Positions 1 to 64,000 of a stretch of DNA of 64,000 nt are shown piece by piece. The notes beneath the pieces are model-generated. The model saw nothing but the letters and a program-made list of their open reading frames with translations, did not search any database and was not told the origin of the DNA. The position numbers and the translations under genes are program-made. Positions within the stretch are counted from its first letter, which is position 1. Every line of letters begins with the position of its first letter. Origin of the DNA: Conexibacter sp. DBS9H8 (GTDB lineage: Bacteria > Actinomycetota > Thermoleophilia > Solirubrobacterales > Solirubrobacteraceae); contig NZ_CP097128.1 in NCBI RefSeq assembly GCF_023330685.1, positions 310,001-374,000 on the forward strand. Reading direction: 5' to 3'.

Positions 1-809
1 AGCGCGAGGACCTGGTCGGACAGGTCACCCTCGGCGTGGCGGCCCTGACGGGGGAACCGCACGTGGAAGGCGCCACGGCCGGCGAGCAGGTCGCTGACGA
101 GGGCGGGGGTCACCGCGGTGTCGCCCTCCCCCTGGCCGAGCATCCGGTGGTAGGTGTTGAGCGCGAGCAGGGTGCCGTTGTCGAACACCCCGGTGCGGGG
201 CAGGAAGATGTGGAGGGCGGCGAGCCGGGCCTGCAGGAGGTCGATGAACCGGCCTCGCATGCCGGGCCGGACGGCCTCGGACAGGACGTTGTAGTGGCGC
301 TGGGCCCCGAAGGCCGCCTGGGTCGCGGTGGCGGCGTGGCTGACGGTGACGGTGACCGTGCCCGGGAGGGGGCTCGAGAAGGCCGCCCGGAAGCGCCCGT
401 CGACCCGCCGGGGTGAAGGGACGAGCGCGAGCACCCGCCGGCCGATCGCCCGTCGACCGACGAACGCGGTGACGGTGACCTGTTGACCGGGGACATACGG
501 CGTGACGACCCCGGTGACGGTGACCGGCCGGCTGGGGACGCTGACGTTCGCGTGGTCGATCGTGGTGACTCCGGCGAGGAACAGCCGCGCCCGTCCACTG
601 GCCCGGCGCACCGGGCTCGGCGGGGTCGGGCTGGTCGTCGTCGGGCTCGTCGGGGCGGTCGTCGTCGGGCTGGTCGTCGTCGGGCTCGTCGGATTCGCGA
701 CCGCCGGCGTCGGTCCGGTGCCGGAGGAGTGACCGCCGGCGAACGCGGCCGCCGGCGCGGTGAGGGCTGCCGCGGCGACGCAGGCGAGCCCGAGCGCTCG
801 AGTTCTCAT
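1..809 (-). CDS. Secreted L,D-transpeptidase-like protein, N-terminal part (cut by window edge)
   Basis: This frame stays open from an ATG at 809 to the window edge, giving about 269 residues. It starts with a Sec signal peptide (MRTRALGLACVAAAALTAPA), followed by a Ser/Pro/Thr linker built from repeated SPTTT units, then an Ig-like beta region. Around residues 175-230 is a peptidoglycan-binding-1-like segment (LLQARLAALHIFLPRTGVFD). The last visible residues (RHAEGDLSDQVLA) resemble the entry strand of a YkuD L,D-transpeptidase domain, but the catalytic His/Cys region lies outside the window. The start overlaps the stop of the CPBP gene by four bases (ATGA), so the two are probably co-translated. 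Cell-wall cross-linking is inferred. Confidence 0.72.
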   Translation of the reverse strand, partial: MRTRALGLACVAAAALTAPAAAFAGGHSSGTGPTPAVANPTSPTTTSPTTTAPTSPTTTSPTPPSPVRRASGRARLFLAGVTTIDHANVSVPSRPVTVTGVVTPYVPGQQVTVTAFVGRRAIGRRVLALVPSPRRVDGRFRAAFSSPLPGTVTVTVSHAATATQAAFGAQRHYNVLSEAVRPGMRGRFIDLLQARLAALHIFLPRTGVFDNGTLLALNTYHRMLGQGEGDTAVTPALVSDLLAGRGAFHVRFPRQGRHAEGDLSDQVLA

Positions 810-1666
810 CCGCCGGAGGCTAGCTCACGGCGGGGGCGCCAGGGCGCCGGTCCCGACAGCCGACCGGTGATCAGCCCGATCGCGGCGAGGGCACTGACGG
901 CGACGGCGACGATCGGTCCCGCCCCCCAGTGCATCTCGTTGACGCCGAGGGCGACCGCGTTGTTGATCGCGTGGATCGCCATGCACGGGTACAGCGAGCC
1001 GGTGAACCAGCGAACGAGACAGAGCACGAAGCCGAGCAGGCCGAGCGGGATCAGGTACTCGGGCTTGGCCGAACCGGAGTGGGCGAGCCCGAACAGGATC
1101 GCGACGATGATCGCCGCGATCAGGGTCCCGAACTCCTGGCCGAAGATGCGCGCCCGGATTCCACGGAGCACCCCGAACAGGAACCCGCGAAAGAAGAACT
1201 CCTCACAGATCGGCGCGACGACGCAGACGAAGATCGCGGTGAACAGCGCCGCCACCGTCGAGTGGGTCACGCCGAGTTCGCTCGGCAGCTTGTCGGTCCC
1301 CTTGACCGTCACAAGCAGGCTGTAGAGGAAACTGATGCCGTAGTAGGCGGCGCCCGCGAGGACGACCGCCGTCACCCCGACCCGCCACGGGATCCGGCGA
1401 TATCCGAACGTCGCCGCGCCCATCACCGGCCGCCCCGTCAGCCCACGGCGGAGCACGACGAGGTAGAGCGCGGCGGCGACGAAGCAGAGGTCGAAGAGGT
1501 AGTCGGAGACGAGACTCACCGCCGGGCTCGGGCTCGTCAGCGAGGAACCGAAGGCGTGCCCGACGACCTCGACGATGACGGTGACGAGGAAGCCGGCGGC
1601 GAGCCCGATCACGACGGCGGCGGGGGCCAGCAGCAGGGAGACCGGGTGCGGGCGCGGCTCGTCCAT
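806..1666 (-). CDS. CPBP family intramembrane metalloprotease
   Basis: A 286-residue polytopic membrane protein with about eight hydrophobic segments. The CPBP (Abi) signature is present: an EE pair followed by FFRGFLFGVLRG, then a conserved His in the FGLAHSG segment and a later Asn-rich helix (AIHAINNAVA). Bacterial homologues are putative type II CAAX-type proteases of the membrane. I chose the ATG at 1666 rather than the GTG at 1708, because a -10 box (TAAGCT) sits only seven bases before it and the extra N-terminal residues are not hydrophobic or conserved. The stop overlaps the ATG of the L,D-transpeptidase-like gene. The substrate cannot be told from sequence. Confidence 0.85.
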   Translation of the reverse strand: MDEPRPHPVSLLLAPAAVVIGLAAGFLVTVIVEVVGHAFGSSLTSPSPAVSLVSDYLFDLCFVAAALYLVVLRRGLTGRPVMGAATFGYRRIPWRVGVTAVVLAGAAYYGISFLYSLLVTVKGTDKLPSELGVTHSTVAALFTAIFVCVVAPICEEFFFRGFLFGVLRGIRARIFGQEFGTLIAAIIVAILFGLAHSGSAKPEYLIPLGLLGFVLCLVRWFTGSLYPCMAIHAINNAVALGVNEMHWGAGPIVAVAVSALAAIGLITGRLSGPAPWRPRRELASGG

Positions 1667-1673
1667 GGGCGCG

Positions 1674-1679
1674 AGCTTA
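1674..1679 (-). promoter_or_regulatory. -10 box of CPBP gene (leaderless)
   Basis: TAAGCT on the minus strand lies seven bases before the ATG at 1666. That spacing puts the predicted transcription start at the start codon. No -35 resembling TTGACA was found. Confidence 0.45.
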
Positions 1680-1778
1680 GGGGAGAGCGGGCAGGAGCCC
1701 GCACCCACAGCACGAACTCATCGGAAAGCCGGTGTGCTCCGGACGCCGACGCACCCCGGGCCGACCGTCTCAGGCAGC

Positions 1779-1784
1779 TAACCT
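1779..1784 (+). promoter_or_regulatory. -10 box of penicillin-binding protein gene
   Basis: TAACCT lies 29 bases before the ATG at 1814, predicting a leader of roughly 23 bases. The region between this box and the CPBP promoter is a divergent promoter region. Confidence 0.35.
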
Positions 1785-1813
1785 GCTGAGCAGACGGCGG
1801 GGCTGGACCAGAC

Positions 1814-4078
1814 ATGAGCCGACATCAGCGACAGCGGCGCAGCCGCAGAGCCTCTCACCCGCTCAAGCGGGTGCTCGCTCTTGGCGCGGTCGCGGTGCTC
1901 GTCGCCCTTGTCGGCGGTGGGATCGCTGCCGCCGGCTGGGTGATCTCGACCGCCGACTCAGCGCCGAACCTCAGCGCGCTCGCCCCGCGCGTCCAGGGTC
2001 AGCTCTCGGAGGTGTTCGCCTCCGACGGCACCCTCCTGGGCTACCTGTCCAGTGATGTCCTGCGCAAGGCGCTCACCGCCAACCAGGAGCCGACGCTGTT
2101 GCGCAACGCGACAGTCGCGATCGAGGATCGCCGCTTCTTCCATCACGGAGCGGTCGACTACCAGGGGATCCTCCGCGCCGCCGTCGCGGACGTGTTCGGC
2201 AGCGGCGGCGGGGTCCAGGGCGCGTCGACGCTGACGATGCAGCTCGTCAAGAACGTCTATCTCCCGCTCAGCCTCGTTGACGCCCGCTCCTTCAAGTACA
2301 AGATCGTCGAGATCAAGCTCGCCGACGAGCTCTATGCCCGTCACTCCAAGCGGTGGATCCTCACCCAGTACCTCAATGACGTCCCGTACGGCACGGTCGG
2401 CGGCCAGTCCGCCTACGGGGTCGCCGCCGCCTCGCAGATGTTCTTCGACAAGCCGGTGACCCGCCTCGACCTCGCCCAGATCGCCCTCCTCGCCGGGCTG
2501 CCCCAGGCGCCGACGTCCTACAACCCGTTCCTCAACCCGACCTTTGCGCGTGAGCGCCGCAGCGAGGTGCTCGCGGCGATGGTGCGCTCGCACTACATCA
2601 CGCCCGCTCAGGCGAACGTCGCAAACGTCTCCTCCCTGCAGGTGCACGCCAACAACGCCTACGACACGGTCCGCCAGCCCTACGTGTTTGCCTACATCCG
2701 CCAGCAGCTGATCAACCGGCTCGGGGTCAAGACCGTCGACGAGGGCGGTCTGCGGGTGTACACGTCGCTCAACCTTCAGGATCAGCAGTACGCCCAGGCG
2801 GCGCTCGCCGCCAACGAGGGCCAGCCCGGCGACCCCGACGCGGTCGTCGTCAGCGTCGACCCGAGCACGGGGGACATCGTCGCGATGGCCCAGAACACGA
2901 CCTACGGTCTCAAGGCCCCGCACACGATGCTCAACTTCGCGACCCAGGCACTGCGCCAGACCGGGTCGGCGTTCAAGGCGTTCTCGCTGATGGCGCTCAT
3001 CCACGACTATCAGGGCAACCCGAACACCACCTACTACGTCTCCAAGAAGCTCAATCCCGGCTGGCTGCCCGCGGACCCGACCTGGTCGGTGGCGACGGCG
3101 GAGCGCACCTACGCGGGCACGATCGACGTCACGCAGGCGACGACGGTGTCCGACAACACCGTCTATGCCCAGCTCGGGGTTGACCTCGGGCTGCCGAAGG
3201 TCCTCTCGATGGCCTACGCGATGGGGATCACCACGCCCCAGAAGCCCTACTACCCGGCGATCATCGGCGGACTCAACCCGGGGGTCACCCCGCTGCAGAT
3301 GGCCGACGCCTACGCGACGATCGCCAACGGCGGCTCGCACTACCGCGCGACGATCATCACCGGCGTCCGTCTCCCCTCGGGCCGGTTCGAGAACCTTCAG
3401 GACACCTCACCGACCCGGGTGTTCTCTCCCGCGGAGGCGTACGCCGGCACCCAGGCGCTCGAGACGGTCCTCACCCCGTCCGGTACCGGCTATGGCGCCT
3501 ACTACGGCTGTCCCGCGGCCGGCAAGACGGGGACGACGAACAACTACACCGACGCGTGGTTCGTCGGCTACACCCCGCAGCTGTCGACCGCCGTCTGGGT
3601 CGGCTACACCGATGAGGGGCAGTACATGGAGGACGTCAACGGGCTCGGCCCCGGCTACGGCGGCACCCTCGCGGCCCCGATCTGGAAGGACTTCATGGAG
3701 AAGGCGACGGCGGGCAACTGCAGCGCCTTCCCCGTTCCGGCCCAGCCGTTCGTCGGCAAGCCGTTCAAGGGTGCCCACAGCGTGAGCGCCGCCCCGGTGA
3801 TCACGACGCCGTTCACGCCGGCGACGGCGAGCGGGACCGGCGCGACGACGGGGACCGGCACGACAACGGGAACCGCCACGGGGACAGGGACGGGGACGGG
3901 GACGGGGACGAACGCCCAGGCGACAACCGTCGGGGCGACGACGACCCCGGTCCAGACGGCGCCCGTGACGGCGCCCACCACCCCGGCGCCCGGTGCCGGC
4001 ACGGGGCCCGGAGGGGGCGGGACACCCCCCGGCCAGACCGCCACGAATCCGACCACCGGGGGCTCGGGGATCGGCTAG
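1814..4078 (+). CDS. Class A penicillin-binding protein (transglycosylase/transpeptidase)
   Basis: A 754-residue bifunctional peptidoglycan synthase anchored by one N-terminal membrane helix (about residues 19-43). The GT51 domain has the catalytic Glu in AIEDRRFF near residue 104 and the [13 protein letters not shown] motif. The transpeptidase domain shows SxxK as GSAFKAF (about 385), SDN (about 445) and KTG as AGKTGTT (about 570). The last 100 residues are a low-complexity Thr/Gly/Pro tail made of short TGTG repeats, common in actinobacterial PBPs and probably cell-wall spanning. The neighbouring CPBP and L,D-transpeptidase-like genes are divergent, which makes this an envelope locus. Confidence 0.95.
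3840..3911 (+). repeat. Six-base tandem repeat in PBP tail
   Basis: Degenerate copies of a GGGACG-type hexamer run through this segment and encode the Thr-Gly repeat tail. The unit keeps frame, so changes in copy number would only alter tail length. Confidence 0.6.
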
Positions 4079-4092
4079 GGGCCGCGGCGTCC

Positions 4093-4098
4093 TAGAAT
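4093..4098 (+). promoter_or_regulatory. -10 box of infA (leaderless)
   Basis: TAGAAT lies eight bases before the ATG at 4107, so transcription would start at or next to the start codon. No Shine-Dalgarno sequence is present. Confidence 0.5.
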
Positions 4099-4106
4099 GG
4101 CCGCCG

Positions 4107-4328
4107 ATGCCGAAGGAAGAAAAAGTAGAGCTGGAGGGAGAGGTCGTCGAGGCGCTCCCCAACGCGATGTTCCGCGTCAAGCTCGACAACATGGATCGGA
4201 TCGTGCTTGGGCACGTCGCCGGCAAGATGCGCCGCTTCCGGATCCGCATCCTCCCCGGCGATCGGGTCCGCGTCGAGCTGTCGCCCTACGACCTCGACCG
4301 CGCCCGAATCGTCTACCGCCACCGCTGA
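4107..4328 (+). CDS. infA: Translation initiation factor IF-1
   Basis: A 73-residue S1/OB-fold protein of the normal IF-1 length. The family core [14 protein letters not shown] is intact, as is [19 protein letters not shown]. It differs from typical IF-1 in [18 protein letters not shown], where most family members have ENGH and KMRKNY. IF-1 binds the ribosomal A site during initiation. Here it is not in the usual ribosomal-protein operon but sits between a PBP gene and thiL, twelve bases before the thiL start. It may be a second paralogue or a relocated single copy; the window cannot decide this. Confidence 0.93.
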
Positions 4329-4339
4329 GCCCCGTTTCG

Positions 4340-5404
4340 GTGCGTGAGCGCGCACTGATCCGCGAATTGGCGCGTCATCTTGCGCCCGGCGCCGGGGCCG
4401 GCTTACCGGCTCGGCCCCGGCCAGACGCGGCTCCGGGGTCCGCCGCCGACCCGGACGGCCCGGGGAGGACCGGGGCGCGACTGCTGCGCGGGATCGGAGA
4501 TGACGCCGCCGTCGTGCGGGCGCGCGGCTATGCGGTCACCTCCGTCGACATGATGGTCGATGGCGTCCACTTTCGCCGCGGCCAGCTGACGGCGGAGGCG
4601 ATCGGTCACCGGGCGGTCGCGGGGGCGTTGTCGGACCTCGCCGCGATGGGCGTCCCCGCCGGTGAGGTCTATCTCGCGGTCGGGCTCACCGCGGACCTCC
4701 AAGACGCGTGGATCCGGGACCTGTTCGCCGGCGCGGCCGCGCTCGCCCGGGGCTGCGGGGCGGTGATCGCCGGCGGTGATCTCAGCACTTCGGCGATCGT
4801 GACGGTCGCCGTCACCGTCGTCGGCTGGGCTGACGATCCCGGCCTGATCGTCAGCCGAAGTGGAGCGCGCCCCGGAGACCGCGTCGGGGTGACCGGAACG
4901 CTCGGAGGTTCCGCCGCCGGGCTCGCGCTGCTCGACGGGGCCACCCCGGCCGACCTCGATCCCGCGACCCGGTCGCGGCTGGAGGGCCGCTACGCCCGGC
5001 CGCTGCCGCGGCTGGGCGCCGGCGAGGCACTCGCTCGCGCGGGCGTGAGCGCGATGATGGACCTCTCCGACGGGCTCGCTGCCGACGCCCGGCAGCTTGC
5101 CGACGCAGGCGGCGTCATCCTCGAGCTCGACCCCGAGACGATTCCCCGTCCCGCCGGTATCGACGCGGTCGCGGCGGCAGCCGGTGTCGATCCGCGCCGG
5201 TGGGCCGCCGGGGGCGGCGAGGACTACGAGCTGCTGTTCTGTGCCGGCGCCGACGCGGTCTCTCGCATCGAGGCCGTCCTCGGGCGGGAACCCACGGCCG
5301 GCGGGGTTTCCTGGATCGGTCAGGTCCAGCCGGGCCGGGGCAGCCCCGGCCTGCGCTGGGCGGGAGAGGATCCCGGCAGCGTCGGCTTCGAGCACGTGTT
5401 CTGA
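4340..5404 (+). CDS. thiL: Thiamine-monophosphate kinase
   Basis: This 354-residue enzyme phosphorylates thiamine monophosphate to the cofactor thiamine diphosphate using ATP, the last step of thiamine biosynthesis. PurM/ThiL-type motifs are visible: GIGDDAAV near the N terminus, SVDMMVDGVHF, the GGDLSTS loop, DLSDGLAADARQLA and GGGEDYELLF. The GTG at 4340 is the first plausible start; further upstream the frame would overlap infA. The first 50 residues hold a Gly/Pro-rich insert before the GIGDD motif, longer than usual. It follows infA by 11 bases and probably shares its transcript. Confidence 0.93.
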   Translation: MRERALIRELARHLAPGAGAGLPARPRPDAAPGSAADPDGPGRTGARLLRGIGDDAAVVRARGYAVTSVDMMVDGVHFRRGQLTAEAIGHRAVAGALSDLAAMGVPAGEVYLAVGLTADLQDAWIRDLFAGAAALARGCGAVIAGGDLSTSAIVTVAVTVVGWADDPGLIVSRSGARPGDRVGVTGTLGGSAAGLALLDGATPADLDPATRSRLEGRYARPLPRLGAGEALARAGVSAMMDLSDGLAADARQLADAGGVILELDPETIPRPAGIDAVAAAAGVDPRRWAAGGGEDYELLFCAGADAVSRIEAVLGREPTAGGVSWIGQVQPGRGSPGLRWAGEDPGSVGFEHVF

Positions 5405-5544
5405 GCCGAGATTGACCCGGGCAGCCTCACCGGGCCGTCATCGAGCGCCTCGGGCGCGAGCAGCTGTGCAAATCCTCTGGCCAGCATCGCGGCGACCACG
5501 GCATGCATGTCGCGTTCGTCCTCCTTGATCATCACAGTCATCAT
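5320..5544 (-). CDS. Possible small protein downstream of sortase
   Basis: An open frame of about 74 residues begins MMTVMIKEDERDMHAVVAAM, just after a GGAGGGG stretch, and lies 34 bases downstream of the sortase stop on the same strand. The first 35 residues would form an acidic amphipathic helix. The 3' third is antisense to the end of thiL, which weakens the case. I recognise no family. Without it, 5405-5578 would be a plain convergent gap between thiL and the sortase gene. Confidence 0.25.
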   Translation of the reverse strand: MMTVMIKEDERDMHAVVAAMLARGFAQLLAPEALDDGPVRLPGSISAQNTCSKPTLPGSSPAQRRPGLPRPGWT

Positions 5545-5578
5545 CCCCTCCAGCCAGATGGACATCCACGCGGCCCCG

Positions 5579-6337
5579 TCAGATGTGTCTATCGGCGTCA
5601 ACGGGGGGGAGCTGAACTCCTCGGCCGATCGACTGGACGGGATCCGGACTGGGGAGACGAGCCGGCCCGGCCGGGGCGATCGCGACGAGCCGGGCGAACA
5701 CGACGAGCCGCTGGGCGGCGGAGAAGAGCGGGTTGCAGCTGGAGAGGACGAGCTGCTCATGTCCGACCGGCCGGGTGATCCACCATGCGTTCGGCGCGAC
5801 GACCGCGCTGTGGGTGACCGTGTAGGTGAAGGTTCCGTAGCCCATGTAGAGGACGACCGGGTCTCCCGGGGAGAGCTCGTTGATGTCGCGAAACGGGGCG
5901 AGGTAGGTGGTGCGGTGACCGGCGATCGCGACCGTCCCGCCCTCACCCGGAAGCGGGGTCTGCCCGTAGTGCCCGGGGCCGAGCTCGAGGCTGGCGGCGT
6001 CCGCCCCCTGGATGAGATCGTCCGCCGCGCCGATGCGGGGAATCACCAGCCGCCCGATGACAGCCCCGTCCGGGGCGGTGCGGGCCTCCCGGGCGGCAAG
6101 GAAGGCGATCCGGCTGTCCATCGAGTGGATCGTCGCGAGCGTCGCCATGCTGACCCGGCTGAGGGAGAGCGTGCCGCTGAAGCGCTCGTTCAACCCGGCT
6201 CGCCGGATCGTGGCGATGACCGCCGTCACGGGCTCCTGCCAGAGGGCGGTGGCAAGGACGTCGGCGCCGAGGGCGCCGCCGGCGAGGATCAGCGCAAGGG
6301 AGAGCAGCCGCCAGCCGCGGTGGGAACGAGCGGTCAC
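5579..6337 (-). CDS. Sortase (class E-like)
   Basis: A 252-residue membrane-anchored transpeptidase with one N-terminal membrane helix (LLSLALILAGGALGADVLA). The catalytic His is in VAIAGHRTTYLAPF and the catalytic Cys in LVLSSCNPLFSAAQRLVVFA, with the Arg in the final RL segment. The LxxCxPxxSAxxRL pattern is that of actinobacterial class E sortases, which attach secreted proteins to the wall or crosslink pilins. The GTG at 6337 overlaps the upstream stop by four bases, so translation is coupled to the M28-like gene. No LPXTG or LAXTG substrate is visible in the window. Confidence 0.9.
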   Translation of the reverse strand: MTARSHRGWRLLSLALILAGGALGADVLATALWQEPVTAVIATIRRAGLNERFSGTLSLSRVSMATLATIHSMDSRIAFLAAREARTAPDGAVIGRLVIPRIGAADDLIQGADAASLELGPGHYGQTPLPGEGGTVAIAGHRTTYLAPFRDINELSPGDPVVLYMGYGTFTYTVTHSAVVAPNAWWITRPVGHEQLVLSSCNPLFSAAQRLVVFARLVAIAPAGPARLPSPDPVQSIGRGVQLPPVDADRHI

Positions 6338-8139
6338 CGGCGCAGTGCCGACCGGGTGCCGCCGAGCGAACCGGGGCCCGCGTAGCTGACGGGGCCACGC
6401 ACACTCACCGATGGTTCCGGCGCGGGGTCGGCGGCGCGAACGGCCCGGAGCAGCAGGACGACGGCGCTCGCGAGGATGCCGAGGGCGACACAGAGAGCGG
6501 CGGCAGTGCCCGGGGCGATCGCGCCTCCGACCACCGCGAGGGTGAGATCCCAGGCGAGGCGCCAGGGCGTGAGCCCGAGGTCGACGAGGTAGTAGAGCAG
6601 GGCGAGGGCCGGGACCAGCAGCCCACCGGCGACGATCGCCGCCGCCCGAAGAGGCGAGCGGACCGTCGCCGGCACCCCGAGCCAGAGCGACAGGTGGAGG
6701 GCCGGGACGAGCAGGAACGCGGCAAACGGATTGACCGCCCACACGAGCAGGCTGAGGCCGCAGAGGACGATCGACAGCCCGACGGCGGCGCCCTCGATCA
6801 CCGGTGTCGTCGGGGTCCGGCGCCAGCCGATCCCGGAGGCGAGCTGGACGCCGGCGGGCCGCAGCAACGGAAACGCGAGGATCGCTGCAAGCAGGGCGAC
6901 ACCGGTCACCGCGGCTCCGGCGGCCGTGACCGGCGCACCGACCCCGACCGCACCCGGCGGTGCCGTGAGGAGGTGGGTGACCCGAGCGAACTCGAGGACG
7001 GCGAGCCCGATCAGGAACGGAAGCATGCCGCTCAGCACCCACACGGCCCAGCTCAGCACCGAGTGGCCGCGGCGACGGACGCGCGCGACCGCGTCGACGA
7101 GGGTGAGCGCGACCGGAGCGATCAGGCCGAGGACGAGTATCCGGATCGCCCACAGCGGGATGAGCTTGGAGCTGACGGTGAGATAGGCCGAGGCGGCGGG
7201 CACCGCCGGCCCGGCGTCAAGCGCATTGACGATCTCGTCGAGCGCAGCGCCGAGGCTGCTGAGACGGCGCAGGTCTACCCGCTCACCGGCCCGTCCGAGT
7301 CGATCTCCGGTGAGAGAGATCCCCACGGCGGGAATCCCCACCGCACGGAACGGGGCCTGGCTGCCGGTGACGAAGGGAAGCGCAAGCTGGACGACCTCTG
7401 ACCCGAAGCTCGGATCCGTGGCCATCGCCCCGACGACCGGACGGAGGTAGGTCGTGACGGTCGAGCCCAACAACGGGGGAGCGAGCCGCTCCCCTCCCGT
7501 CCACGGTGCGAGCACCGGTCCACGGATCCGGGCGGCACTGAGATCCCCGAGGACGAGCGCCGCGTCAACGTTCGCCCCGCCGAGCCGCTCGGCGAGGCGG
7601 GTCGCGCCGGCGGCGCCGACCGCTCCGCTCGTGGAAACGAGCAGCACGGAGCGGTTGAGCGTCGACCCCGACAGGGCTCGGGCGAGAGCGACGAGCATCG
7701 CGCTCGGAGCGGTCGCGGCGACCGCTGCGGGGCCGGGCCGGCCGAAACCGGCCGGCCCGGGAACGACTCCGTCCCGGTTGGCGATCACGACGACTGTGCC
7801 CTGGCCGAGACCGGGGCGCTCCGCCTCGACGGTGGCCACCGCCTGCGTTCCCGCGGCGGTGGCCGCCGTGACCGACCGGTCCGTGACCGAGAACCCTCCC
7901 GCGGAGCGGAGCTGGGCAGCGACCGCGGCGGCCATATCCGAGTCCGCGAGTGTGCCCGGGGCGACGACACCGAACCGGTCCGCCAGCGCCGTCGCCTCCC
8001 CGGCCACCGAGGTGAAATCCGTTCCCGGGCTGACGGCGGTCGGGAGCCCGGGGGGCCGGTCACGGAGGGAGAAGCCGAAGATGACCACGGCGACGAGGAC
8101 GATCAGCCAGCCCGCCCGGTAGATGCGCGTCTCCACCAT
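6334..8139 (-). CDS. Polytopic membrane protein with degenerate M28-like domain
   Basis: A 601-residue protein with one N-terminal helix, an extracytoplasmic domain of about 280 residues and then eight or so membrane helices. The soluble part looks like an M28 aminopeptidase fold (VVVIANRDGV, then TAPSAMLVALARAL and SVLLVSTSGAVGAAG), but the zinc ligands expected in the His-x-Asp, Asp-Asn-Ala-Ser and Glu-Glu positions are absent. It may therefore be a binding or scaffolding pseudoenzyme. It is coupled by a GTGA overlap to the sortase, suggesting a joint surface function. TAGCCT, nine bases before the ATG, is a likely -10 box. Confidence 0.7.
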   Translation of the reverse strand: MVETRIYRAGWLIVLVAVVIFGFSLRDRPPGLPTAVSPGTDFTSVAGEATALADRFGVVAPGTLADSDMAAAVAAQLRSAGGFSVTDRSVTAATAAGTQAVATVEAERPGLGQGTVVVIANRDGVVPGPAGFGRPGPAAVAATAPSAMLVALARALSGSTLNRSVLLVSTSGAVGAAGATRLAERLGGANVDAALVLGDLSAARIRGPVLAPWTGGERLAPPLLGSTVTTYLRPVVGAMATDPSFGSEVVQLALPFVTGSQAPFRAVGIPAVGISLTGDRLGRAGERVDLRRLSSLGAALDEIVNALDAGPAVPAASAYLTVSSKLIPLWAIRILVLGLIAPVALTLVDAVARVRRRGHSVLSWAVWVLSGMLPFLIGLAVLEFARVTHLLTAPPGAVGVGAPVTAAGAAVTGVALLAAILAFPLLRPAGVQLASGIGWRRTPTTPVIEGAAVGLSIVLCGLSLLVWAVNPFAAFLLVPALHLSLWLGVPATVRSPLRAAAIVAGGLLVPALALLYYLVDLGLTPWRLAWDLTLAVVGGAIAPGTAAALCVALGILASAVVLLLRAVRAADPAPEPSVSVRGPVSYAGPGSLGGTRSALRR

Positions 8140-8225
8140 CGCCGACGGAGGCTAGTGGACCGTGAGAGGGTGCCGCCCCCGGCCCGTCGCGGCGGGTCAG
8201 ACGGCACCGCGAAGGGCCCTCGCTC

Positions 8226-8231
8226 TACCCT
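8226..8231 (+). promoter_or_regulatory. -10 box of response regulator gene
   Basis: TACCCT ends four bases before the ATG at 8236 and seven before the GTG at 8239. By the spacing seen elsewhere in the window the transcript would begin at the GTG, so that codon may be the real start. Confidence 0.45.
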
Positions 8232-8235
8232 GTCG

Positions 8236-8957
<722 letters not shown>

Positions 8958-8961
<4 letters not shown>

Positions 8962-9749
8962 GCCTCACCGCCGGGCTGTGGCTTGCGCTCGGCCTCGGGC
9001 TCGGAGGCGTCTGCGGGGGCTGGCTGACCGCCCGGCGCCTGCTTCCCCGCATCCGCCGGCTCGAAGAGGGGTCCGAACGCATCGCCCAGCTCGATACGGC
9101 CCGCAAGCAGTTCATCGCAACCGCCTCTCACGAGCTGCGGACACCGATCTTCTCCCTCGGCGGCTTTGTCGAGCTGCTGGAGGACGATGACCTCGACCCG
9201 GCGACGCGACGGCGCTTCCTCGGCCATGTGAGCGAGCAGCTCGAACGCCTGCGCAAGCTGTCCGTCGATCTGCTCGACCTCAGCCGGCTCGAGGCGGGGG
9301 CGCTGGAGCTGCGACCCGAGGAGGTCGATCTCGGCGAACTCACCCGCAGCGTCGCGGCCGAGTTCGAACCGGCGCTCGCCGCCCGTGACGCCCGTCTCGA
9401 GCTGCATCTCCGCCGTCACATGGAGATCGTCTGCGACCCCGTGCGGGTTGCCCAGATCCTTCGGATCCTCATCGACAACGCCCTCGGCCACACCGCCGCG
9501 GGAACGCGGATCCTCGTCTCCACCGGGCGCTCGGAGGGGCGGGTCCACGTCGCCGTTCACGACGACGGGGCCGGCATCCCGACCGAGCAGCTCAACCGCA
9601 TCTTCGAGCCCTTCTACACCGGCGATGCGGTGCACGGATCCGGGCTCGGGCTCGCGATCGCCAGCGAGCTCGCCGAGCGGATGCATGGCCACCTCACGGT
9701 GGCCTCCGAACCGGGCTCGACCACCTTCGAGCTGGTGCTTGAGGACTGA
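8958..9749 (+). CDS. Sensor histidine kinase (short, PhoR/BaeS-like)
   Basis: A 263-residue kinase with a single N-terminal membrane helix (LWLALGLGLGGVCGGWL) and no extracellular sensor domain. The HisKA box is FIATASHELRTPIFSLGG, with the phosphoacceptor His near residue 57. The HATPase domain shows the N box (LRILIDNALGHT), G1 box (DDGAGI) and G2 box (GSGLGLAIASELAE). The lack of a sensor domain suggests it reads a membrane or partner-protein signal. The gene starts with GTG inside the regulator's stop. The adjacent sortase operon and the cupin gene are possible targets. Confidence 0.93.
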
Positions 9750-9810
9750 GCCCCCGCCGCCTGCCGTCCCGCCCGCCACTCTCACCCAGACACATGGCCG
9801 CGATCGACCC

Positions 9811-10287
9811 TCACCCCATCACCTCCCCGTCGAAGTAATCGAGGTGGCTGCCGGGGTCCGAGCGCCGCACCATCAGCTCGTCCTCCTTCACGGCGCGATT
9901 GAACACTGCGAGCTTGTCACTGTCGGGATAGACGCAGACCACCGGATCCCCGTCCCGCGAGAACATAAGGACCCGCGCAGGGACCTCACCGTGCGTGTTG
10001 GACACCTGGTGGGCGCCGGACGGCCCGGCGGGAAAGCACATCACTGCACCCGCAACGAGCGCGACGATGCCGGCGGGGCGACGCACACTCACCTCGCCGG
10101 TGAGCACGAGCAACCACTCCTCGACGTATTCGTAGTGGTAGGGGCAGAGATGAGCTCCGGGCATGATCTCGAAGGCCCGCACCACGAGCTCACGCCCCCC
10201 GGCGCTCCGGCCGACCTCCAATGCCGCGGCCGCCCACCCCGGCGGGCCATCTGGGTCCAAGGGAAAGGAACTGGAGAAAACGTTCAT
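9811..10287 (-). CDS. Cupin-domain protein
   Basis: A 158-residue small beta-barrel protein. Cupin motif 1 is seen as PGAHLCPYHYEYVEEWLLVL, with the metal-binding His and Glu positions, and motif 2 as CFPAGPSGAHQV. It probably binds a metal or small ligand; the reaction is unknown. The ATG at 10287 matches the usual MNVF-type start of such proteins. A GTG at 10296 would extend it by three codons into a palindrome resembling an SOS box. The gene is divergent from the GT20 gene. Confidence 0.8.
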   Translation of the reverse strand: MNVFSSSFPLDPDGPPGWAAAALEVGRSAGGRELVVRAFEIMPGAHLCPYHYEYVEEWLLVLTGEVSVRRPAGIVALVAGAVMCFPAGPSGAHQVSNTHGEVPARVLMFSRDGDPVVCVYPDSDKLAVFNRAVKEDELMVRRSDPGSHLDYFDGEVMG

Positions 10288-10295
10288 CTCACTCA

Positions 10296-10309
10296 CGAAC
10301 GCATGTTCG
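10296..10309. promoter_or_regulatory. LexA/SOS-box-like palindrome
   Basis: CGAACGCATGTTCG is a perfect 5-4-5 inverted repeat. It matches the Gram-positive LexA consensus CGAAC-RNRY-GTTYC at 13 of 14 positions. It lies nine bases before the cupin ATG and 27 bases before the GT20 GTG, a suitable place to repress either gene. Confidence 0.45.
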
Positions 10310-10336
10310 AACACGTACCGGACGGAATCAAATAAG

Positions 10337-11803
10337 GTGCCTGAGGTGCCCGCCCCGCTCGTCCTCGTCTCCAACCGTGGCCCGGTCACCTTCGCCGACG
10401 ACGGCACCTTTCGCCGCGGCACCGGCGGGCTCGTCACCGCGCTGATCGGGCTCGCAACCCACCGCGAGATCGCCTGGATCGCCTCCGCGATGACCGACGG
10501 GGACCTTGCGATGGCCGATCGCCACGGCGGGCGGCCGTTCCCCGTCACGACGGCGGAGGGACACCAGTACCTCGTCAAGCTCGTCGCCTCCGATCCCGAC
10601 GCCTACGACCACTTCTACAACATCATCGCCAACCCGATGCTGTGGTTCATCCAGCACTATCTGTGGGACCTCTCTAACGCGCCGGACATCCGCCGCCACG
10701 AGACCGAGGCCTTCGAGTTCGGCTACAACGTCGTCAACGAGGACCTCGCCCGCGCCGCCCTCGCGGAGGTGCAGGACACCGATCACCCGATCGTGATGGT
10801 GCACGACTACCACCTCTACACCCTCCCGGGGCTCATCCGCCGCGCCCGCCCCGACGTCTTCCTCCACCACTTCGTCCACATCCCCTGGAGCCAGTCGGAC
10901 TCCTGGCGCGTGCTCCCCTCCTTCATCCGCGAGGAGATCTACCGCGGCATCCTCTCCAACGACATCATCGGCTTCCACACCTGGTCCTACCGCCGCAACT
11001 TCCTCCAATGCTGCGAGGACCTGCTCGGACTCGACGTCGACCACGACGGCGGGGTCGTCCGCGTCGACGACCGGGAGGTGTGGGTGCGCCACTACCCCCT
11101 CCCGATCGACCCCGACGCGATCGTCGCCGTCGCCGCCCGCCCCCGGGTCGCCGAGTTCGAGGCCGAACTGCTGCGCCGTCGTCGCGAACATCTCATTCTG
11201 CGCGTCGACCGTGCCGACCTCTCCAAGAACATCCTGCGCGGCTTCTCCGCCTTCGACGTCTTCCTCGAGCAGCACCCGGAGTTCCGCGAGAAGATCACCT
11301 TCATCGCCCAGCTGATGCCGTCGCGCACCGACGTCCCCGAGTACGCGGAGTACCTCGAGCGGATCGAGGCGGTCGTCGCGATCGTCAACCACCGCCACGG
11401 CTCGCCGGACTGGATGCCGATCCAGCTCAAGCTCCGGGACGACCTCGAGGAGGCCGTCGCCGCCTACAAGCATTACGACGTCCTGATGGTCAACGCCATG
11501 TTCGACGGGATGAACCTCGTCGCCAAGGAGGGCCCGATGGTCAACGAACGCAACGGCGTCTCGATCCTGTCCGAGAACACGGGAGCCCACGAGGAGCTCG
11601 GCGAGCATGCGCTGTCGGTCAACCCCTTCGACATCCAGGAGCTCGCCGACAGCATCCACGCCGCCCTGACGATGCCCCAGGCCGAGCGGGCCAACCGCCT
11701 CGCCGGCCTGCAGGCGAACATCCGCTCCCGCCATCCCGGGCAGTGGATCGACGAGCAGCTCGCCGACATCGAGCGCAAGCGCGCCGGGGCCAGCCGGCCC
11801 TGA
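10337..11803 (+). CDS. GT20 family glycosyltransferase (trehalose-6-phosphate synthase-like)
   Basis: A 488-residue GT-B enzyme of the OtsA family, which transfers a glycosyl unit from a nucleotide sugar to a sugar phosphate. Motifs present: LVLVSNRGPVTF at the N terminus, VMVHDYHLYTLPGLIRR, FVHIPWSQSDSWRVLP and DIIGFHTWSYRRNF. The C-terminal donor site reads RVDRADLSKNILRGF and DGMNLVAKEG, rather than the GVDRLDYTKG of standard OtsA. No trehalose-phosphate phosphatase is in the window. It may be a trehalose-6-phosphate synthase or a related enzyme with another acceptor. GTG 10337 and GTG 10346 are both possible starts. Confidence 0.85.
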   Translation: MPEVPAPLVLVSNRGPVTFADDGTFRRGTGGLVTALIGLATHREIAWIASAMTDGDLAMADRHGGRPFPVTTAEGHQYLVKLVASDPDAYDHFYNIIANPMLWFIQHYLWDLSNAPDIRRHETEAFEFGYNVVNEDLARAALAEVQDTDHPIVMVHDYHLYTLPGLIRRARPDVFLHHFVHIPWSQSDSWRVLPSFIREEIYRGILSNDIIGFHTWSYRRNFLQCCEDLLGLDVDHDGGVVRVDDREVWVRHYPLPIDPDAIVAVAARPRVAEFEAELLRRRREHLILRVDRADLSKNILRGFSAFDVFLEQHPEFREKITFIAQLMPSRTDVPEYAEYLERIEAVVAIVNHRHGSPDWMPIQLKLRDDLEEAVAAYKHYDVLMVNAMFDGMNLVAKEGPMVNERNGVSILSENTGAHEELGEHALSVNPFDIQELADSIHAALTMPQAERANRLAGLQANIRSRHPGQWIDEQLADIERKRAGASRP

Positions 11804-11853
11804 TCCGCTCCGCGCCGAGTCACGGGCGCACCGGAGCACCGGAGCACCGTTGC

Positions 11854-11859
11854 TATATT
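11854..11859 (+). promoter_or_regulatory. -10 box of rpsF
   Basis: TATATT lies 50 bases before the rpsF start, predicting a leader of about 45 bases. Just upstream, 11830-11846 holds two copies of an ACCGGAGC repeat. Confidence 0.45.
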
Positions 11860-11909
11860 CGCTCCCCGCCCGGCCTCCCGCCTTCCCGTGCGTGACCGGC
11901 CCTCTTCAC

Positions 11910-12281
11910 ATGCCTTCAGAACCAACTCTCTACGACCTCGTCCTGCTGCTCTCGGCCAAGAGCGATCAAGCCGCCCGGGCCAAGGTGCTCGCTGATGTCG
12001 AGGCTGCGATCACGACGGCCGGCGGCAGCGTCGAACGCAACCAGGAGTGGGGACAGCGGCCCACCGCGTTCCCGATCGACCACCAGTCCGAGGCCGAGTA
12101 CCACCTCCTCCAGTTCACCGGTCCGACTGCCCTGCTCGAAGACCTCCAGCACAACCTCAGCATCTCTGACGACGTCCTGCGGTTTCGGATCATCAAGGTG
12201 CTGCGCGGCACCCCCCCGGCACCCGACGCCGCTCCGCCGGTCATCGTCGGCGCCGCCGGCGTCTCCGACGACAACGAGTAG
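11910..12281 (+). CDS. rpsF: 30S ribosomal protein S6
   Basis: A 123-residue S6 protein that pairs with S18 in the small-subunit platform. It begins MPSEPTLYDLVLLLSA and shows the family pattern with GGSVERNQEWGQRPTAFPID and HLLQFTG in the ferredoxin-like fold, then DDVLRFRIIKVL. The tail of about 20 residues is acidic and Pro-rich. The ATG at 11910 aligns with the usual S6 N terminus. It heads the rpsF-ssb-rpsR-rplI block, although a 307-base gap with its own promoter separates it from ssb. Confidence 0.96.
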   Translation: MPSEPTLYDLVLLLSAKSDQAARAKVLADVEAAITTAGGSVERNQEWGQRPTAFPIDHQSEAEYHLLQFTGPTALLEDLQHNLSISDDVLRFRIIKVLRGTPPAPDAAPPVIVGAAGVSDDNE

Positions 12282-12588
12282 CCCGCTCGCGCCGGTCGCT
12301 CAGAGCGGCGGCGCCCCCGTGTCCTCGGCAGATCGGCGTCTCCCGCGTTGTGGCCCTCGCGTACCGGCTTCTCGTCGTCCCGCCCGCGGTCGCCCGCCCG
12401 CGGTCGCCGTCACCCGGTCGCAGGGCCCGCCGGCTTGTCCGAGGACCGGATCGACGCGCCAGATCGTGTCGATCGTGACGGACCTGAAACGACTTTTTCA
12501 CGATCGTGCGTCAGTTTCCCAGCCGACCCCCTGAGGCCGCCTGATGCGCACTTATAGTCGCTGACAGGCGATCGAAAGGACAGGACAG
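12282..12588 (+). other. rpsF-ssb intergenic region
   Basis: This 307-base gap has no convincing gene. It contains a direct duplication of a CGCCCGCGGTCG-type segment near 12389-12414, an AT-richer patch at 12485-12515, and the ssb promoter at 12553. Its length suggests that ssb and the genes after it are transcribed mainly from their own promoter. Confidence 0.5.
12553..12558 (+). promoter_or_regulatory. -10 box of ssb
   Basis: TATAGT is followed by a leader of about 25 bases that carries an AAAGGA ribosome-binding site at 12575. A weak -35 (CTGAGG) lies 16 bases upstream. Confidence 0.5.
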
Positions 12589-13062
12589 ATGGCAGGCTCC
12601 AACATCAATCGGGTGATCCTCACCGGCAACCTCACCCGCGACCCCGAACTGCGCGCGGCCGGCAACACGCCGGTCTGCGGGCTGCGGCTGGCGGTCAACG
12701 GGCGGCGCAAGACCGGCGACGGTCAGTGGGTCGACGTGCCCAACTACTTCGACGTCAGCGTGTTCGGCGCTCAGGGCGAGAACTGCGCCCGATACCTCAC
12801 CAAGGGACGGCCCGTCGCCGTCGACGGACGCCTGCAATGGCGCGAGTGGACCGACAAAGAGGGGAACAAGCGCCAGACAGTGGATATCATCGCTGAGACC
12901 GTGCAGTTCCTCGGCGGGCGTGACGACGCCTCCGGCGGCAACGGGAACGGCTTCTCCTCCAGCGTCCGCGCGGTGGAGAGCGACATTCCCGTCGACACCG
13001 CTGACTTCGTCTCTGCCTCCGTCGGCTCCGGCTCGGCAGCCGAGGACGACATTCCGTTCTAG
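12589..13062 (+). CDS. ssb: Single-stranded DNA-binding protein
   Basis: A 157-residue OB-fold protein that coats single-stranded DNA and recruits replication and repair proteins. The N-terminal INRVILTGNLTRDPELR and the core WVDVPNYFDVSVFG are typical, and the C terminus ends in the conserved acidic tip EDDIPF used for partner binding. The linker is short (about 40 residues). It sits between rpsF and rpsR, as in most bacteria, and has its own promoter and Shine-Dalgarno sequence. Confidence 0.97.
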   Translation: MAGSNINRVILTGNLTRDPELRAAGNTPVCGLRLAVNGRRKTGDGQWVDVPNYFDVSVFGAQGENCARYLTKGRPVAVDGRLQWREWTDKEGNKRQTVDIIAETVQFLGGRDDASGGNGNGFSSSVRAVESDIPVDTADFVSASVGSGSAAEDDIPF

Positions 13063-13105
13063 GCCGCGAAGACAACTGAGATTGACCCCCAACAGGTGAG
13101 GCCAA

Positions 13106-13438
13106 GTGGCAAAGCAACGTAGAAGGCCGGTTCGCCGGCGCGACAGGAAGGGCGGACTGACCTCCACCCGGCGCAAGCCGTGCCCCTACTGCCGCGACAA
13201 GGTCGACCAGGTCGACTACAAGGACGTCTCGGCCCTGCGCCGCTTCATCTCCGACCGCGGCAAGATCCGCTCCCGGCGGATGACCGGCGCCTGCCGGCGC
13301 CACCAGAGCCAGGTCGCCCGGGCGGTCAAGCGGGCTCGCGAGCTCGCTCTTCTGCCCTACGTCGCTGAGGGCGGCTCTGACCACCGTGGCGGCCGGGGCG
13401 ATCGCGACCGCGACCGCGACCGCGACCGCGACCGGTAG
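13106..13438 (+). CDS. rpsR: 30S ribosomal protein S18, with Arg-Asp repeat tail
   Basis: A 110-residue S18 protein starting at GTG with an AGGTGAGG ribosome-binding site. It is a Cys-containing form: KPCPYC and a later GACRRHQ could hold a zinc ion. The conserved core includes [22 protein letters not shown]. Typical S18 has 75-90 residues; this one adds a tail that ends in six Arg-Asp pairs, encoded by a hexamer repeat. The rplI start lies seven bases after its stop. Confidence 0.95.
13405..13434 (+). repeat. CGACCG hexamer tandem repeat
   Basis: Five exact copies of CGACCG encode the Arg-Asp tail of S18 and stop eleven bases before the rplI ATG. The unit is in frame, so copy-number changes would lengthen or shorten the tail without breaking the gene. 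Confidence 0.85.
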
Positions 13439-13445
13439 CCTCGAG

Positions 13446-13895
13446 ATGCCCCAGGCAATCCTGCTCCAGGACATCAAGGACCTCGGTGAGAAGGGAGCCG
13501 TCGTCGAGGTCTCCGACGGCTACATGCGCAACTACCTCGCACCGCGGAAGCTGGCCGAGACCGCGACGAAGGCGGCGATCGCACAGGCGGCCCTACGCCG
13601 CGAGGCGGCTGAGCGTGCCGCCCGTGAGGCGATCGAGAAGGCCCGGGAGATCGCCAACACGCTCTCCAAGACGGTGCTGACGATCCCCCAACAGGCCGGC
13701 GACGACGGTCGGCTCTTCGGCTCGGTCACGACCCAGGACATTGCGGACGCGATCCGTGAGGCGCGGGGCCTGCGGGTCGACCGTCGCCGCGTGCAGCTCT
13801 CTGACCCGATCAAGAGCGTCGGCACCTACCAGGTGACCGTTGAGGTTGCCGAGAACGTCCAGGCGTCTGTCAAGACGATGGTCGTCGCCGCCTAG
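13446..13895 (+). CDS. rplI: 50S ribosomal protein L9
   Basis: A 149-residue L9 protein. The N-terminal domain MPQAILLQDIKDLGEKGAVV and GYMRNYLAPRKLA binds 23S rRNA. A long central helix (about residues 45-75) leads to the C-terminal domain with DGRLFGSVTTQDIADAI. The ATG at 13446 matches the universal start; a frame extending upstream would run into the rpsR repeat. It ends the ribosomal block and is followed by a strong hairpin. Confidence 0.96.
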   Translation: MPQAILLQDIKDLGEKGAVVEVSDGYMRNYLAPRKLAETATKAAIAQAALRREAAERAAREAIEKAREIANTLSKTVLTIPQQAGDDGRLFGSVTTQDIADAIREARGLRVDRRRVQLSDPIKSVGTYQVTVEVAENVQASVKTMVVAA

Positions 13896-13912
13896 CGACG
13901 GCCGCCGGTCGG

Positions 13913-13942
13913 GGTGACGTGGTCCGTCCGGGCCACGTCACC
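13913..13942 (+). terminator. Terminator hairpin after rplI
   Basis: A perfect ten-base inverted repeat, GGTGACGTGG at 13913 and CCACGTCACC at 13933, encloses a ten-base loop. Outer GCCGCCGG/CCGGCGG arms extend it. No U-tract follows, as is common in high-GC bacteria. Confidence 0.75.
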
Positions 13943-14168
13943 GTCCTCCGGCGGTCGAGCGGCTCCGCGGACCCGCTCGCCAACGACCGAGCACCGTCAT
14001 GACGACGGACCGGCCTCGACGGCGCGCTCGAGCCGGTTGAGGCGGTCGGGCCAGGCGCGGGCCGCCTCACCGATCCACTCTGGCGCCGCGACACGAGCGC
14101 GCGGGGCCAGAGCGGTCCGGCGTGGGGCGGGGGTCAGCCCGACCGACCCCTGCAGGCCGGCCCCCTCA

Positions 14169-15170
14169 TCACCAGCGCAGGGGGCCACCGTCAGCCGGGG
14201 GGCCAGCCGGACCGTGACGCGGCGCCAGCCCGGCGTGGACCCGCGCGGCGGCGGCGAGCAGCCCGGGCGGTCCGAGCAGCTCGAGCTCGACGTCCAGCAG
14301 TGCGGCCCAGACAAGGAAGCGACCGCTCCAGGGGCCGACGGTGGTGACGATGCAGGTGTCCTCTCCGTCGGCCTCGACGGTGACCGCCCCTGCGGGGAGC
14401 CGGGGACGGATCTCCGCCACGGGCGCATGGAGGCGGATCCGGCCCGCGGGCGCCTCCTCCCCCTCCCGGTGGCGGCGCAGCTGACGTTGGACAAAGGCGG
14501 CCGCATCCCCACCCGGAGGGGTGCGGCGCACGGCCCGGCCGTCGTGGCGGAGCTGGGAGGTGATCCGGTCCAGGCGGAAGGTTCGCCAGTCGTCGCGGTC
14601 GAGGTCAAAGGCGAGCAGATACCAGCGGTGACCGCTGAAGACGACGGCGGCCGGGTCGACGAGCCGGACGGTCGCCCGCTCAGACCGGCTGAGATAGCCG
14701 AAGCGCACCCGCATCCCGTCCCGGCAGGCGGCCGCGAGCCCGACGAGCACGTCCGGATCGATCCGCGGACCGTCGAGGCTGAAGGCCGAGGTCGACTGGC
14801 TGAGCGCGCTGACCCGTCGGCGGAGGCGGTCGGGCATCAGCTGTTCGAGTTTGGCGAGCGCGCGGACCGACGTCTCCTCGATGCCGGCCACCTGGCCGGC
14901 CGCGGCAGTCCGCAGTCCGACGGCAACGGCGATCGCCTCCTGATCGTCGAGCAGGAGCGGCGGCAGGTCCGCTCCGGCTCCGAGCCGGTAACCGCCGGCC
15001 ACTCCCGGGGCGGCCTCCACCGGATAGCCGAGCCGGCGCAGCTTGTCGATGTCGCGCCGGATCGTCCGCGGTCCGACCTCGAGACGGGCGGCGAGCTCGG
15101 CGCCGGTCCACTCTCGCCGCAGCTGCAGGAGGGCGAGCAGTGCAAGCAGGCGAGCCGACGTCTCGATCAC
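14169..15170 (-). CDS. WYL-domain transcriptional regulator
   Basis: A 333-residue DeoR-type regulator. The N-terminal winged helix reads SARLLALLALLQLRREWTGA and then VGPRTIRRDIDKLRRLGYPV. The WYL domain spans about residues 135-215 and includes FSGHRWYLLAFDLDR and RTFRLDRI. WYL domains sense small ligands or single-stranded nucleic acid and are often regulators of metabolic or defence genes. The GTG at 15170 fits the family start. It is divergent from dnaB. The 273 bases downstream, up to the rplI terminator, hold only an unstarted coding-like remnant. Confidence 0.9.
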   Translation of the reverse strand: MIETSARLLALLALLQLRREWTGAELAARLEVGPRTIRRDIDKLRRLGYPVEAAPGVAGGYRLGAGADLPPLLLDDQEAIAVAVGLRTAAAGQVAGIEETSVRALAKLEQLMPDRLRRRVSALSQSTSAFSLDGPRIDPDVLVGLAAACRDGMRVRFGYLSRSERATVRLVDPAAVVFSGHRWYLLAFDLDRDDWRTFRLDRITSQLRHDGRAVRRTPPGGDAAAFVQRQLRRHREGEEAPAGRIRLHAPVAEIRPRLPAGAVTVEADGEDTCIVTTVGPWSGRFLVWAALLDVELELLGPPGLLAAAARVHAGLAPRHGPAGPPADGGPLRW

Positions 15171-15334
15171 ATCCACACTCTCCCATTCAATGCGGACAGC
15201 AACGGTCCTCGATCGGCCGGACACGCGCTGCCGGTCGAGGCTCCCCACCCGCGCGGCGCCACCGCCTCCCCGCCGGCCGAGAGGCAAACCCCGGAGCTTG
15301 CGGCAAGCCCCGGCGGGTCCGCCTGGGAGCGAGC

Positions 15335-15340
15335 TATGTT
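15335..15340 (+). promoter_or_regulatory. -10 box of dnaB
   Basis: TATGTT lies 12 bases before the dnaB ATG at 15353, so the leader would be about six bases. It is the only good -10 match in the 182-base divergent region. Confidence 0.4.
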
Positions 15341-15352
15341 GACGTGCCTGGC

Positions 15353-16713
15353 ATGAGCGCGACGATCCCGAGCAGTCTCCCGCCCCACAATCTCACCGCC
15401 GAGAAGTCGGTGCTCGGGGCGATCCTGCTCGATGACCGCCACATGTTCGCGCTCGTCGATCTCCAGCTCAAACCTGAGCACTTCTACCTCCCCGAGCACC
15501 GGGCCGTCTACGGCGCGATGCTGAGCCTGTACAACCGGGACGGCAAGATCGACCATCTCACGGTGTCGGAGCTGCTCGAGCAGAACGGCCAGCTGTCCGA
15601 GCTCGGCGGCACCCAGATGGTCGAGGAGCTCGCCGCCTGGGTGCCCGCAAGCGGCCACGCCGCCGAGTACGGCCGGATCGTCCGCGAGCAGGCCCAGATG
15701 CGTGCGTTGCTCGAGGCGAGCCACCAGTCGATCGCCGCCGTCCAGAACCGCGAGGCCTCCGCCGCGGAGCTGATCGCCCAGACCGAACGGCGGATCCTCG
15801 ACATCGTCGGGGACGAGCGTCAGCGGTCGATCCGCCGGGTCGAGGCGATCCTCGACGAGGAGACCGAGCGGCTGCACGAACGGACGACCCAGAAGAGCGC
15901 GCTCACCGGCACCCCATCCGGCTTCCGCGACCTCGACGAGCGCACCGGCGGGTTCCAGCCCGGCAATCTGATCATCCTCGCCGCGCGACCGTCGATGGGC
16001 AAGTCCGCACTCGTCTGCAACATTGCCGAGAACGCCGCCCTCGCCGGCTACCCGGTCGCGCTGTTCTCACTCGAGATGTCCGAGTCCGAGCTCGCCCAGC
16101 GCTTCGTCGCCTCGCAGTCCTCGACCAAGGGGGACGACCTCCGCCGCGGCAAGGTGCCCGACAGCCGCTGGCCGAAGATCCTTGAGGCCTGCCAGCGCCT
16201 CGGGGCCACCGACCTGTTCGTCGACGACTCATCCGACACCGGGATGCTCGAGATCCGCTCCAAGTGCCGGCGGCTGCACCAGCAGCTCCAGGACAAGGGC
16301 GGCCTCGGGCTGATCGTGATCGACTACCTGCAGCTGATGCGCCACGAAGGACGGATCGAGAGCCGAGTCGAGCAGGTCGGCCAGATCTCCCGCGGACTGA
16401 AGTCGCTCGCCCGCGAGCTGAAGGTGCCGGTCATCGCCCTCTCCCAGCTCTCCCGCGGGGTCGAGCAGCGTGCGGGAGACAAGAAGCCGATCCTCTCGGA
16501 CCTGCGGGAATCCGGTCAGATCGAGCAGGACGCAGACCTCGTCATGTTCATCTACCGGGACGAGTACTACAACCGCGAGACCTCCACCCGGGCAGGAGAG
16601 GCCGACATCATCATCGCCAAGCACCGCAACGGATCCGTCGGTGAGCTCACCCTCACCTTCCAGGGGGACTATCCGCGGTTCATGAACTACGCCGGACCCC
16701 GGTTCGAGGGCTG

Positions 16714-16714
<1 letters not shown>
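15353..16714 (+). CDS. dnaB: Replicative DNA helicase DnaB
   Basis: A 453-residue hexameric helicase that unwinds DNA at the replication fork. The N-terminal domain begins near PPHNLTAEKSVLGAILLD. The RecA-like domain has Walker A RPSMGKSA near residue 214, Walker B LIVIDYLQLM and the VPVIALSQLSRGVE segment, and it ends with GDYPRF. Intein insertions, frequent in dnaB, are absent. The stop overlaps the next ATG by one base (TGATG), so the putative loader is co-translated. Confidence 0.97.
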
Positions 16715-18811
<2,097 letters not shown>

Positions 18812-18853
18812 CAGGGCTCACCCCGCCTCACGGAACCACCCGACACCGGGTCC

Positions 18854-18873
18854 GCGCCAGAGCCCTCTGGCGC
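18854..18873. terminator. Hairpin between purA and acyltransferase gene
   Basis: GCGCCAGA at 18854 pairs perfectly with TCTGGCGC at 18866 around a GCCC loop. It lies between two convergent genes and could terminate both. Confidence 0.6.
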
Positions 18874-18915
18874 CGAGTGGCTGGAGGGTCGTCCGTGCGT
18901 GAACGCGGAGTCCGC

Positions 18916-19734
18916 TCAGCGTCGCCAGTGCTCGATCAGCTCGCCGTCAGCAACCTCACCGACGACCCGGCCGGGGATCCCCACCACCCGTGCGCGCGCC
19001 GGCACGTCCCGGGTGATCACCGCCCCAGCACCGATGAACGCTTCCGCGCCGACCTCGACCCCGGGCACGAGGACGACGCCGCCACCGACCCGGGCGGCCC
19101 GGCGCACGACCGGGGCGACGAGACCGATCCCGCGCGGGTGCCGGCCCATGCTGTCATCGTTGGTCATCAGCACTCCAGGACCGAGGAAGACGTCCTCCTC
19201 GAGGACCGCGCCGCTCGTCACGTACACCCCCGTCTGGATCGACACCCGCGCCCCGACCTGGGCGCCGAAGTCGACACATGACCCGCGGCCGATCACTGCG
19301 GCGGAACCAACCCGGGCCTGCTCCCGCACCTGGGCCTGGTCGCCGATGATCGCCCCGACGCCGATGTGAGCACCCGCGTAGACGACCGCGCCGGCACAGA
19401 TCGTCGCCTCCGCCTCGACGATCAGCTCCCCGAGTTGGAGACCCGCCGCTGAGGAGCCCCCGCGCAGCCGCGGGCGCTTGCCGAGGACCGCCGTCGGCTC
19501 GACACGTACCGCCGTCCCGAGCGACACGCCCGCGAGGATCACCGCGCCGGGATCGACGATCGCCCCCGCCCCGACCGCCACCCCGGTGTCGAGGACAACA
19601 CGGGCGCCGATCTCGACGCCGTCGGCAAGGACCACCCCGGCTCCGATCACCGCACCCGGCCCGACTTGGACGCCGGCGCCGAGGACCGCCGTCGGATCGA
19701 CGACCGCCCCGGCGGCGATCTCAGGCCTGGCCAC
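18916..19734 (-). CDS. Hexapeptide-repeat acyltransferase (WbpD/WlbB-like)
   Basis: A 272-residue left-handed beta-helix protein built of [LIV]GxxxxI-type hexapeptides throughout, for example VGPGAVIGAGVVLADGVEIG. The segment LEEDVFLGPGVLMTNDDSMG is typical of the N-acetyltransferases that act on UDP-3-amino sugars (WbpD/WlbB). The N-terminal half has extra helix turns compared with WbpD. It starts with GTG inside the Gfo/Idh gene (14-base overlap); such oxidoreductase-acyltransferase pairs make 2,3-diacetamido-sugar nucleotides for glycans. The exact acyl group and sugar are inferred. Confidence 0.82.
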   Translation of the reverse strand: MARPEIAAGAVVDPTAVLGAGVQVGPGAVIGAGVVLADGVEIGARVVLDTGVAVGAGAIVDPGAVILAGVSLGTAVRVEPTAVLGKRPRLRGGSSAAGLQLGELIVEAEATICAGAVVYAGAHIGVGAIIGDQAQVREQARVGSAAVIGRGSCVDFGAQVGARVSIQTGVYVTSGAVLEEDVFLGPGVLMTNDDSMGRHPRGIGLVAPVVRRAARVGGGVVLVPGVEVGAEAFIGAGAVITRDVPARARVVGIPGRVVGEVADGELIEHWRR

Positions 19735-20728
19735 GCCGGGAGCGGTCGAGGGAGGCCTGCAGCGCCTCGAGCACGCGCACGACCCGCAGGCCGGACCGGC
19801 CGTCAGAGCGGGGGACCGTGCCGTTGCGAATCGACTCGATGAAGTGCCGGCACTCGAGGCGCAGCGGCTCAGCGGCCGGCAGCCGCGGGGCGAAGATGTC
19901 GCCCGAGCGCGTGATGTATTCGCCGTAGCCCTGGGCGTTCTCGTCAAAGCCCTTGTCATAGAGGGTGAGCTTGCCCTCCAGAGCCATGTCGTCGAAGGTC
20001 GCCATCCGCCGCGAGCCGACAACGGTGAAGCGCCGTTCCTTGTGCGGGTCGAGCCAGGAGAGGTGCAGGTGCGCCGAGAGTCCCGACGGGAAGCGCAGGA
20101 AGCAGAAGACGACGTCCTCGACCCCGGGCCGGACATAGGATTCGCCGTGGGCGACGACCTCGGCCGGCTCCTCGCCGACGAGGGACAGCACGACCGAGAC
20201 GTCATGGGCGCCGAGAGACCACAGCGCGTTCTCGTCCGCTCGCAGCTTGCCGAGGTTGAGCCGGTTACCGTAGATGTAGTAGAGGTCACCGAGCTCACCG
20301 GCGTCGGCGAGCTCCTTGAGCCGGGTCACCCCCGGGTGATATTCGAGCAGGTGTCCGACCATCACGGTCCGGCCCGACCGCTGCGCGGCCGCGAGTACCC
20401 GCTCGGCGTCGGCGACCGACTGGGCGATCGGCTTCTCGACAAAGCAGTGTTTACCCGCCTCCAGGACCGCGATGGCGAGCTCGGCGTGACTGGGTACCGG
20501 GGTGGCGAGCGCGATCGCGTCGAGGCTGTCGTCGGCGAGCAGATCCTCGAGGTTCGCGGTGACCGCGACACCGGGGTGGGCGAGGGCGGCGCGGGCGCGC
20601 GCCGCCTCGGAGCCGTCACAGAGCCAGACGAGCTCCGCATCGGGAAGGCCGGCGAAGTTGCGAGCGAGGTTCGGGCCCCAGTAGCCCAGTCCGGCGACTC
20701 CGATGCGTACGGGCGTGTCGGTCGGCAT
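19721..20728 (-). CDS. Gfo/Idh/MocA family oxidoreductase (WlbA-like)
   Basis: A 335-residue NAD-dependent dehydrogenase. The Rossmann motif is RIGVAGLGYWGPNLARNF, followed by the family signature CFVEKPIAQS and the GGH-equivalent SLGAHDVSVVL. Members such as WlbA/WbpB oxidise UDP-N-acetylglucosaminuronate at C3, which matches the coupled acyltransferase. ATG at 20728 has a TAGACT -10 box nine bases upstream. An IS element ends seven bases beyond that box, so the native -35 region has been displaced. Confidence 0.87.
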   Translation of the reverse strand: MPTDTPVRIGVAGLGYWGPNLARNFAGLPDAELVWLCDGSEAARARAALAHPGVAVTANLEDLLADDSLDAIALATPVPSHAELAIAVLEAGKHCFVEKPIAQSVADAERVLAAAQRSGRTVMVGHLLEYHPGVTRLKELADAGELGDLYYIYGNRLNLGKLRADENALWSLGAHDVSVVLSLVGEEPAEVVAHGESYVRPGVEDVVFCFLRFPSGLSAHLHLSWLDPHKERRFTVVGSRRMATFDDMALEGKLTLYDKGFDENAQGYGEYITRSGDIFAPRLPAAEPLRLECRHFIESIRNGTVPRSDGRSGLRVVRVLEALQASLDRSRRGQA

Positions 20729-20737
20729 TCGCGGGCC

Positions 20738-20743
20738 AGTCTA
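20738..20743 (-). promoter_or_regulatory. -10 box of Gfo/Idh gene, next to IS end
   Basis: TAGACT on the minus strand lies nine bases before the ATG. The left IS end at about 20750 is six bases upstream of it, so any -35 must come from the element. Confidence 0.45.
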
Positions 20744-20749
20744 GAAGGC

Positions 20750-20832
20750 TGGTGTCGAACTGGGCTTTTGAAGGAGGGAGAGCGGAGCTCTCCCTGATGT
20801 TGTCTCTGACGAAGGCCGGCCGCTGCGCGGCC
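20750..20832 (+). repeat. Left inverted repeat of the IS
   Basis: This arm mirrors 22737-22818. It includes a GGGAGAGC/GCTCTCCC palindrome at 20777-20795 and the GCTGCGCGGCC inner block. Confidence 0.75.
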
Positions 20833-20927
20833 TTTTGCTGCGCGTCGGAGACGGGACGCCGGCTTTAACTGGCCGTAGGCGCCGTCCTGGGCCGGTTGGG
20901 CAGTCCTGGGCGTCTGCGGATCGTGTT

Positions 20928-22664
20928 TCAGGTTGTGCTGAGTATCCATCCGCCGGGTTGGCGGTCAAGTCCGAGCACGCTGAGGCGGGCGAGGTTCACA
21001 GCGGCGGCGAGGAGTGAGAAGTCCGCGGCGACCTTGGTGCTGCCACGCACCCGGGCGCGACGACCGCCGTGCTTGCGGCGCATCAGATGCGCGATCTTGC
21101 GTTCGACCTTCGGGCGGGTCTGCCTGTAATCAGCCCGCCACGCCGGATCGGTTTGCTGGGCGCGAGCGGCGGCGAGTTGGTGTTCGTGGTGGCCGAGGTG
21201 GATGCTGCGTCCTTTCCGGCTGGCAGTGCACTGGGCGGCGAGCGGACAGCCGGCACAGAACTTCCCGAACCGGGCGACTTGCCCGCTCTTGAGCTTCCGC
21301 AGGACGACGGTGTGATCGGCCGGGCAGGTGACCGTGCCGGCGTCCAGATCGACCTGGAACACGGTCTTCGGGAACCGGCCGCCAGGCGCTCTGGGCGGCT
21401 GGGTCTTGCAGAACGTCTGGACGCCGGCCTGCTCCAGCGTGTCCAGCACCGCGCCGGTCCCATAAGCACTGTCGCCATAGACAGTCAACGGCTCGACCAT
21501 CTCGGCGGTCTCGGCGGTCTCGGCGGTCTCGGCGGTCTCGGCGGTCTCGGCGGTCTCGGCGGTCTCGGCGGTCTCGGCGGTCTCGGCGGTCTCGGCGGTC
21601 TCGGCGGTCTCGGCGGTCTCGGCGGTCTCGGCGGTCTCGGCGGTCTCGGCAGTCTCGGCGGTCTCGGCGGTCTCGGCGGGGAGGTCTTGGGCGAGTAGGT
21701 CAGCGACCGCCGAAGCGTCTCCAACGTTCCCGGCGCTCACGTGCGTAGCGACGATTACTTCTGAGTCGGGGTCGATCGCGACATGGCCTTTGTAACCGTC
21801 AAACCCGCGCGCGGCGGTCTTGTGCCCATGCCGGGCGTCCGGATCGACCGTTGAGATCACCCGGTCTTTCGCTACCTTGCGGGCGATCCGGAACCGGCCG
21901 TCCTGATCGGTCTCGAGGTCCTGGCCAACGACCGTCGCGAGCAACTCACCAGCCTTCTCCAAGACCGGCTCAAGCTCCAGTCCGTCCAACACAGCCAGCA
22001 ACGCCCGCGCGTCCCGGGCGAGCGCGTCGACGAGTTCCTCGCGTGCCGAGCGATCGTCCCAATCACACACCGGCTTGCCGGCAGACCGGTACTCATCATC
22101 ACGCGTCAGCACCGCCCGCAACCCGGCCTCCAACGACGGATCGGCGGCTGCGAGCACTCCGCGGATCGCGGAGCGGATCAAAGTGACGGTGTCCATCGTC
22201 GCGACCGCATCAAACAGAGCGGTTGAGTCCAACACCCGCCGGCGCCCGACCAACCCCGCCTGCTTCGCCGCAGCGAGCGTGACCTCGAACACCCGATCCG
22301 GCTTCTCAGACGCTGCGAGCCTGGCGCGCATATCGACCAGCACCGTGTGCACGAACCCCGGATAGTCGAAATCCAGGCCGCCCGCCGCGTACTTCCACCG
22401 CAAGTCATAAGCGAACCGGTCAACCGCTTCACGATCTGAACAGCCCTCCAGTCGCTGGAGGACCATCACGACCGCGACGATCATCGGCGGCACCGACCTG
22501 CGCCCAACCTTGGTGAACAGGTCCGCGAACATCTCATCCGGGAACAGCTCAAAGCACTCACGGTGCAACAGCCCGTAGATCGAGTCCGCCGCGATCCGGC
22601 TCTCACAGAAGCTGGTGGTCGTCGCGAACAGGTCCGGCTGGCGAGGAGAAACACCAAGACTCAT
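20928..22664 (-). CDS. IS1182-family transposase with Thr-Ala-Glu repeat insert
   Basis: A 578-residue DDE transposase. The N-terminal part (QPDLFATTTSFCESRIAADS, later FADLFTKVGRRSVPPMIVAV) is typical of IS1182. Catalytic candidates are the Asp-rich GYKGHVAIDPDSE region, the Asp in VYGDSAYG, and the Glu in RPKVERKIAHLMRRK. A CxxC segment (FCAGCPLAAQC) lies between the last two. Between the first two catalytic regions it carries about twenty Thr-Ala-Glu repeats not expected in the family. The reading frame is intact. ATG 22664 is chosen because family proteins begin just before QPDLF. A seven-base palindrome lies immediately upstream. Confidence 0.93.
   Translation of the reverse strand: MSLGVSPRQPDLFATTTSFCESRIAADSIYGLLHRECFELFPDEMFADLFTKVGRRSVPPMIVAVVMVLQRLEGCSDREAVDRFAYDLRWKYAAGGLDFDYPGFVHTVLVDMRARLAASEKPDRVFEVTLAAAKQAGLVGRRRVLDSTALFDAVATMDTVTLIRSAIRGVLAAADPSLEAGLRAVLTRDDEYRSAGKPVCDWDDRSAREELVDALARDARALLAVLDGLELEPVLEKAGELLATVVGQDLETDQDGRFRIARKVAKDRVISTVDPDARHGHKTAARGFDGYKGHVAIDPDSEVIVATHVSAGNVGDASAVADLLAQDLPAETAETAETAETAETAETAETAETAETAETAETAETAETAETAETAETAETAETAETAEMVEPLTVYGDSAYGTGAVLDTLEQAGVQTFCKTQPPRAPGGRFPKTVFQVDLDAGTVTCPADHTVVLRKLKSGQVARFGKFCAGCPLAAQCTASRKGRSIHLGHHEHQLAAARAQQTDPAWRADYRQTRPKVERKIAHLMRRKHGGRRARVRGSTKVAADFSLLAAAVNLARLSVLGLDRQPGGWILSTT
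21501..21680 (+). repeat. Nine-base minisatellite in transposase gene
   Basis: About twenty tandem copies of CTCGGCGGT, with one synonymous variant at 21645 and a last copy imperfect by one base. On the minus strand each unit reads Thr-Ala-Glu. Near-identity of the copies indicates recent expansion. Confidence 0.95.
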
Positions 22665-22667
22665 ACC

Positions 22668-22684
22668 CTCAAGTTTGACTTGAG
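22668..22684. promoter_or_regulatory. Palindrome before transposase start
   Basis: CTCAAGT and ACTTGAG flank a three-base loop, ending four bases before the transposase ATG. As RNA it would form a hairpin over the ribosome-binding region; as DNA it could bind a regulator. Confidence 0.4.
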
Positions 22685-22736
22685 GCTCGGACAGACCCAA
22701 GGCCGCCCAACGACCCAGTTCTCAGGCACAGCAGGA

Positions 22737-22818
22737 GGCCGCGCAGCGGCCGTCTTCGTCGGAGACAACCTTCAGGAGAGCTTCAGCTCTCCCCCTGTCC
22801 CAAGCCCGAAAAACACCA
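22737..22818 (+). repeat. Right inverted repeat of the IS
   Basis: This is the complement of the left arm, with scattered mismatches. It includes a GGAGAGC/GCTCTCC hairpin and ends in ACACCA. Confidence 0.75.
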
Positions 22819-22859
22819 AACTCCTAGGGCGGGGCGACCCTGGCATGCTTGGACCGGCG

Positions 22860-23732
22860 ATGGACACGATCAGCACCGGCACCCACGGCGTGCTCACCCT
22901 CTCCTGTCCGGACACGGTCGGGATCGTCCACGCCGTCTCCGGGTTCATCCTCGAACACGGCGGCACGATCGTCGAGGCCCAGCAGTTCAACGACCCTGAC
23001 ACCGGCACGTTCTTCATGCGCGTCCGCTTCGGTGCCGCCGCGGGCGGCCCGCTCGCCCTTGCGCACCTCGCCGCGGCGTTCGGCACGATCGCCGCCCGCT
23101 ATGAGATGACCTGGCGTCTGCTCGACGCCGCCCAGCGCCGCCGCGTGCTGATCATGGTCTCCCGGGAGGGGCACTGCCTCAACGACCTCCTCTATCGCAA
23201 CAGCGTCGGCGAACTCAACCTTGAGGTCGTCGCCGTCGTCTCCAACCACGAGGACCTGCGCTGGATCGCCGACTCGCACACGATCCCCTTCCACCACCTG
23301 CCGATCACCCCGGAGACCCGGACGGAGGCGGAGGCGGCCCTGCTGGGCCTGATCGACGCCGAGTCGGTCGAGCTCGTCGTCCTCGCCCGGTACATGCAGA
23401 TCCTCTCCCCGCACCTGTGTGCGCGCCTCAGCGGGCAGGTCATCAACATCCACCACTCGATGCTGCCGAGCTTCAAGGGGGCGCGCCCCTACCACCAGGC
23501 TCACGCCCGCGGGGTCAAGCTGATCGGCGCGACCGCCCACTACGTCACCGCCGAACTCGACGAGGGTCCGATCATCGAGCAGGAGATCGAACGGGTCGAC
23601 CACGCGATGAGCGCGGAGGAGTTCGCCGCCCGCGGCCGTGAGGTGGAGGCGCGCGCCCTCGCCCGGGCGGTGCGCCATCACACCGAGAACCGGGTCGTCC
23701 TCAACGGCGTGCGCACCGTCGTTCTGCGCTGA
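22860..23732 (+). CDS. purU: Formyltetrahydrofolate deformylase
   Basis: A 290-residue enzyme that hydrolyses 10-formyltetrahydrofolate to formate and tetrahydrofolate, balancing one-carbon pools. An N-terminal ACT domain (HGVLTLSCPDTVGIVHAVSG) is followed by the formyl-transferase-type hydrolase domain with VLIMVSREGHCLNDLLYR, NIHHSMLPSFKGARPYHQA and the catalytic GATAHYVTAELDEGPII. ATG 22860 matches the family start. The IS element ends 41 bases upstream. It is followed by a ketopantoate-reductase-like gene with its own -10 box. Confidence 0.95.
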   Translation: MDTISTGTHGVLTLSCPDTVGIVHAVSGFILEHGGTIVEAQQFNDPDTGTFFMRVRFGAAAGGPLALAHLAAAFGTIAARYEMTWRLLDAAQRRRVLIMVSREGHCLNDLLYRNSVGELNLEVVAVVSNHEDLRWIADSHTIPFHHLPITPETRTEAEAALLGLIDAESVELVVLARYMQILSPHLCARLSGQVINIHHSMLPSFKGARPYHQAHARGVKLIGATAHYVTAELDEGPIIEQEIERVDHAMSAEEFAARGREVEARALARAVRHHTENRVVLNGVRTVVLR

Positions 23733-23751
23733 GCTGAGCAGCGGCCGCCGG

Positions 23752-23757
23752 TACCCT
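23752..23757 (+). promoter_or_regulatory. -10 box of panE-like gene (leaderless)
   Basis: TACCCT lies seven bases before the GTG at 23765, consistent with a transcript starting at the start codon. Confidence 0.5.
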
Positions 23758-23764
23758 GTCGCGG

Positions 23765-24739
23765 GTGCGGTTCGTCATCTTCGGAGCCGGAGCGGTCGGC
23801 GGGGTCGTCGGCGTGCGCCTCCAGCAGAGCGGCCATGACGTCGCCCTGATCGCCCGCGGCGCGCACCTCGAGGCGATGCTCAGCTCGGGGCTGACGCTCG
23901 AGACGCCCGAGGGGAGCAGCACGCACCGGCTCACCGCCGCCGCAACCCCAGCCGAGCTCGGACTCGACGCCGCTGACGTCGTGCTGCTGGCGGTCAAGAG
24001 CCAGGACACCGTCGCCGCGCTGGGGGCGCTCGCGGAGGCGCGCCCGGGCGGCGGGCCGCTCGTCCTGCTCCAGAACGGAGTCGAGAACGAACGGGTCGCC
24101 CTGCGCCGCTGCGCCGACGTGTACGGGGCGGTCGTGCTCATTCCGGCCGCCCACCTCGCGCCCGGCACCGTTCAGGCCTTCGGGCTCGGGCCGCTCACCG
24201 GCAAGATCGACGTCGGTCGCTTCCCGACGGGTGTGGACGCGACGGTCTCCGCGGTCACCGATGCGCTCGCCGCCAGCGGTTTTGCCTCCCTCCCGAACCC
24301 GCAGATCATGGCCGCCAAGTACGCCAAGCTGATCGACAACCTCGCCAACGTTCCCCAGGCGCTGTGCGGCGTCGGGGCGGACGGCCTCAGCGAGCTGATC
24401 GCCCTCGCCCGCGCGGAGGGGGAGTCCGTCCTGGGTGCCGCCGGCATCGACTTCCTCCCCCGTGAGCCCGAGCTGCAGCCCCAGCGGTTCATGTGGCAGG
24501 GGATCGGGGAGATCGCCGGGCGGCCACGGGCGGGCGGCTCGACGTGGCAGTCGCTGATGCGCGGCCGCTCCCTGGAGAGCGACTACCTCACCGGGGAGAT
24601 CGTCCTCCAGGCGCGCCTCATCGGCCACCCCGCCCCGCTCAACACGCGGCTGCTCGCGCTGATCGACGAGGCGAGCCGAGCCGGCCGGCGACCCGGCTGG
24701 ATCACTGCGGCGGAGATCCGCGCCCGCGCCGGAGTCTGA
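23765..24739 (+). CDS. Ketopantoate reductase family protein
   Basis: A 324-residue NADP-dependent reductase related to PanE/ApbA. The Rossmann motif RFVIFGAGAVGGVVGVRLQQ opens the protein. LLAVKSQDT and LLQNGVENE are the family's ligand-binding segments, and AAKYAKLIDNLANV carries the catalytic Lys. PanE makes pantoate for coenzyme A, but many paralogues act on other 2-keto acids. No other pantothenate gene is nearby, so I do not assign panE. GTG start is supported by the -10 spacing. Confidence 0.82.
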   Translation: MRFVIFGAGAVGGVVGVRLQQSGHDVALIARGAHLEAMLSSGLTLETPEGSSTHRLTAAATPAELGLDAADVVLLAVKSQDTVAALGALAEARPGGGPLVLLQNGVENERVALRRCADVYGAVVLIPAAHLAPGTVQAFGLGPLTGKIDVGRFPTGVDATVSAVTDALAASGFASLPNPQIMAAKYAKLIDNLANVPQALCGVGADGLSELIALARAEGESVLGAAGIDFLPREPELQPQRFMWQGIGEIAGRPRAGGSTWQSLMRGRSLESDYLTGEIVLQARLIGHPAPLNTRLLALIDEASRAGRRPGWITAAEIRARAGV

Positions 24740-24759
24740 GCCGCCGCCGCGCCCGCCCC

Positions 24760-24796
24760 GACGCCTTTCTCCCCCACGACGGGGGAGAAAGGCGTC
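24760..24796 (+). terminator. Strong hairpin terminator after panE-like gene
   Basis: A perfect 16-base inverted repeat: GACGCCTTTCTCCCCC at 24760 and GGGGGAGAAAGGCGTC at 24781, with a five-base loop. It lies between convergent genes. A second, smaller hairpin (GTGCCC/GGGCAC) is at 24853-24867. Confidence 0.85.
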
Positions 24797-24971
24797 GTGG
24801 GAACACATTTGTCCCCCCTCGTTGGTCCCGCCCCCAGCACGGGGGGACTTTCGTGCCCTCAGGGCACTCAACCCCCCCCGACCTTGCGGGCACGAGGCCG
24901 CCCGGCGCCCCTCCGGCCCTCCGAGCGCGCCCTCGCGCCCCTGAAGTGGGCGCGATGCAGACGGCCGCCCC

Positions 24972-26066
24972 TCAGCCGGCCCCGAAGTGCCGCTCGAGCG
25001 CGGCGAGAACCGCCGCCCCGGCGTGGCCGTCCCCGTAGAGAGCCGGGCGCTCGCTCGGCGGGGGCGTGCCCAACGCCGCCACCGCCGCCACCGCGTCGAG
25101 GTCGACGAGGGTGTTCCACCCCGCCTGGACGGTCTCGACCCACTCGGTGCTCGACCGGAGGGTGAGACACGGGACGCCGGCGAGGTAGGCCTCCTTCTGG
25201 AGCCCACCGGAGTCGGTGAGGACCGCGCGGGCGTTCGTCAGCAACGTCGTCATCTCGAAGTAGCCGAGCGGGTCACAGACGGTGAGCCCGGGTACCGCCG
25301 CAGCCGACAGCCCGAAGCCCTCGAGGCGCGCCCGGGTCCGCGGGTGCAGGGCCCACAGCACCGGCATCTCGGCGGCGACGGCGCCGAGCAACCCCAGCAG
25401 CGCGGTCAGCCGCTCGGGCGTGTCGACGTTGTGAGCGCGGTGGGCGGTGGCGAGCACGTAGGCGCCGGGGGTGAGCCCGTGGGCGGCGACCAGCTCGGTG
25501 CGCTCCCGCGCGAGCGGCTGGGCCATCAGGGCGACGTCGACCATCACGTCACCGACGAGCTCGACGGGGACCGGCGGGCGATGGTCGGGTCCGATCCCCT
25601 CGGCCTCGAGGTTGACCACGGCCGACGGGGTCGAGCAGAGCGCGAGGGCGCAGAGATGGTCGACGGTGACCCGGTTAATCTCCTCGGGCATCCGCCGGTC
25701 GAAGCAGCGCATGCCCGCCTCGACGTGAGCGACCGGGACGCCGGCCTGGACGGCGGCGAGCGTGCCCGCGAGGGTGGAGTTCGTGTCTCCGTAGACGAGC
25801 ACGCAGTCGGGCGAATCGGCGGCGATCACCGGTTCCAGGGCGGCGAGCTGACGGGCGGTCTGGGAGCTGTTGGAGCCGCCGGTGATCTGGAGGCTGACGT
25901 CGGGGGCCGGGAGTCCGAGCTCGTCGAAGAACACCGCCGACAGCCGTTCGTCGTGGTGCTGACCGGTGTGGACGAGCCGTTCCTGGTGGGCGGCCCGCAG
26001 CAGCGGGGAGACCGCCGCGGCCTTGATGAACTGGGGGCGGTTACCGATGACGGTGAGGACGCGCAC
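24972..26066 (-). CDS. UDP-N-acetylglucosamine 2-epimerase (non-hydrolysing, WecB-like)
   Basis: A 364-residue GT-B-fold epimerase that converts UDP-GlcNAc-type sugars to their manno epimers. Visible motifs: VIGNRPQFIKAAAVSPLL, VHTGQHHD, VYGDTNSTLAG, HVEAGMRCFDRRMPEEINR and LTDSGGLQKEAYLAGVPCLT. It begins with GTG nine bases after the aminotransferase stop. In diacetamido-uronate pathways a WbpI epimerase follows the WbpB/D/E steps. The Gfo/Idh and acyltransferase genes 4 kb away fit that idea, so WbpI is an alternative to WecB. Confidence 0.92.
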   Translation of the reverse strand: MRVLTVIGNRPQFIKAAAVSPLLRAAHQERLVHTGQHHDERLSAVFFDELGLPAPDVSLQITGGSNSSQTARQLAALEPVIAADSPDCVLVYGDTNSTLAGTLAAVQAGVPVAHVEAGMRCFDRRMPEEINRVTVDHLCALALCSTPSAVVNLEAEGIGPDHRPPVPVELVGDVMVDVALMAQPLARERTELVAAHGLTPGAYVLATAHRAHNVDTPERLTALLGLLGAVAAEMPVLWALHPRTRARLEGFGLSAAAVPGLTVCDPLGYFEMTTLLTNARAVLTDSGGLQKEAYLAGVPCLTLRSSTEWVETVQAGWNTLVDLDAVAAVAALGTPPPSERPALYGDGHAGAAVLAALERHFGAG

Positions 26067-26074
26067 GGAAGCGG

Positions 26075-26911
26075 TCAGGCGGCCGGGTCCGCCGCCGAGC
26101 GCCAGCGGTCGATCTCCGCACGCACCGCGGCGGCAACCTCGGCGGTCACCGGTCCCGGGGCAGGGAACGTCGTCGTGTCGATCGCGCTCACCGGCTGGAC
26201 CTCGCGCAGGGTGGAGGTGAGGAACGTCTCATCGGCACCGAGCAGCTCCGCGAGCCCGACCGGTGCCTCGGTCACCTGACCGCCGGCGATGCCGGTCGCG
26301 GCGATCACCTCGATCACGAACGCGCGGGTGATCGACGCGAGGATGTGCTCGCTCAACGGCGGGGTGTGGACGGCCCCGTCGGTCACCCAGAAGATCGAGC
26401 TCGTCGGCGCCTCGAGCACGCGCCCGTGCGGGGTGACCGCGAGCGCCTCATCAGCCCCCTGCTCGCGGGCGAGGCGGCCCATCAGCATGTTCGCCGCGTA
26501 GGAGAGCGATTTGATGTTGTCGAGCACCCGGGTCGGGGCGTAGGTGACGGTCGCGAGCCGGGTCACCGGAGGAATGTGATGCATCGCCTCCGTCAGGATG
26601 ATCCGCCGGCCCCCGCGGGTGAGCATGATTCGGACCGCCTGATGGGCGGGTCCGCTCCCGGCGGCCGCGAGCAGCTCCGTGACCTCGCTGGTGATCGTGG
26701 CCCGGTCGACCGGGAGGCGGATCCCCGCCCCACTGCGCTCGAGCCGGTCGAGGTGAGCCTCGAGCCGGAAGGGCCGGCCGTCGTAGAGGCGGATCACCTC
26801 GAAGATGCCGTCGCCGCGGATGAGCCCCTCGTCGGTGACGGGGATGAGCGTCTCCGCCGCCGGGGCGATCGTGCCGTCGAGGCTGGCGAGAGACCCCTCG
26901 GTGGCGCTCAT
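26075..26911 (-). CDS. Class IV PLP aminotransferase
   Basis: A 278-residue fold-type IV PLP enzyme (branched-chain aminotransferase, D-amino-acid aminotransferase or aminodeoxychorismate lyase group). The N-terminal RGDGIFEVIRLYDGRPFRLE is typical, the PLP Lys is in DNIKSLSYAANML, and EALAVTPHGRVLEAPTSSIF is the Glu-containing cofactor segment. Specificity cannot be read. The ATG overlaps the pepT stop (ATGA), so the two are co-translated. An upstream frame would lie inside pepT and was not used. Confidence 0.85.
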   Translation of the reverse strand: MSATEGSLASLDGTIAPAAETLIPVTDEGLIRGDGIFEVIRLYDGRPFRLEAHLDRLERSGAGIRLPVDRATITSEVTELLAAAGSGPAHQAVRIMLTRGGRRIILTEAMHHIPPVTRLATVTYAPTRVLDNIKSLSYAANMLMGRLAREQGADEALAVTPHGRVLEAPTSSIFWVTDGAVHTPPLSEHILASITRAFVIEVIAATGIAGGQVTEAPVGLAELLGADETFLTSTLREVQPVSAIDTTTFPAPGPVTAEVAAAVRAEIDRWRSAADPAA

Positions 26912-28170
26912 CGCCGCCCCCACGCCTCGGCGAGGTGGACGACGACGGCGCTGGCGGCGGCCATGTCCTGCAGGGAGGCCCACTCGCGCACCGAGTGGTA
27001 TTCGTGGCCGCCGGTGAACAGGTTCGGGGTCGGCAGCCCGCGGAGGGAGAGGCTCGCCCCGTCGGTGCCGCCCCGGATCGGCGTGTGCACCGGTTCGATC
27101 CCCTCGGCGCGGTAGGCCTCCTCGGCGGCCCGGAGCACGTCGGGATCGGCCTCGATCGCCGCCCGCATGTTCGCGTACTGGTCCTTGACGGTGATGGTCA
27201 GCTGCGCCCGCGGTGCGGTGGCGAGGACCTCGGTGGCGGTGGCCCGCAGGAGCGCGACGTGAGCGTCGAGCTGGTCGGGGTCAAAGTCGCGGAGGATGAG
27301 ACGGCAGTCGGCGGCCGAGGGGGTGCCCGTGAGGGAGAGCGGGTGGATGAACCCGTCGCGCCCCTCCGTCGTCGCCGGGGTGAGCCGGTCGCGCGGGAGA
27401 GCCGCGACGATCGCGGCCATCAGGACGAGCGCGGAGACCATGATCCCCTTGGCCGACCCGGGATGGACGTCGACCCCGGTGATGTGCAGGCGCACCTCCT
27501 TGGCGCAGAAGGACTCATAGGCGAGCTCTCCGATCTCGGAGCCGTCGAGGGTGTAGGCGCAGCGTGCCCCGAACCGGTTGAGGTCGAGGGCGGCGGCGAG
27601 GCTGCCGATCTCCTCGTCCGGGGTGAAGGCGACTCGCAGCATCGCCCGCGGCCGGGTGCTGTCGGCGGCGAGGTGGGCGACGGCGGCCATGATCGCCGCC
27701 ACCCCCGCCTTGTCGTCAGCGCCGAGCAGGGTATCCCCGGAGGCGGTGATGATGTCGTGCCCGCGCTTGCTCGCCAGCTCGGGCACCGTCGCCGGATCGA
27801 GCCGGGTGCCGCCGCGGGGCAGTTCGATGACGCCGCCGTCGTAGTCGCGGTGGACGATCGGCTCGACCCCGCGGCCGGGCGCCTCCGGGGTCGTGTCGAG
27901 GTGGGCGATCACCCCGATCACCGGCGCGCCGGGGACGGTGCCTGGGACGGTCGCGGTCACGTACCCGTGGGCGTCCTGGTCGACGTCGGTGACCCCGAGG
28001 GCGCGCAGCTCCTCGGCGAGCTGGCGGCCGAGCTCGAGCTGGCCGGCGGTGCTCGGCGTCCCGGACGCGTCGTCAGCCGATTGGGTGTCGATCCGCACGT
28101 AACGGTCAAAGCGGGCGAGGAGGTCGGGCGCGAGGGTCGCCGCGAGCTCGGAGGTGTAGGGCGCAGGCAT
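26908..28170 (-). CDS. pepT: Peptidase T (tripeptide aminopeptidase)
   Basis: A 420-residue M20B zinc peptidase that removes N-terminal residues from tripeptides in the cytoplasm. Zinc ligands and catalytic residues are visible: IAHLDTTPEAPG (His, Asp), TLLGADDKAG (Asp), FTPDEEIGSL (Glu pair), YTLDGSEIGEL (Asp) and FTGGHEYHSVREWASL (His). RGGTDGASLSLRGLPTPNL is the usual PepT substrate segment. The length is normal. It is the first gene of a short run with the aminotransferase and epimerase genes. Confidence 0.94.
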   Translation of the reverse strand: MPAPYTSELAATLAPDLLARFDRYVRIDTQSADDASGTPSTAGQLELGRQLAEELRALGVTDVDQDAHGYVTATVPGTVPGAPVIGVIAHLDTTPEAPGRGVEPIVHRDYDGGVIELPRGGTRLDPATVPELASKRGHDIITASGDTLLGADDKAGVAAIMAAVAHLAADSTRPRAMLRVAFTPDEEIGSLAAALDLNRFGARCAYTLDGSEIGELAYESFCAKEVRLHITGVDVHPGSAKGIMVSALVLMAAIVAALPRDRLTPATTEGRDGFIHPLSLTGTPSAADCRLILRDFDPDQLDAHVALLRATATEVLATAPRAQLTITVKDQYANMRAAIEADPDVLRAAEEAYRAEGIEPVHTPIRGGTDGASLSLRGLPTPNLFTGGHEYHSVREWASLQDMAAASAVVVHLAEAWGRR

Positions 28171-28184
28171 CGCCGGCGATCTTC

Positions 28185-30866
28185 TCAGGCGAGCGCTCTC
28201 GCACGCAGACCGCTGCGCGCGCCGGTCGCGTCGGTCACCTCGACGCCAAGGCTCAGCCGGAGGGCGGGTCGGCGGCGACGGGCGGCGGCGAGCAGCCCGG
28301 AGTTGGCCCGCAGCGACCCGGCCGCGAAGGCGACGTAGACGGGGCTGGCTGAATGGGCGAGGCGGAGGGTGAGCGTCGCGCCGTGGTGGGCGAGCCGGTA
28401 GCGCAGACCCCGACGGGTGGCGAGGTCGGTCAGCGACAGGCGCCGCTTCCCGGCGAAGGTGAGCCCGCGCGGCAGGCTCAGCTCGATCTCGGTGAGCCCC
28501 GCTTCAGCCCGGCCGGCACTCACCCGCAACGACAGGGTCGGCCGGGTCCCGGTGAACCGGAGGCGAAGGTGACTGACACTCGGGCGACCGGCGACATCCC
28601 AGACGAACGCGGACCGTCGCGTCGTTCCGGCCGGGTCCGTCGCGGTCACCCGGACGATGTAGGTGCCCGGGCGGTTCGGGGTGCCGCTGATCCGGTCATC
28701 CGTGGTGTCGAAGCGCTCGCCGGGCGGCAACCCGCGGACGGTGAGGGTGACGCGACCGCCGGCACCCGGGCTCGCCCGGACCGCGAGGGATCGGGTGACG
28801 TGGACGAAGCTCTGCAGCGAGCGTGGGACACTGACGCGCAGGCTGTCGGCACACAGGGCGGCGGCGAGGGCGGTGGCGTTGGGGGTGCCCAGGCCGGTCG
28901 CCATGTCGTAGCCGACGGTCGCCGGGTAGAGCCCGTGGTGGGAGTCGGTGAAGTCGTTGTTGCCGGAGGTGACGTCGTTGAAGAGGGTTCCCTCACCGGT
29001 GGCTGCCGCCGCGTACAGGGCGGGGTTGGCAAACCCGATCGGCTCGCCCGCGCAGGCGCGGTCGGCGTCGGTGAGGGCGAGCAGCGCCGCCCACACCGGC
29101 GCGGCCCCGCTCGTCCCGCCGGTGGCCTGCCAGCCGGCCGGCTGGCCCGCCTCGGCGTGGTTGCCGTTGTAGTAGATCGCGTACCCGTGGGCGGGATCGG
29201 CGTCCGCGGACACGTCGGGCACCTCCCGGCAATCTCCGCTGCTGTTGCCACACGGACTCGAGCTCGACAGGGCGTTGAGAACGTGCAGGCTCGCGGGGGC
29301 ACCGGACTGGTAGGCGGGCATCGGCCAGAAGCTCGAGATGCCGCCCCCGCCGGCACCCGCCCCGGCGGCGAGGCCGAGTCCGAACAGGGCGCTGCCGCCG
29401 CTGTTCCAGGCGACCTCGGTCGGGGGCGGCCCGAGGGCGGTCAGGGACGTGCCGCCGACGTCGGTGACGTAGGGCTGGCTGCCGGGGTCGTCGACGGCGA
29501 GGTTGACGTCCGGGGTGGAGAAGGAGGAGAGGCAGTCCTCTGAGCCGTTGTCGCCGCTGGCGGACAGAACGGTCTGACCCTGGATCGCCGCCTCCTCAAA
29601 CAGGGTGTTCTCCGCGCGAGCGTCGGTGATGCCCTCCTGAGCCTCGCACTCCCCCCACGAGTTGGTGATCACCGACACTCGGTCCTGGCTGATCATCGCC
29701 GCGAACGTGTCGTAGGGGCCCGAGCCGGGGTTGTCGTTGTTGGAGTTGGGCCCCTGGTAGACGAGCAGGTTCGCCTTGGGGGCGAGTCCGATCAGCTGCT
29801 CGATGTCAAAGGCGGCCTCCCCCGACCCGTCACCGGAGCCGACCCCCCCGTCGACGGGCACGTAGCTGACCGCCGTATCGGTGCCGTAGCAGGCCTGGTA
29901 GGCGGCAATGTCGCTCGGCGCGTCCGGCTCGAGTTCGTAGACCCCGATCGTGACACCCGCACCCTCATCCCCGGCGCCGTAGAGCCCGCTGAACCGGTAG
30001 GCCCCGGCGATCTGATTGGCCGTGTAGGCGCCTTGGGCGGCCGCGGCACCCGAGGCAGCCGCGCAGGGGGCGGGGATCTGCCGGGTGCGACGGTGCGTCG
30101 CGGTGGTCGACCGGTCCGGGGCCGCCACGGCCCGGCCGAGGGCCGTGGCGGCGTGGACGCGGGTGGCGGGCCGCGCCAGGCTCGCGCGCATCGTCGCCAG
30201 ACCGTTGAGGCCGATGATCGCCTGGACGGCGCGGCCGGCCGGTGCGGGAAGGGCGGGCGCGTCGAAGTTGACGAGGGCGGCCCGGTGGTCGGGCAGCAGC
30301 ACGCGGCCAAGCTCGACGTGGAGGCCGCGCTCGAGGTCCCCGGCGGGGGCGACAACGTCGAGGGAGAGGTGGTTTGCCTCCAGCGCGCCGGGCCGGAGGC
30401 CGGCGCGCTGGAGGGCGCCGCGCACCGTGGCGATCGCCGCCGCGCTCGCGCCGAACCGACCGGCGAACTGCGCCGGGGTGAGGTAGTGCCCGTAGCGTGA
30501 GGAGGCGGGGTTCGACACCGCCGCCGCGTAGGCGCTGAGCGCGGCCGGGTCGCGGGGCTGGAGGGCGACGGTGACGCGCAATGGCATCGCAGCGCTCACC
30601 CCGGCGAGTGGTTGGGTGCCGAGCGGCAGGAGCGGCGCGGATCCGATCCGGATCAGCTGAGCATGATTCGCTGCGCCGTGCCCAGGCCGACGGGCGGCGC
30701 CGCGGTGCACCGGCACAGCGGCGGGACGGTCGGAGGTGAGACGGGCGGCGTGCGCGGGCGCGAGCGGGCCCGCGGCCACGGAGAGAACCGCGAGCGTCCC
30801 CGCCACGGCGGCGACGCTTCGACGACGGACCACCTGCGCTCTCCTCCGGTTCGATCGCACGGGCAT
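28185..30866 (-). CDS. Secreted sedolisin-type serine-carboxyl peptidase (S53)
   Basis: An 893-residue exported protease. After a Sec signal peptide (AVAGTLAVLSVAAGPLAPAH) comes a pro-kumamolisin activation domain of about 200 residues (ASSRYGHYLTPAQFAGRF). The S53 domain has Glu and Asp in SGEAAFDIEQLIGLAP, the oxyanion Asp in SASGDNGSED and the nucleophile Ser in GGTSGAAPVWAAL; calcium ligands are likely at FNDVTSGNNDF and GYDMATGLGTPN. The last 230 residues look like Ig-type beta domains. Such enzymes work at acid pH outside the cell. TAGGCT lies just upstream; by spacing the third codon (GTG 30860) could be the real start. Confidence 0.93.
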   Translation of the reverse strand: MPVRSNRRRAQVVRRRSVAAVAGTLAVLSVAAGPLAPAHAARLTSDRPAAVPVHRGAARRPGHGAANHAQLIRIGSAPLLPLGTQPLAGVSAAMPLRVTVALQPRDPAALSAYAAAVSNPASSRYGHYLTPAQFAGRFGASAAAIATVRGALQRAGLRPGALEANHLSLDVVAPAGDLERGLHVELGRVLLPDHRAALVNFDAPALPAPAGRAVQAIIGLNGLATMRASLARPATRVHAATALGRAVAAPDRSTTATHRRTRQIPAPCAAASGAAAAQGAYTANQIAGAYRFSGLYGAGDEGAGVTIGVYELEPDAPSDIAAYQACYGTDTAVSYVPVDGGVGSGDGSGEAAFDIEQLIGLAPKANLLVYQGPNSNNDNPGSGPYDTFAAMISQDRVSVITNSWGECEAQEGITDARAENTLFEEAAIQGQTVLSASGDNGSEDCLSSFSTPDVNLAVDDPGSQPYVTDVGGTSLTALGPPPTEVAWNSGGSALFGLGLAAGAGAGGGGISSFWPMPAYQSGAPASLHVLNALSSSSPCGNSSGDCREVPDVSADADPAHGYAIYYNGNHAEAGQPAGWQATGGTSGAAPVWAALLALTDADRACAGEPIGFANPALYAAAATGEGTLFNDVTSGNNDFTDSHHGLYPATVGYDMATGLGTPNATALAAALCADSLRVSVPRSLQSFVHVTRSLAVRASPGAGGRVTLTVRGLPPGERFDTTDDRISGTPNRPGTYIVRVTATDPAGTTRRSAFVWDVAGRPSVSHLRLRFTGTRPTLSLRVSAGRAEAGLTEIELSLPRGLTFAGKRRLSLTDLATRRGLRYRLAHHGATLTLRLAHSASPVYVAFAAGSLRANSGLLAAARRRRPALRLSLGVEVTDATGARSGLRARALA

Positions 30867-30868
30867 GG

Positions 30869-30874
30869 AGCCTA
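30869..30874 (-). promoter_or_regulatory. -10 box of S53 protease gene
   Basis: TAGGCT is two bases before the ATG at 30866 and eight before the in-frame GTG at 30860. The spacing favours a leaderless start at the GTG. Confidence 0.4.
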
Positions 30875-30884
30875 AACGTCGTGG

Positions 30885-32156
30885 CTAAGACGTTTGTTGC
30901 AGGGCGGCCGCGCGGCCGGGCAGCAGTGGGAAGGCCCGCTCGGGGCGGGAGGGCAGGACGTAGTTGGCCCGCTTGAGCACGAAGATGAACTCGTTGATCC
31001 CGTTGTTCGTCGTGGCGGTGATCGCCGGGTTGATCAGCTGAGCGCCCGCCTGGTTCATCGCGGTGCGGGTAGTGACGAAGTCGGCGATGTCACGCTGGAG
31101 GGCGACGAAGTGAAGGCCCGCCTGCCCGCCGTCGGTCGTGTCGAAGTCCCGCCGAAGGATGATCGCCTTTCCGTTCCGGCGCGCCCGCGCGCAGGCCTGG
31201 GAGTGCCCGATCACCCCGTCACGGCGGATCGCCTGGCCGATCAGGTTCGGGTCCGACTCGGCGTCGGTGGTGATCGCGCGCTGGTCGGCGACGGTCATCT
31301 GCGGCGCGTACATCCGGGCGATCCGCTGAGCCTCGTCAAGGTTGTCGTACCAGTTCTCGAGGCTCAAGGTCATGTAGGAGACGGTCATCGTCGTCCCCTC
31401 GCGGAACGGGCCGCTCGGGATCGTCACCGCATCCTCGGTCGCCTGGTTGCCCTTCAGCGCCGATTTGAATCCCATGTAGAGCGGTGCGTCGGCGGGGACG
31501 GGATCGCCGGCGGGGATGCCCTGCACGTGCTGATGGGCGGCCGGCAGGCCGGAGCCGGTGAACCCGGTGCGGGTCTCGCGCCACTGCAGCGCGGGGGTGA
31601 TCGCCTCCGGCCCGCGCAGGAGCGCGACCTGGGCCTCTCCGAGCCGGCGCTCGTCGTCGCAGGCGAGGTGGAGGCAGAGGTCGTAGTGGTCGATGCTCGG
31701 CGCCTCGAAGTCCGACAGGGCCCGTGCCGGCGGGACCGGGCTCGTGCGCTTGAGCAGGTCGGTGAAGTAGTGCGGGCCCCACCCGGCGGTGATCAACAGA
31801 CCACCGGGGCCCCAGGGGTAGCGATGCTCGAGCGCGCGCAGGCCCGCCTCGAGGATCCGGGCGTGCGCCGGGGTGGGGCCGCCCTTGACGTCGAAGAACA
31901 GGAGCCGGTCAAAGCGTGGCGGGAGAGCGTTGCCGTAGCGGTCGGTGTGCAGGGTGGCGTTCCAGGCGTGCTGGCGGACGGGAAGTCCGGGGACGGGCGG
32001 AGGGAGGGTGACCCGGGGCAGCACGGCCGCGGCGGGCGCGCTCGTGGTCGCGCACCCGTCGATCGCCGCGCCGGTGATGACCGCCCCGGCGGCGACGCCG
32101 GCCCCGGTGAGGAAGCGCCGGCGGGAGAGGCCGGAGGTCTCTTCGGGCGCGTTCAT
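30885..32156 (-). CDS. Tat-exported DyP-peroxidase-like protein
   Basis: A 423-residue protein with a twin-arginine signal (LSRRRFLTGAGVAAGAVI) ending near a Cys (DGCATT), so it may also be lipid-anchored. The body resembles the DyP/EfeB fold: FFDVKGGPTPAHARILEAGL, DLCLHLACDDERR, and the C-terminal AIILRRDFDTTDGGQAGLHF and VALQRDIADF. The usual DyP heme-ligand motif AHxR reads ACAR here, and a GxxDG motif is not evident, so heme binding is uncertain; it may belong to a diverged DyP-related family (DUF7405-like). Third gene of an operon coupled by ATGA to a P19-like protein, which points to iron or heme handling. Confidence 0.72.
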   Translation of the reverse strand: MNAPEETSGLSRRRFLTGAGVAAGAVITGAAIDGCATTSAPAAAVLPRVTLPPPVPGLPVRQHAWNATLHTDRYGNALPPRFDRLLFFDVKGGPTPAHARILEAGLRALEHRYPWGPGGLLITAGWGPHYFTDLLKRTSPVPPARALSDFEAPSIDHYDLCLHLACDDERRLGEAQVALLRGPEAITPALQWRETRTGFTGSGLPAAHQHVQGIPAGDPVPADAPLYMGFKSALKGNQATEDAVTIPSGPFREGTTMTVSYMTLSLENWYDNLDEAQRIARMYAPQMTVADQRAITTDAESDPNLIGQAIRRDGVIGHSQACARARRNGKAIILRRDFDTTDGGQAGLHFVALQRDIADFVTTRTAMNQAGAQLINPAITATTNNGINEFIFVLKRANYVLPSRPERAFPLLPGRAAALQQTS

Positions 32157-32797
32157 TTCCAGGTGAAGGTCGTCGTCAGCTGGTGGGTCCCGGTCCACAT
32201 GTGCGCGTACTCGACATGGAGCGCGGCGACGGGGGCGGAAACGAGGACGGTGAGCCGGTAGGTGCCCGGGCCCGGAAGGGTGACGTTGTCACCGTAGTGG
32301 GGGCCCATGTATTCGGAGATCATCGGCCACTGGCGCTGGTTGAAGATCGTCTGGCTGCCCTTCTTGATCGTCGCCCACACGGTCGCGTACGGGATCGCGA
32401 CCCCGGTGTGGCGGTCATTGAGCATCACCATCAGGTGAAAGCTCGCGTTCCTGGCCGGCTTCTCCTCACTGAAGCTCGTGCCGTTGTAGACGTAGAAGGG
32501 GACCGGGGTCATCTCCTCCGCGGTGATCTTCATGTCCTTCCAGTCGCCGCTGCCGAGGACCTTGATCGGGACGGGGGTCGGCACGCCGTGGGCGTTGAGC
32601 ACCGTCGTCGTGTGCATGTTCATGCCTGACATCCCTGCCCCGGAGGACCCGACGGCACTGCCGGCACCCGCCGTCGCGGACGCTCCGGCCGGGGCGGTGA
32701 CCGACGTGGGGTCGGCGGCGTTCTTGTTCGCGGCGGCACAGCCGCTGATCGCGACCACGGCGAGCGAGGTGGCGGCGAGCAGGAGTGGGCGTTTCAC
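32153..32797 (-). CDS. P19/Tp34-like iron-transport lipoprotein
   Basis: A 214-residue lipoprotein with lipobox VVAISGC. After a Ser/Ala/Gly linker it has a His/Met-rich stretch (GMSGMNMHTTT). The main domain resembles the periplasmic P19/Tp34 iron-binding family: PMISEYMGPHYGDNVTLPGP and GTYRLTVLVSAPV, with conserved Met and His positions that in P19 hold copper and iron. It starts with GTG overlapping the membrane-protein stop and overlaps the DyP-like start. Ferrous-iron or copper capture at the membrane is inferred from family and context. Confidence 0.72.
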   Translation of the reverse strand: MKRPLLLAATSLAVVAISGCAAANKNAADPTSVTAPAGASATAGAGSAVGSSGAGMSGMNMHTTTVLNAHGVPTPVPIKVLGSGDWKDMKITAEEMTPVPFYVYNGTSFSEEKPARNASFHLMVMLNDRHTGVAIPYATVWATIKKGSQTIFNQRQWPMISEYMGPHYGDNVTLPGPGTYRLTVLVSAPVAALHVEYAHMWTGTHQLTTTFTWK

Positions 32798-33756
32798 GCG
32801 GGAAGCTCCTTGGTCGAGGCGAGGGGCGGAGGGGACGTGTCGAGGCGGGCGATGCCGTAGGTGAGCAGGAGGAAGAGCGGCCCGGCGTTCGGGTCGGTCG
32901 CCCCGCCTTGGAAGATCCCGCCGAGCCCCTGCCCGAGCAGCCAGTAGGCGAGGTTGAGCAGAACCGCGAGGGTGAGCAGCTCTCGCACCCGTTGGCCGGT
33001 GGCGACGCCGATCCCGATCAGCGCGGAGGTCCCGGCGAGGATGAGCGCGACCGCGACGCCGTTGTCACGGAGGAGCGTCGCGACGCCGTCCTGCAGGCTC
33101 GACAGCCAGCTCATGCCCGACGGCGCCGCAGCGATGATGTCGTGGATCGCGTTGGGGGCGGCCGAACCCGCCCCCAGCCACAGCCAGGCCATCACGAGCC
33201 ACAGGCTCGCCCACATGACCCTCGCGCCGCGCACGCCGAGCAGGCCGCCGGCCCGGCCGTTGGGCCAGGCGAGCAGGCCGATCAGGACGTAGAGGACGAC
33301 CGCACCGGGCGCGCCGCTGAGCGGCGAGGCCATGGAGCCCATCAGCATCATCCCGAACCCCTCCCCGAACCACCAGACCACCAGCGCCCAGGCGAAGCTG
33401 AGCCCGAGCGCTCCCTTGACGGTCGGTCGCAGCAGGAGTCCGGCGCCGATCAGCACCTGGACGACGGCGAAGCCCGTGTTGAACACGCCGAGGTCACCGC
33501 CGGCGAGGTTCGCCGCCCAGATGATCGAGTGCGCCGCCCAGCCGGGCTGTCCGACCGCCTGGGCCTTGATCATCGCGATGAACCCGCGCGAGTACATGAA
33601 GCCCTGGAACTGGAGACCGCCGTCGAGCAGCCACAGCAGGCCGAGCCCGGTCTGCAGGGCCCGGGCGGGCTCGCCGAGGAAGTAGCCGCGCATCTGGCTG
33701 ACGCTCGCGAGACGGGACCCGGTGTGCACGGCGACCGGTGCCGCAGAGGTGCTCAC
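32794..33756 (-). CDS. Multi-pass membrane protein of the iron-type operon
   Basis: A 320-residue protein with about eight hydrophobic helices. The start is a GTG at 33756; MRGYFLGEPARALQ may mark an internal alternative. Notable segments are LQTGLGLLWLLDGGLQFQGF and VWWFGEGFGMMLMGSMASPL, loosely DoxX-like, with Met/Phe-rich membrane faces. No transporter family is certain. It leads the operon (GTGA overlap with the P19-like gene), so it may be the permease or electron-transfer partner. TAGGCT at 33767 is the likely -10 box, with a short leader. Confidence 0.6.
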   Translation of the reverse strand: MSTSAAPVAVHTGSRLASVSQMRGYFLGEPARALQTGLGLLWLLDGGLQFQGFMYSRGFIAMIKAQAVGQPGWAAHSIIWAANLAGGDLGVFNTGFAVVQVLIGAGLLLRPTVKGALGLSFAWALVVWWFGEGFGMMLMGSMASPLSGAPGAVVLYVLIGLLAWPNGRAGGLLGVRGARVMWASLWLVMAWLWLGAGSAAPNAIHDIIAAAPSGMSWLSSLQDGVATLLRDNGVAVALILAGTSALIGIGVATGQRVRELLTLAVLLNLAYWLLGQGLGGIFQGGATDPNAGPLFLLLTYGIARLDTSPPPLASTKELPA

Positions 33757-33766
33757 AACGCCACTC

Positions 33767-33772
33767 AGCCTA
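33767..33772 (-). promoter_or_regulatory. -10 box of the membrane protein operon
   Basis: TAGGCT on the minus strand lies ten bases before the GTG at 33756. It is back to back with the GNAT promoter 12 bases away. Confidence 0.4.
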
Positions 33773-33784
33773 CCGGGGCGCCGG

Positions 33785-33790
33785 TACAGT
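33785..33790 (+). promoter_or_regulatory. -10 box of GNAT gene (leaderless)
   Basis: TACAGT lies six bases before an in-frame GTG (33797) and nine before the ATG at 33800. Transcription would start at one of these codons. Confidence 0.45.
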
Positions 33791-33799
33791 CTCTGTGTG

Positions 33800-34393
33800 A
33801 TGATGCCCACAGACGTAGCTGCGGCTGGCCCGCTCACCCTCCGCACCTGGCGGCCTGAGGACGCCACCGGGCTCGCGGAGGCGATCGCCGCCAGCCGCAC
33901 CCACCTCGCACCGTGGATGGGGTTCGCCAACGCGCCGGCCCGAACCCCGGCCGAGCACGCCGCCCGGTTCGGGGAGTGGGAGCAGGACCGCCGTGCCGCG
34001 GGCGACGGGATCTACGGGATCTTCCTCGATGGGGCGCCGGTCGGCAGCTGTGGGCTGCATCGGCGCCTCGGTCCGGGCGCGCTGGAGATCGGCTACTGGG
34101 TCCATGTCGGGTACCTGCGCCGGGGGATCGCGTCGACCGCCGCGGCTCTGCTCACCGATACGGCGTTCGGCCTGGAGGGGATCACCGTGGTGGAGATCCA
34201 CCACGACGCCGCCAACCTCGCCTCCGCGGCAATCCCCCGCCGCCTTGGGTTCTCCCGGGTCGGCGAACTGACCGGGCCGCGGACCGCACCGGGGGAGCGG
34301 GGCCTCGAGTGGCAGTGGCGGATGACGCGCGAGCAGTGGCCCGAGCGGCGCCCGGCCGACCTCAGAGTCCGGCCGGATGCAGGATCTGGTTGA
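33800..34393 (+). CDS. GNAT N-acetyltransferase (RimJ/RimL type)
   Basis: A 197-residue acetyl-CoA-dependent acyltransferase. It has the RimJ/RimL pattern LTLRTWRPEDATGLAEAIA at the N terminus, LEIGYWVHVGYLRRGIASTA with the acetyl-CoA-binding R/QxxGxA loop, and AIPRRLGFSRVGEL near the end. The acceptor could be a ribosomal-protein N terminus, an antibiotic or a metabolite; this cannot be told. GTG 33797 is an alternative start. Its last 32 bases overlap the 3' end of the convergent C40 peptidase gene. Confidence 0.88.
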   Translation: MMPTDVAAAGPLTLRTWRPEDATGLAEAIAASRTHLAPWMGFANAPARTPAEHAARFGEWEQDRRAAGDGIYGIFLDGAPVGSCGLHRRLGPGALEIGYWVHVGYLRRGIASTAAALLTDTAFGLEGITVVEIHHDAANLASAAIPRRLGFSRVGELTGPRTAPGERGLEWQWRMTREQWPERRPADLRVRPDAGSG

Positions 34394-35246
34394 AGGTCGC
34401 CAGGTAGCTCGCCGGCGGGGTGGCGATCCGCTGCACCCCACCCCCACCGCCCCAGGAGCCCGCCTCGCCCCCGGACTCATAGAACTGCCCGTTGAGGTCG
34501 ATGATCACGTGGTCGGCGCCGAGGCCCGCGTCGGTGCGGTCATAGATCGTCACGTACTGTCCTGGGCCGGCCTCGATCCCGGCAGCCGACGGGAGGGTCT
34601 GGGTGTCCTGGGGGCTGGCGAGATAACCGCCGGCGTGGAGGACCGCGGAGACGAACCCGGAACAGTCATAACCGGGCTGGGGCCCCCACCCGCCGTGCCC
34701 TCCTCCCCACACGTAGGGCTTGCCGACGAGCGCGTTCGCCTCCGCGGTCATCGCGCTCACGGCGGCAGGCGCGGCGTCCGCCGCACCGACCGCCCCCGCC
34801 GCGGCTGCGGCGCCGGTTCCGGTCGGGAGGCCGGCGAGGACCCCGAGCAGCGCCGGATCGCTACCGGCGAGGGAGCTGAGGGCACCGAAGGCGCTCTGGG
34901 TACCGAAGCTCGCGGCAGTGGTGCCGGTCAGCGCCGGCGGGAGGGTGCTGTTCGTCCCGGCACTGGTGCCCGTGAACGCCGCCGGTCCGGAGCTGGCCGA
35001 GCTGCCCGTTCCGCTACCGGCGAGCGATGAGAGCAGCGTCGCGAACGCTGATCCGCCCGCGGACGCCGTCGCCCCGGAGGCGGCTGACCCCATTCCCGTC
35101 GACGCGACGGTCGTCGTGGCTCCCGCAGCCGCGCCGGTATTCACGGCCGCCGGAGATGTCGGCAGCGCAAGCAGTTGCTGCTGCTGGGCCTCGATCTGCT
35201 GGATCCGGGTGAGCACCCCGTCGAGTCCGATCGGCTGGGTCGACAT
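34362..35246 (-). CDS. NlpC/P60 (C40) peptidoglycan hydrolase without signal peptide
   Basis: A 294-residue protein ending in an NlpC/P60 domain that cleaves peptide stems of peptidoglycan. The catalytic Cys is in PGYDCSGFVSAVLHAGG and the His in GADHVIIDL; KPYVWGGGHGG is the entry motif. The middle 120 residues are an Ala/Ser/Gly/Thr-rich linker. There is no Sec or Tat signal. The N terminus, GLDGVLTRIQQIEAQQQQLL, is a short amphipathic helix that recalls flagellar-type rod/hook-associated hydrolases, so export by a type III flagellar route is possible. No flagellar gene is in the window. Confidence 0.85.
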   Translation of the reverse strand: MSTQPIGLDGVLTRIQQIEAQQQQLLALPTSPAAVNTGAAAGATTTVASTGMGSAASGATASAGGSAFATLLSSLAGSGTGSSASSGPAAFTGTSAGTNSTLPPALTGTTAASFGTQSAFGALSSLAGSDPALLGVLAGLPTGTGAAAAAGAVGAADAAPAAVSAMTAEANALVGKPYVWGGGHGGWGPQPGYDCSGFVSAVLHAGGYLASPQDTQTLPSAAGIEAGPGQYVTIYDRTDAGLGADHVIIDLNGQFYESGGEAGSWGGGGGVQRIATPPASYLATFNQILHPAGL

Positions 35247-35317
35247 CACCCCGGAGAGAACGGCCACCCGTGCCAAACCTTGAGCGCGAACCGCGGGAGG
35301 CCAACGGCGGCGGTCTC

Positions 35318-35323
35318 TAGCCT
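35318..35323 (+). promoter_or_regulatory. -10 box of MOSC gene (leaderless)
   Basis: TAGCCT lies seven bases before the ATG at 35331. Confidence 0.5.
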
Positions 35324-35330
35324 GTCGGCG

Positions 35331-36104
35331 ATGGACGGCGTCCGCATCAGCACGATCGCGACGACCCCGGTCAAGGGTCTCGCCCTGCATGCCCGTGAGG
35401 AGGTCGAGCTCGGACCGGCCGGCGTGGCCGACAACCGCTGCTTCTACCTCATCGACGAGCGGGACGTCCTCCTCAACGCCAAGCGCGTCGACGCCCTCTC
35501 CGCCGTCCGCGCCGAACTGGACCCTGCGGCGGCGACGCTCCGCCTGCGCTTCCCCGACGGCAGTGACGCGATCGAGGGGATCGAGCCCGGGCCGGCCCAA
35601 CCGACACGGTTCTTCTCCCGGTCCCCGCCGGCCGAACCGGTCTGTCCGGGCCTGTCGGCGGCGTTGTCGGACTTCTGTCGCCGTCACGTCCGGCTCGTCC
35701 GCGCCGACCCGGAAGCGACCGGCAACGACCGCGGCCGGGGCGGGTCGGTGTCGCTGCTCTCGGACGGCTCCCTCGCTCACCTCAGCGCCCGGGCCGGCGA
35801 GCCGGTCGACCCGCGTCGCTTCCGGATGCTGTTTGGCGTCGAGGGCGTCCCCGCCCACGGCGAGGACGCCTGGGTCGGCAGACAGGTTCGGATCGGGGAG
35901 GCGACCGTCCGCTTCCACGGCCACGTCGGCCGCTGTCGCATCACGACGCTTGATCCTGACAGCGGCGCGGTCACCTTGGCGACCCTTGACCTGCTCGCCT
36001 ACCGGTCCGGGCTGGCGACGACCGAGCCACTTGCCTTCGGCATCTACGGAGAGGTGACCGTCCCCGGAGCCGTCCGGGTCGGCGACGTCGTCGACCCCGG
36101 CTGA
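35331..36104 (+). CDS. MOSC-domain protein
   Basis: A 257-residue protein with an N-terminal MOSC_N barrel (ISTIATTPVKGLALHAREEV) and a C-terminal MOSC domain (RFRMLFGVEGV, GRQVRIGEATVRFHGHVGRC, RITTLDPDSG). MOSC proteins bind sulfur or molybdenum cofactor and act in sulfur transfer or N-hydroxyl reduction. The Cys in HVGRCRITT is in the position used to hold the molybdenum cofactor in mARC-like members. The start is fixed by the -10 box. A hairpin covers the stop codon. Confidence 0.87.
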   Translation: MDGVRISTIATTPVKGLALHAREEVELGPAGVADNRCFYLIDERDVLLNAKRVDALSAVRAELDPAAATLRLRFPDGSDAIEGIEPGPAQPTRFFSRSPPAEPVCPGLSAALSDFCRRHVRLVRADPEATGNDRGRGGSVSLLSDGSLAHLSARAGEPVDPRRFRMLFGVEGVPAHGEDAWVGRQVRIGEATVRFHGHVGRCRITTLDPDSGAVTLATLDLLAYRSGLATTEPLAFGIYGEVTVPGAVRVGDVVDPG

Positions 36105-36118
36105 GCGGTTGGCTCAGC
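36100..36118. terminator. Hairpin at MOSC stop codon
   Basis: GCTGAGC at 36100 pairs with GCTCAGC at 36112 around a five-base loop. It contains the MOSC stop and lies before the convergent methyltransferase gene. Confidence 0.5.
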
Positions 36119-36135
36119 GCGACGGGGTGGGCGGG

Positions 36136-36786
36136 TCAGCCGGACCGCCGAGCGGTCCCGATCACGATTGGGTTGACCGGCAGCCAGGCGGGTGGGAACA
36201 CCTTCTCGCGCTGGGCCTCGATCCGCAGCGGCGACCCGGCAATCGTGGCGAGCGTCTCACGCGAGCAGTGACACCCGCCGCCGATCAGCGGCCAGGCGCC
36301 CGAACGGTCGAGCCCGCGCTGGACCGCCGCCATCCGCGGGGAGCTTGAGCGGACGTGTTCGAGGAAGCGCAACTGCCCGCCGGGGGCGAGCACGCGGTGC
36401 AGCTCCGACAGCACCCGGCGCTGGTCGGAGACCGAGCAGAGCACAAGGCAGCTGACGGCCGCGTCAAAGCTGCCGTCCTCACACGGCAGCGACTCGGCTT
36501 GGCCGTCGATCACCCGCACCGGGACGGGGGCGGCGGCCGCCGCCGCCATCGCCTTGCCGCGCAGGAACTCCTCCGGCTCGACGGCGACGACCTCCGTCAC
36601 CGCCGTCGGGTAGTGGGTGAAGTTGAGGCCGTTGCCGGCCCCGATCTCGAGCACCCGCCCGCTGAGGCCGGCGACGAGCTCGGCACGGTAGCGGGCAAAA
36701 CCCTCATCGCCGAACCGGCTCAGCGCCGACCACAGCCGAGCGAAGATTGGATGATGGACCGGCGATGGACCCAATGTCGTCGTCAC
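36136..36786 (-). CDS. Class I SAM-dependent methyltransferase
   Basis: A 216-residue methyltransferase of the UbiE/Methyltransf_11 type. Motif I is GRVLEIGAGNGLNFTHYP, the acidic motif II VVAVEPEEFLR, and DGSFDAAVSCLVLCSVSDQ and LHRVLAPGGQLRFLEHVRSS complete the core. Ser-His-Cys segments near the end (GGGCHCSRET) resemble thiol- or metal-related family members. The substrate is unknown. GTG 36786 is chosen because CACAAT, a likely -10 box, sits six bases upstream. Confidence 0.88.
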   Translation of the reverse strand: MTTTLGPSPVHHPIFARLWSALSRFGDEGFARYRAELVAGLSGRVLEIGAGNGLNFTHYPTAVTEVVAVEPEEFLRGKAMAAAAAAPVPVRVIDGQAESLPCEDGSFDAAVSCLVLCSVSDQRRVLSELHRVLAPGGQLRFLEHVRSSSPRMAAVQRGLDRSGAWPLIGGGCHCSRETLATIAGSPLRIEAQREKVFPPAWLPVNPIVIGTARRSG

Positions 36787-36792
36787 CGGGTC

Positions 36793-36798
36793 ATTGTG
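36793..36798 (-). promoter_or_regulatory. -10 box of methyltransferase gene (leaderless)
   Basis: CACAAT on the minus strand, six bases before GTG 36786. Confidence 0.35.
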
Positions 36799-36949
36799 AC
36801 GGAGCCGGCGCCGACCCGGCAGTCTGGCGGCGGGGATCAACACCGCCTGAGCGGCCGCACATCGTTTCTGGGCGCAGCGCACCGTTCGGCGCTCACCGGT
36901 GTTCTAGGCGACGGGCATGCAGTGCCATGCCCGTCCGCTGGGACCGACC

Positions 36950-38218
36950 ATGACCTCCGTCACCCGAGAACATCACCGATGGCGCTTGCTTACTGCGTGC
37001 CTCGTGGCCGCGTGGCTGGTCGCGTCGGTGGCGGTGGCGAGCGCGTCAGCACGGATGATTCCGGAGGGCGCCGCCCTGTGGTTCGCCTGCACCGAACCGT
37101 CGTTCGCCGGGCCGCCCCAACTGGCCTGCCCGCAGCCGTACACGCCGCAGTACCTCAGCACGTTCCTCGCCGGCTTCCAGCGCTTCACACCTGAGAACGA
37201 ATTTCAGATGCAGTACCTCGAGCCGTACCAGAACCACTTCAACTTCACCGTCGCAGATCAGATCGCCCGGTTCGCGGTTGAGCACCACCTCACGATCCGC
37301 GGTCACAGCCTGCTGTGGTGGGCGGAGGAGCCCGCGTGGCTCAGTAACCCGCTGCTGCGGTGGACCGCACCCGCGTTACGAGCGGTGATGGACGATTACA
37401 TCAGAACGGTCGTCGGCCACTTCGCTCGAGCGTTCCCCGGACTGGTCAGTGAGTGGGATGTCGTCAACGAGCCACTCACCCAGACGGGGACGCTGATCAC
37501 CTCGATCTGGGAGCAGGTACTTGGACCCGGTTACATCGCGGCGGCGCTCACCGATGCGCACGAGGCCGATCCGGCGGCGAACCTCGTCATCAACAGCGAA
37601 GGCTCCGGGGCGCCGGGACCGGAGACCACGGCGCTTCTGAACCTCGCCACCGGGCTCAAACGCGAGAACGTCCCGCTCGACACTGTCGGCTTCGAGGCCC
37701 ACGTGACAACGGCCGATGCCCCGTCACTCCGCCAGCTGCTGTCTCTCTGGCGACAGTACGCGTTGATCGGCGTCAACGTGGAGGTCACCGAACTGGACGT
37801 CAACAACCTGCCCGGCGGGCTCGATGATCCCGCCGCCAAGCAGGCGGTGTTCGAGCGCTACGCCACCGCCTGCCAGCTTGCCCCCAACTGCACCGGATAC
37901 ACCGTCTGGGGGGTCGCCGACAGCTACTCCTGGCTCGGGCCCGAGACCGACGCGCTTCTCTACGACCCCGGCTTCCGGCCGACCCCCGCCGCGGCGGTCG
38001 TCGCCGCGACCCTCGCCGGGCAGCCCGCCCCGGGCGGCCGGGCCACCGGCGCGCCCCGGCTCGCGGGGTGTCGGCGACGCGACCGAGCGCGCGCACGCCG
38101 GCGGCGGTCATGCCGGGGCGGCCACGGGCGCGCCGGTTCGCCGTCGCGAGCTCAGAAGCGCACGGGAGCCCAGCGGCGGCCGCCGTCCTCGGTCAGCCAG
38201 ACCCGACCCGGGGAGTAG
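36950..38218 (+). CDS. Secreted GH10 endo-beta-1,4-xylanase-like enzyme
   Basis: A 422-residue glycoside hydrolase of family 10, which cleaves xylan. It has a signal peptide (LLTACLVAAWLVASVAVASA) and a TIM barrel with ENEFQMQY, TIRGHSLLWWAEEPAW, the acid/base Glu in SEWDVVNEPL and the nucleophile Glu in NVEVTELDVNNLP; GYTVWGVADSYSWLG closes the site. The domain ends near residue 350. The remaining 60 or so residues are an Arg-rich, non-domain tail that runs into the 3' end of the convergent pseudogene, probably because an older stop codon was lost. ATG 36950 gives the better signal peptide start than 36917. Confidence 0.93.
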   Translation: MTSVTREHHRWRLLTACLVAAWLVASVAVASASARMIPEGAALWFACTEPSFAGPPQLACPQPYTPQYLSTFLAGFQRFTPENEFQMQYLEPYQNHFNFTVADQIARFAVEHHLTIRGHSLLWWAEEPAWLSNPLLRWTAPALRAVMDDYIRTVVGHFARAFPGLVSEWDVVNEPLTQTGTLITSIWEQVLGPGYIAAALTDAHEADPAANLVINSEGSGAPGPETTALLNLATGLKRENVPLDTVGFEAHVTTADAPSLRQLLSLWRQYALIGVNVEVTELDVNNLPGGLDDPAAKQAVFERYATACQLAPNCTGYTVWGVADSYSWLGPETDALLYDPGFRPTPAAAVVAATLAGQPAPGGRATGAPRLAGCRRRDRARARRRRSCRGGHGRAGSPSRAQKRTGAQRRPPSSVSQTRPGE

Positions 38219-39260
38219 CGGGCCGGGGAAGAGACGGCCGCAGGGCCCTCGATCACGACCCCGTCCGCCGGCGTGGTGAAGCCGAGGTCGCTCCAGGGGA
38301 TGCCGCCGCTGTCGAGGGCGAGCGCGCTTGACCAGGTCCGGTTGCCGTCACCGCTGCAGGAGAGGAGGGTCGCCCCGCTGCTCGCGCTGACGACGAGGGC
38401 GTGCGGGCGACGGTGGTGCCGGCGACGGCGACGCCGGCGGGACCGTAGGGGTTCCTGCCGCGGTTCAGACCGGGCTGGGCGACCGGCCGAAAGGTCTGCC
38501 CGCCGTTGCTGGAGTGCAGCAGTGCGGTGTCCCCGAATTCGCTGCCGCCGGTCACCCACACGGAGGACCCGTGCACGGTGATCGTCGCCCCGAAGCCTGC
38601 GCGGGGCAGCGCGCTCACCCGCACCCACGGTCCCGCCGTGAGGCCGCGTCGGTAGAGCGCCTCGGGGCCACAGCGCCCGCCGCCGGAGGCGGGGCAGGGG
38701 CGCCGATGGCCAGCCGGCGGCGGCCGAGAACCGGCTCGAGGTCGACGATGTCCCGCGCCGGGGCGGGCGCGTGCACCCAGTCGGCGCCACCGTCGGTCGT
38801 CTGCCCGAGCCCGTCCCCGAAGGCGTAGCCGTCATGAGCGGTGGCGAAGCGCAGGCCCCAGAGGCCGTTGCCGGCCAGGCCGCTCGCCGCCTCCCGGGGG
38901 GCGGGCAGGCCGACGCGGGGCACCCCGCGGTCGGTGCTTTTGAGAATCGCCGAGCAGGGCGCATGGGGTGGTCCCGAGGACGAAGGCGATCTCAGCGGAG
39001 ATGAAGGTGATCCTCGTCGCCCGGACGCCGGCGGGCACCGGCCCGCCGGCGGGGGTTGCCGCCGTGGCCGCCGAGGTGGCCACCCCCGTGCTGGCCGGGC
39101 GGGGGGTGCCGGTCGCGGGATGCCGGTCGCGGGATGCCGGTCGCGGGGCTGGCCGAGGCGGGAACGGGGCGGTCCGCGGTCGAGGTGGGGTGCCGCCACA
39201 CCCCGCGATCGCTGCGGCGATGGTGATGAGGGCCGGCGGAGAGCGAAGGGGACGAAGCAC
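38152..39260 (-). pseudogene. Frameshifted beta-propeller lipoprotein (Ycf48/BNR-like)
   Basis: Protein-like sequence continues across three reading frames. Frame 1 (from ATG 39260) gives a lipoprotein signal (LITIAAAIAGC) and VRATRITFISAEIAFVLGTT. Near 38960 it shifts to ILKSTDRGVPRVGLPAPREA and FATAHDGYAFGDGLGQTTDG; near 38690 to GLTAGPWVRVSALPRAGFGA and TALLHSSNGGQTF; near 38410 to RPHALVVSASSGATLL, ending WLTEDGGRRWAPVRF. The STDRG, TTDGG, SSNGG and TEDGG turns are propeller-blade motifs of the BNR/Ycf48 type. Three single-base shifts in 1.1 kb mean a decayed gene or poor sequence quality. Confidence 0.75.
39107..39148 (+). repeat. 14-base tandem repeat, three copies
   Basis: TGCCGGTCGCGGGA repeats three times within the 5' part of the pseudogene; the last copy differs at its final base. 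Fourteen is not a multiple of three, so gain or loss of one copy would shift the frame. Confidence 0.85.
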
Positions 39261-39343
39261 CCGAAGGAAGTCATTACGTGACGCGAGCGATCCGCGGCCG
39301 GCATCCGGGCCTCGCCGGTCGGGCGAGTGTGAGAGACTCAGGC

Positions 39344-40276
39344 GTGCCCCTGTTTCGCTCCAACCAACCCACGGGGCCCAGCGACGCCGAACTCCGGGCC
39401 GCCGAGGTCGACCTCGAGCGGATCCGTCAGGGCGGAATCCCGCTCGGGGCCGAGCAACGCCTCAGGCGCGTCGCCGAGCAGACCGACCCGTTCTTCACGA
39501 GCGACCTCTCCAGTAAGGAGTACGCGCTCGCGCAGGCCTCAGGGCTGCAGCCGGTCTCCCAGGTGATGGGCTCCTCGGTCGTCCAGCACGGCTGGGGGGT
39601 CGGCCAGACCTACTACTACTCCGGCGAGATCACCGCCCTGTCTGACCCGTGGAACCTGGCTCGCGACCGCGCGTTCGGACGGCTCGAGCAGGAGGCGCGG
39701 CTCGCCGGGGCGGACGCGGTGATCGGGATCGAGATGTCCCACCGTGCCATCGGCGACCCGAACAACGTCGAGCTCGTCGTCTTCGGCACCGCCGTGCGCG
39801 ACCGTGCCCTGCCCCGCCGCGCAGCCGGATTCGGCTCCTGCACCCTGTCGGGCCAGGACGTCGACAAGCTGCGCCGGATCGGGGCGGAGGTGTGTGGCGT
39901 GGTCGGGCACACGACGGTGCTGTGCGTCCAGCTGAGCATGACCTCGAACTGGGTGATGAACTCGAGCGGCTGGCTCGGTGGGGCCGGCGCCCAGAACATG
40001 GAGATCAGCGAGATCTCCCACGGGGTCGCCGCCGCCCGCAGCCGCGCGATGGCGGAGGTTCACCGCCAGGCGGCGGTCGCGGGCGCGAACACGATCGTCG
40101 TCTCCACCCTGCGCCACTCGATCGACCATCGTGAGTACGAGCAGGCGGTCGGGATGCGTTACCACCTCTTCTACGTGACGATGAACGTGCTCGGCACCGC
40201 CATCAAGCTCGACGCCCACCCACCCCATCCGGCACCACTGCAGGCGCCGATGATGTCCATCAACCTCGGCAGCTGA
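39344..40276 (+). CDS. Duplicated YbjQ-type heavy-metal-binding-domain protein (first paralogue)
   Basis: A 310-residue cytoplasmic protein with two YbjQ/UPF0145-like domains. The first contains PFFTSDLSSKEYALAQASGL and GADAVIGIEMSHRAIG; the second QDVDKLRRIGAEVCGVVGH and AVAGANTIVVSTLRHSI. The YbjQ fold forms pentameric or dimeric assemblies of unknown function in other bacteria; the heavy-metal label is by family name only. The N-terminal 45 residues are a charged helical segment. GTG 39344 is chosen because the upstream frame enters the promoter region. The second paralogue follows after 12 bases. Confidence 0.8.
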   Translation: MPLFRSNQPTGPSDAELRAAEVDLERIRQGGIPLGAEQRLRRVAEQTDPFFTSDLSSKEYALAQASGLQPVSQVMGSSVVQHGWGVGQTYYYSGEITALSDPWNLARDRAFGRLEQEARLAGADAVIGIEMSHRAIGDPNNVELVVFGTAVRDRALPRRAAGFGSCTLSGQDVDKLRRIGAEVCGVVGHTTVLCVQLSMTSNWVMNSSGWLGGAGAQNMEISEISHGVAAARSRAMAEVHRQAAVAGANTIVVSTLRHSIDHREYEQAVGMRYHLFYVTMNVLGTAIKLDAHPPHPAPLQAPMMSINLGS

Positions 40277-40288
40277 CGGAGGTCAGGT

Positions 40289-41116
40289 ATGGCTGATTAC
40301 GACCCGAACAGCACGGAGGGGCTCGCCCTCCACGCGACGGAGCGGCTCGAGATGAACCGCCGCGGGCTGTTCACCTCGGACCTGTCCGTCAACGAGTACC
40401 TGTGCGTCGAGAAGGCCGGTTTTGAACCGGTCGGCCTCGTCGTCGGCTCGAGCATCTACCACGTCGGCTACCAGTTCGCAGCTCTGCGCCAGAACCAGGA
40501 GCTGACCGTCCTCAGCCAGGCGATGTATCACGCCCGCGAGCTGGCGATGACCCGGATGGAGGAGGAAGCCGACCAGCTCGGTGCCGACGGGGTCGTCGGC
40601 GTCCGCCTGGAGATCGGCCGGTACGAGTGGGGCGCGGACATGGCCGAGTTCATCGCCATCGGGACGGCGATCAAGCACAAGGGCGGCAAGCTCCACCGCG
40701 CCCCCAACGGGCGGCCGTTCACGAGCGACCTCTCCGGCCAGGCGTTCTGGACGCTGATGCAGACCGGGAAGCGGCCGGTCGGTCTTGTGATGGGCAGCTG
40801 CGTCTACCACGTCGCCCACCGCGGAATCCTCCAGTCGATGAAGCAGGCCGGGCGCAACGTCGAGCTCGAGCAGTACACACAGGCGCTCTATGACGCCCGC
40901 GAACTGGCGATGGAGCGGATGCAGGCAGAGGCCGAGGCGATCGGGGACGGCGTGCTCGGCATCGTCGAGGTCAAGCTCCGCGAGCAGAGCCACGGCTGGG
41001 GGAGCCACACGATCGAGTTCTTCGCACTCGGCACGGCGGTCGTCCCGAACGAGCACGTCGACGCCGACCACCAGCTCCCCGACATCACCCCGACGCTCGA
41101 CATCAACGACCGCTGA
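40289..41116 (+). CDS. Duplicated YbjQ-type heavy-metal-binding-domain protein (second paralogue)
   Basis: A 275-residue protein with two YbjQ-like domains: GLFTSDLSVNEYLCVEKAGF with GADGVVGVRLEIGRYEWG, then PFTSDLSGQAFWTLMQTGKR with VLGIVEVKLREQSHGWG. It shares the FTSDLS and RELAMxRMxxEA signatures with its neighbour and has a good ribosome-binding site (GGAGG) in the 12-base gap, so the pair forms an operon. A mixed complex of the two proteins is likely but unproven. Its stop codon lies inside a bidirectional terminator. Confidence 0.8.
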   Translation: MADYDPNSTEGLALHATERLEMNRRGLFTSDLSVNEYLCVEKAGFEPVGLVVGSSIYHVGYQFAALRQNQELTVLSQAMYHARELAMTRMEEEADQLGADGVVGVRLEIGRYEWGADMAEFIAIGTAIKHKGGKLHRAPNGRPFTSDLSGQAFWTLMQTGKRPVGLVMGSCVYHVAHRGILQSMKQAGRNVELEQYTQALYDARELAMERMQAEAEAIGDGVLGIVEVKLREQSHGWGSHTIEFFALGTAVVPNEHVDADHQLPDITPTLDINDR

Positions 41117-41138
41117 GGGGCGTAGCGCCTCAGCGGTC
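41108..41138. terminator. Bidirectional terminator spanning two stop codons
   Basis: GACCGCTGAGG at 41108 and CCTCAGCGGTC at 41128 form a perfect 11-base stem with a nine-base loop. Each arm encodes the last codons and the stop (Asp-Arg-stop) of the converging genes. Confidence 0.8.
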
Positions 41139-41530
41139 GGCGGCCCCGGCGGCGAGGGCGCCGAGCCGGCAGATCGCCTCGTAGGCGATCGGGCCATACA
41201 GGGTCTCCAGGACCGGCTCGACCGGCCAGGGGGCGCTCAGCTCGACGGTGATCTGGCTGCCGGACCGTGGGGGGTGATGGAGTGGCGGACCCGGACCAGA
41301 CCGATCCGCCAGGTCCAGGACGTCGCTGTGGCCTCAGTGATCAGGGCGAGGACCGGGACGACCCCGGCGAGCAGGATCACACCGGCGCTCGGGCTGGTGA
41401 CCCGGGCGCCGCCGAACCCGCGGACGCCCCGGATGTGGGGCGCCCAGCGGTGCCACTGGCCCGGCTCGGCCAGCAGCGCCCACACCGCCGCCGGCGGCGC
41501 GGAGCTGTCGGCGGTGTAGGTGAAAGCCAC
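41130..41530 (-). pseudogene. Frameshifted SRPBCC-family gene
   Basis: The gene opens at GTG 41530 with AFTYTADSSAPPAAVWALLA and GQWHRWAPHIRGVRGFGG, a typical SRPBCC (Bet v 1-like) N terminus with ligand-cavity helices. The frame stops early, but a single-base shift near 41260 restores SQITVELSAPWPVEPVLETL and a C-terminal helix ending in GAADR and a stop at 41130. The intact protein would have about 133 residues. One base appears to be missing in a G/C run. It is either a recent pseudogene or a sequencing error. Confidence 0.75.
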
Positions 41531-41593
41531 TGGAGGTGAGCCTACCGGGCGCCCGAGCCGCTCCCGGCCCACGGGCTCGGATCGGGCGGCTGG

Positions 41594-41599
41594 TAGGCT
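41594..41599 (+). promoter_or_regulatory. -10 box upstream of MMPL gene
   Basis: TAGGCT predicts a start near 41606 and a leader of about 105 bases, unusually long for this window. A GGAG ribosome-binding site precedes the ATG. Confidence 0.35.
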
Positions 41600-41712
41600 G
41601 CTGGCTCGAACCGTCAGCGTGTCTGCTCCTTCGGTGATGGGAGCGCTGGCGCTGATACCGCGACCGTCTCACGACGTCGGGGTCCCCGGCGGAGACCTGA
41701 ACGGAGAACGTG

Positions 41713-43932
41713 ATGCGGTTGATGGCGACCTGGTGTGTGCGACACCGCAGGCTGGTTCTCGCAGGATGGTTGACGGGGCTCATCGGCTTCGCGGCGATCG
41801 CCCAGAGCGTCGGCAGCGCCTACAAGAACAGCTTCTCGCTGAAGGGAACCCAGAGCTTTGAGGCGCTCGCGCTGCTCCAGCGAGCCGCCCCGCGGGCCGC
41901 CGGGGATGTCGAGCAGGTCGTCTTCAGCGTCGCGCACGGAGCGATCACCGACCCAGCCGCACGGACACGCGTACAGGCGCTGCTCGCCCGCATCGGCGCG
42001 CTTCCTGAGGTGTCCTCGGTCGCCTCCCCGTTCGCCGCCGGCAACGCCGCGCAGATCTCCAGCTCGGGCCGAATCGGCTTTGCCAACGTGATCCTCGACA
42101 AGCAGGGAATCACGTTCACCGTCAGCCAGGCCAAACGGTTCGTCGCCGCCGTGCGAGCGGGCGCGGGCGGCGGCCTGAGCGTCGCCGTTGAAGGGCAGGT
42201 CGCCGAGCAGACGGTCACCAACAACGTCTCGCGTGCCGGGTTCGGCGCGATCGCCGCGCTGATCGTGCTCTTCCTCGTGTTCGGGTCCCTCCTGGCCGCC
42301 GTGCTCCCGCTGATCACCGCCGGGTTCGCCCTCGGGGTCGGCACCGCGGTGGTCGGTCTGCTCTCCCACCTGCTCGACATGGCCTCCTTCAGCTCCGAGT
42401 TGGCGCTGCTGATCGGCCTCGGGGTCGGCGTCGACTACGCCCTCTTCATCGTCACCCGCCACCGGCAGGGACTGCAGCAGGGCAAGTCGGTCGAGGCGTC
42501 GATCGTGGAGGCGCTCGATACCTCCGGTCGCGCGGTGATGTTCGCCGGGATCACCGTCTGCATCGCGCTGCTGGGCATGTTCGCCCTCGGGGTCAGCTTC
42601 CTCTACGGCGTCGCCGTGGCGGCCGCCGTCGTCGTCGCCTTCACCGTCTTCTCCGCGTTGACGCTGCTGCCCGCGCTGCTCGGATTCTTCGGGCCACGCA
42701 TCCTCAGTCGCCGGGCCCGGCGGGCCCTCGCGGCACAGCCGACGAGCAGCGGCACACCCAGCGGCCCGTGGGTCCGCTGGACCGGGGTCCTGCAGGCCCG
42801 GCCGGCGCTGATCGCGGCGACGGGCGTGCTCGTGATGGCCCTGATCGCGGTGCCGTTCTTCTCCATGCGCCTCGGCTCCTCCGACGCGGGCTCAGACCCG
42901 GCCGGGTCGACCACCCGCCAGGCCTATGACCTGCTTGCCCGCGGGTTCGGCCCGGGTTACAACGGTCCGCTCCAGCTCGTCGCCCAGGCCAGCGGATCGG
43001 CACAACAGGCCGCCTTCAGCCGGGTCCTCACCGCCGTCGCCCACACCCCCGGGGTTGTCCGGGTCACCCCGCCCCATCTCCTTCCCGGCGCCGGCGGAGC
43101 CCCGGCGGTGATCAGCGCCGACGCCTACCCGGTCGGGTCCCCCCAGGCGGCGTCCACCGGCGCGCTGCTCAGCACCCTCCGCGACACCGTCGTGCCCCGA
43201 GCGAGCGCCCGTAGCGGCCTGCACGTGCTGATCGGCGGCCAGACCGCGATCTTCGCCGACTTCGCCAGCGTGCTGTCCGCCAAGCTGCCGCTGTTCATCG
43301 GCGTCGTCGTGTTGTTGTCCTTCCTGCTGCTCACCGCCGTCTTCCGCAGCCTCGTCATCCCGGCCACGGCGGCGGTGATGAACATGCTGTCGGCCGGGGC
43401 CGCCTTCGGGGTCGTCACCGCCGTCTTCCAGTGGGGCTGGCTCAGCTCCGTGTTCGGCATCTCCACCGGTCCGATTGAGGCGTTCATCCCGGTGATGATG
43501 TTCGCGATCCTGTTCGGCCTGTCGATGGACTATGAGGTGTTCCTGCTCGCACGGATCTACGAGGAGTGGCACCGCACCCGGGACAACCGCCTCGCGGTCA
43601 CCCGGGGTCTTGCCGCCACCGGACGGACGATCACGGCCGCAGCGGCGATCATGATCCTCGTCTTCGGCTCCTTCATCTTCGGCGGCCAGGTGACGATTGA
43701 GATGTTCGGCCTCGGGCTCGCCGCCGCGGTTCTCCTTGACGCGCTCATCGTCCGCTCGATCATCGTGCCGGCCCTGATGCTCGTGATCGGCGCGGCCAAC
43801 TGGGCCCTTCCCCGCGCCCTCGAACGGGTCCTGCCGCGCCTCAACGTGGAGGGCGCCGCCTCCACGGGACTCGACGGGCCGGCGGAGCCGCCGGCGAGCG
43901 AGCCGCGGGAGGTTGTCGGCGCCGGACGGTAA
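41713..43932 (+). CDS. MMPL family RND transporter
   Basis: A 739-residue inner-membrane exporter with 12 predicted helices in two halves. Each half has an external loop domain after helix 1 or 7. Family motifs are LIGLGVGVDYALFIVTRHRQ in the first half and ILFGLSMDYEVFLLARIYEE in the second, with the conserved Asp-Tyr pairs of the proton relay. MMPL proteins export lipids, pigments or drugs in actinobacteria. No lipid synthesis gene or TetR partner is directly beside it, although the acyl-CoA island begins 250 bases later. ATG 41713 fits the GGAG site better than GTG 41710. Confidence 0.92.
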   Translation: MRLMATWCVRHRRLVLAGWLTGLIGFAAIAQSVGSAYKNSFSLKGTQSFEALALLQRAAPRAAGDVEQVVFSVAHGAITDPAARTRVQALLARIGALPEVSSVASPFAAGNAAQISSSGRIGFANVILDKQGITFTVSQAKRFVAAVRAGAGGGLSVAVEGQVAEQTVTNNVSRAGFGAIAALIVLFLVFGSLLAAVLPLITAGFALGVGTAVVGLLSHLLDMASFSSELALLIGLGVGVDYALFIVTRHRQGLQQGKSVEASIVEALDTSGRAVMFAGITVCIALLGMFALGVSFLYGVAVAAAVVVAFTVFSALTLLPALLGFFGPRILSRRARRALAAQPTSSGTPSGPWVRWTGVLQARPALIAATGVLVMALIAVPFFSMRLGSSDAGSDPAGSTTRQAYDLLARGFGPGYNGPLQLVAQASGSAQQAAFSRVLTAVAHTPGVVRVTPPHLLPGAGGAPAVISADAYPVGSPQAASTGALLSTLRDTVVPRASARSGLHVLIGGQTAIFADFASVLSAKLPLFIGVVVLLSFLLLTAVFRSLVIPATAAVMNMLSAGAAFGVVTAVFQWGWLSSVFGISTGPIEAFIPVMMFAILFGLSMDYEVFLLARIYEEWHRTRDNRLAVTRGLAATGRTITAAAAIMILVFGSFIFGGQVTIEMFGLGLAAAVLLDALIVRSIIVPALMLVIGAANWALPRALERVLPRLNVEGAASTGLDGPAEPPASEPREVVGAGR

Positions 43933-43941
43933 CGACCGCTA

Positions 43942-43970
43942 GGCCGCCGGTGCATTCTGCACACGCGGCC
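43942..43970 (+). terminator. Hairpin after MMPL gene
   Basis: GGCCGC/GCGGCC outer arms and GTGCA/TGCAC inner arms pair around a TTC loop, nine bases after the stop. Confidence 0.65.
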
Positions 43971-44122
43971 TGCACCATCACCCGGCACAGTCAGCAGTCA
44001 CAGGCTGAGATCCACCCAGTTCGACAGGCCCGCGCCTGTCCCGGCGGGAGGATGGCGATCCCGCGGCGCCGGCGGCGCAGATGCACGGTGCCGGCGAACT
44101 CGGTCCCGCGCACGCGGGTCGT

Positions 44123-44153
44123 GCGGCGCCTGCAGAGGTCGCGCGGCGCCTGC
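44123..44153. promoter_or_regulatory. Direct repeats upstream of 3-hydroxyacyl-CoA dehydrogenase gene
   Basis: Two exact copies of GCGGCGCCTGC at 44123 and 44143 are spaced 20 bases apart, about two helical turns. They end 11 bases before the -10 box and overlap the expected -35 region, so a dimeric regulator could bind. Confidence 0.4.
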
Positions 44154-44164
44154 CTCCGCTTGAG

Positions 44165-44170
44165 TAGACT
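44165..44170 (+). promoter_or_regulatory. -10 box of 3-hydroxyacyl-CoA dehydrogenase gene
   Basis: TAGACT lies nine bases before the ATG at 44180, so the leader is absent or nearly so. Confidence 0.45.
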
Positions 44171-44179
44171 CGCGGCCTC

Positions 44180-45031
44180 ATGAACGTTGTCAACGGTGGC
44201 GTTGGCGTAATCGGCGCCGGCACGATGGGAGCTGGAATCGCCTATGTGTTCGCGGCGGCCGGTTTCGAGACGTTCGTCGTGGAGCCCGACGACGAACGCG
44301 CTGCGGCGCTGCTTCGCACAGTGGCCACACAGGGCGCAGCCGGTCACGCACGCGGGAAGCTCAGTGCCATGCGGCTCGCGGCGCTGCCGTGCGCGGTGCG
44401 TCACCTTCGCACGGTCGGCGCACTGCCGGACGGTTTGGAGCTGATCGTCGAGTCGGTCCCCGAGCGACTGGAGCTCAAGCGCGAGGTGCTGGCCGCTGCC
44501 CTTGAGCGGCGCCCCGCCCTCCTGGCGACGAATACCAGCTCGCTCTCGATCGACGCGCTCGCGGCAGATCTCGCGAACCCGGCGGCACTGATCGGCATGC
44601 ATTTCTTCAACCCCGTGTGGGCACTGCGGCTGGTGGAACTGGTGCGCGGCGCGGAGACCCCTGACCGCGGGGTGGCCGCGGCTCAGCGGCTCGTCAGCGC
44701 AATCGGCAAGGAGGCTGTGGTCGTTCGCGACGTACCCGGGTTCGCCACCAGCAGACTTGACCTGATCGCCGCACTCGAGGCGATGCGGATGGTCGAGTCG
44801 GGAGTCGCCTCCGTGCAGGATATCGACCGAGCGGTGACCCTTGCATACCGGCACCCCGTCGGACCGCTCCGCCTGTCCGACATCGTCGGTCTCGATGTTC
44901 GGTTGGACATCGCCGAATCGCTCTCCAGCGTCTACGGGGAGCGGTTTGCCGCGCCCCAGATCCTTAGGGCGAAGGTCGCCGCCGGCGAACTGGGGGAGAA
45001 GAGCGGACGTGGGTTCTATGAGTGGTCGTGA
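44180..45031 (+). CDS. 3-hydroxyacyl-CoA (3-hydroxybutyryl-CoA) dehydrogenase
   Basis: A 283-residue NAD(P)-dependent enzyme that oxidises 3-hydroxyacyl-CoA to 3-ketoacyl-CoA. The Rossmann motif GVIGAGTMGAGIAYVFAAAG, LIVESVPERLELKREVL, the family signature LATNTSSLSIDAL and the catalytic GMHFFNPVWALRLVEL with the His are all present; PGFATSRLD and SGRGFYEWS complete the C-terminal domain. It is the stand-alone Hbd/PaaH type without a hydratase fusion. It opens the catabolic island and probably works with the CoA ligase that follows. Confidence 0.93.
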   Translation: MNVVNGGVGVIGAGTMGAGIAYVFAAAGFETFVVEPDDERAAALLRTVATQGAAGHARGKLSAMRLAALPCAVRHLRTVGALPDGLELIVESVPERLELKREVLAAALERRPALLATNTSSLSIDALAADLANPAALIGMHFFNPVWALRLVELVRGAETPDRGVAAAQRLVSAIGKEAVVVRDVPGFATSRLDLIAALEAMRMVESGVASVQDIDRAVTLAYRHPVGPLRLSDIVGLDVRLDIAESLSSVYGERFAAPQILRAKVAAGELGEKSGRGFYEWS

Positions 45032-45049
45032 GGAGTGTCGTCAACACAG

Positions 45050-45078
45050 TTGCTGATAGCCCGCGGTCGGGCTAAGCT
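45050..45078 (+). promoter_or_regulatory. Promoter of acyl-CoA synthetase gene with palindrome in spacer
   Basis: TTGCTG (45050) and TAAGCT (45073) are 17 bases apart. A perfect palindrome, AGCCCG-CGGT-CGGGCT at 45058-45073, fills the spacer. Bound protein would block RNA polymerase; the same palindrome as RNA could terminate the upstream gene. Confidence 0.5.
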
Positions 45079-45128
45079 TCCGGTCTGACGGCCCTCCCGG
45101 CCGACCCAGTGAGTGGAAGGAGAAGCGA

Positions 45129-46688
45129 ATGGGCAGCGATCCAACAGCTGACTGGACGCTGGCCGGTGTCCTGCGGGACCTCTCGACCGAGCGCCCCGAC
45201 CATGAGGCCTTCGTCTCCGGTGACCGGCGGCTGACCTTCGGCGGCCTTCACGCGCGGAGCTCGCGGATCGCCAACGCACTGATCAACGCCCATGTCGAGC
45301 CGGGTGATCGGGTGGCGGTACTCGTCGGAAACGGCATCGAGTTCTTCGAGGTCGCTTTCGGCGTCAGCAAGGCCGGCGCGACCATGGTCGCGCTCAACTG
45401 GCGACTGTCAGCGCTCGAACTCGCGGCGATCCTTGCGGACGCCCGACCATCGCTGCTGGTCGTCGATCCGGAGTTCGCGGCAAAGGTCCCGCCGGTGAAC
45501 GAGCGGGCCGCGAAAATGCAGGTTGTGACACTCGGACCCGAATATGAGGCCTGGCTGGCGGCATCCCGGCCCGAGGATCCGTGTGTGTCCTCCGCTCCGG
45601 ACGACGTGATGCTGGTGCTTTACAGCTCTGGCACGACCGGCCGCCCCAAGGGGGTGATGCTGACCAACGCCAATCTTGCCTACATCGAGGTGATGGCCAG
45701 AGAGCTGTTCCGGATGACGCCGGACTCGGTGCATCTCGTCGTCGCACCCCTGTTTCACATCGGTGGAGCCGGAACTGGACTGACAACCACCACGCTTGGC
45801 GGTCGGACGATCGTCCTGACCGAGGTGAAGGCCGATGACGTGCTCGAGACGATCGAGCGCGAGCGCGTCACGCATGCGTTCTTCGTCCCGGCGGTGATCC
45901 AGCGGCTTATCGAGTCTCCGCAGGCCCGCGAGCGTGACCTGTCAAGCCTCCGCTACATCGCCTACGGCGGGGCACCGATGACCGAAACGCTCCTGAGCCG
46001 GGCTCTGGACACCCTCGGATGTGGATTCATCGGGTGTTATGGCATGACAGAGACGGCCGGCACAGTGATCGCCCTCCCTCCCGAGGATCACCTCCCGGAC
46101 GGCGAGGCGGTCCGACTTCTGCGCTCGGTCGGTAAAGAGCTGCCTTGGCACGACGTGCGGGTCGTCGATCTTCTCACCGCGGAGGAGGCAGCGCCCGGCC
46201 AGATCGGTGAGATCTGGGTCCGGTCGCCGATGAACATGAAGGGATACTTCAACCAGCCAGACGTGACCGCCCGTGCGCTCACGGAAGGCGGCTGGGTCCG
46301 AACCGGCGACGGCGCCTACCGCGACGAGGACGGCTACTTCTACCTCACCGACCGAATCAAGGACATGATCATCTCCGGAGGAGAGAACATCTATCCGGCA
46401 GAAGTGGAGAACGTTCTCTCGGCCCACCCGGACGTCGCCGAAGCGGCCGTGATCGGGGTCCCCCATGACAAATGGGGCGAGACCGTCAAGGCGATCGTCG
46501 TGATCAGGCCCGGCGGCGCGGCCCAACCAGAGAAGCTGATCGCCTTCACCCGAGAGCGGCTCGCTCACTACAAGTGCCCGACCTCGATCGACTTCATCGC
46601 CGAACTTCCTCGCAACCCCTCGGGCAAGGTCATCAAGAAGGTGTTGCGCGATACCTACACCCAGTCGCTCACTCCGAGTGCCTCGTGA
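45129..46688 (+). CDS. Acyl-CoA synthetase (AMP-binding, FadD-like)
   Basis: A 519-residue enzyme that activates a carboxylic acid with ATP and CoA. Core motifs: P-loop LVLYSSGTTGRPKGVMLTNA, FIGCYGMTETAGTVIALPP, the ATP-contacting WVRTGDGAYRDEDGYFYLTD, hinge DRIKDMIISGGENIYPAEVE, and the C-terminal catalytic Lys in PSGKVIKKVLR. It has an excellent ribosome-binding site (GGAAGGAG) and a leader of about 45 bases. The chain length or structure of the acid is not readable. The next gene (BKACE) overlaps its stop (GTGA). Confidence 0.93.
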   Translation: MGSDPTADWTLAGVLRDLSTERPDHEAFVSGDRRLTFGGLHARSSRIANALINAHVEPGDRVAVLVGNGIEFFEVAFGVSKAGATMVALNWRLSALELAAILADARPSLLVVDPEFAAKVPPVNERAAKMQVVTLGPEYEAWLAASRPEDPCVSSAPDDVMLVLYSSGTTGRPKGVMLTNANLAYIEVMARELFRMTPDSVHLVVAPLFHIGGAGTGLTTTTLGGRTIVLTEVKADDVLETIERERVTHAFFVPAVIQRLIESPQARERDLSSLRYIAYGGAPMTETLLSRALDTLGCGFIGCYGMTETAGTVIALPPEDHLPDGEAVRLLRSVGKELPWHDVRVVDLLTAEEAAPGQIGEIWVRSPMNMKGYFNQPDVTARALTEGGWVRTGDGAYRDEDGYFYLTDRIKDMIISGGENIYPAEVENVLSAHPDVAEAAVIGVPHDKWGETVKAIVVIRPGGAAQPEKLIAFTRERLAHYKCPTSIDFIAELPRNPSGKVIKKVLRDTYTQSLTPSAS

Positions 46689-47500
46689 GCGTCGCGATTC
46701 TCACCGCAGCGCTGACCGGTCCGATCGCCGGCAAGGCGGACAATCCCAACCTGCCGACGAGCCCGGAGGAGATCGCGGCAGACGCCAAGGCAGCATGGGA
46801 GCAGGGTGCGAGCATCGTCCACATCCACCTCCGCGACGGTCAGGGGCGGCCCACCGCCGATCTTGACGTAGCACGCCGCGTGGTCGGACTGATCGGCGAA
46901 GTGTGCCCCGCCCTGATCCAGCTCTCAACCGGCGTCGGCCTCGGTGTGCCGCTCGCAGCGCGCGCCCAACTCGTGGAGACCCGCCCGGCGATGGCGACAC
47001 TCAACGTCTGCTCGATGACGTTCAATGATGCCCAGTTTCTCAACCCGCCAGACGGCGTCCGCCGGCTCGCTGCCCGTATGCGCGAGCTCGGCGTCAAGCC
47101 CGAGCTTGAGCTCTACGACACCGGGCACGTGGAGATGGCGCTCGCGCTGTTCGAGGAGGATCTGCTCGAGGCGCCCCTCCAGTTCTCCCTTGTCCTCGGC
47201 GTTCGCGGCGGTATGCCCGCGACTGCGGATAGCATCGTCCACCTCGTTCGCCGCCTGCCGCCTGATGCGGTTTGGCAGGCGATCGGTATCGGCCGGCACA
47301 ACCTGACGATGACGGCGATCGGGCTGGCCATGGGCGGTAACGCAAGGACCGGTATGGAGGACACGTTGATGCTCCGACGCGGCGTGCCGGCTCCAGGCAA
47401 CGCGGCGCTCGTGACGCGTCTCGCCGACGTGGCACGAGCCCTTGAGCGTCCGGTCGCCGACGTCGAACAAGCGCGAAGCATCCTCGGCCTGTCCGACTGA
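46685..47500 (+). CDS. BKACE (DUF849) beta-keto acid cleavage enzyme
   Basis: A 271-residue TIM-barrel enzyme of the Kce/BKACE family, which condenses a beta-keto acid with acetyl-CoA and splits it to acetoacetate and a new CoA ester. Signs are VAILTAALTGPIAGKADNPN and LPTSPEEIA at the start, the zinc-binding ASIVHIHLRDGQGRPTADLD, QLSTGVG, LELYDTGH and IGIGRHNLTMTAIGLAMGGN. It is translationally coupled to the CoA ligase, suggesting that a beta-keto acid is an intermediate of this pathway. The starting GTG gives the family N terminus. Confidence 0.88.
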   Translation: MSVAILTAALTGPIAGKADNPNLPTSPEEIAADAKAAWEQGASIVHIHLRDGQGRPTADLDVARRVVGLIGEVCPALIQLSTGVGLGVPLAARAQLVETRPAMATLNVCSMTFNDAQFLNPPDGVRRLAARMRELGVKPELELYDTGHVEMALALFEEDLLEAPLQFSLVLGVRGGMPATADSIVHLVRRLPPDAVWQAIGIGRHNLTMTAIGLAMGGNARTGMEDTLMLRRGVPAPGNAALVTRLADVARALERPVADVEQARSILGLSD

Positions 47501-47555
47501 GAGCCGCCGCCGGGGAACGGAGGGCGGGCGTGACGGGACCCTCGCCGGCCGGAAC

Positions 47556-48326
47556 CTACCAGCGGGTGATGCCCCCGTCGACGAGCAGTTCCGAGCCGGT
47601 GCAATACGACGCGGCGTCGCTCAGAAGGAACACGGCCGGCCCCACAAGCTCGCTTGGTGTCGCCATCCGCCGCATGGGGATGTCGTCGAGAAAATCGTCG
47701 AGCGTGCGCGCCGTCTGAACGCCTCGTGCCATTCCCGTGCGCACGTAGCCAGGGCTGAGCACGTTGACGCGGATACCGCGGTCGACCCACTCAATCGCGA
47801 GGCTGCGTGATAGCTGGAGGATTCCCGCTTTGCTCGCGTTGTAGTGGATCTGGTTGATGCCACGGTTGACCAGCGTGCCGGAGATGGAACCGACATTGAC
47901 GATCCGGCCACCGCCGTTACGGAGCATCGCCCGGCCCTCGGCTTGGCAGCTGAGAAAAACCCCGGTCAGATTGACGTCGATCAACGCCTGCCACGTCCCG
48001 AGTTCCATCTCCTCGGCCGGCGCGTTGCTGTGAATCCCTGCGCAGTTAACGGCTGAGCTCAGCAGCCCCAACTCCGACTCGACGGTGGCAACGGCTGCCG
48101 CGAGGGAGTCGGGGCTTGTGACGTCGGCGGAGAGCGCGACCGCGCCCCTTCCCATCGCATGGATCCGAGCGGCGGTGTCGTCCAGATGCGTGGACGGACG
48201 ATCGAGACAACCGACATCTGCGCCCGCCTCAGCGAGGCCGACCGCGATCTCAGCTCCGATCCCACCGCCCGCGCCGGTGACGAGGGCCGTCGACCCGTCG
48301 AGGCGGAAGCTTGCTGATGTCAGCAT
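47556..48326 (-). CDS. SDR family oxidoreductase
   Basis: A 256-residue classical short-chain dehydrogenase. Cofactor motif GSTALVTGAGGGIGAEIAVG, an Asp after beta-2 (GCLDRPS) suggesting NAD(H), NCAGIHS in place of NNAG, catalytic Ser in VNVGSISGTLV and Tyr-Lys in HYNASKAG. The C-terminal GSELLVDGGITRW is typical. It probably oxidises or reduces a hydroxy or keto intermediate of the island. It is on the same strand as the ABC importer genes but separated from them by a hairpin. Confidence 0.9.
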   Translation of the reverse strand: MLTSASFRLDGSTALVTGAGGGIGAEIAVGLAEAGADVGCLDRPSTHLDDTAARIHAMGRGAVALSADVTSPDSLAAAVATVESELGLLSSAVNCAGIHSNAPAEEMELGTWQALIDVNLTGVFLSCQAEGRAMLRNGGGRIVNVGSISGTLVNRGINQIHYNASKAGILQLSRSLAIEWVDRGIRVNVLSPGYVRTGMARGVQTARTLDDFLDDIPMRRMATPSELVGPAVFLLSDAASYCTGSELLVDGGITRW

Positions 48327-48337
48327 GGGACAGCGTC

Positions 48338-48361
48338 GGCGGCGGCCCGAAGACCGCCGCC
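48338..48361 (-). terminator. Hairpin after substrate-binding protein gene
   Basis: GGCGGCGG at 48338 and CCGCCGCC at 48354 pair perfectly around an eight-base loop, between the importer operon and the SDR gene. Confidence 0.6.
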
Positions 48362-48386
48362 ATCGTTGTTGGACGCCACTCCTGGC

Positions 48387-49574
48387 CTACTTGCCCCAGA
48401 GCTTCTTGAACTGCGCCTGGTAGTTCGGATTGTCGGTCGGGAACACAGTGCTCGACGTCGCAGCGGGAATGTTGTGGTACTCCTTGGCCCAGATCACTGG
48501 CGGGCCACTGTTCTCGTCGGGCGCGGTGCTCTGACCTGTGAAGAGGCGAGCGAGCGCGTCAGCCACCTGCCAGCCGTTCTCGTTGTAGTCAACGGGCGCC
48601 GTCGCCGTCCGCACGCCAGCCGCTGCGGCTTGAACCCCGGCGATCGTCGGTGCCTCCGAGTAGGTCTTCGGCAGCGTGATACCGGCCCCCTTCGCGGCGC
48701 TCGCCAGGTCCTCACCAACCTGTTCATAGGAGAGGAAGAGCGCGTTGACCCCCGGGTTGGCACGAAGGAAGTTGACGATGTCAGTTCCGTCCGTCGTTCC
48801 CAAACTGGTTGGCGCAATCGTCGTCGAGATGATCTTGCACGCCGGACAGACCTTCTTCAGCTGCGCGTTGTAGGCGGCGGTGTAGGCCGCGATGATTGGG
48901 TAGCCGCTGAGGATCACGTCGGCGACGGTCCCCTTACCACCGAGGTCGACCGTGGTCTTGTCGGCGAGTGCTTGGGCCAAGGCATCGTCGAACCCGACGC
49001 CATCGATCTCCAACGGCGCGGTGCCCGAGGTGGGATCTGTCCCGTAGAGCTCGATCAATGGGATGTGCGCGGCCTTCAGCGCCGCGGCCTGATGGGGATA
49101 CTCAATCGTCGGCAGCGCTGTGACGACGACCGCAGCAGGATGGTCGTTGACAATCTGTGTCATGTCATTCTGGACGAGCTGTGGGGTCGGTTCAGCGGGG
49201 GTGTACTCCTTCACCCTCCAACCCAGAACTGCCGCCGCCTGCTTGAACGCGTTGGTCGCGTATGTGCATCCAGCCGGTCCGCAGTTGAGGATGTCGACGA
49301 GCTTGCCGGTCGGGATCTTCTTGCCAACCGGGGTCGTCACGGGAATCTGGGTCGGGTTGGTGATGTGCGCGCTGACGAACGCCTTGGCCTCCGCCAACCC
49401 TGAATTGCCCGTCGAGGACGCACTGCTGGACGATGTCGAACTGCTCGATGCGCTCGGTGAACTGCTGGAACTCGGCGTGCTGGCGGAACTCCCGCAGGCC
49501 GCCACGGCGAGGGCCAGCGACACAGCTACTGCTGCCGCGGCCGGCACCGACGATCTGAACCTAAATGTACTCAC
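48387..49574 (-). CDS. ABC importer substrate-binding lipoprotein (CUT2-like)
   Basis: A 395-residue lipoprotein (lipobox AVAACGSS) with a Ser-rich linker of about 30 residues and a periplasmic-binding-protein-I fold. KLVDILNCGPAGCTYATNAF, HPAAVVVTALPTIEYPHQAA and GVNALFLSYEQVGEDLASAA are the recognisable strands; two Cys pairs (CGPAGC and CPAC) could form disulfides. Family members bind sugars or autoinducer-2, but the context is aromatic/acyl catabolism, so another ligand is possible. GTG 49574 is preceded by GAGAGAGG. It is the last gene of the importer operon. Confidence 0.87.
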   Translation of the reverse strand: MSTFRFRSSVPAAAAVAVSLALAVAACGSSASTPSSSSSPSASSSSTSSSSASSTGNSGLAEAKAFVSAHITNPTQIPVTTPVGKKIPTGKLVDILNCGPAGCTYATNAFKQAAAVLGWRVKEYTPAEPTPQLVQNDMTQIVNDHPAAVVVTALPTIEYPHQAAALKAAHIPLIELYGTDPTSGTAPLEIDGVGFDDALAQALADKTTVDLGGKGTVADVILSGYPIIAAYTAAYNAQLKKVCPACKIISTTIAPTSLGTTDGTDIVNFLRANPGVNALFLSYEQVGEDLASAAKGAGITLPKTYSEAPTIAGVQAAAAGVRTATAPVDYNENGWQVADALARLFTGQSTAPDENSGPPVIWAKEYHNIPAATSSTVFPTDNPNYQAQFKKLWGK

Positions 49575-49637
49575 GGACGTGCCTCTCTCCACTACTGCGT
49601 TGATTTGATTGGTCTGACTTGTGGCGGTATCGCTGGA

Positions 49638-50714
49638 TCACTCTGCGGGTGCGGGCCGCCGAACGCGTCGCGATCGAACCCAGGCCCGCGCCTGGACTGC
49701 CCGTTCGAAACTGGAGGCTCCCAAGGCCACCAGCAGGACAACGCCGCTGAACATGCTCTGCGTCCACGGTGCCCCCCCGACCAGCACGAGACCGGTCGTG
49801 CCCGTCCCGAGCAGGATCACCGCGATGATGGTGCCCCAGGCATTGAACCGACCCCCAAACTGGGTTGCCCCGAGGAACGCCGCTGCAAAGGCGTTCAACA
49901 GATAAGGCGGACCGATACCGGGTGACCCCGAACTGACACCGGAGGCAAGCAGGATGCCGGCAATCGCCGCGACGGTGCCGGAGACGATCAGTGTCGCGAA
50001 CTTGATTCGGCCGGTCTTGATTCCGGCCAGCACCGCACCGCGCTCGTTGAAGCCGATCGCGTAGATCCGACGCCCGAGCACGGTGTACTTCTGGATCACA
50101 TACAGCACGATGGCGACGAGAAGCATCAAGATCACTGGGAGCTCGATACCGGCGACGCTGGTCGTCGCGATGTTCCCGAACGAGCCATTCAGCGCATTGC
50201 CGGTGATCTGCTGGTCGTGGGTCACCAGTGAGATCGCCGCCACCATCAACGATCCCGTCGCCAGAGTTCCGATGAATGAATCGATCTTCGCCGTGACGAC
50301 GACAAGGCCATTGAGGAGACCGATGAGGAGGCCGAGCGTGAGGGTGATCAGGATTGCCGGGACGACCGCCACGCCCTTGTTGACAAGCAGCCAGGCGATC
50401 ACCACGTTGGCCAGCCCCATCGCATTACCGATCGAAAGATCGAATACCTGTGCCGAGAGCGGCACCACGAGGGAGAGCGCCATCAGGCCAGCGACAGCGT
50501 TCTCATTGAGCACCGACTTGACCGTGATCCAGGTTGGAAATGTCGACGGCGCGAGGATCGAGAAGACGATGATCAGCGCGATCTCCACGTACACGACGCC
50601 GATGTTGGCGAAGCCCAAGTGCCGACGCCAAGACGGGCGGCTCTCCCCGTCCGGCGCGAGGGGGCTCGTTCCGGCGGCCCCGGGACCCTCACTGACACGA
50701 TCAACCGTGCTCAC
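49638..50714 (-). CDS. ABC importer permease (RbsC-like)
   Basis: A 358-residue inner-membrane permease with about nine helices. Family markers are VVPLSAQVFDLSIGNAMGLA, LIGLLNGLVVVTAKIDSFIG, YTVLGRRIYAIGFNERGAVL and LNAFAAAFLGATQFGGRFN. In RbsC-type importers a homodimer of this protein takes both permease positions. GTG 50714 overlaps the ATPase stop by 14 bases and follows a GGAGGG site, so I chose it over the ATG at 50741. Confidence 0.9.
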   Translation of the reverse strand: MSTVDRVSEGPGAAGTSPLAPDGESRPSWRRHLGFANIGVVYVEIALIIVFSILAPSTFPTWITVKSVLNENAVAGLMALSLVVPLSAQVFDLSIGNAMGLANVVIAWLLVNKGVAVVPAILITLTLGLLIGLLNGLVVVTAKIDSFIGTLATGSLMVAAISLVTHDQQITGNALNGSFGNIATTSVAGIELPVILMLLVAIVLYVIQKYTVLGRRIYAIGFNERGAVLAGIKTGRIKFATLIVSGTVAAIAGILLASGVSSGSPGIGPPYLLNAFAAAFLGATQFGGRFNAWGTIIAVILLGTGTTGLVLVGGAPWTQSMFSGVVLLVALGASSFERAVQARAWVRSRRVRRPAPAE

Positions 50715-52287
50715 TGTGCGCACCCTCCATTGCGTAGGCAATTGCCGCCTTGGTCATGTGATCGCCGGCGAACTCGCCGGCGATCACACCGTCTCGCAGC
50801 ACGATCACGCGGTCGCAGGATGCGAGCAGGTCTTCCACATCTGACGAGGCCATCAGGATCGCGAGGCCATCGGCGGCTCGTTGACGCAACTCCTGATAGA
50901 TCACGTTGCGGGCGCCGATATCGACGCCTGCCGTCGGCTCAGACAGCAGCAGAACCTTCGGTCCCACGGATAGCCAGCGCGCTAGGATCGCCTTCTGCTG
51001 GTTACCGCCGCTAAGGGTCGAGATCAGACGCTCGGAAAAGCCCGGATCGGCGTGGACGGCGTTGAGCCAGCGGCTGACGAACGCCTTCTCAGCGGGCGGC
51101 GTGAAGAGCCCACGCAATGCGATCGTCGGTAGCGCTGCGAGTGATACGTTCTCGCGCGTCGTGAAATCGGCGAAGATCCCCTCCCGGGCTCGATCAGCCG
51201 GAACAAGCACGATCCCAAGTTCATGCGCTTCGGTGACAGTGAGACAACGCGACTCCCGGCCGTCGACGCTGACCGCACCCTCGGCCCCCGAGCGTTGGTT
51301 GCCGCCGATGAGATACGGCAGTTCCTCGCGACCAGAACCCAGCAACCCTGCCACGCCAAGAACCTCACCGACGCGAAGCCGGAAACTCACCCCTCGCAGA
51401 TAACGCCCATACATCCCACGGGCCTCGAGTGCGATCGGCGTCTCGCTGGAGGTCGTGTGATTCCTGACGCGATGCCCGCTCGCGTGCGAACCGGCTGTCG
51501 CAGTGGAATCGGACGCTTCGGTGTTGGAGATGAGGTCAACGAGCCCGCTGAGCGACGTGCTCGACAGGGGACCGTCCCACACCTTTGCGCCAGACCGCAT
51601 CACGGTGGCATGGTCGGCGATCGCCATCACCTCGTCCAAACGGTGTGACACGAGGATGACGGCGGTCCCAGTGCCGCTGACCTCCCGCACCAGGCGGAAC
51701 AGCTCGTCCACTTCGTGAGCGGGCAGGGCAGCGGTCGGTTCGTCGAGGATCAAGACGCCCCGTCCGGCCTTCCACCCGGCAACCGCCCTGACGATCGCAA
51801 CGGCCGCACGCTCTGGTGGTGATGCAGCGGCAAGTGGCTTATGTGGGTCGAGCTTGAAGCCGAAGCGCTCAAGCAGTTCGGTGGTCACCCTCGCCTGCGC
51901 GCGCCAGTCGATTCGACCGAAGCGCCCCCGCTGAAAGCCGAGGACGAACCCGACGTTGTCGACCGCGCCCATCTCCGGGATGATGCCGAGCTCCTGGTGG
52001 ACGAACCGCAACCCCTTCAGTTGCGCGTCCACGGCGTCACCGATCTCGAGTGGCTCGTCGTCGATCCACGCCTTGGCTCCCGGGTCCGGAGCATGAACGC
52101 CAGCGAGGGCCTTGATCAGCGTGGACTTCCCGCAGCCATTGTGGCCGAGCAGAGCGTGAACCGATCCAGCCCGCACGTCGAGATCGAAGTCGACCAGAGC
52201 GCGGACACCTGGAAACGTCTTCGCTACCCCTCTGATTTTAAGTGCCAGGCGATCGCTCGCTGTCGCGGGTTCTCTCACCAACTTCAT
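50701..52287 (-). CDS. ABC importer duplicated ATPase (RbsA/MglA-like)
   Basis: A 528-residue tandem ATPase. Domain 1 has Walker A ALLGHNGCGKSTLIKALAG and Walker B GRGVLILDEPTAAL, but its signature motif is the divergent AAASPPERAAVAIVRA instead of LSGGQ. Domain 2 has an intact signature, STLSGGNQQKAILARWL, and a degenerate Walker A (AGLLGSGREEL), as usual for the CUT2 family. ATG 52287 is chosen for the GGAGGAGAGG site before it. First gene of the ATPase-permease-binding protein operon, with a TTGACA promoter, divergent from TetR. Confidence 0.92.
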   Translation of the reverse strand: MKLVREPATASDRLALKIRGVAKTFPGVRALVDFDLDVRAGSVHALLGHNGCGKSTLIKALAGVHAPDPGAKAWIDDEPLEIGDAVDAQLKGLRFVHQELGIIPEMGAVDNVGFVLGFQRGRFGRIDWRAQARVTTELLERFGFKLDPHKPLAAASPPERAAVAIVRAVAGWKAGRGVLILDEPTAALPAHEVDELFRLVREVSGTGTAVILVSHRLDEVMAIADHATVMRSGAKVWDGPLSSTSLSGLVDLISNTEASDSTATAGSHASGHRVRNHTTSSETPIALEARGMYGRYLRGVSFRLRVGEVLGVAGLLGSGREELPYLIGGNQRSGAEGAVSVDGRESRCLTVTEAHELGIVLVPADRAREGIFADFTTRENVSLAALPTIALRGLFTPPAEKAFVSRWLNAVHADPGFSERLISTLSGGNQQKAILARWLSVGPKVLLLSEPTAGVDIGARNVIYQELRQRAADGLAILMASSDVEDLLASCDRVIVLRDGVIAGEFAGDHMTKAAIAYAMEGAHSEHG

Positions 52288-52304
52288 CCTCTCCTCCGGT
52301 CGCA

Positions 52305-52332
52305 GCTTTACAGACCGCTCGCCGGATGTCAA
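52305..52332 (-). promoter_or_regulatory. Promoter of ABC importer operon
   Basis: TTGACA (52332-52327) and TAAAGC (52310-52305) are 16 bases apart on the minus strand. The -35 is the only perfect consensus in the window; a leader with Shine-Dalgarno follows. Confidence 0.55.
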
Positions 52333-52333
52333 C

Positions 52334-52351
52334 ATCAACGCTGGAGTTGAT
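52334..52351. promoter_or_regulatory. Palindrome next to importer -35
   Basis: ATCAAC-GCTGGA-GTTGAT is a perfect 6-6-6 inverted repeat one base beyond the importer -35. It is a candidate site for the divergent TetR protein. Confidence 0.4.
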
Positions 52352-52377
52352 TTTGGTCTCACAGTTCTTCAAGGAAC

Positions 52378-52392
52378 CTCGATCTGATCGAG
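52378..52392. promoter_or_regulatory. Palindrome upstream of tetR
   Basis: CTCGATC-T-GATCGAG is a perfect 15-base palindrome, 18 bases upstream of the tetR -10 box and inside the divergent region. It is a second TetR operator candidate. Confidence 0.45.
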
Positions 52393-52410
52393 CGCTGATG
52401 CGCTGGCCGG

Positions 52411-52416
52411 TACCAT
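52411..52416 (+). promoter_or_regulatory. -10 box of tetR gene
   Basis: TACCAT lies ten bases before the GTG start at 52427, giving a leader of only a few bases. Confidence 0.4.
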
Positions 52417-52426
52417 CGGAGGCTCA

Positions 52427-53119
52427 GTGACGCGCCGGGAACCTCCGCAGCGACCGACGGCAGGAAAAATCCCGCCCAGATCCAGCAACATCGCCCAGCG
52501 CAGAGCCGCAGCACGGGGTGGCGGCCGCGATGCCTATGTCCTCCGCACGCAGGAGATCGTCCGCGTGGCGGCCTCCGTCTTCAAGGAACGCGGCTTTCGT
52601 GGCACGACGCTGAACCACATCGCCGATGCGCTTGGCACGGACCGCGCCACGCTCTACTACTACGTCGGGAGTAAGGAAGACCTCTTTCAGGAGATCGTCC
52701 GTGAGGCCGTGGGGGTTAATTTGGCCACCGCGATCTCAATCCGCGACGGGGAGGGAACCGCTCCGGAGAAGGTGCGGCAACTGATCGTCAGCGTGATGGC
52801 CTCCTACGCCGAGTTCTACCCAGTGCTCTACGTGCTGATCCAGGAGAACCTCGACCATGTCGCCCCCGAGCGCGACACCTGGGCGCAGGAGATGAAACAG
52901 GTCAATCACGACTTCACTGACGTGTTGATCGAGATCATCGAGGCTGGCCACCAAGACGGGACCCTGTCGAGCGCTGCTCCGGCGTGGCTTCAGAGCTACG
53001 GCATTATGGGTATGGTCGGGTGGACCAACCGCTGGTTCGATCCGAACAAGGCGCCCGTCAGCGCAGAGGAGATTGGGTCAACCTTCGCCGACATGGTTCT
53101 CGGCGGCCTGCTTGCCTGA
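52427..53119 (+). CDS. TetR family transcriptional regulator
   Basis: A 230-residue regulator. An Arg/Pro-rich N-terminal extension of 40 residues precedes the helix-turn-helix (VLRTQEIVRVAASVFKERGF, then GTTLNHIADALGTDRATLYY, then YVGSKEDLF). The ligand domain resembles that of FadR/KstR-type regulators that sense acyl-CoA esters (MASYAEFYPVLYVLIQENLD). It is divergent from the importer operon, with two palindromes between them, so it probably represses the importer and perhaps other island promoters. Confidence 0.9.
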   Translation: MTRREPPQRPTAGKIPPRSSNIAQRRAAARGGGRDAYVLRTQEIVRVAASVFKERGFRGTTLNHIADALGTDRATLYYYVGSKEDLFQEIVREAVGVNLATAISIRDGEGTAPEKVRQLIVSVMASYAEFYPVLYVLIQENLDHVAPERDTWAQEMKQVNHDFTDVLIEIIEAGHQDGTLSSAAPAWLQSYGIMGMVGWTNRWFDPNKAPVSAEEIGSTFADMVLGGLLA

Positions 53120-53142
53120 TCGCTGACGTCCGCGTTCAGGCC

Positions 53143-53916
53143 TCACTCGCCAGACCAGACCGCCGGGCGCTTCTGCACGAACGCCTCGGCACCCTCGCGG
53201 GCATCAGCCGACGCGATCACCGTGTCGAGTCGCTGACGCTGGCGGTCCCACGCCTCAGCCTCCGTCCACGTGGCCGCGCCGGTGATGAGTTCCTTGCTGA
53301 AGGCGATCGAGAGCGGGGCGTTGCCGGCGATCCGAGCGGCGAGCGCCTGGGCTGTCCCCAGCGCCTCTCCGGTAGGAGCTAGCCGATTGACGAGCCCCCA
53401 ACGGTGTGCCTCGGCCGCTGACATCATGTCACCCGTCAATGCGTACTCCATCGCTATCTGCGGGGGAATCCGGTGAGGCAACCGAATCAGGCCCCCAGAA
53501 CCCGCGATCAACCCTCGTCTCACCTCGGGCAGGCCGAAGGACGCACCGTCACCGGCGACGACGAGATCGCACGCCAGCACCATCTCGAATCCGCCGGCCA
53601 TCGCGGCACCTTCGACGGCCGCGATCAGCGGCTTGGCCGGGGGCGCCTCGGTGAGTCCGGCGAACCCTCTGCCCTCGACGCTCCGAGGCTCCCCAGCGAG
53701 GAATGCCTTCAGGTCCAGGCCCGAGCAGAAGCTGGCCCCCCGCCCAGTGAGTATGCCGACGCGCAATGCTTCATCCGCGTCCAGATCCGCGAGCGCGCAT
53801 GCCAGCGCCTCGGCAAGTGAGGCGTTGACAGCGTTACGGACCTCAGGCCGGTTGAGCGTCATCACCAGTGTTGGGCCACGCCGTTCGACGAGCAGCTCAG
53901 CGCCCGACCGGCTCAC
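53143..53916 (-). CDS. Enoyl-CoA hydratase/isomerase (crotonase family)
   Basis: A 257-residue crotonase. RPEVRNAVNASLAEAL, the oxyanion-hole GRGASFCSGLDLKAFLAG and IAAVEGAAMAGGFEMVLACD are typical. In the catalytic segment FGLPEVRRGLIAGSGG one of the two Glu residues of true hydratases (E in PEV) is present, while the position of the other near AMAGG is Ala/Met, so isomerase or hydrolase activity is possible. Its ATG overlaps the NTF2-like gene's stop (ATGA), so it is the last gene of the acyl-CoA dehydrogenase operon. Confidence 0.88.
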   Translation of the reverse strand: MSRSGAELLVERRGPTLVMTLNRPEVRNAVNASLAEALACALADLDADEALRVGILTGRGASFCSGLDLKAFLAGEPRSVEGRGFAGLTEAPPAKPLIAAVEGAAMAGGFEMVLACDLVVAGDGASFGLPEVRRGLIAGSGGLIRLPHRIPPQIAMEYALTGDMMSAAEAHRWGLVNRLAPTGEALGTAQALAARIAGNAPLSIAFSKELITGAATWTEAEAWDRQRQRLDTVIASADAREGAEAFVQKRPAVWSGE

Positions 53917-54695
53917 GTTCGCGCTCCCGCCAGCGCTCGCTGCATCCCCAAGCGATCACGGATCACCCGACCCTCGCTCACGCGAGCGTCAGCGACCGTC
54001 ACGAGACCCACAAGGTGGTGGGCCGCCTCCGATCCAGGCGCGGCATCGATGCCCTCCAACCCCCCTGCATAGCGTCCCCGTTGCAGACCGTGAAAGGCAA
54101 CCCGCGGACCGGCTGAGAACAGCTCGGTCAACTCCGTCTCCGGATCGTCCAGGAGCAGCGGTGCAGGTCTCCCCAGCCATGCGTCGTCGAGCTCCGCCCC
54201 AGCGAAACCTCCGGTGGCCAGCCACGCTCGTACAACCGCCTCCGCCTCCGGGTCCGGCTCGACGTGGGTCGCATTCCACGGAGCGGGTGACGGGCGGTCG
54301 ATCGGATCGCAGCGTTCACCGGCCAACTGTCGGCGCCGGGCCAGGTAATCTTCCTCGGCAAAGCACTCCGTGAGTTGCTCGCCGTTCCAGCGGAACAGCG
54401 CGATCCCGCCCCACGCAGCCGCCCGGTCGTCGAGCTTGACAGACGCCCCATGCTCGGTGAACCGTACGGCGAGCCGACCCTCCGATCGGATCAGTTCGTG
54501 AACCGTGAGCCCAAGCCCTGGGAAGCGGTCGAGTTGCTCGACCGTGCCCTCGATGTAGCGCTCCCGCGGTCCCAGCACGTAGCCCCCGATCAGAATCTGG
54601 TACTCGGGAGCGAGGATCTCTGCGCAGACCGAGGGATCGGCGGCGGCGATCCACTCCACCGCCCAACGGCGCACGAGGCTTACCATCGGATCCAT
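53913..54695 (-). CDS. Protein with two NTF2/SnoaL-like domains
   Basis: A 260-residue protein in which residues 1-130 look like a SnoaL/NTF2 cone: VSLVRRWAVEWIAAADPSVC, YQILIGGYVLGPRERYIEGT and ALFRWNGEQLTECFAEEDYL. The second half (PEAEAVVRAWLATGGFAGA onward, with VTVADARVSEGRVIRDRLGM) may be a second, weaker copy. Such folds act as small hydrolases, isomerases or dehydratases, for example ketosteroid isomerase, limonene-epoxide hydrolase and polyketide cyclase. It is between the acyl-CoA dehydrogenase and crotonase genes of one operon, so it probably transforms a cyclic or epoxide intermediate. ATG 54695 lies 22 bases after the previous stop. Confidence 0.7.
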   Translation of the reverse strand: MDPMVSLVRRWAVEWIAAADPSVCAEILAPEYQILIGGYVLGPRERYIEGTVEQLDRFPGLGLTVHELIRSEGRLAVRFTEHGASVKLDDRAAAWGGIALFRWNGEQLTECFAEEDYLARRRQLAGERCDPIDRPSPAPWNATHVEPDPEAEAVVRAWLATGGFAGAELDDAWLGRPAPLLLDDPETELTELFSAGPRVAFHGLQRGRYAGGLEGIDAAPGSEAAHHLVGLVTVADARVSEGRVIRDRLGMQRALAGART

Positions 54696-54717
54696 GAACA
54701 CCGCCGACCAGGCGCGA

Positions 54718-55905
54718 TCAATAGCTCTTGGGGAGGCCGAGGCTGTGCTGTGCGATGTGGTTGAGGACCATCTCGCGGCTGACCGGTGCAACCTTGACGG
54801 TCCGCGCCGTGAACCAGAGGTCAGCCAGACCGATCTCGTTTGACAGGCCGTTTCCCCCATGAGTCTGCATCGACTGGTCGAGCGCCTGCAGGCAGGCATC
54901 CGCGGCGGCGAGCTTCGCCATATTGGACGCCTCAGCGGCGTCGAGGCCGGCGTCGAACATCTCCGCAGCCCGCATCGTCATCAGGCGGGCGAGCTGAACA
55001 TCGATGTAGGCCTTCGCGAGCGGATGGGCGAGGCCCTGATGGGCACCGATCGGCGTCGACCACACGACGCGCTCGCGCGCGTAGGCGGCCGCCTTCTCTA
55101 GCGCGAACAGAGCGATCCCGTTGACCATCGACGCCGCCGCGATGCGCTCGGGATTAAGACCGCTGAACACCATTCGCAACCCTTGGCCCTGAGCGCCGAT
55201 CAAACCGTCCGGAGCGACCGGAACATCGTCGAAGAAGACCATGAACTGCGTCTCGGGCGCATCGGAGGCCGAGTCAATCGGTTGGGTCGTGATGCCGGGC
55301 GCATTGGCCTCGACGACGAACAGAGAGAGCGTGGGCGTGCCACTTGGACCTGGCTGAGCATCGCGAGCGACGACGAGGATCGCGTCGGCCTCATCAACCC
55401 CCGACGTCCAGTACTTGGCGCCGTTCAACCGCCAGCCGGCGTTCCCATCAGGCGTGGCGGTAGTGGAGATCCGATGGGTATTCGTGCCGGCGTCGGGCTC
55501 GGTGATGGCAAAGCACATCTTGATCGTGCCCTCAGCGATGCCGGTCAGCCAGCGGTCCTTCAGCGCATCCGACCCGTGATGATCGAGGATCGTGCCACAG
55601 ATCGTGGGTGAGATCACGATGTACTGAAGGGGGCATCCCTGAGCAGCGGTCTCCTCGAGAACGATCGCGGTATCGGTGAAACCACCACCACCGCCGCCGT
55701 ACGCCTCGGAGATGTGTGCCCCCAAGAAACCGGCGGCACCCAGTGCCTGCCAGAACTCGTCGGGTCGCGTCCCTTCGCGAGCATGCTTCTGCATATACGC
55801 GCGCCCGTACCGCGAGGTCAGCTTGGCCACGCTGTCGCGGAGGTCACGGCGTTCGTCGGTCGGCGCCAGCAGCGCTGAAACGCTAAGGCTTTTGGTCTTG
55901 ATCAC
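54718..55905 (-). CDS. Acyl-CoA dehydrogenase
   Basis: A 395-residue FAD enzyme that inserts the alpha-beta double bond in an acyl-CoA. It has GFLGAHISEAYGGGGGGFTD, the FAD-binding MCFAITEPDAGTNTHRISTT, WRLNGAKYWTSGVDEADAIL and, at the C terminus, MQTHGGNGLSNEIGLADLWF. The catalytic Glu position near the end (usually in YEGT) is not evident. GTG 55905 is chosen because a full promoter (TTGACG-17-GATAAT) ends six bases before it; the frame further upstream crosses that promoter. First gene of a three-gene operon. Confidence 0.92.
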   Translation of the reverse strand: MIKTKSLSVSALLAPTDERRDLRDSVAKLTSRYGRAYMQKHAREGTRPDEFWQALGAAGFLGAHISEAYGGGGGGFTDTAIVLEETAAQGCPLQYIVISPTICGTILDHHGSDALKDRWLTGIAEGTIKMCFAITEPDAGTNTHRISTTATPDGNAGWRLNGAKYWTSGVDEADAILVVARDAQPGPSGTPTLSLFVVEANAPGITTQPIDSASDAPETQFMVFFDDVPVAPDGLIGAQGQGLRMVFSGLNPERIAAASMVNGIALFALEKAAAYARERVVWSTPIGAHQGLAHPLAKAYIDVQLARLMTMRAAEMFDAGLDAAEASNMAKLAAADACLQALDQSMQTHGGNGLSNEIGLADLWFTARTVKVAPVSREMVLNHIAQHSLGLPKSY

Positions 55906-55911
55906 GCTGCC

Positions 55912-55940
55912 ATTATCGCGATCCCCGGCGATCGCGTCAA
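55912..55940 (-). promoter_or_regulatory. Promoter of acyl-CoA dehydrogenase operon (leaderless)
   Basis: TTGACG (55940-55935) and GATAAT (55917-55912) are exactly 17 bases apart, and the GTG start follows after six bases. Confidence 0.65.
55917..55936. promoter_or_regulatory. Operator-like palindrome in acyl-CoA dehydrogenase promoter
   Basis: CGCGATC and GATCGCG flank a six-base centre. The palindrome fills the -35/-10 spacer. It shares the CGATC/GATCG half-site core with the palindrome upstream of tetR. Confidence 0.5.
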
Positions 55941-55948
55941 CGCCGGTG

Positions 55949-55977
55949 CTGACAAAGGTGTTCGGCCCCATTAAGCT
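55949..55977 (+). promoter_or_regulatory. Promoter of cyclase-family operon (leaderless)
   Basis: CTGACA (55949) and TAAGCT (55972) are 17 bases apart; six bases separate the -10 from the ATG at 55984. It is back to back with the acyl-CoA dehydrogenase promoter, eight bases away. Confidence 0.6.
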
Positions 55978-55983
55978 CGGTTG

Positions 55984-56742
55984 ATGCGAATCGTCGACCT
56001 CTCAGCTCCGATCGAACCAAGTCCACCGGAGACTCCGGCGTTCCAGCGCACACTGATCGACTACGTGAGTCACGCAGAAGGCGCCGCGGAGATCGAGCAA
56101 CTCCACGGCGTCCCCCGGCAGCTCTTACGAGACGGGGAAGGCTGGACCCGTGAAACCCTGACCCTTGGTACCCACAACTCGACACACGTCGACGCACCGT
56201 GGCATTACAACTCGCTGATCGGCGGCGAGCGGGCCGAGACGATCGACGAACTGCCTCTGGAATGGTTCTTCGGCGCCGGTGTCGTCCTCGACTTCGGTGA
56301 CCGAGCCGACGGCGAGGTGATCGAGGCCCCCGATCTCGTCAATCGACTGGCGGCCATCGACCACGATCTTGCTCCTGGGGAGATCGTCCTGATCCGGACC
56401 GACCGCGACGCGTTCTATCGCGATGCCGACTACATCAATCGCGGTCCGGGAGTTTCAGCTGCCGCGACCCACTGGCTCTATGACCGTGGGATCCGAGTGA
56501 TGGGGATCGACGCCTGGGGTTGGGACCGTCCCCTCCCCCTCCAGGCCGAGGAGGCGCTGCGAGAGCAGCGTCCCGGAATCTACTGGCAGGCCCACCAGAC
56601 GGACCTGCGCTACTCACAGATCGAACGGCTCTTCGGCCTCAGCCAACTCCCACCTGACGGCTTCAGCGTGGCCTGCTTTCCGCTGCGGGTGGCCCGCGCG
56701 AGTGCGGCACCCGCTCGGGTGGTGGCGATCCTGGATGACTGA
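55984..56742 (+). CDS. Cyclase-family metal-dependent hydrolase (kynurenine formamidase-like)
   Basis: A 252-residue hydrolase of the cyclase/KynB family. The metal-binding HxGTHxDxPxH pattern appears as GTHNSTHVDAPWHYNSLIGG, with RIVDLSAPIEPSPPETPAF at the start and GIRVMGIDAWGWDRPL later. Members hydrolyse formamides, lactones or cyclic amides using zinc or manganese. No kynurenine pathway gene is nearby; in this setting opening of a ring or ester made by the monooxygenase is more likely. It overlaps the next gene by eight bases. Confidence 0.88.
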   Translation: MRIVDLSAPIEPSPPETPAFQRTLIDYVSHAEGAAEIEQLHGVPRQLLRDGEGWTRETLTLGTHNSTHVDAPWHYNSLIGGERAETIDELPLEWFFGAGVVLDFGDRADGEVIEAPDLVNRLAAIDHDLAPGEIVLIRTDRDAFYRDADYINRGPGVSAAATHWLYDRGIRVMGIDAWGWDRPLPLQAEEALREQRPGIYWQAHQTDLRYSQIERLFGLSQLPPDGFSVACFPLRVARASAAPARVVAILDD

Positions 56743-57703
56743 CAGCGTGACGGGCACAGGCGAGCCGCACCCGGACGTGGCGAGGCTCGTGGAGCAGTTC
56801 CGAGCGGCCGGCGTTCCGAGCTACGACCAGATCGGTGTCCTCAAGGCCCGTGCGATCCTGGAGAACGTCACGCGCTCGCAGCTGCCCGCGATCACGGTCG
56901 CCGCAGTGCGAGACATCCTCATCCCGGGATCCGCCGGTCTGCTCCCGGTGCGGATCTACGATCCCGATCCCAGTCGCCCGCTCCCGTTGGTCGTCTATTT
57001 CCATGGCGGAGGCTGGGCGCTCGGTAGCGTGCGCGCAGCCGATCGTCCCTGCCGTCGTCTGGCGGTGGCCGGTAATTGCGTGATCGCCTCCGTCGAATAC
57101 CGGCGCGCGCCGGAGACGCGGTTCCCAGGCCCCCTCGAGGATTGCGTGGCAGCCGTAGAGTCGCTTGTCGCGCGCGCGGCCGATCTCGGCGCCGACCCGG
57201 ACACCGTCGTACTACTCGGCGACAGCGCCGGAGGCAACCTCGCGGCCGCCACATCAGGTGATCTGGCCGGGCGCGCCGACGGTCCGCGACTGGTTGGCCA
57301 GATCCTGCTCTACCCCTGTCTGGCTCCCGCCCGCAACAGTCCGTTCGCCTCCTATTGCGACCGCGCAAACGGGCCGCTGATGTCCCGCCGGGAGCTCGAG
57401 TGGTTCTGGGATCTCTACCTCGCCACCGATGCCGACCAAACGGACCCACGCGCCGCGCCGCTGGCAGCCGAGGACCTCTCCAGCCTGCCTCCCACCACGA
57501 TCATCCTGGCCGAACTGGATCCGCTCCGTGATGAGGGCCTCGCCTACGCTGAGCGGCTGCGCGCAGCAGCGGTGCCAGTGACGACCATCGTGTACGCCGG
57601 AGCCGCGCACGGATTCTGGTGGTTGGACGCCGAGCTGAGCCAGGCGGCAGAGTTGACCGACACGCTCGCTGGCATGCTCCGAGCGATCGGTCAGCGGGTC
57701 TGA
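56735..57703 (+). CDS. Alpha/beta hydrolase, HSL (hormone-sensitive lipase) family
   Basis: A 322-residue esterase. The oxyanion HGGGW is in VVYFHGGGWALGSVRAADR, the nucleophile Ser in LLGDSAGGNLAAA, the Asp in LAELDPLRDEG and the His in AGAAHGFWWL. VIASVEYRRAPETRFPGPLE is the family segment. HSL enzymes cleave short esters and lactones. It is coupled to the cyclase-family gene and faces the monooxygenase gene (13-base 3' overlap), so it may cleave the ester that a Baeyer-Villiger enzyme produces. Confidence 0.92.
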   Translation: MTDSVTGTGEPHPDVARLVEQFRAAGVPSYDQIGVLKARAILENVTRSQLPAITVAAVRDILIPGSAGLLPVRIYDPDPSRPLPLVVYFHGGGWALGSVRAADRPCRRLAVAGNCVIASVEYRRAPETRFPGPLEDCVAAVESLVARAADLGADPDTVVLLGDSAGGNLAAATSGDLAGRADGPRLVGQILLYPCLAPARNSPFASYCDRANGPLMSRRELEWFWDLYLATDADQTDPRAAPLAAEDLSSLPPTTIILAELDPLRDEGLAYAERLRAAAVPVTTIVYAGAAHGFWWLDAELSQAAELTDTLAGMLRAIGQRV

Positions 57704-59379
57704 AGACCCTGTGCCGCGAGGGCGGCAGCATCGGCGGAGCTGGTCTCTGATCCGGAGGTGCGTTCCTTCAGCGCAAAGCCGTCGTACCCGTCCGCGACAA
57801 CGCGCTCCAGGGTGCGGCGATAGCCACGGACCCCGCCGACGTAGGGTGTGAACACCCGAGGTTTGGAGGCGACATCGTCACCCATGTAGTAGGAACGGGC
57901 CTTGGGGTAGAGCGTCTGCTCGGCACGCTCGCGCACGTGCTCTACCCATCGGCGCTCAGCTTCGGCCTCGGCTTCGATCTCCTCGATCCCATGATCCCGG
58001 GCGTGGACGAGCAACGCCGCAAGCCAATCAACATGCTGCTCGATCGACAGCAGGACGTTGCTGAGGAGCGATGGGCTCTGGGGGCCGGCGATGATGAACA
58101 TGTTGGGGAAGCCGTGAACGCCGAGCCCGAGGTATGTCTGCGGGCCATCGGCCCACTTCTCGACGAGGGTTCGCTCCCCCGAACCGATGATCTCAGGGCG
58201 CAGCAGGGACCCGGTCATCGCGTCGAACCCGGTGGCGAAGACGATGATGTCGAGGTCGTGATGGCCGCCGGCAGTAAGGATCCCGGTAGCGGTGATCGCG
58301 TCGATCGGATCCTTGCGGATGTCGACGAGTTCGACGTTGTCGCGATTGAAGGTCTCGAAGTAGCCACTGTCGACCGGCGGCCGCTTGGTGCCGAACGGAT
58401 GATCGCGCGGCATCAGCTTCTCGCGAACGACAGGGTCGCGAACTTTCTCGGCGATCTTTTTGCGCACGAACTCCGAGACGTGGTCGTTGGCCTCCTGACT
58501 GATCAGCAGGTCTGGGAAGGCGAGAACGAAGCCGAAGCCCGCCGTCGGCCAGGCCTGCTCGAAGGTCTGCTCACGTTCCTCTGGGGTCGCCTCAAGCGCG
58601 GAGGTCTTGTTCGGCGTGAAGCCGAGGCCGCTCGGTGTGTCCAGCGCTTTGCGCCGCCGCTCGCGGTAGCCCGCCTTGACCTGCTCGTCGCGTTCATCGG
58701 TGATCGGCGCGTTGTTCGCCGGAATGCTGTAGTTCGGGGTCCGTTGAAAAACCGTGAGGTGCTCGGCCTGCTGCGCGACGATCGGGATCATCTGGGTTCC
58801 AGACGAGCCGGTGCCGACCACGCCCACGCGCTTGCCGGCAAACTCGACCCCTTCCTGCGGCCAGCGGGCGCTGTGGTAGATCGCTCCCGTGAAGTCGTCT
58901 GTACCCGGGAGATCCGGTGCCTTCGTCGTCGAGAGTTGTCCGACGGCGAGGATCAGGAAGCGGCTGATCCAGTGACCGCCGGTGTCGGTCTGCACGGTCC
59001 AGAGATGCGCCTCATCGTCGTAGGCGGCCCGCCGGACCTGCTGACTGCAATGGATGTCGGAGCGCAGACCAAAGCGATCGGCGACATGGTTGATGTAGCG
59101 AAGAATTTCAGGCTGGGTCGCGTAGCGCTCGCTCCAGCGCCACTCCTGCTCGAGCTCCTCTGAGAATGCATACGAGTAATCGAAGCTTTCAACATCGCAG
59201 CGGGCGCCAGGGTAGCGATTCCAGTACCAGACGCCGCCGATGTCATCTGATTCGTCCAAGACGGCAACGGTAAAACCGCACTCACGCAGCGTGTACAGCG
59301 CACGGAGCCCGGCGAAACCGGCTCCTACGACGACCACATCCACGTAGGGAACTTCAGCGGGTTCGGTTTCAACGCTCAT
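57691..59379 (-). CDS. Baeyer-Villiger-type flavin monooxygenase
   Basis: A 562-residue FAD/NADPH monooxygenase. The N-terminal Rossmann motif is VVVVGAGFAGLRALYTLREC. The Baeyer-Villiger fingerprint FxGxxxHxxxW is present as FTGAIYHSARWP, and the second dinucleotide fold as KRVGVVGTGSSGTQMIPIVA. Sequence style is that of cyclohexanone/cyclopentadecanone monooxygenases, which convert ketones to esters or lactones with O2. TATGCT lies six bases before the ATG. The adjacent hydrolases make a ketone-to-ester-to-acid route plausible. Confidence 0.93.
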   Translation of the reverse strand: MSVETEPAEVPYVDVVVVGAGFAGLRALYTLRECGFTVAVLDESDDIGGVWYWNRYPGARCDVESFDYSYAFSEELEQEWRWSERYATQPEILRYINHVADRFGLRSDIHCSQQVRRAAYDDEAHLWTVQTDTGGHWISRFLILAVGQLSTTKAPDLPGTDDFTGAIYHSARWPQEGVEFAGKRVGVVGTGSSGTQMIPIVAQQAEHLTVFQRTPNYSIPANNAPITDERDEQVKAGYRERRRKALDTPSGLGFTPNKTSALEATPEEREQTFEQAWPTAGFGFVLAFPDLLISQEANDHVSEFVRKKIAEKVRDPVVREKLMPRDHPFGTKRPPVDSGYFETFNRDNVELVDIRKDPIDAITATGILTAGGHHDLDIIVFATGFDAMTGSLLRPEIIGSGERTLVEKWADGPQTYLGLGVHGFPNMFIIAGPQSPSLLSNVLLSIEQHVDWLAALLVHARDHGIEEIEAEAEAERRWVEHVRERAEQTLYPKARSYYMGDDVASKPRVFTPYVGGVRGYRRTLERVVADGYDGFALKERTSGSETSSADAAALAAQGLQTR

Positions 59380-59385
59380 GTTGAT

Positions 59386-59391
59386 AGCATA
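59386..59391 (-). promoter_or_regulatory. -10 box of Baeyer-Villiger monooxygenase gene (leaderless)
   Basis: TATGCT on the minus strand, six bases before the ATG at 59379; no clear -35. Confidence 0.5.
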
Positions 59392-59436
59392 CAGCGCTCA
59401 GATGCAAACGTTACGGTGAAGGTCGAGGAGAGGCCC

Positions 59437-60372
59437 GTGGAATTGGAGACGCTCATCTACGAGAAGGACGGACGGATCGCAACCGTCACGCTCAACCGGC
59501 CGGAGAAGGGCAACGCCCTCTCGCGGAAGCTGCGGGACGAGCTTGACCTGGTCATGGACGACCTCGATCTGGATGACGACACGCGTGTGCTGATCATCAA
59601 AGCCGCCGGCAACCACTTCAGCACCGGCTACGACCTCACCGAATTCTCGTACCTGTGGGATGCCGACAGCGCCATCAACGACGTGCAGCGCCGGCCTCAC
59701 CGGCGCTCGCCGGTCTGGTCACGCCGCGAGTTTCATCTCAGCCGGGAGCGCTGGATGCGACTGTTCCGCCTACGCCAGGCGACGATCGGCCTTGCGCACG
59801 GACACTGCATCGCAGGGGGCCTCGATCTGCTCGGCGTGTGCGATGTCGCCTTCTGCGCAGATGACGCGCTGTTCGGGCAGCCCGAGGCCAGGGCGATGGG
59901 CGAGATTCATGTCTTCGGGCTGTGGCCGATCCACCTTGGCATGCGCAAGACAAAGGAGTGGTTGTTCACCGGCGACAACATGAACGGCCTCGAGGCAGCT
60001 GAATTCGGGTTGGTGAACCGGTCGGTTCCGCGGGACCAACTGGAGGCGGTCGGTCGCGCCTACGCCGAGCGGGTCGCCAATGTGCCGCTCGACGCGCTCT
60101 ACTCGCACAAGGAGGTGACGAACCGCTGGTTCGAGGCGCAGGGGATGCACGCCGGCATGGCCGCGGCCAATGACCTCGACGCGATGGGCATCGCCGGTCC
60201 GGCCCTGAACGAGTTCACCGAGATCTGGCGCGAGGGCGGTGTCCGCCCCGCCGTACGGTTCCGCGACCGCGAGTTCAAAGAGCATCGCACCTACTGGGAG
60301 GCCTACCAAGCCTCCCGGAACAACACCAGCACCGGGGGGAAGCCGGGCCCCGGGGGAACCGCAGGCGCGTGA
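59437..60372 (+). CDS. Enoyl-CoA hydratase/isomerase (second crotonase)
   Basis: A 311-residue crotonase, longer than average. The N terminus has ATVTLNRPEKGNALSRKLRD, then AAGNHFSTGYDLTEF as oxyanion hole and GLAHGHCIAGGLDLLGVCDV. An insert of about 45 residues around DVQRRPHRRSPVWSRREFHL precedes the second part, and the catalytic Glu is possibly in GQPEARAMGEI. The C terminus has a long extra helix (REFKEHRTYWEAYQAS). The start is the GTG at 59437, just after a GAGGAGAGG site. It overlaps the next SDR gene by GTGA. Confidence 0.87.
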   Translation: MELETLIYEKDGRIATVTLNRPEKGNALSRKLRDELDLVMDDLDLDDDTRVLIIKAAGNHFSTGYDLTEFSYLWDADSAINDVQRRPHRRSPVWSRREFHLSRERWMRLFRLRQATIGLAHGHCIAGGLDLLGVCDVAFCADDALFGQPEARAMGEIHVFGLWPIHLGMRKTKEWLFTGDNMNGLEAAEFGLVNRSVPRDQLEAVGRAYAERVANVPLDALYSHKEVTNRWFEAQGMHAGMAAANDLDAMGIAGPALNEFTEIWREGGVRPAVRFRDREFKEHRTYWEAYQASRNNTSTGGKPGPGGTAGA

Positions 60373-61136
60373 GCTCATCCGGCCCAAACGCTCACGTGGC
60401 GGTTGTCACCGGTGCCGCCCGCGGCATTGGGGCAGCGATCGCCCGACGGTTGGCTGAGGATGGATACGATGTCGCAGCTCTGGACCTTGATGAAGGCGCC
60501 TGCGAAGAAACCGCGGCCGCGGTCACCGGCTGCGGCCGGCGGAGCGTCGCGGTCGGGGCCGACGTCGGTGACGAAGTAGCCGTCACCCGGGCTGTGGAGC
60601 GAATTGCTGCCGAGTTGGGGCCACCCGTGGCGCTCGTCAACAATGCGGGAATCCAGCGTGACCGGATCCTGTCCAGGATGACCGTCACCGAATGGGAAAG
60701 CGTGATGGCGGTGCACCTGCGTGGCGCCTTTCTCATGTGCCGTGAGACCCAGCGACACATGCGAGAGGCGATGTGGGGCCGGATTGTCAACATCTCGTCA
60801 ACGGCCGCCCTCGGGAACGTCGGGCAGGTCAACTACTCTGCGGCCAAGGCAGGCCTCCAGGGCTTGACCCGGACCCTGGCGATGGAGTTGGGCCGCCACA
60901 ACATCACCGTCAATGCGGTGGCCCCCGGGTTTACGATCACCGACATGACGAGAGGAACAGCTGCTCGCGTTGGGATCGACTTCGATGAGATGGTCGCCAG
61001 CCAGGTCTCCCAAATCGCCGTCGGCCGCGCCGGCGAACCCCAGGACATCGCCCAAGCGGTCTCGTTCTTCCTGGACCCGCGAAGCGGCTTCGTCTCTGGC
61101 CAAGTGCTGTACGTCGCCGGCGGGCCGCGGGGCTGA
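60369..61136 (+). CDS. SDR family oxidoreductase (FabG-like)
   Basis: A 255-residue short-chain dehydrogenase with VAVVTGAARGIGAAIARRLA, the Asp in DVAALDLDEG for NAD preference, LVNNAGIQRDRIL, catalytic Ser in VNISSTAALGNVG and Tyr-Lys in NYSAAKAG, and the FabG-like FLMCRETQRHMREAMWGR. It is coupled by GTGA to the crotonase, so it probably oxidises the 3-hydroxyacyl-CoA produced by hydration. The C terminus ends GQVLYVAGGPRG. Confidence 0.92.
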   Translation: MSSSGPNAHVAVVTGAARGIGAAIARRLAEDGYDVAALDLDEGACEETAAAVTGCGRRSVAVGADVGDEVAVTRAVERIAAELGPPVALVNNAGIQRDRILSRMTVTEWESVMAVHLRGAFLMCRETQRHMREAMWGRIVNISSTAALGNVGQVNYSAAKAGLQGLTRTLAMELGRHNITVNAVAPGFTITDMTRGTAARVGIDFDEMVASQVSQIAVGRAGEPQDIAQAVSFFLDPRSGFVSGQVLYVAGGPRG

Positions 61137-61190
61137 ATCCAGGCCTTGCCACGCACGACCCCGTCACTCCGAGAGAGAGGAAATTTCCCA

Positions 61191-61958
61191 ATGGCTCTGT
61201 TCGACCTGACCGGGAAGGTGGCAGTCGTCACCGGCGGAACACGCGGGATCGGAATGATGATCGCACGGGGCCTGCTGGATGCGGGTGCGAAGGTCTACAT
61301 CAGTTCACGTAAGGCCGAGACTGGAAAAGCGGCGGTCGCCGAACTTTCCCCCCACGGCGACGTGATATCGATTCCCGCCGACATCTCGAGCGAGACCGAG
61401 TGCCAACGGCTCGCCGCGGAGGTTGGCGACCACGAGCGCAACCTTCATATCCTGGTCAACAACGCTGGCGCCACCTGGGGCGCTCCCCTTGAGGAGTTCC
61501 CCGCATCTGCGTGGGACAAGGTGCTCGCGCTCAACCTGAAGGCGCCGTTTCTCCTCACCCGGGCCTTCCTGCCGATGCTCGAGACCGCAGCCAGCGCCGA
61601 TGATCCGGCCCGGGTGATCAACATCGGATCGATCGACGGACTGCGCGTGCCCGATCTTGAGACCTACTCATATTCCGCCAGCAAGGCCGGAATCCATCAG
61701 CTCACCCGAGTGCTCGCCAAGCAGCTGGGACCAAGGCACATCACGGTCAACGCGATCGCCCCGGGACCTTTCCAATCGAAGATGACAGCCGCCACACTTG
61801 AGCAGTTCGGCGACATCATCGCGGCGAGATCGCCGCTCGGGCGGATCGGACGCCCCGATGACGTCGCGGGCACCGCCATCTACCTGGCCAGTCGGGCGGG
61901 TGCCTACACGACCGGAGCGATCATCCCGGTCGACGGCGGTATCTGGGCCGCGCACTGA
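61191..61958 (+). CDS. SDR family oxidoreductase
   Basis: A 255-residue short-chain dehydrogenase. KVAVVTGGTRGIGMMIARGL is followed by Ser-Arg-Lys after beta-2 (VYISSRKAET), which favours NADP(H). LVNNAGATWGAPLEEF, catalytic Ser in INIGSIDGLRV and Tyr-Lys in SYSASKAGIHQL are present. ATG 61191 follows a GAGAGAGAGGAAA purine run. It probably reduces a ketone or oxidises an alcohol in the same pathway as the preceding two genes. Confidence 0.92.
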   Translation: MALFDLTGKVAVVTGGTRGIGMMIARGLLDAGAKVYISSRKAETGKAAVAELSPHGDVISIPADISSETECQRLAAEVGDHERNLHILVNNAGATWGAPLEEFPASAWDKVLALNLKAPFLLTRAFLPMLETAASADDPARVINIGSIDGLRVPDLETYSYSASKAGIHQLTRVLAKQLGPRHITVNAIAPGPFQSKMTAATLEQFGDIIAARSPLGRIGRPDDVAGTAIYLASRAGAYTTGAIIPVDGGIWAAH

Positions 61959-61983
61959 GCGGCCGTCGGGCGCGAAAGGTCGC

Positions 61984-62772
61984 TCACATCGACGTCCAGC
62001 CGCCGTCGACCGGGAGAACAGCACCGGTCACATAGCTGGAGGCCGCCTCACTCGCCAGGAACAGCAGCGCGCCGTCAAGCTCGTGACCATGACCGTGGCG
62101 GTTGGACGCCGTGTGGCGCGCCACCCACCTATAGCCACTCTCGTCCGAGAAGAGCTGATCGGTCATCTCGCTGGCGAAGAAGCCGGGAGCGATCGCGTTG
62201 ACGCGGATCCCATAGCGCGCCCACTGGGCTGAAAGCTCACGCGTCAGGTTGATGAGCCCCCCCTTTGAGGCCGTGTAGGACGCCTGTGGGGGACGGCCGA
62301 CCCCGACGATCCCAAGAATCGAGGCGATGTTGATGATCGATCCTGGGGCATCGCGTGAACGCATGTCCCGGGCGACCGCCGCGGCCAGTACGAACGGCGC
62401 CACGAGGTTGACCCCGAGCACCTCACGAAATACCTCCTCGGTCTCCTCAAGCGCCGGCCGGCTCCGCTCGATTCCGGCGTTGTTGACAAGGATGTCGACG
62501 CGTCCGTGCGACCGGATCGCAGCCTGCACCGGGAGTTCGAGATCCTCGCTGCGGCCGAGGTCGCACGCCACGGGAACCGAGCCGTCGAGCTCGGCGGCGA
62601 GGCCCTCCAACCGCTCCAGCCGGCGAGCAACGAGCACGACCCGCGCCCCGGCCGCGGACAGTACCCGAGCGAAGCGCTCCCCCAAACCACTGCTGGCGCC
62701 GGTGACGATCGCGACCTTTCCGTCGAGGCGGAAGATCGCCTCTCCGGACGCGGCCGGCCCGGACTCGATCAT
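61984..62772 (-). CDS. SDR family oxidoreductase
   Basis: A 262-residue short-chain dehydrogenase. KVAIVTGASSGLGERFARVL with VVLVARRLERLE suggests NADP(H); NNAGIERSRPALEE, catalytic Ser in INIASILGIVGVG and Tyr-Lys in SYTASKGGLINL are intact. The ATG overlaps the upstream hydrolase stop (ATGA), so both are translated together. It converges with the previous SDR gene, from which it is clearly diverged, so these are not a recent duplication. Confidence 0.92.
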   Translation of the reverse strand: MIESGPAASGEAIFRLDGKVAIVTGASSGLGERFARVLSAAGARVVLVARRLERLEGLAAELDGSVPVACDLGRSEDLELPVQAAIRSHGRVDILVNNAGIERSRPALEETEEVFREVLGVNLVAPFVLAAAVARDMRSRDAPGSIINIASILGIVGVGRPPQASYTASKGGLINLTRELSAQWARYGIRVNAIAPGFFASEMTDQLFSDESGYRWVARHTASNRHGHGHELDGALLFLASEAASSYVTGAVLPVDGGWTSM

Positions 62773-63728
62773 GCGACGTGCCCGTTGACGGGGAGCCAGC
62801 GCTTCCGCGCTCTCGCGTTGACGAGACTCCACGGCGGCAGCTGAAACCCAACCCCGTCAAGTGCCGCCGTCAACTCAACGGAGCTGACGGTGGAGGCGTT
62901 GGTCCAAACGTCAGAGTGCTCGAGTGCCTCGACGCTGAAGAACTCCTTGACGAGCGCGCCGACGCCGCTCTGCTCATCCAGCACCATCAGGTGGCCCTGG
63001 CCCGGAATGACGCACAGCCGTCCCTGGGGAAGCAGGTGGGTGATCAGCATCGAGTTGGCCACCGGCGTGAGAGGATCGTCATCCCCCGTCAGCACAAGCG
63101 TCGGGCTCTGGATACGGGGAAGCAGGGGCAACCCGCTCCAGACTGCCATGCTCGCGAGCTGTCCGAGGTAACCCCTCCATGGCGGCGACTGGTTGAAGCG
63201 CAGCTCGGCCTGCTCGGCGATCCAGGTCCGATCGTAACGCGCGCGACCGCCAACCAGCGACCCGATTGTCTTGGCGTATGTGGCGGGAGACATGTACCGA
63301 ATCGGCGTCATGATGTTGATCATCGCCTTCACGGGACCCTGCATTGCACCCTGCCCAGGGGTGGTCGAGACGAGCAGGAGCCGTCGGACTCGCTCGGGCG
63401 CGTCGGCCGCGAGCTGCTGAGCGACGACACCTCCCATCGAGTAGCCGAGGACGTCTGCCTGCCCCATCTCGAACTTGTTCATCACCGACACCGCTAGGCT
63501 GGCCACGCGCTTGATCGGCATGGGCAGCCACGGCACGTCAGACTGGCCCGCCCCCGGCAAATCGAACTCAACGATCTGAAAGCCCTCGAGTTCACGCTCG
63601 AGCGACTCCCACATCCCCGTGTGGGCGCCAAGACCGTTGATCAGAAGCAGCGGGTGTCCGTCGCCGACCGCACGCACATGGACCCTCCCTTCAGGGAACC
63701 GCAGCTTGCGGTCAGTGACCGCACTCAT
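62769..63728 (-). CDS. Alpha/beta hydrolase, PHA-depolymerase-like
   Basis: A 319-residue hydrolase. The oxyanion region LLLINGLGAHTGMWESLERE, nucleophile Ser in DVLGYSMGGVVAQQLAADAP, Asp in VLTGDDDPLTPVANS and His in IPGQGHLMVL define the triad. GQADVLGYSMGGVVAQQLA and the later PIRYMSPATYAKTIGSLVGG resemble intracellular medium-chain PHA depolymerases (PhaZ). A C-terminal extension of about 40 residues follows the domain. It may hydrolyse a hydroxyacyl ester or lactone of the pathway. The ATG overlaps the upstream GNAT stop. Confidence 0.85.
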   Translation of the reverse strand: MSAVTDRKLRFPEGRVHVRAVGDGHPLLLINGLGAHTGMWESLERELEGFQIVEFDLPGAGQSDVPWLPMPIKRVASLAVSVMNKFEMGQADVLGYSMGGVVAQQLAADAPERVRRLLLVSTTPGQGAMQGPVKAMINIMTPIRYMSPATYAKTIGSLVGGRARYDRTWIAEQAELRFNQSPPWRGYLGQLASMAVWSGLPLLPRIQSPTLVLTGDDDPLTPVANSMLITHLLPQGRLCVIPGQGHLMVLDEQSGVGALVKEFFSVEALEHSDVWTNASTVSSVELTAALDGVGFQLPPWSLVNARARKRWLPVNGHVA

Positions 63729-64000
63729 GCGACCGCATCCTCAAAGCCGCCCGTCACCATCGTCGACCAGGTGTCGTCGACGAGGTGCGCGAGGATGACG
63801 GTGTCGCGTAACTCGCCGTCGCCGGGATTGCGGAGCTGGTCACGAAGGAGCGCCTCGCCCTCAAAGCCCAGCCGGAGGAACATCTCCACCGCTGACTCAT
63901 TGTCTGACGCGATCGTTACCGTCACCTTCTTATAGCCGTGGTTCACCGCTTCAATCAGCATCGTCCGGGCGAGGACTTTGCCGAGACCCTGGCGTCGGGC
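63725..64000 (-). CDS. GNAT N-acetyltransferase, C-terminal part (cut by window edge)
   Basis: The frame is open to the right edge, giving the last 91 residues. ARRQGLGKVLARTMLIEA carries the acetyl-CoA pyrophosphate-binding Q/RxxGxG loop, and VTIASDNESAVEMFLRLGFE is the typical end of the fold. The acceptor is unknown. Its stop overlaps the hydrolase ATG (ATGA), so it is the first visible gene of an operon with the hydrolase and SDR. Confidence 0.82.
   Translation of the reverse strand, partial: ARRQGLGKVLARTMLIEAVNHGYKKVTVTIASDNESAVEMFLRLGFEGEALLRDQLRNPGDGELRDTVILAHLVDDTWSTMVTGGFEDAVA

Follow-up and report, generated by a model that had tools for sequence, protein, structure and literature searches.

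The window, a 64,000-nt stretch of Conexibacter sp. DBS9H8 DNA, contains most of an island of lower G+C content than its surroundings (GC3 of 0.79, versus 0.90–0.93 in the flanks). This island spans from about 44.2 to about 71.1 kb and overruns the window; the 20-kb block noted in a preliminary description of this DNA covers only part of it. Beyond the window, the same island encodes a second CoA ligase (FadD2), close to the window's edge, and an aldehyde dehydrogenase, each preceded by an operator site (see below). The gene families named in the preliminary description were all found where it had placed them by Pfam and NCBIfam searches. A gene for an MMPL protein adjoins the island and has homologues in six genomes of the same genus. 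No empty insertion site could be shown, since the three MMPL regions fetched (from genomes G026, G014 and G011) had no convincing gene order in common with the right flank.

The island encodes a Baeyer-Villiger monooxygenase (BVMO; 57691..59379, minus strand). The fingerprint of type I BVMOs is FxGxxxHxxxW(P/D), and this protein carries it as FTGAIYHSARWP at residue 163, together with the Rossmann motifs GAGFAG (at 19) and GTGSSG (at 189), which places it among the type I enzymes. When compared by sequence with proteins of the PDB, its highest scores, over nearly the whole length, were to steroid monooxygenase (630 bits) and phenylacetone monooxygenase (613 bits), while CHMO scored 471 bits at most. 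The nearest NCBIfam model was that of the pentalenolactone enzyme PtlE, at 298 bits, far under its cut-off of 1100. The best 80 related BVMO loci, picked by BVMO similarity, were used as the comparison set, and the counts given below are therefore neither prevalences nor phylogenetically independent. Gene families, linkage, clade membership, the shared operator sequence and the mutual exclusion of two hydratase types were all computed.

At its left end, the island contains genes for a 3-hydroxyacyl-CoA dehydrogenase (HCDH; 44180..45031, plus strand; Pfam 3HCDH_N and 3HCDH; near the BVMO in 29 of the 80 loci), an acyl-CoA ligase (FadD1; 45129..46688, plus; AMP-binding; 30 loci), a beta-keto acid cleavage enzyme (BKACE; 46685..47500, plus; PF05853, 304 bits) and the SDR1 dehydrogenase (47556..48326, minus), a homologue of which, at least 50% identical, occurred in 5 loci. 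These are followed by the genes for a CUT2-type importer, all on the minus strand: a lipoprotein binding protein (48387..49592), a permease (49638..50714; BPD_transp_2, 115 bits) and a double ATPase (50701..52287; two ABC_tran stretches). The start of the binding protein gene was corrected to near 49592, and the lipobox LAVAAC was read in the translation. A TetR regulator (Pfam TetR_N and TetR_C_24) is encoded at 52427..53119 on the plus strand; its open frame begins at 52427, the start set by the gene caller (52565) giving a shorter protein. Three genes on the minus strand come next, for the crotonase ECH1 (53143..53916; Pfam; 22 of the 80 loci), a double SnoaL/NTF2-like protein (53913..54701; Pfam and alignment; 27 loci) and an acyl-CoA dehydrogenase (ACAD; 54718..55971; Pfam; 30 loci). 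They precede, on the plus strand, those for a cyclase-family metal hydrolase (CYC; 55984..56742; PF04199, 121 bits; 6 loci), whose closest solved structure is isatin hydrolase, and a putative esterase or lactonase of the hormone-sensitive-lipase type (HSL; 56735..57703; Abhydrolase_3, 233 bits). Past the BVMO gene, the plus strand encodes a second crotonase, ECH2 (59437..60372; ECH_1, 116 bits), a putative hydratase and possibly a hydratase/lyase, the FabG-like SDR2 (60396..61136; homologue of at least 50% identity in 19 loci) and SDR3 (61191..61958; 6 loci; 67% homologue inside the cluster of genome G046).

Two genes near the end of the window lie on the minus strand and encode SDR4 (61984..62772) and an alpha/beta hydrolase (62769..63728; TIGR02240, 131 bits for a cut-off of 250.6). 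Most genes between 61984 and 66534 seem to make up a PHA-synthase-like module of their own. Homologues of SDR4 (63–72% identity) were found beside PhaC/PhaE-like genes in three loci of the same genus, and this protein probably belongs to a PHA-synthase-like operon, although a 48% homologue lies within the Nocardioides kribbensis cluster. Homologues of the hydrolase (30–41%) occur beside PhaC-like genes in three loci (L141, L152 and L153), and the hydrolase looks better assigned to that neighbouring operon. The PhaC-like protein itself scored 221 bits with TIGR01836, below the cut-off of 365 for class III PHA synthases, and its 124-aa neighbour gave an E value of 0.026 with the PhaE profile. 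That this module takes part in the pathway discussed below was largely discounted, for two reasons: PhaC/PhaE/GNAT/hydrolase-like genes also occur repeatedly where there is no BVMO (in short stretches of same-genus genomes), and the 80 BVMO loci yielded no PhaC, PhaE or GNAT1 and only two homologues of the hydrolase (25–26%). An exact operator site precedes the PhaE-like gene, so that a link of the module to the pathway may yet exist. The proposal that the whole 20-kb block forms one pathway thus needs amending, part of it probably belonging to the PHA-synthase-like operon.

The window BVMO and those of 58 of the 80 loci formed one supported clade, with 22 loci outside it. A FadD2-, HCDH- or ACAD-like gene was present near the BVMO in 57 of the 58 clade loci and in none of the 22 others. 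Homologous genes scattered in relatives, which the preliminary description had named as evidence against a common pathway, were accordingly not the pattern encountered. The linked loci are spread over Actinomycetota, Pseudomonadota and one metagenome-assembled genome of Acidobacteriota, and near-complete equivalents of the cluster were found in N. kribbensis and on the Sphingopyxis plasmid pSFD01. Rather than a one-off assembly, the cluster is widespread and has exchangeable importers. The HSL-type hydrolase was also present in 8 of the 22 outside loci, and its link to the BVMO is therefore not specific. The literature matches listed, chiefly from outside subscription journals, included no description of this gene cluster.

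Allowing one mismatch at most, 28 of the 58 clade loci have a palindromic sequence, TCAAC-N6-GTTGA, close to the BVMO, compared with none of the 22 outside loci and 0.65 in shuffles; it was not seen near the BVMO in the other 30 clade loci. A matrix built from other genomes predicted 12 operator sites in the island (0.9 in shuffles, with a maximum of 3). These include sites at the HCDH start (44190..44205; 14.4 bits), between HCDH and FadD1 (45041..45056; 19.0 bits), at the start of the binding protein gene (49588..49603; 15.1 bits), between the importer operon and TetR (52335..52350; exact palindrome, 17.8 bits), near the ACAD and CYC starts, inside ACAD as called (55937..55952; 14.9 bits), and at the BVMO start, between BVMO and ECH2 (59369..59384; exact palindrome, 22.4 bits). 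When whole genomes were scanned for exact sites, the cluster and its borders accounted for all four in G046, all three in Klenkia soli, all three in Tsuneonella and 6 of 7 in N. kribbensis; in Brevundimonas sp. Root608 and in the Conexibacter genome the figures were 3 of 8 and 4 of 9, five exact sites lying elsewhere in each. Of the 19 clade loci with a TetR homologue of at least 40% identity, 18 had an operator site, a proportion that is partly so by construction. Among loci whose importer is of LIV or TRAP type, 14 of 21 had no strong site, and most have another TetR family. The linkage and operator tests indicate that the grouping of the island genes is more than chance. The gene set is probably under joint control, with the TetR protein as the putative regulator, and the shared operator predicts co-induction of the operons. 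Since the same operator sequence occurs in actinomycetes and proteobacteria, the enzymes, regulator and control sites appear to share one history across phyla, and they probably move together.

FadD2 is linked to the BVMO in 43 of the 80 loci, and was not seen in 15 of the 58 clade loci, some of which are cut short. Its orthologue in the Conexibacter genome stands out clearly (605 bits, versus 270 for the next match). The 43 FadD2 loci contained either ECH2 (14 loci) or a pair of MaoC genes (27), never both, with neither found in two. ECH2 occupies the place held by MaoC pairs in other loci. It belongs to a subfamily in which the window protein is 64–87% identical to those of ten other loci, and its residues D130 and E150 are invariant across 12 sequences. 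In 16 of 28 MaoC-type loci, a ChsH2-type DUF35 protein and a thiolase-like aldolase candidate are additionally encoded. According to the accessible part of the relevant report, DUF35 and thiolase-like proteins are the parts used for retro-aldol cleavage of steroid side chains (PMC11321319). The likeness of some MaoC-type loci to the systems for steroid and bile-acid side chains (ChsH1/ChsH2-Ltp2; Shy-Sal), including the OB_ChsH2_C domain of DUF35, does not extend to the Conexibacter genome, which has ECH2 instead and in which no match to that steroid-type aldolase was found at an E value of 1e-30.

An aldolase orthologue was present in none of seven ECH2-type genomes and in all three MaoC-type genomes inspected, the latter having been chosen for their local copy; eight further ECH2 genomes also had none. 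This suggested that ECH2 replaces both hydratase and aldolase, an idea weakened by the MaoC genomes without a local aldolase, of which 11 of 12 had no copy elsewhere either, the remaining one holding an orthologue. The aldolase was present (67–68% identity) in L051 and L054, in which neither hydratase was seen, and was not found in L058, L089 or L090. As the aldolase is missing from many MaoC-type loci and genomes, a retro-aldol step is not general, and hydration may be all that ECH2 does. Its mutual exclusion with MaoC predicts a specific role for this crotonase subfamily, perhaps a new activity.

The importers vary among loci, being of branched-chain ABC, TRAP or CUT2 type. In the window, the ATPase and permease fit CUT2, while the binding protein scored 30.9 bits with Peripla_BP_4 (cut-off 35.1); among the matches listed (for the ATPase, the best 25 of 190), none of the three subunits reached an NCBIfam cut-off. 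BKACE, despite its Pfam score, reached the cut-off of none of the four NCBIfam models to which it had a match (279.8 bits versus 382 for the best), and was thus not assigned to an enzyme of known substrate by the functional equivalog cut-off. A BKACE homologue with 58% identity lies inside the G046 cluster, and a BKACE beside a cyclase recurs in G046, pSFD01, Tsuneonella and L091, although those of the last three are just 29–31% identical to the window protein. The thiolase family of other loci was not seen in these four (by annotation for pSFD01), which makes the earlier suggestion of BKACE as exit enzyme plausible.

From these observations we infer the substrate class, each reaction and its order, and the part of the regulator. 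We consider it rather probable that the island is a TetR-controlled catabolic regulon, probably horizontally moving, that leads from import of an acid to beta-oxidation by way of the BVMO. A carboxylic acid with, probably, a C3 branch or an alicyclic skeleton would enter through the lipoprotein-dependent ABC importer and be activated by FadD2. ECH2 would hydrate the acyl-CoA and may also release acetyl-CoA by retro-aldol cleavage, leaving a ketone; the BVMO would convert this into an ester or lactone, to be opened by the HSL-type hydrolase. The SDRs and the aldehyde dehydrogenase could oxidize the alcohol to a second acid, whose beta-oxidation would involve FadD1, ACAD, ECH1 and HCDH, with the final short units released by the cyclase and BKACE here, or by thiolase in other loci. 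The single pathway from importer through BVMO, esterase and CoA ligase to beta-oxidation envisaged in the preliminary description is supported by the linkage; the ketone, however, probably arises intracellularly, by conversion of an activated acid, rather than being imported.

Import of a ketone or cyclic alcohol, with the BVMO acting first, FadD1 and beta-oxidation next, and FadD2/ECH2 forming a side branch, is a lesser but serious possibility. The BVMO, the HSL hydrolase and FadD1-ACAD-ECH1-HCDH would alone make a complete route, and the lower set occurs without FadD2 in all seven TRAP-type loci (L089, L090, L092, L093, L095, L097 and L100, the hydrolase being absent from the stretch of L100 seen). 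Against it stand the linkage of FadD2 and its operator site in this island, and the TRAP and branched-chain-type importers of other loci, which suggest an acid. That the ketone and fatty-acid genes are two unrelated operons, adjacent by chance, seems very unlikely: lower and upper genes are sometimes found apart among the 80 loci, but here and in N. kribbensis both carry the identical operator sequence, and the two sets are linked in distant phyla. A biosynthetic cluster, to which the SnoaL domain and the proximity of the BVMO to PtlE might point, is scarcely credible, as no terpene or polyketide synthase gave a Pfam match among the island genes, and catabolism is what the beta-oxidation genes, importer and CoA ligases suggest.

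A parallel is provided by Comamonas testosteroni KF-1 which, according to the accessible part of its description, converts 3-(4-sulfophenyl)butyrate into a ketone, which a BVMO turns into an ester that is cleaved by an esterase (PMC3746432). The progression of this 4-sulfoacetophenone pathway from branched acid to ketone, BVMO and esterase is that proposed here, and the island contains a BVMO and a hydrolase, the ketone-forming step being presumed. As far as that description goes, KF-1 differs in its aromatic product and IS1071-framed genes, where the island has beta-oxidation genes, cyclase, BKACE, a TetR operator and an importer. Degradation of a 3-arylalkanoate through an aryl methyl ketone and aryl acetate to a phenol would follow the same logic of C2 removal (PMC3746432) and suit a BVMO nearest to phenylacetone and steroid monooxygenases. 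We nonetheless judge it improbable, since Pfam recognised neither a ring hydroxylase nor a ring-cleavage dioxygenase among the island genes, and the presence of ACAD and BKACE suggests a product that is aliphatic or alicyclic. No steroid ring genes were recognised within the island.

An abscisic-acid-like terpenoid acid as substrate fits published metabolites. The accessible part of a report on abscisic acid degradation by Rhodococcus sp. P1Y names dehydrovomifoliol, a methyl ketone, and rhodococcal acid (PMC9599779), a likeness in metabolites consistent with C2 removal followed by a BVMO. FadD2 and ECH2 would strip C2 from the unsaturated, C3-methylated side chain to give dehydrovomifoliol, the BVMO, hydrolase and aldehyde dehydrogenase would yield rhodococcal acid, and FadD1, cyclase, BKACE and beta-oxidation would dismantle the ring. 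That this regulon supplies the missing genes for bacterial use of abscisic acid or of related, carotenoid-derived (ionone-type) acids is nevertheless a long shot. The abscisic acid degraders P1Y and P6W were not among the best 80 BVMO loci. Among 401 Gordonia-family genomes, four had a BVMO match (E 1e-190, three candidates per genome scored; 52–53% identity, none at 60%), as did 7 of 195 Novosphingobium genomes (E 1e-185, seven candidates per genome scored; 52–62%).

Biocatalysis makes wide use of type I BVMOs from the phenylacetone/steroid group, whose natural roles are, to our knowledge, mostly unknown. The present analysis provides one clade of these enzymes with a gene neighbourhood that is conserved, a predicted pairing of regulator and operator, and hosts that can be cultured (N. 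kribbensis DSM 16314, K. soli DSM 45843 and Actinomycetospora chiangmaiensis DSM 45062), which opens the question of the substrate to reporter induction testing.

Genes were called in the window and the following 36 kb of the same contig, and those of the island were scanned against Pfam and NCBIfam. All the protein families listed in the preliminary description, which had placed a catabolic island at 44123–64000, were found. The flavin monooxygenase gene at 57691–59379 (minus strand) encodes the type I Baeyer-Villiger monooxygenase (BVMO) fingerprint; its top-scoring solved relatives were steroid monooxygenase (630 bits) and then phenylacetone monooxygenase (613 bits), with cyclohexanone monooxygenases (at most 471 bits) and OTEMO (467 bits) below these. 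The importer binding protein, whose gene starts near 49592, is a lipoprotein. On entering the island, mean gene G+C falls from 0.709 to 0.657, and GC3 is 0.90 in the left flank, 0.79 in the island and 0.925 in the right flank. The low-G+C block begins at about 44.2 kb and extends past the window end, where it continues (positions counted on) with genes for a GNAT, a PhaC-like protein with the box GYCMGG, a 124-aa protein that matches PhaE faintly, an SDR, another CoA ligase (FadD2; 66534–68282), another GNAT and finally an aldehyde dehydrogenase (69711–71108). The window yielded neither a tRNA nor an Rfam match above threshold.

A BVMO search of genome contigs retained the best 80 of 464 relatives as loci, with which all 26 island proteins were compared at identity thresholds set family by family. 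As these loci were picked by BVMO similarity, the counts are not prevalences: 3-hydroxyacyl-CoA dehydrogenase (HCDH; 44180, plus strand) was present in 29 of the 80, acyl-CoA dehydrogenase (ACAD; 54718, minus) and the CoA ligase FadD1 (45129, plus) in 30 each, SnoaL2 (53913, minus) in 27, the crotonase ECH1 (53143, minus) in 22, SDR2 (60396, plus) in 19, FadD2 in 43, the crotonase ECH2 (59437–60372, plus) in 14 and a thiolase in 16. In a BVMO tree of 128 rows, built by a quick method with SH-aLRT support and no bootstrap, and in which neighbouring rows are related, the window BVMO and 58 of the 80 locus BVMOs formed a single clade (64 rows, SH-aLRT 99). This clade also holds two of the four full-length copies of G046, a genome of the same family, and the copy on Sphingopyxis plasmid pSFD01. 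FadD2, HCDH or ACAD was present in all clade loci except L062 (57/58) and in none of the 22 outside it, eight of which carry an HSL-type hydrolase. The grouping of these genes thus withstood comparison with relatives, for which an unlinked distribution had been named as the refuting observation.

The palindrome TCAAC-N6-GTTGA was first noticed in the gap between the TetR gene (52427, plus) and the importer, and again at the BVMO start. Allowing one mismatch, the window has nine sites (0.69 in shuffles), eight of them at or past 44190. Within 250 bp upstream of BVMO, exact sites occurred in 20 of the 58 clade loci (dinucleotide shuffles 0.00), and sites with up to one mismatch in 28 (0.65) and in 0/22 loci outside the clade. 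A matrix made from these 28 clade sites, to which the window contributed none, picked out 12 sites scoring 10 bits or more across the 27.6 kb of the island, where shuffles averaged 0.89 and never exceeded 3, versus two in 67.6 kb of flanks. The island sites map to HCDH, FadD1, the binding protein, TetR/ATPase, ACAD/cyclase, BVMO/ECH2, the PhaE-like gene, FadD2 and the aldehyde dehydrogenase; those at 45283 and 53859 fall within coding sequence as called, and the one at 52329 overlaps 52335. Sites of at least 14 bits were present in 18 of the 19 clade loci whose TetR is at least 40% identical to that of the window, in 20 of the remaining 39 and in 3 of the 22 outside loci, counts that hold partly by construction since matrix-source loci are included. 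Genome-wide, exact sites fell within the cluster in G046 (4/4), Klenkia soli (3/3) and Nocardioides kribbensis (6/7), in or beside it in Tsuneonella (3/3), and less completely in Brevundimonas sp. Root608 (3/8) and Conexibacter sp. DBS9H8 itself (4/9 in the island; two of the other five were inspected, both inside called genes). The backward-read control pattern occurred 3, 2, 0, 0, 2 and 1 times in G046, K. soli, N. kribbensis, Tsuneonella, Brevundimonas and DBS9H8, respectively. In N. kribbensis, single sites stand ahead of HCDH, the thiolase-ACAD-FadD1-SnoaL2-ECH1 genes, the aldehyde dehydrogenase and the CUT2 importer, and two stand ahead of BVMO/ECH2. We infer that the island TetR is the regulator acting at this predicted operator.

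In the route we propose, an acid would be imported and activated with CoA by FadD2, and ECH2 would act on the product to give a ketone. BVMO and then the HSL hydrolase (56735, plus) would follow; the resulting alcohol would be oxidised to a second acid, which would pass through FadD1, ACAD, ECH1 and HCDH, with the cyclase (55984, plus) and BKACE (46685, plus), or thiolase, at the last stage. An imported acid that is already unsaturated would fit, because in none of the gene maps examined did any acyl-CoA dehydrogenase directly adjoin FadD2. Similar pathway logic has been described for Comamonas testosteroni KF-1 (PMC3746432). Rhodococcus sp. P1Y forms dehydrovomifoliol and rhodococcal acid from abscisic acid, for which its authors propose C2 cleavage followed by a BVMO, the enzymes by their account still to be worked out (PMC9599779; PMC7996341; PMC6460035). 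These two steps match the gene set here; however, neither the 80 best BVMO loci nor BVMO searches of Gordonia-family and Novosphingobium genomes linked the cluster to the abscisic-acid-degrading strains P1Y and P6W, and it is improbable that it is the genetic basis of abscisic acid use.

Several parts of the cluster appear exchangeable. The 43 FadD2 loci contained ECH2 (14) or MaoC-like proteins (27), never both, and two had neither (L051, L054); since ECH2 occurs in both phyla, this exclusivity goes beyond taxonomy alone. Sixteen loci, every one with MaoC, also encode a thiolase-like protein and a DUF35 protein of the ChsH2 type, parts likewise used in steroid side-chain aldol cleavage (PMC11321319). 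An aldolase orthologue of at least 60% identity was found genome-wide in none of 15 ECH2-type genomes (7 + 8, DBS9H8 included). As 11 of 12 MaoC-type genomes without an aldolase in the locus also lacked one elsewhere in the genome, ECH2 makes a good candidate counterpart of the MaoC hydratase, and its replacing the aldolase as well, like hydroxycinnamoyl-CoA hydratase/lyase, is hypothetical. The island ECH2 is 85–87% identical to a Candidatus Frankia californiensis copy, the BVMOs of both being only 64% identical, which would reflect either unusually slow change or recent transfer. Importers also vary among the 80 loci (branched-chain-type binding protein 14, TRAP 7, CUT2 permease plus ATPase 2). 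BKACE and cyclase genes are neighbours in G046, pSFD01, Tsuneonella and L091; none of the loci examined combined BKACE with the thiolase family (among the 80, thiolase 16, BKACE only in L091).

Some versions carry further oxygenases. A second BVMO, 47–49% identical to that of the window, shares the locus in L045, L046, L048, L051, L054 and L096, suggesting two Baeyer-Villiger steps. The luciferase-like monooxygenase, NAD(P)H-dependent oxidoreductase and RibB-like protein added in sphingomonad versions (L122:1743–10342, L164:8130–19853) suggest an additional two-component flavin monooxygenase step. In addition, Tsuneonella encodes a BVMO relative of 634 aa, with a predicted operator ahead of its gene. 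L122 encodes an amidohydrolase (PF04909; 17336–18451) with a FeS_assembly_P partner (PF01883; 16990–17343), and pairs of similar appearance occur in sphingomonad loci L057 and L087.

The pSFD01 FadD2 had a single strong match in the DBS9H8 genome (605 bits; runner-up 270 bits), the FadD2 just past the window, which has a predicted operator site with one mismatch ahead of it. At 61984–63728, and on along the contig past the window to about 66.5 kb (L001:3725–6534), lies a compact PHA-synthase-like module of PhaC-like, small PhaE-like, GNAT, hydrolase and SDR genes, which scores below PHA synthase cut-offs and parts of which recur in some same-genus genomes. The genes between the window end and FadD2 look different from those of the pathway: in the short stretches read from same-genus genomes, SDR4 and the PhaC-, PhaE-, GNAT- and hydrolase-like genes turn up again with no BVMO alongside, and PhaC, PhaE and GNAT1 occurred in none of the 80 BVMO loci. 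Two observations speak against a separate module: the N. kribbensis cluster contains an SDR4 homologue (48%), and the PhaE-like gene is preceded by an exact match to the predicted operator.

The composition, together with a best full-length BVMO match of 48% in 27 same-genus genomes (mostly drafts, at most 13 candidates scored per genome) versus 64% in G046, points to horizontal acquisition of the island. Comparison of the flank with same-genus regions in G026, G014 and G011 revealed no insertion site. Directly past the island, 71.5–76.2 kb (L001:11478–16242) has little coding sequence, and one protein there matches RAMA at 34.0 bits (cut-off 35.2), a picture resembling the edges of mobile DNA. 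In the BVMO tree, proteobacterial rows nest within actinobacterial rows with moderate support.

The preliminary description was thus right in its gene grouping, for which linkage and the predicted operator give stronger support than the sequence alone could. Its boundaries fell short, the island running past the window; the ketone, which it took as a possible starting compound, would be an intermediate of the proposed route; and the cluster, presented as unlike known cyclohexanone or steroid clusters, occurs in many genomes. The matches listed in the literature search, whose range excluded most subscription papers, held no published description of it. We file the cluster as a new version of the known pathway type in which a ketone passes to a BVMO and then to an esterase.
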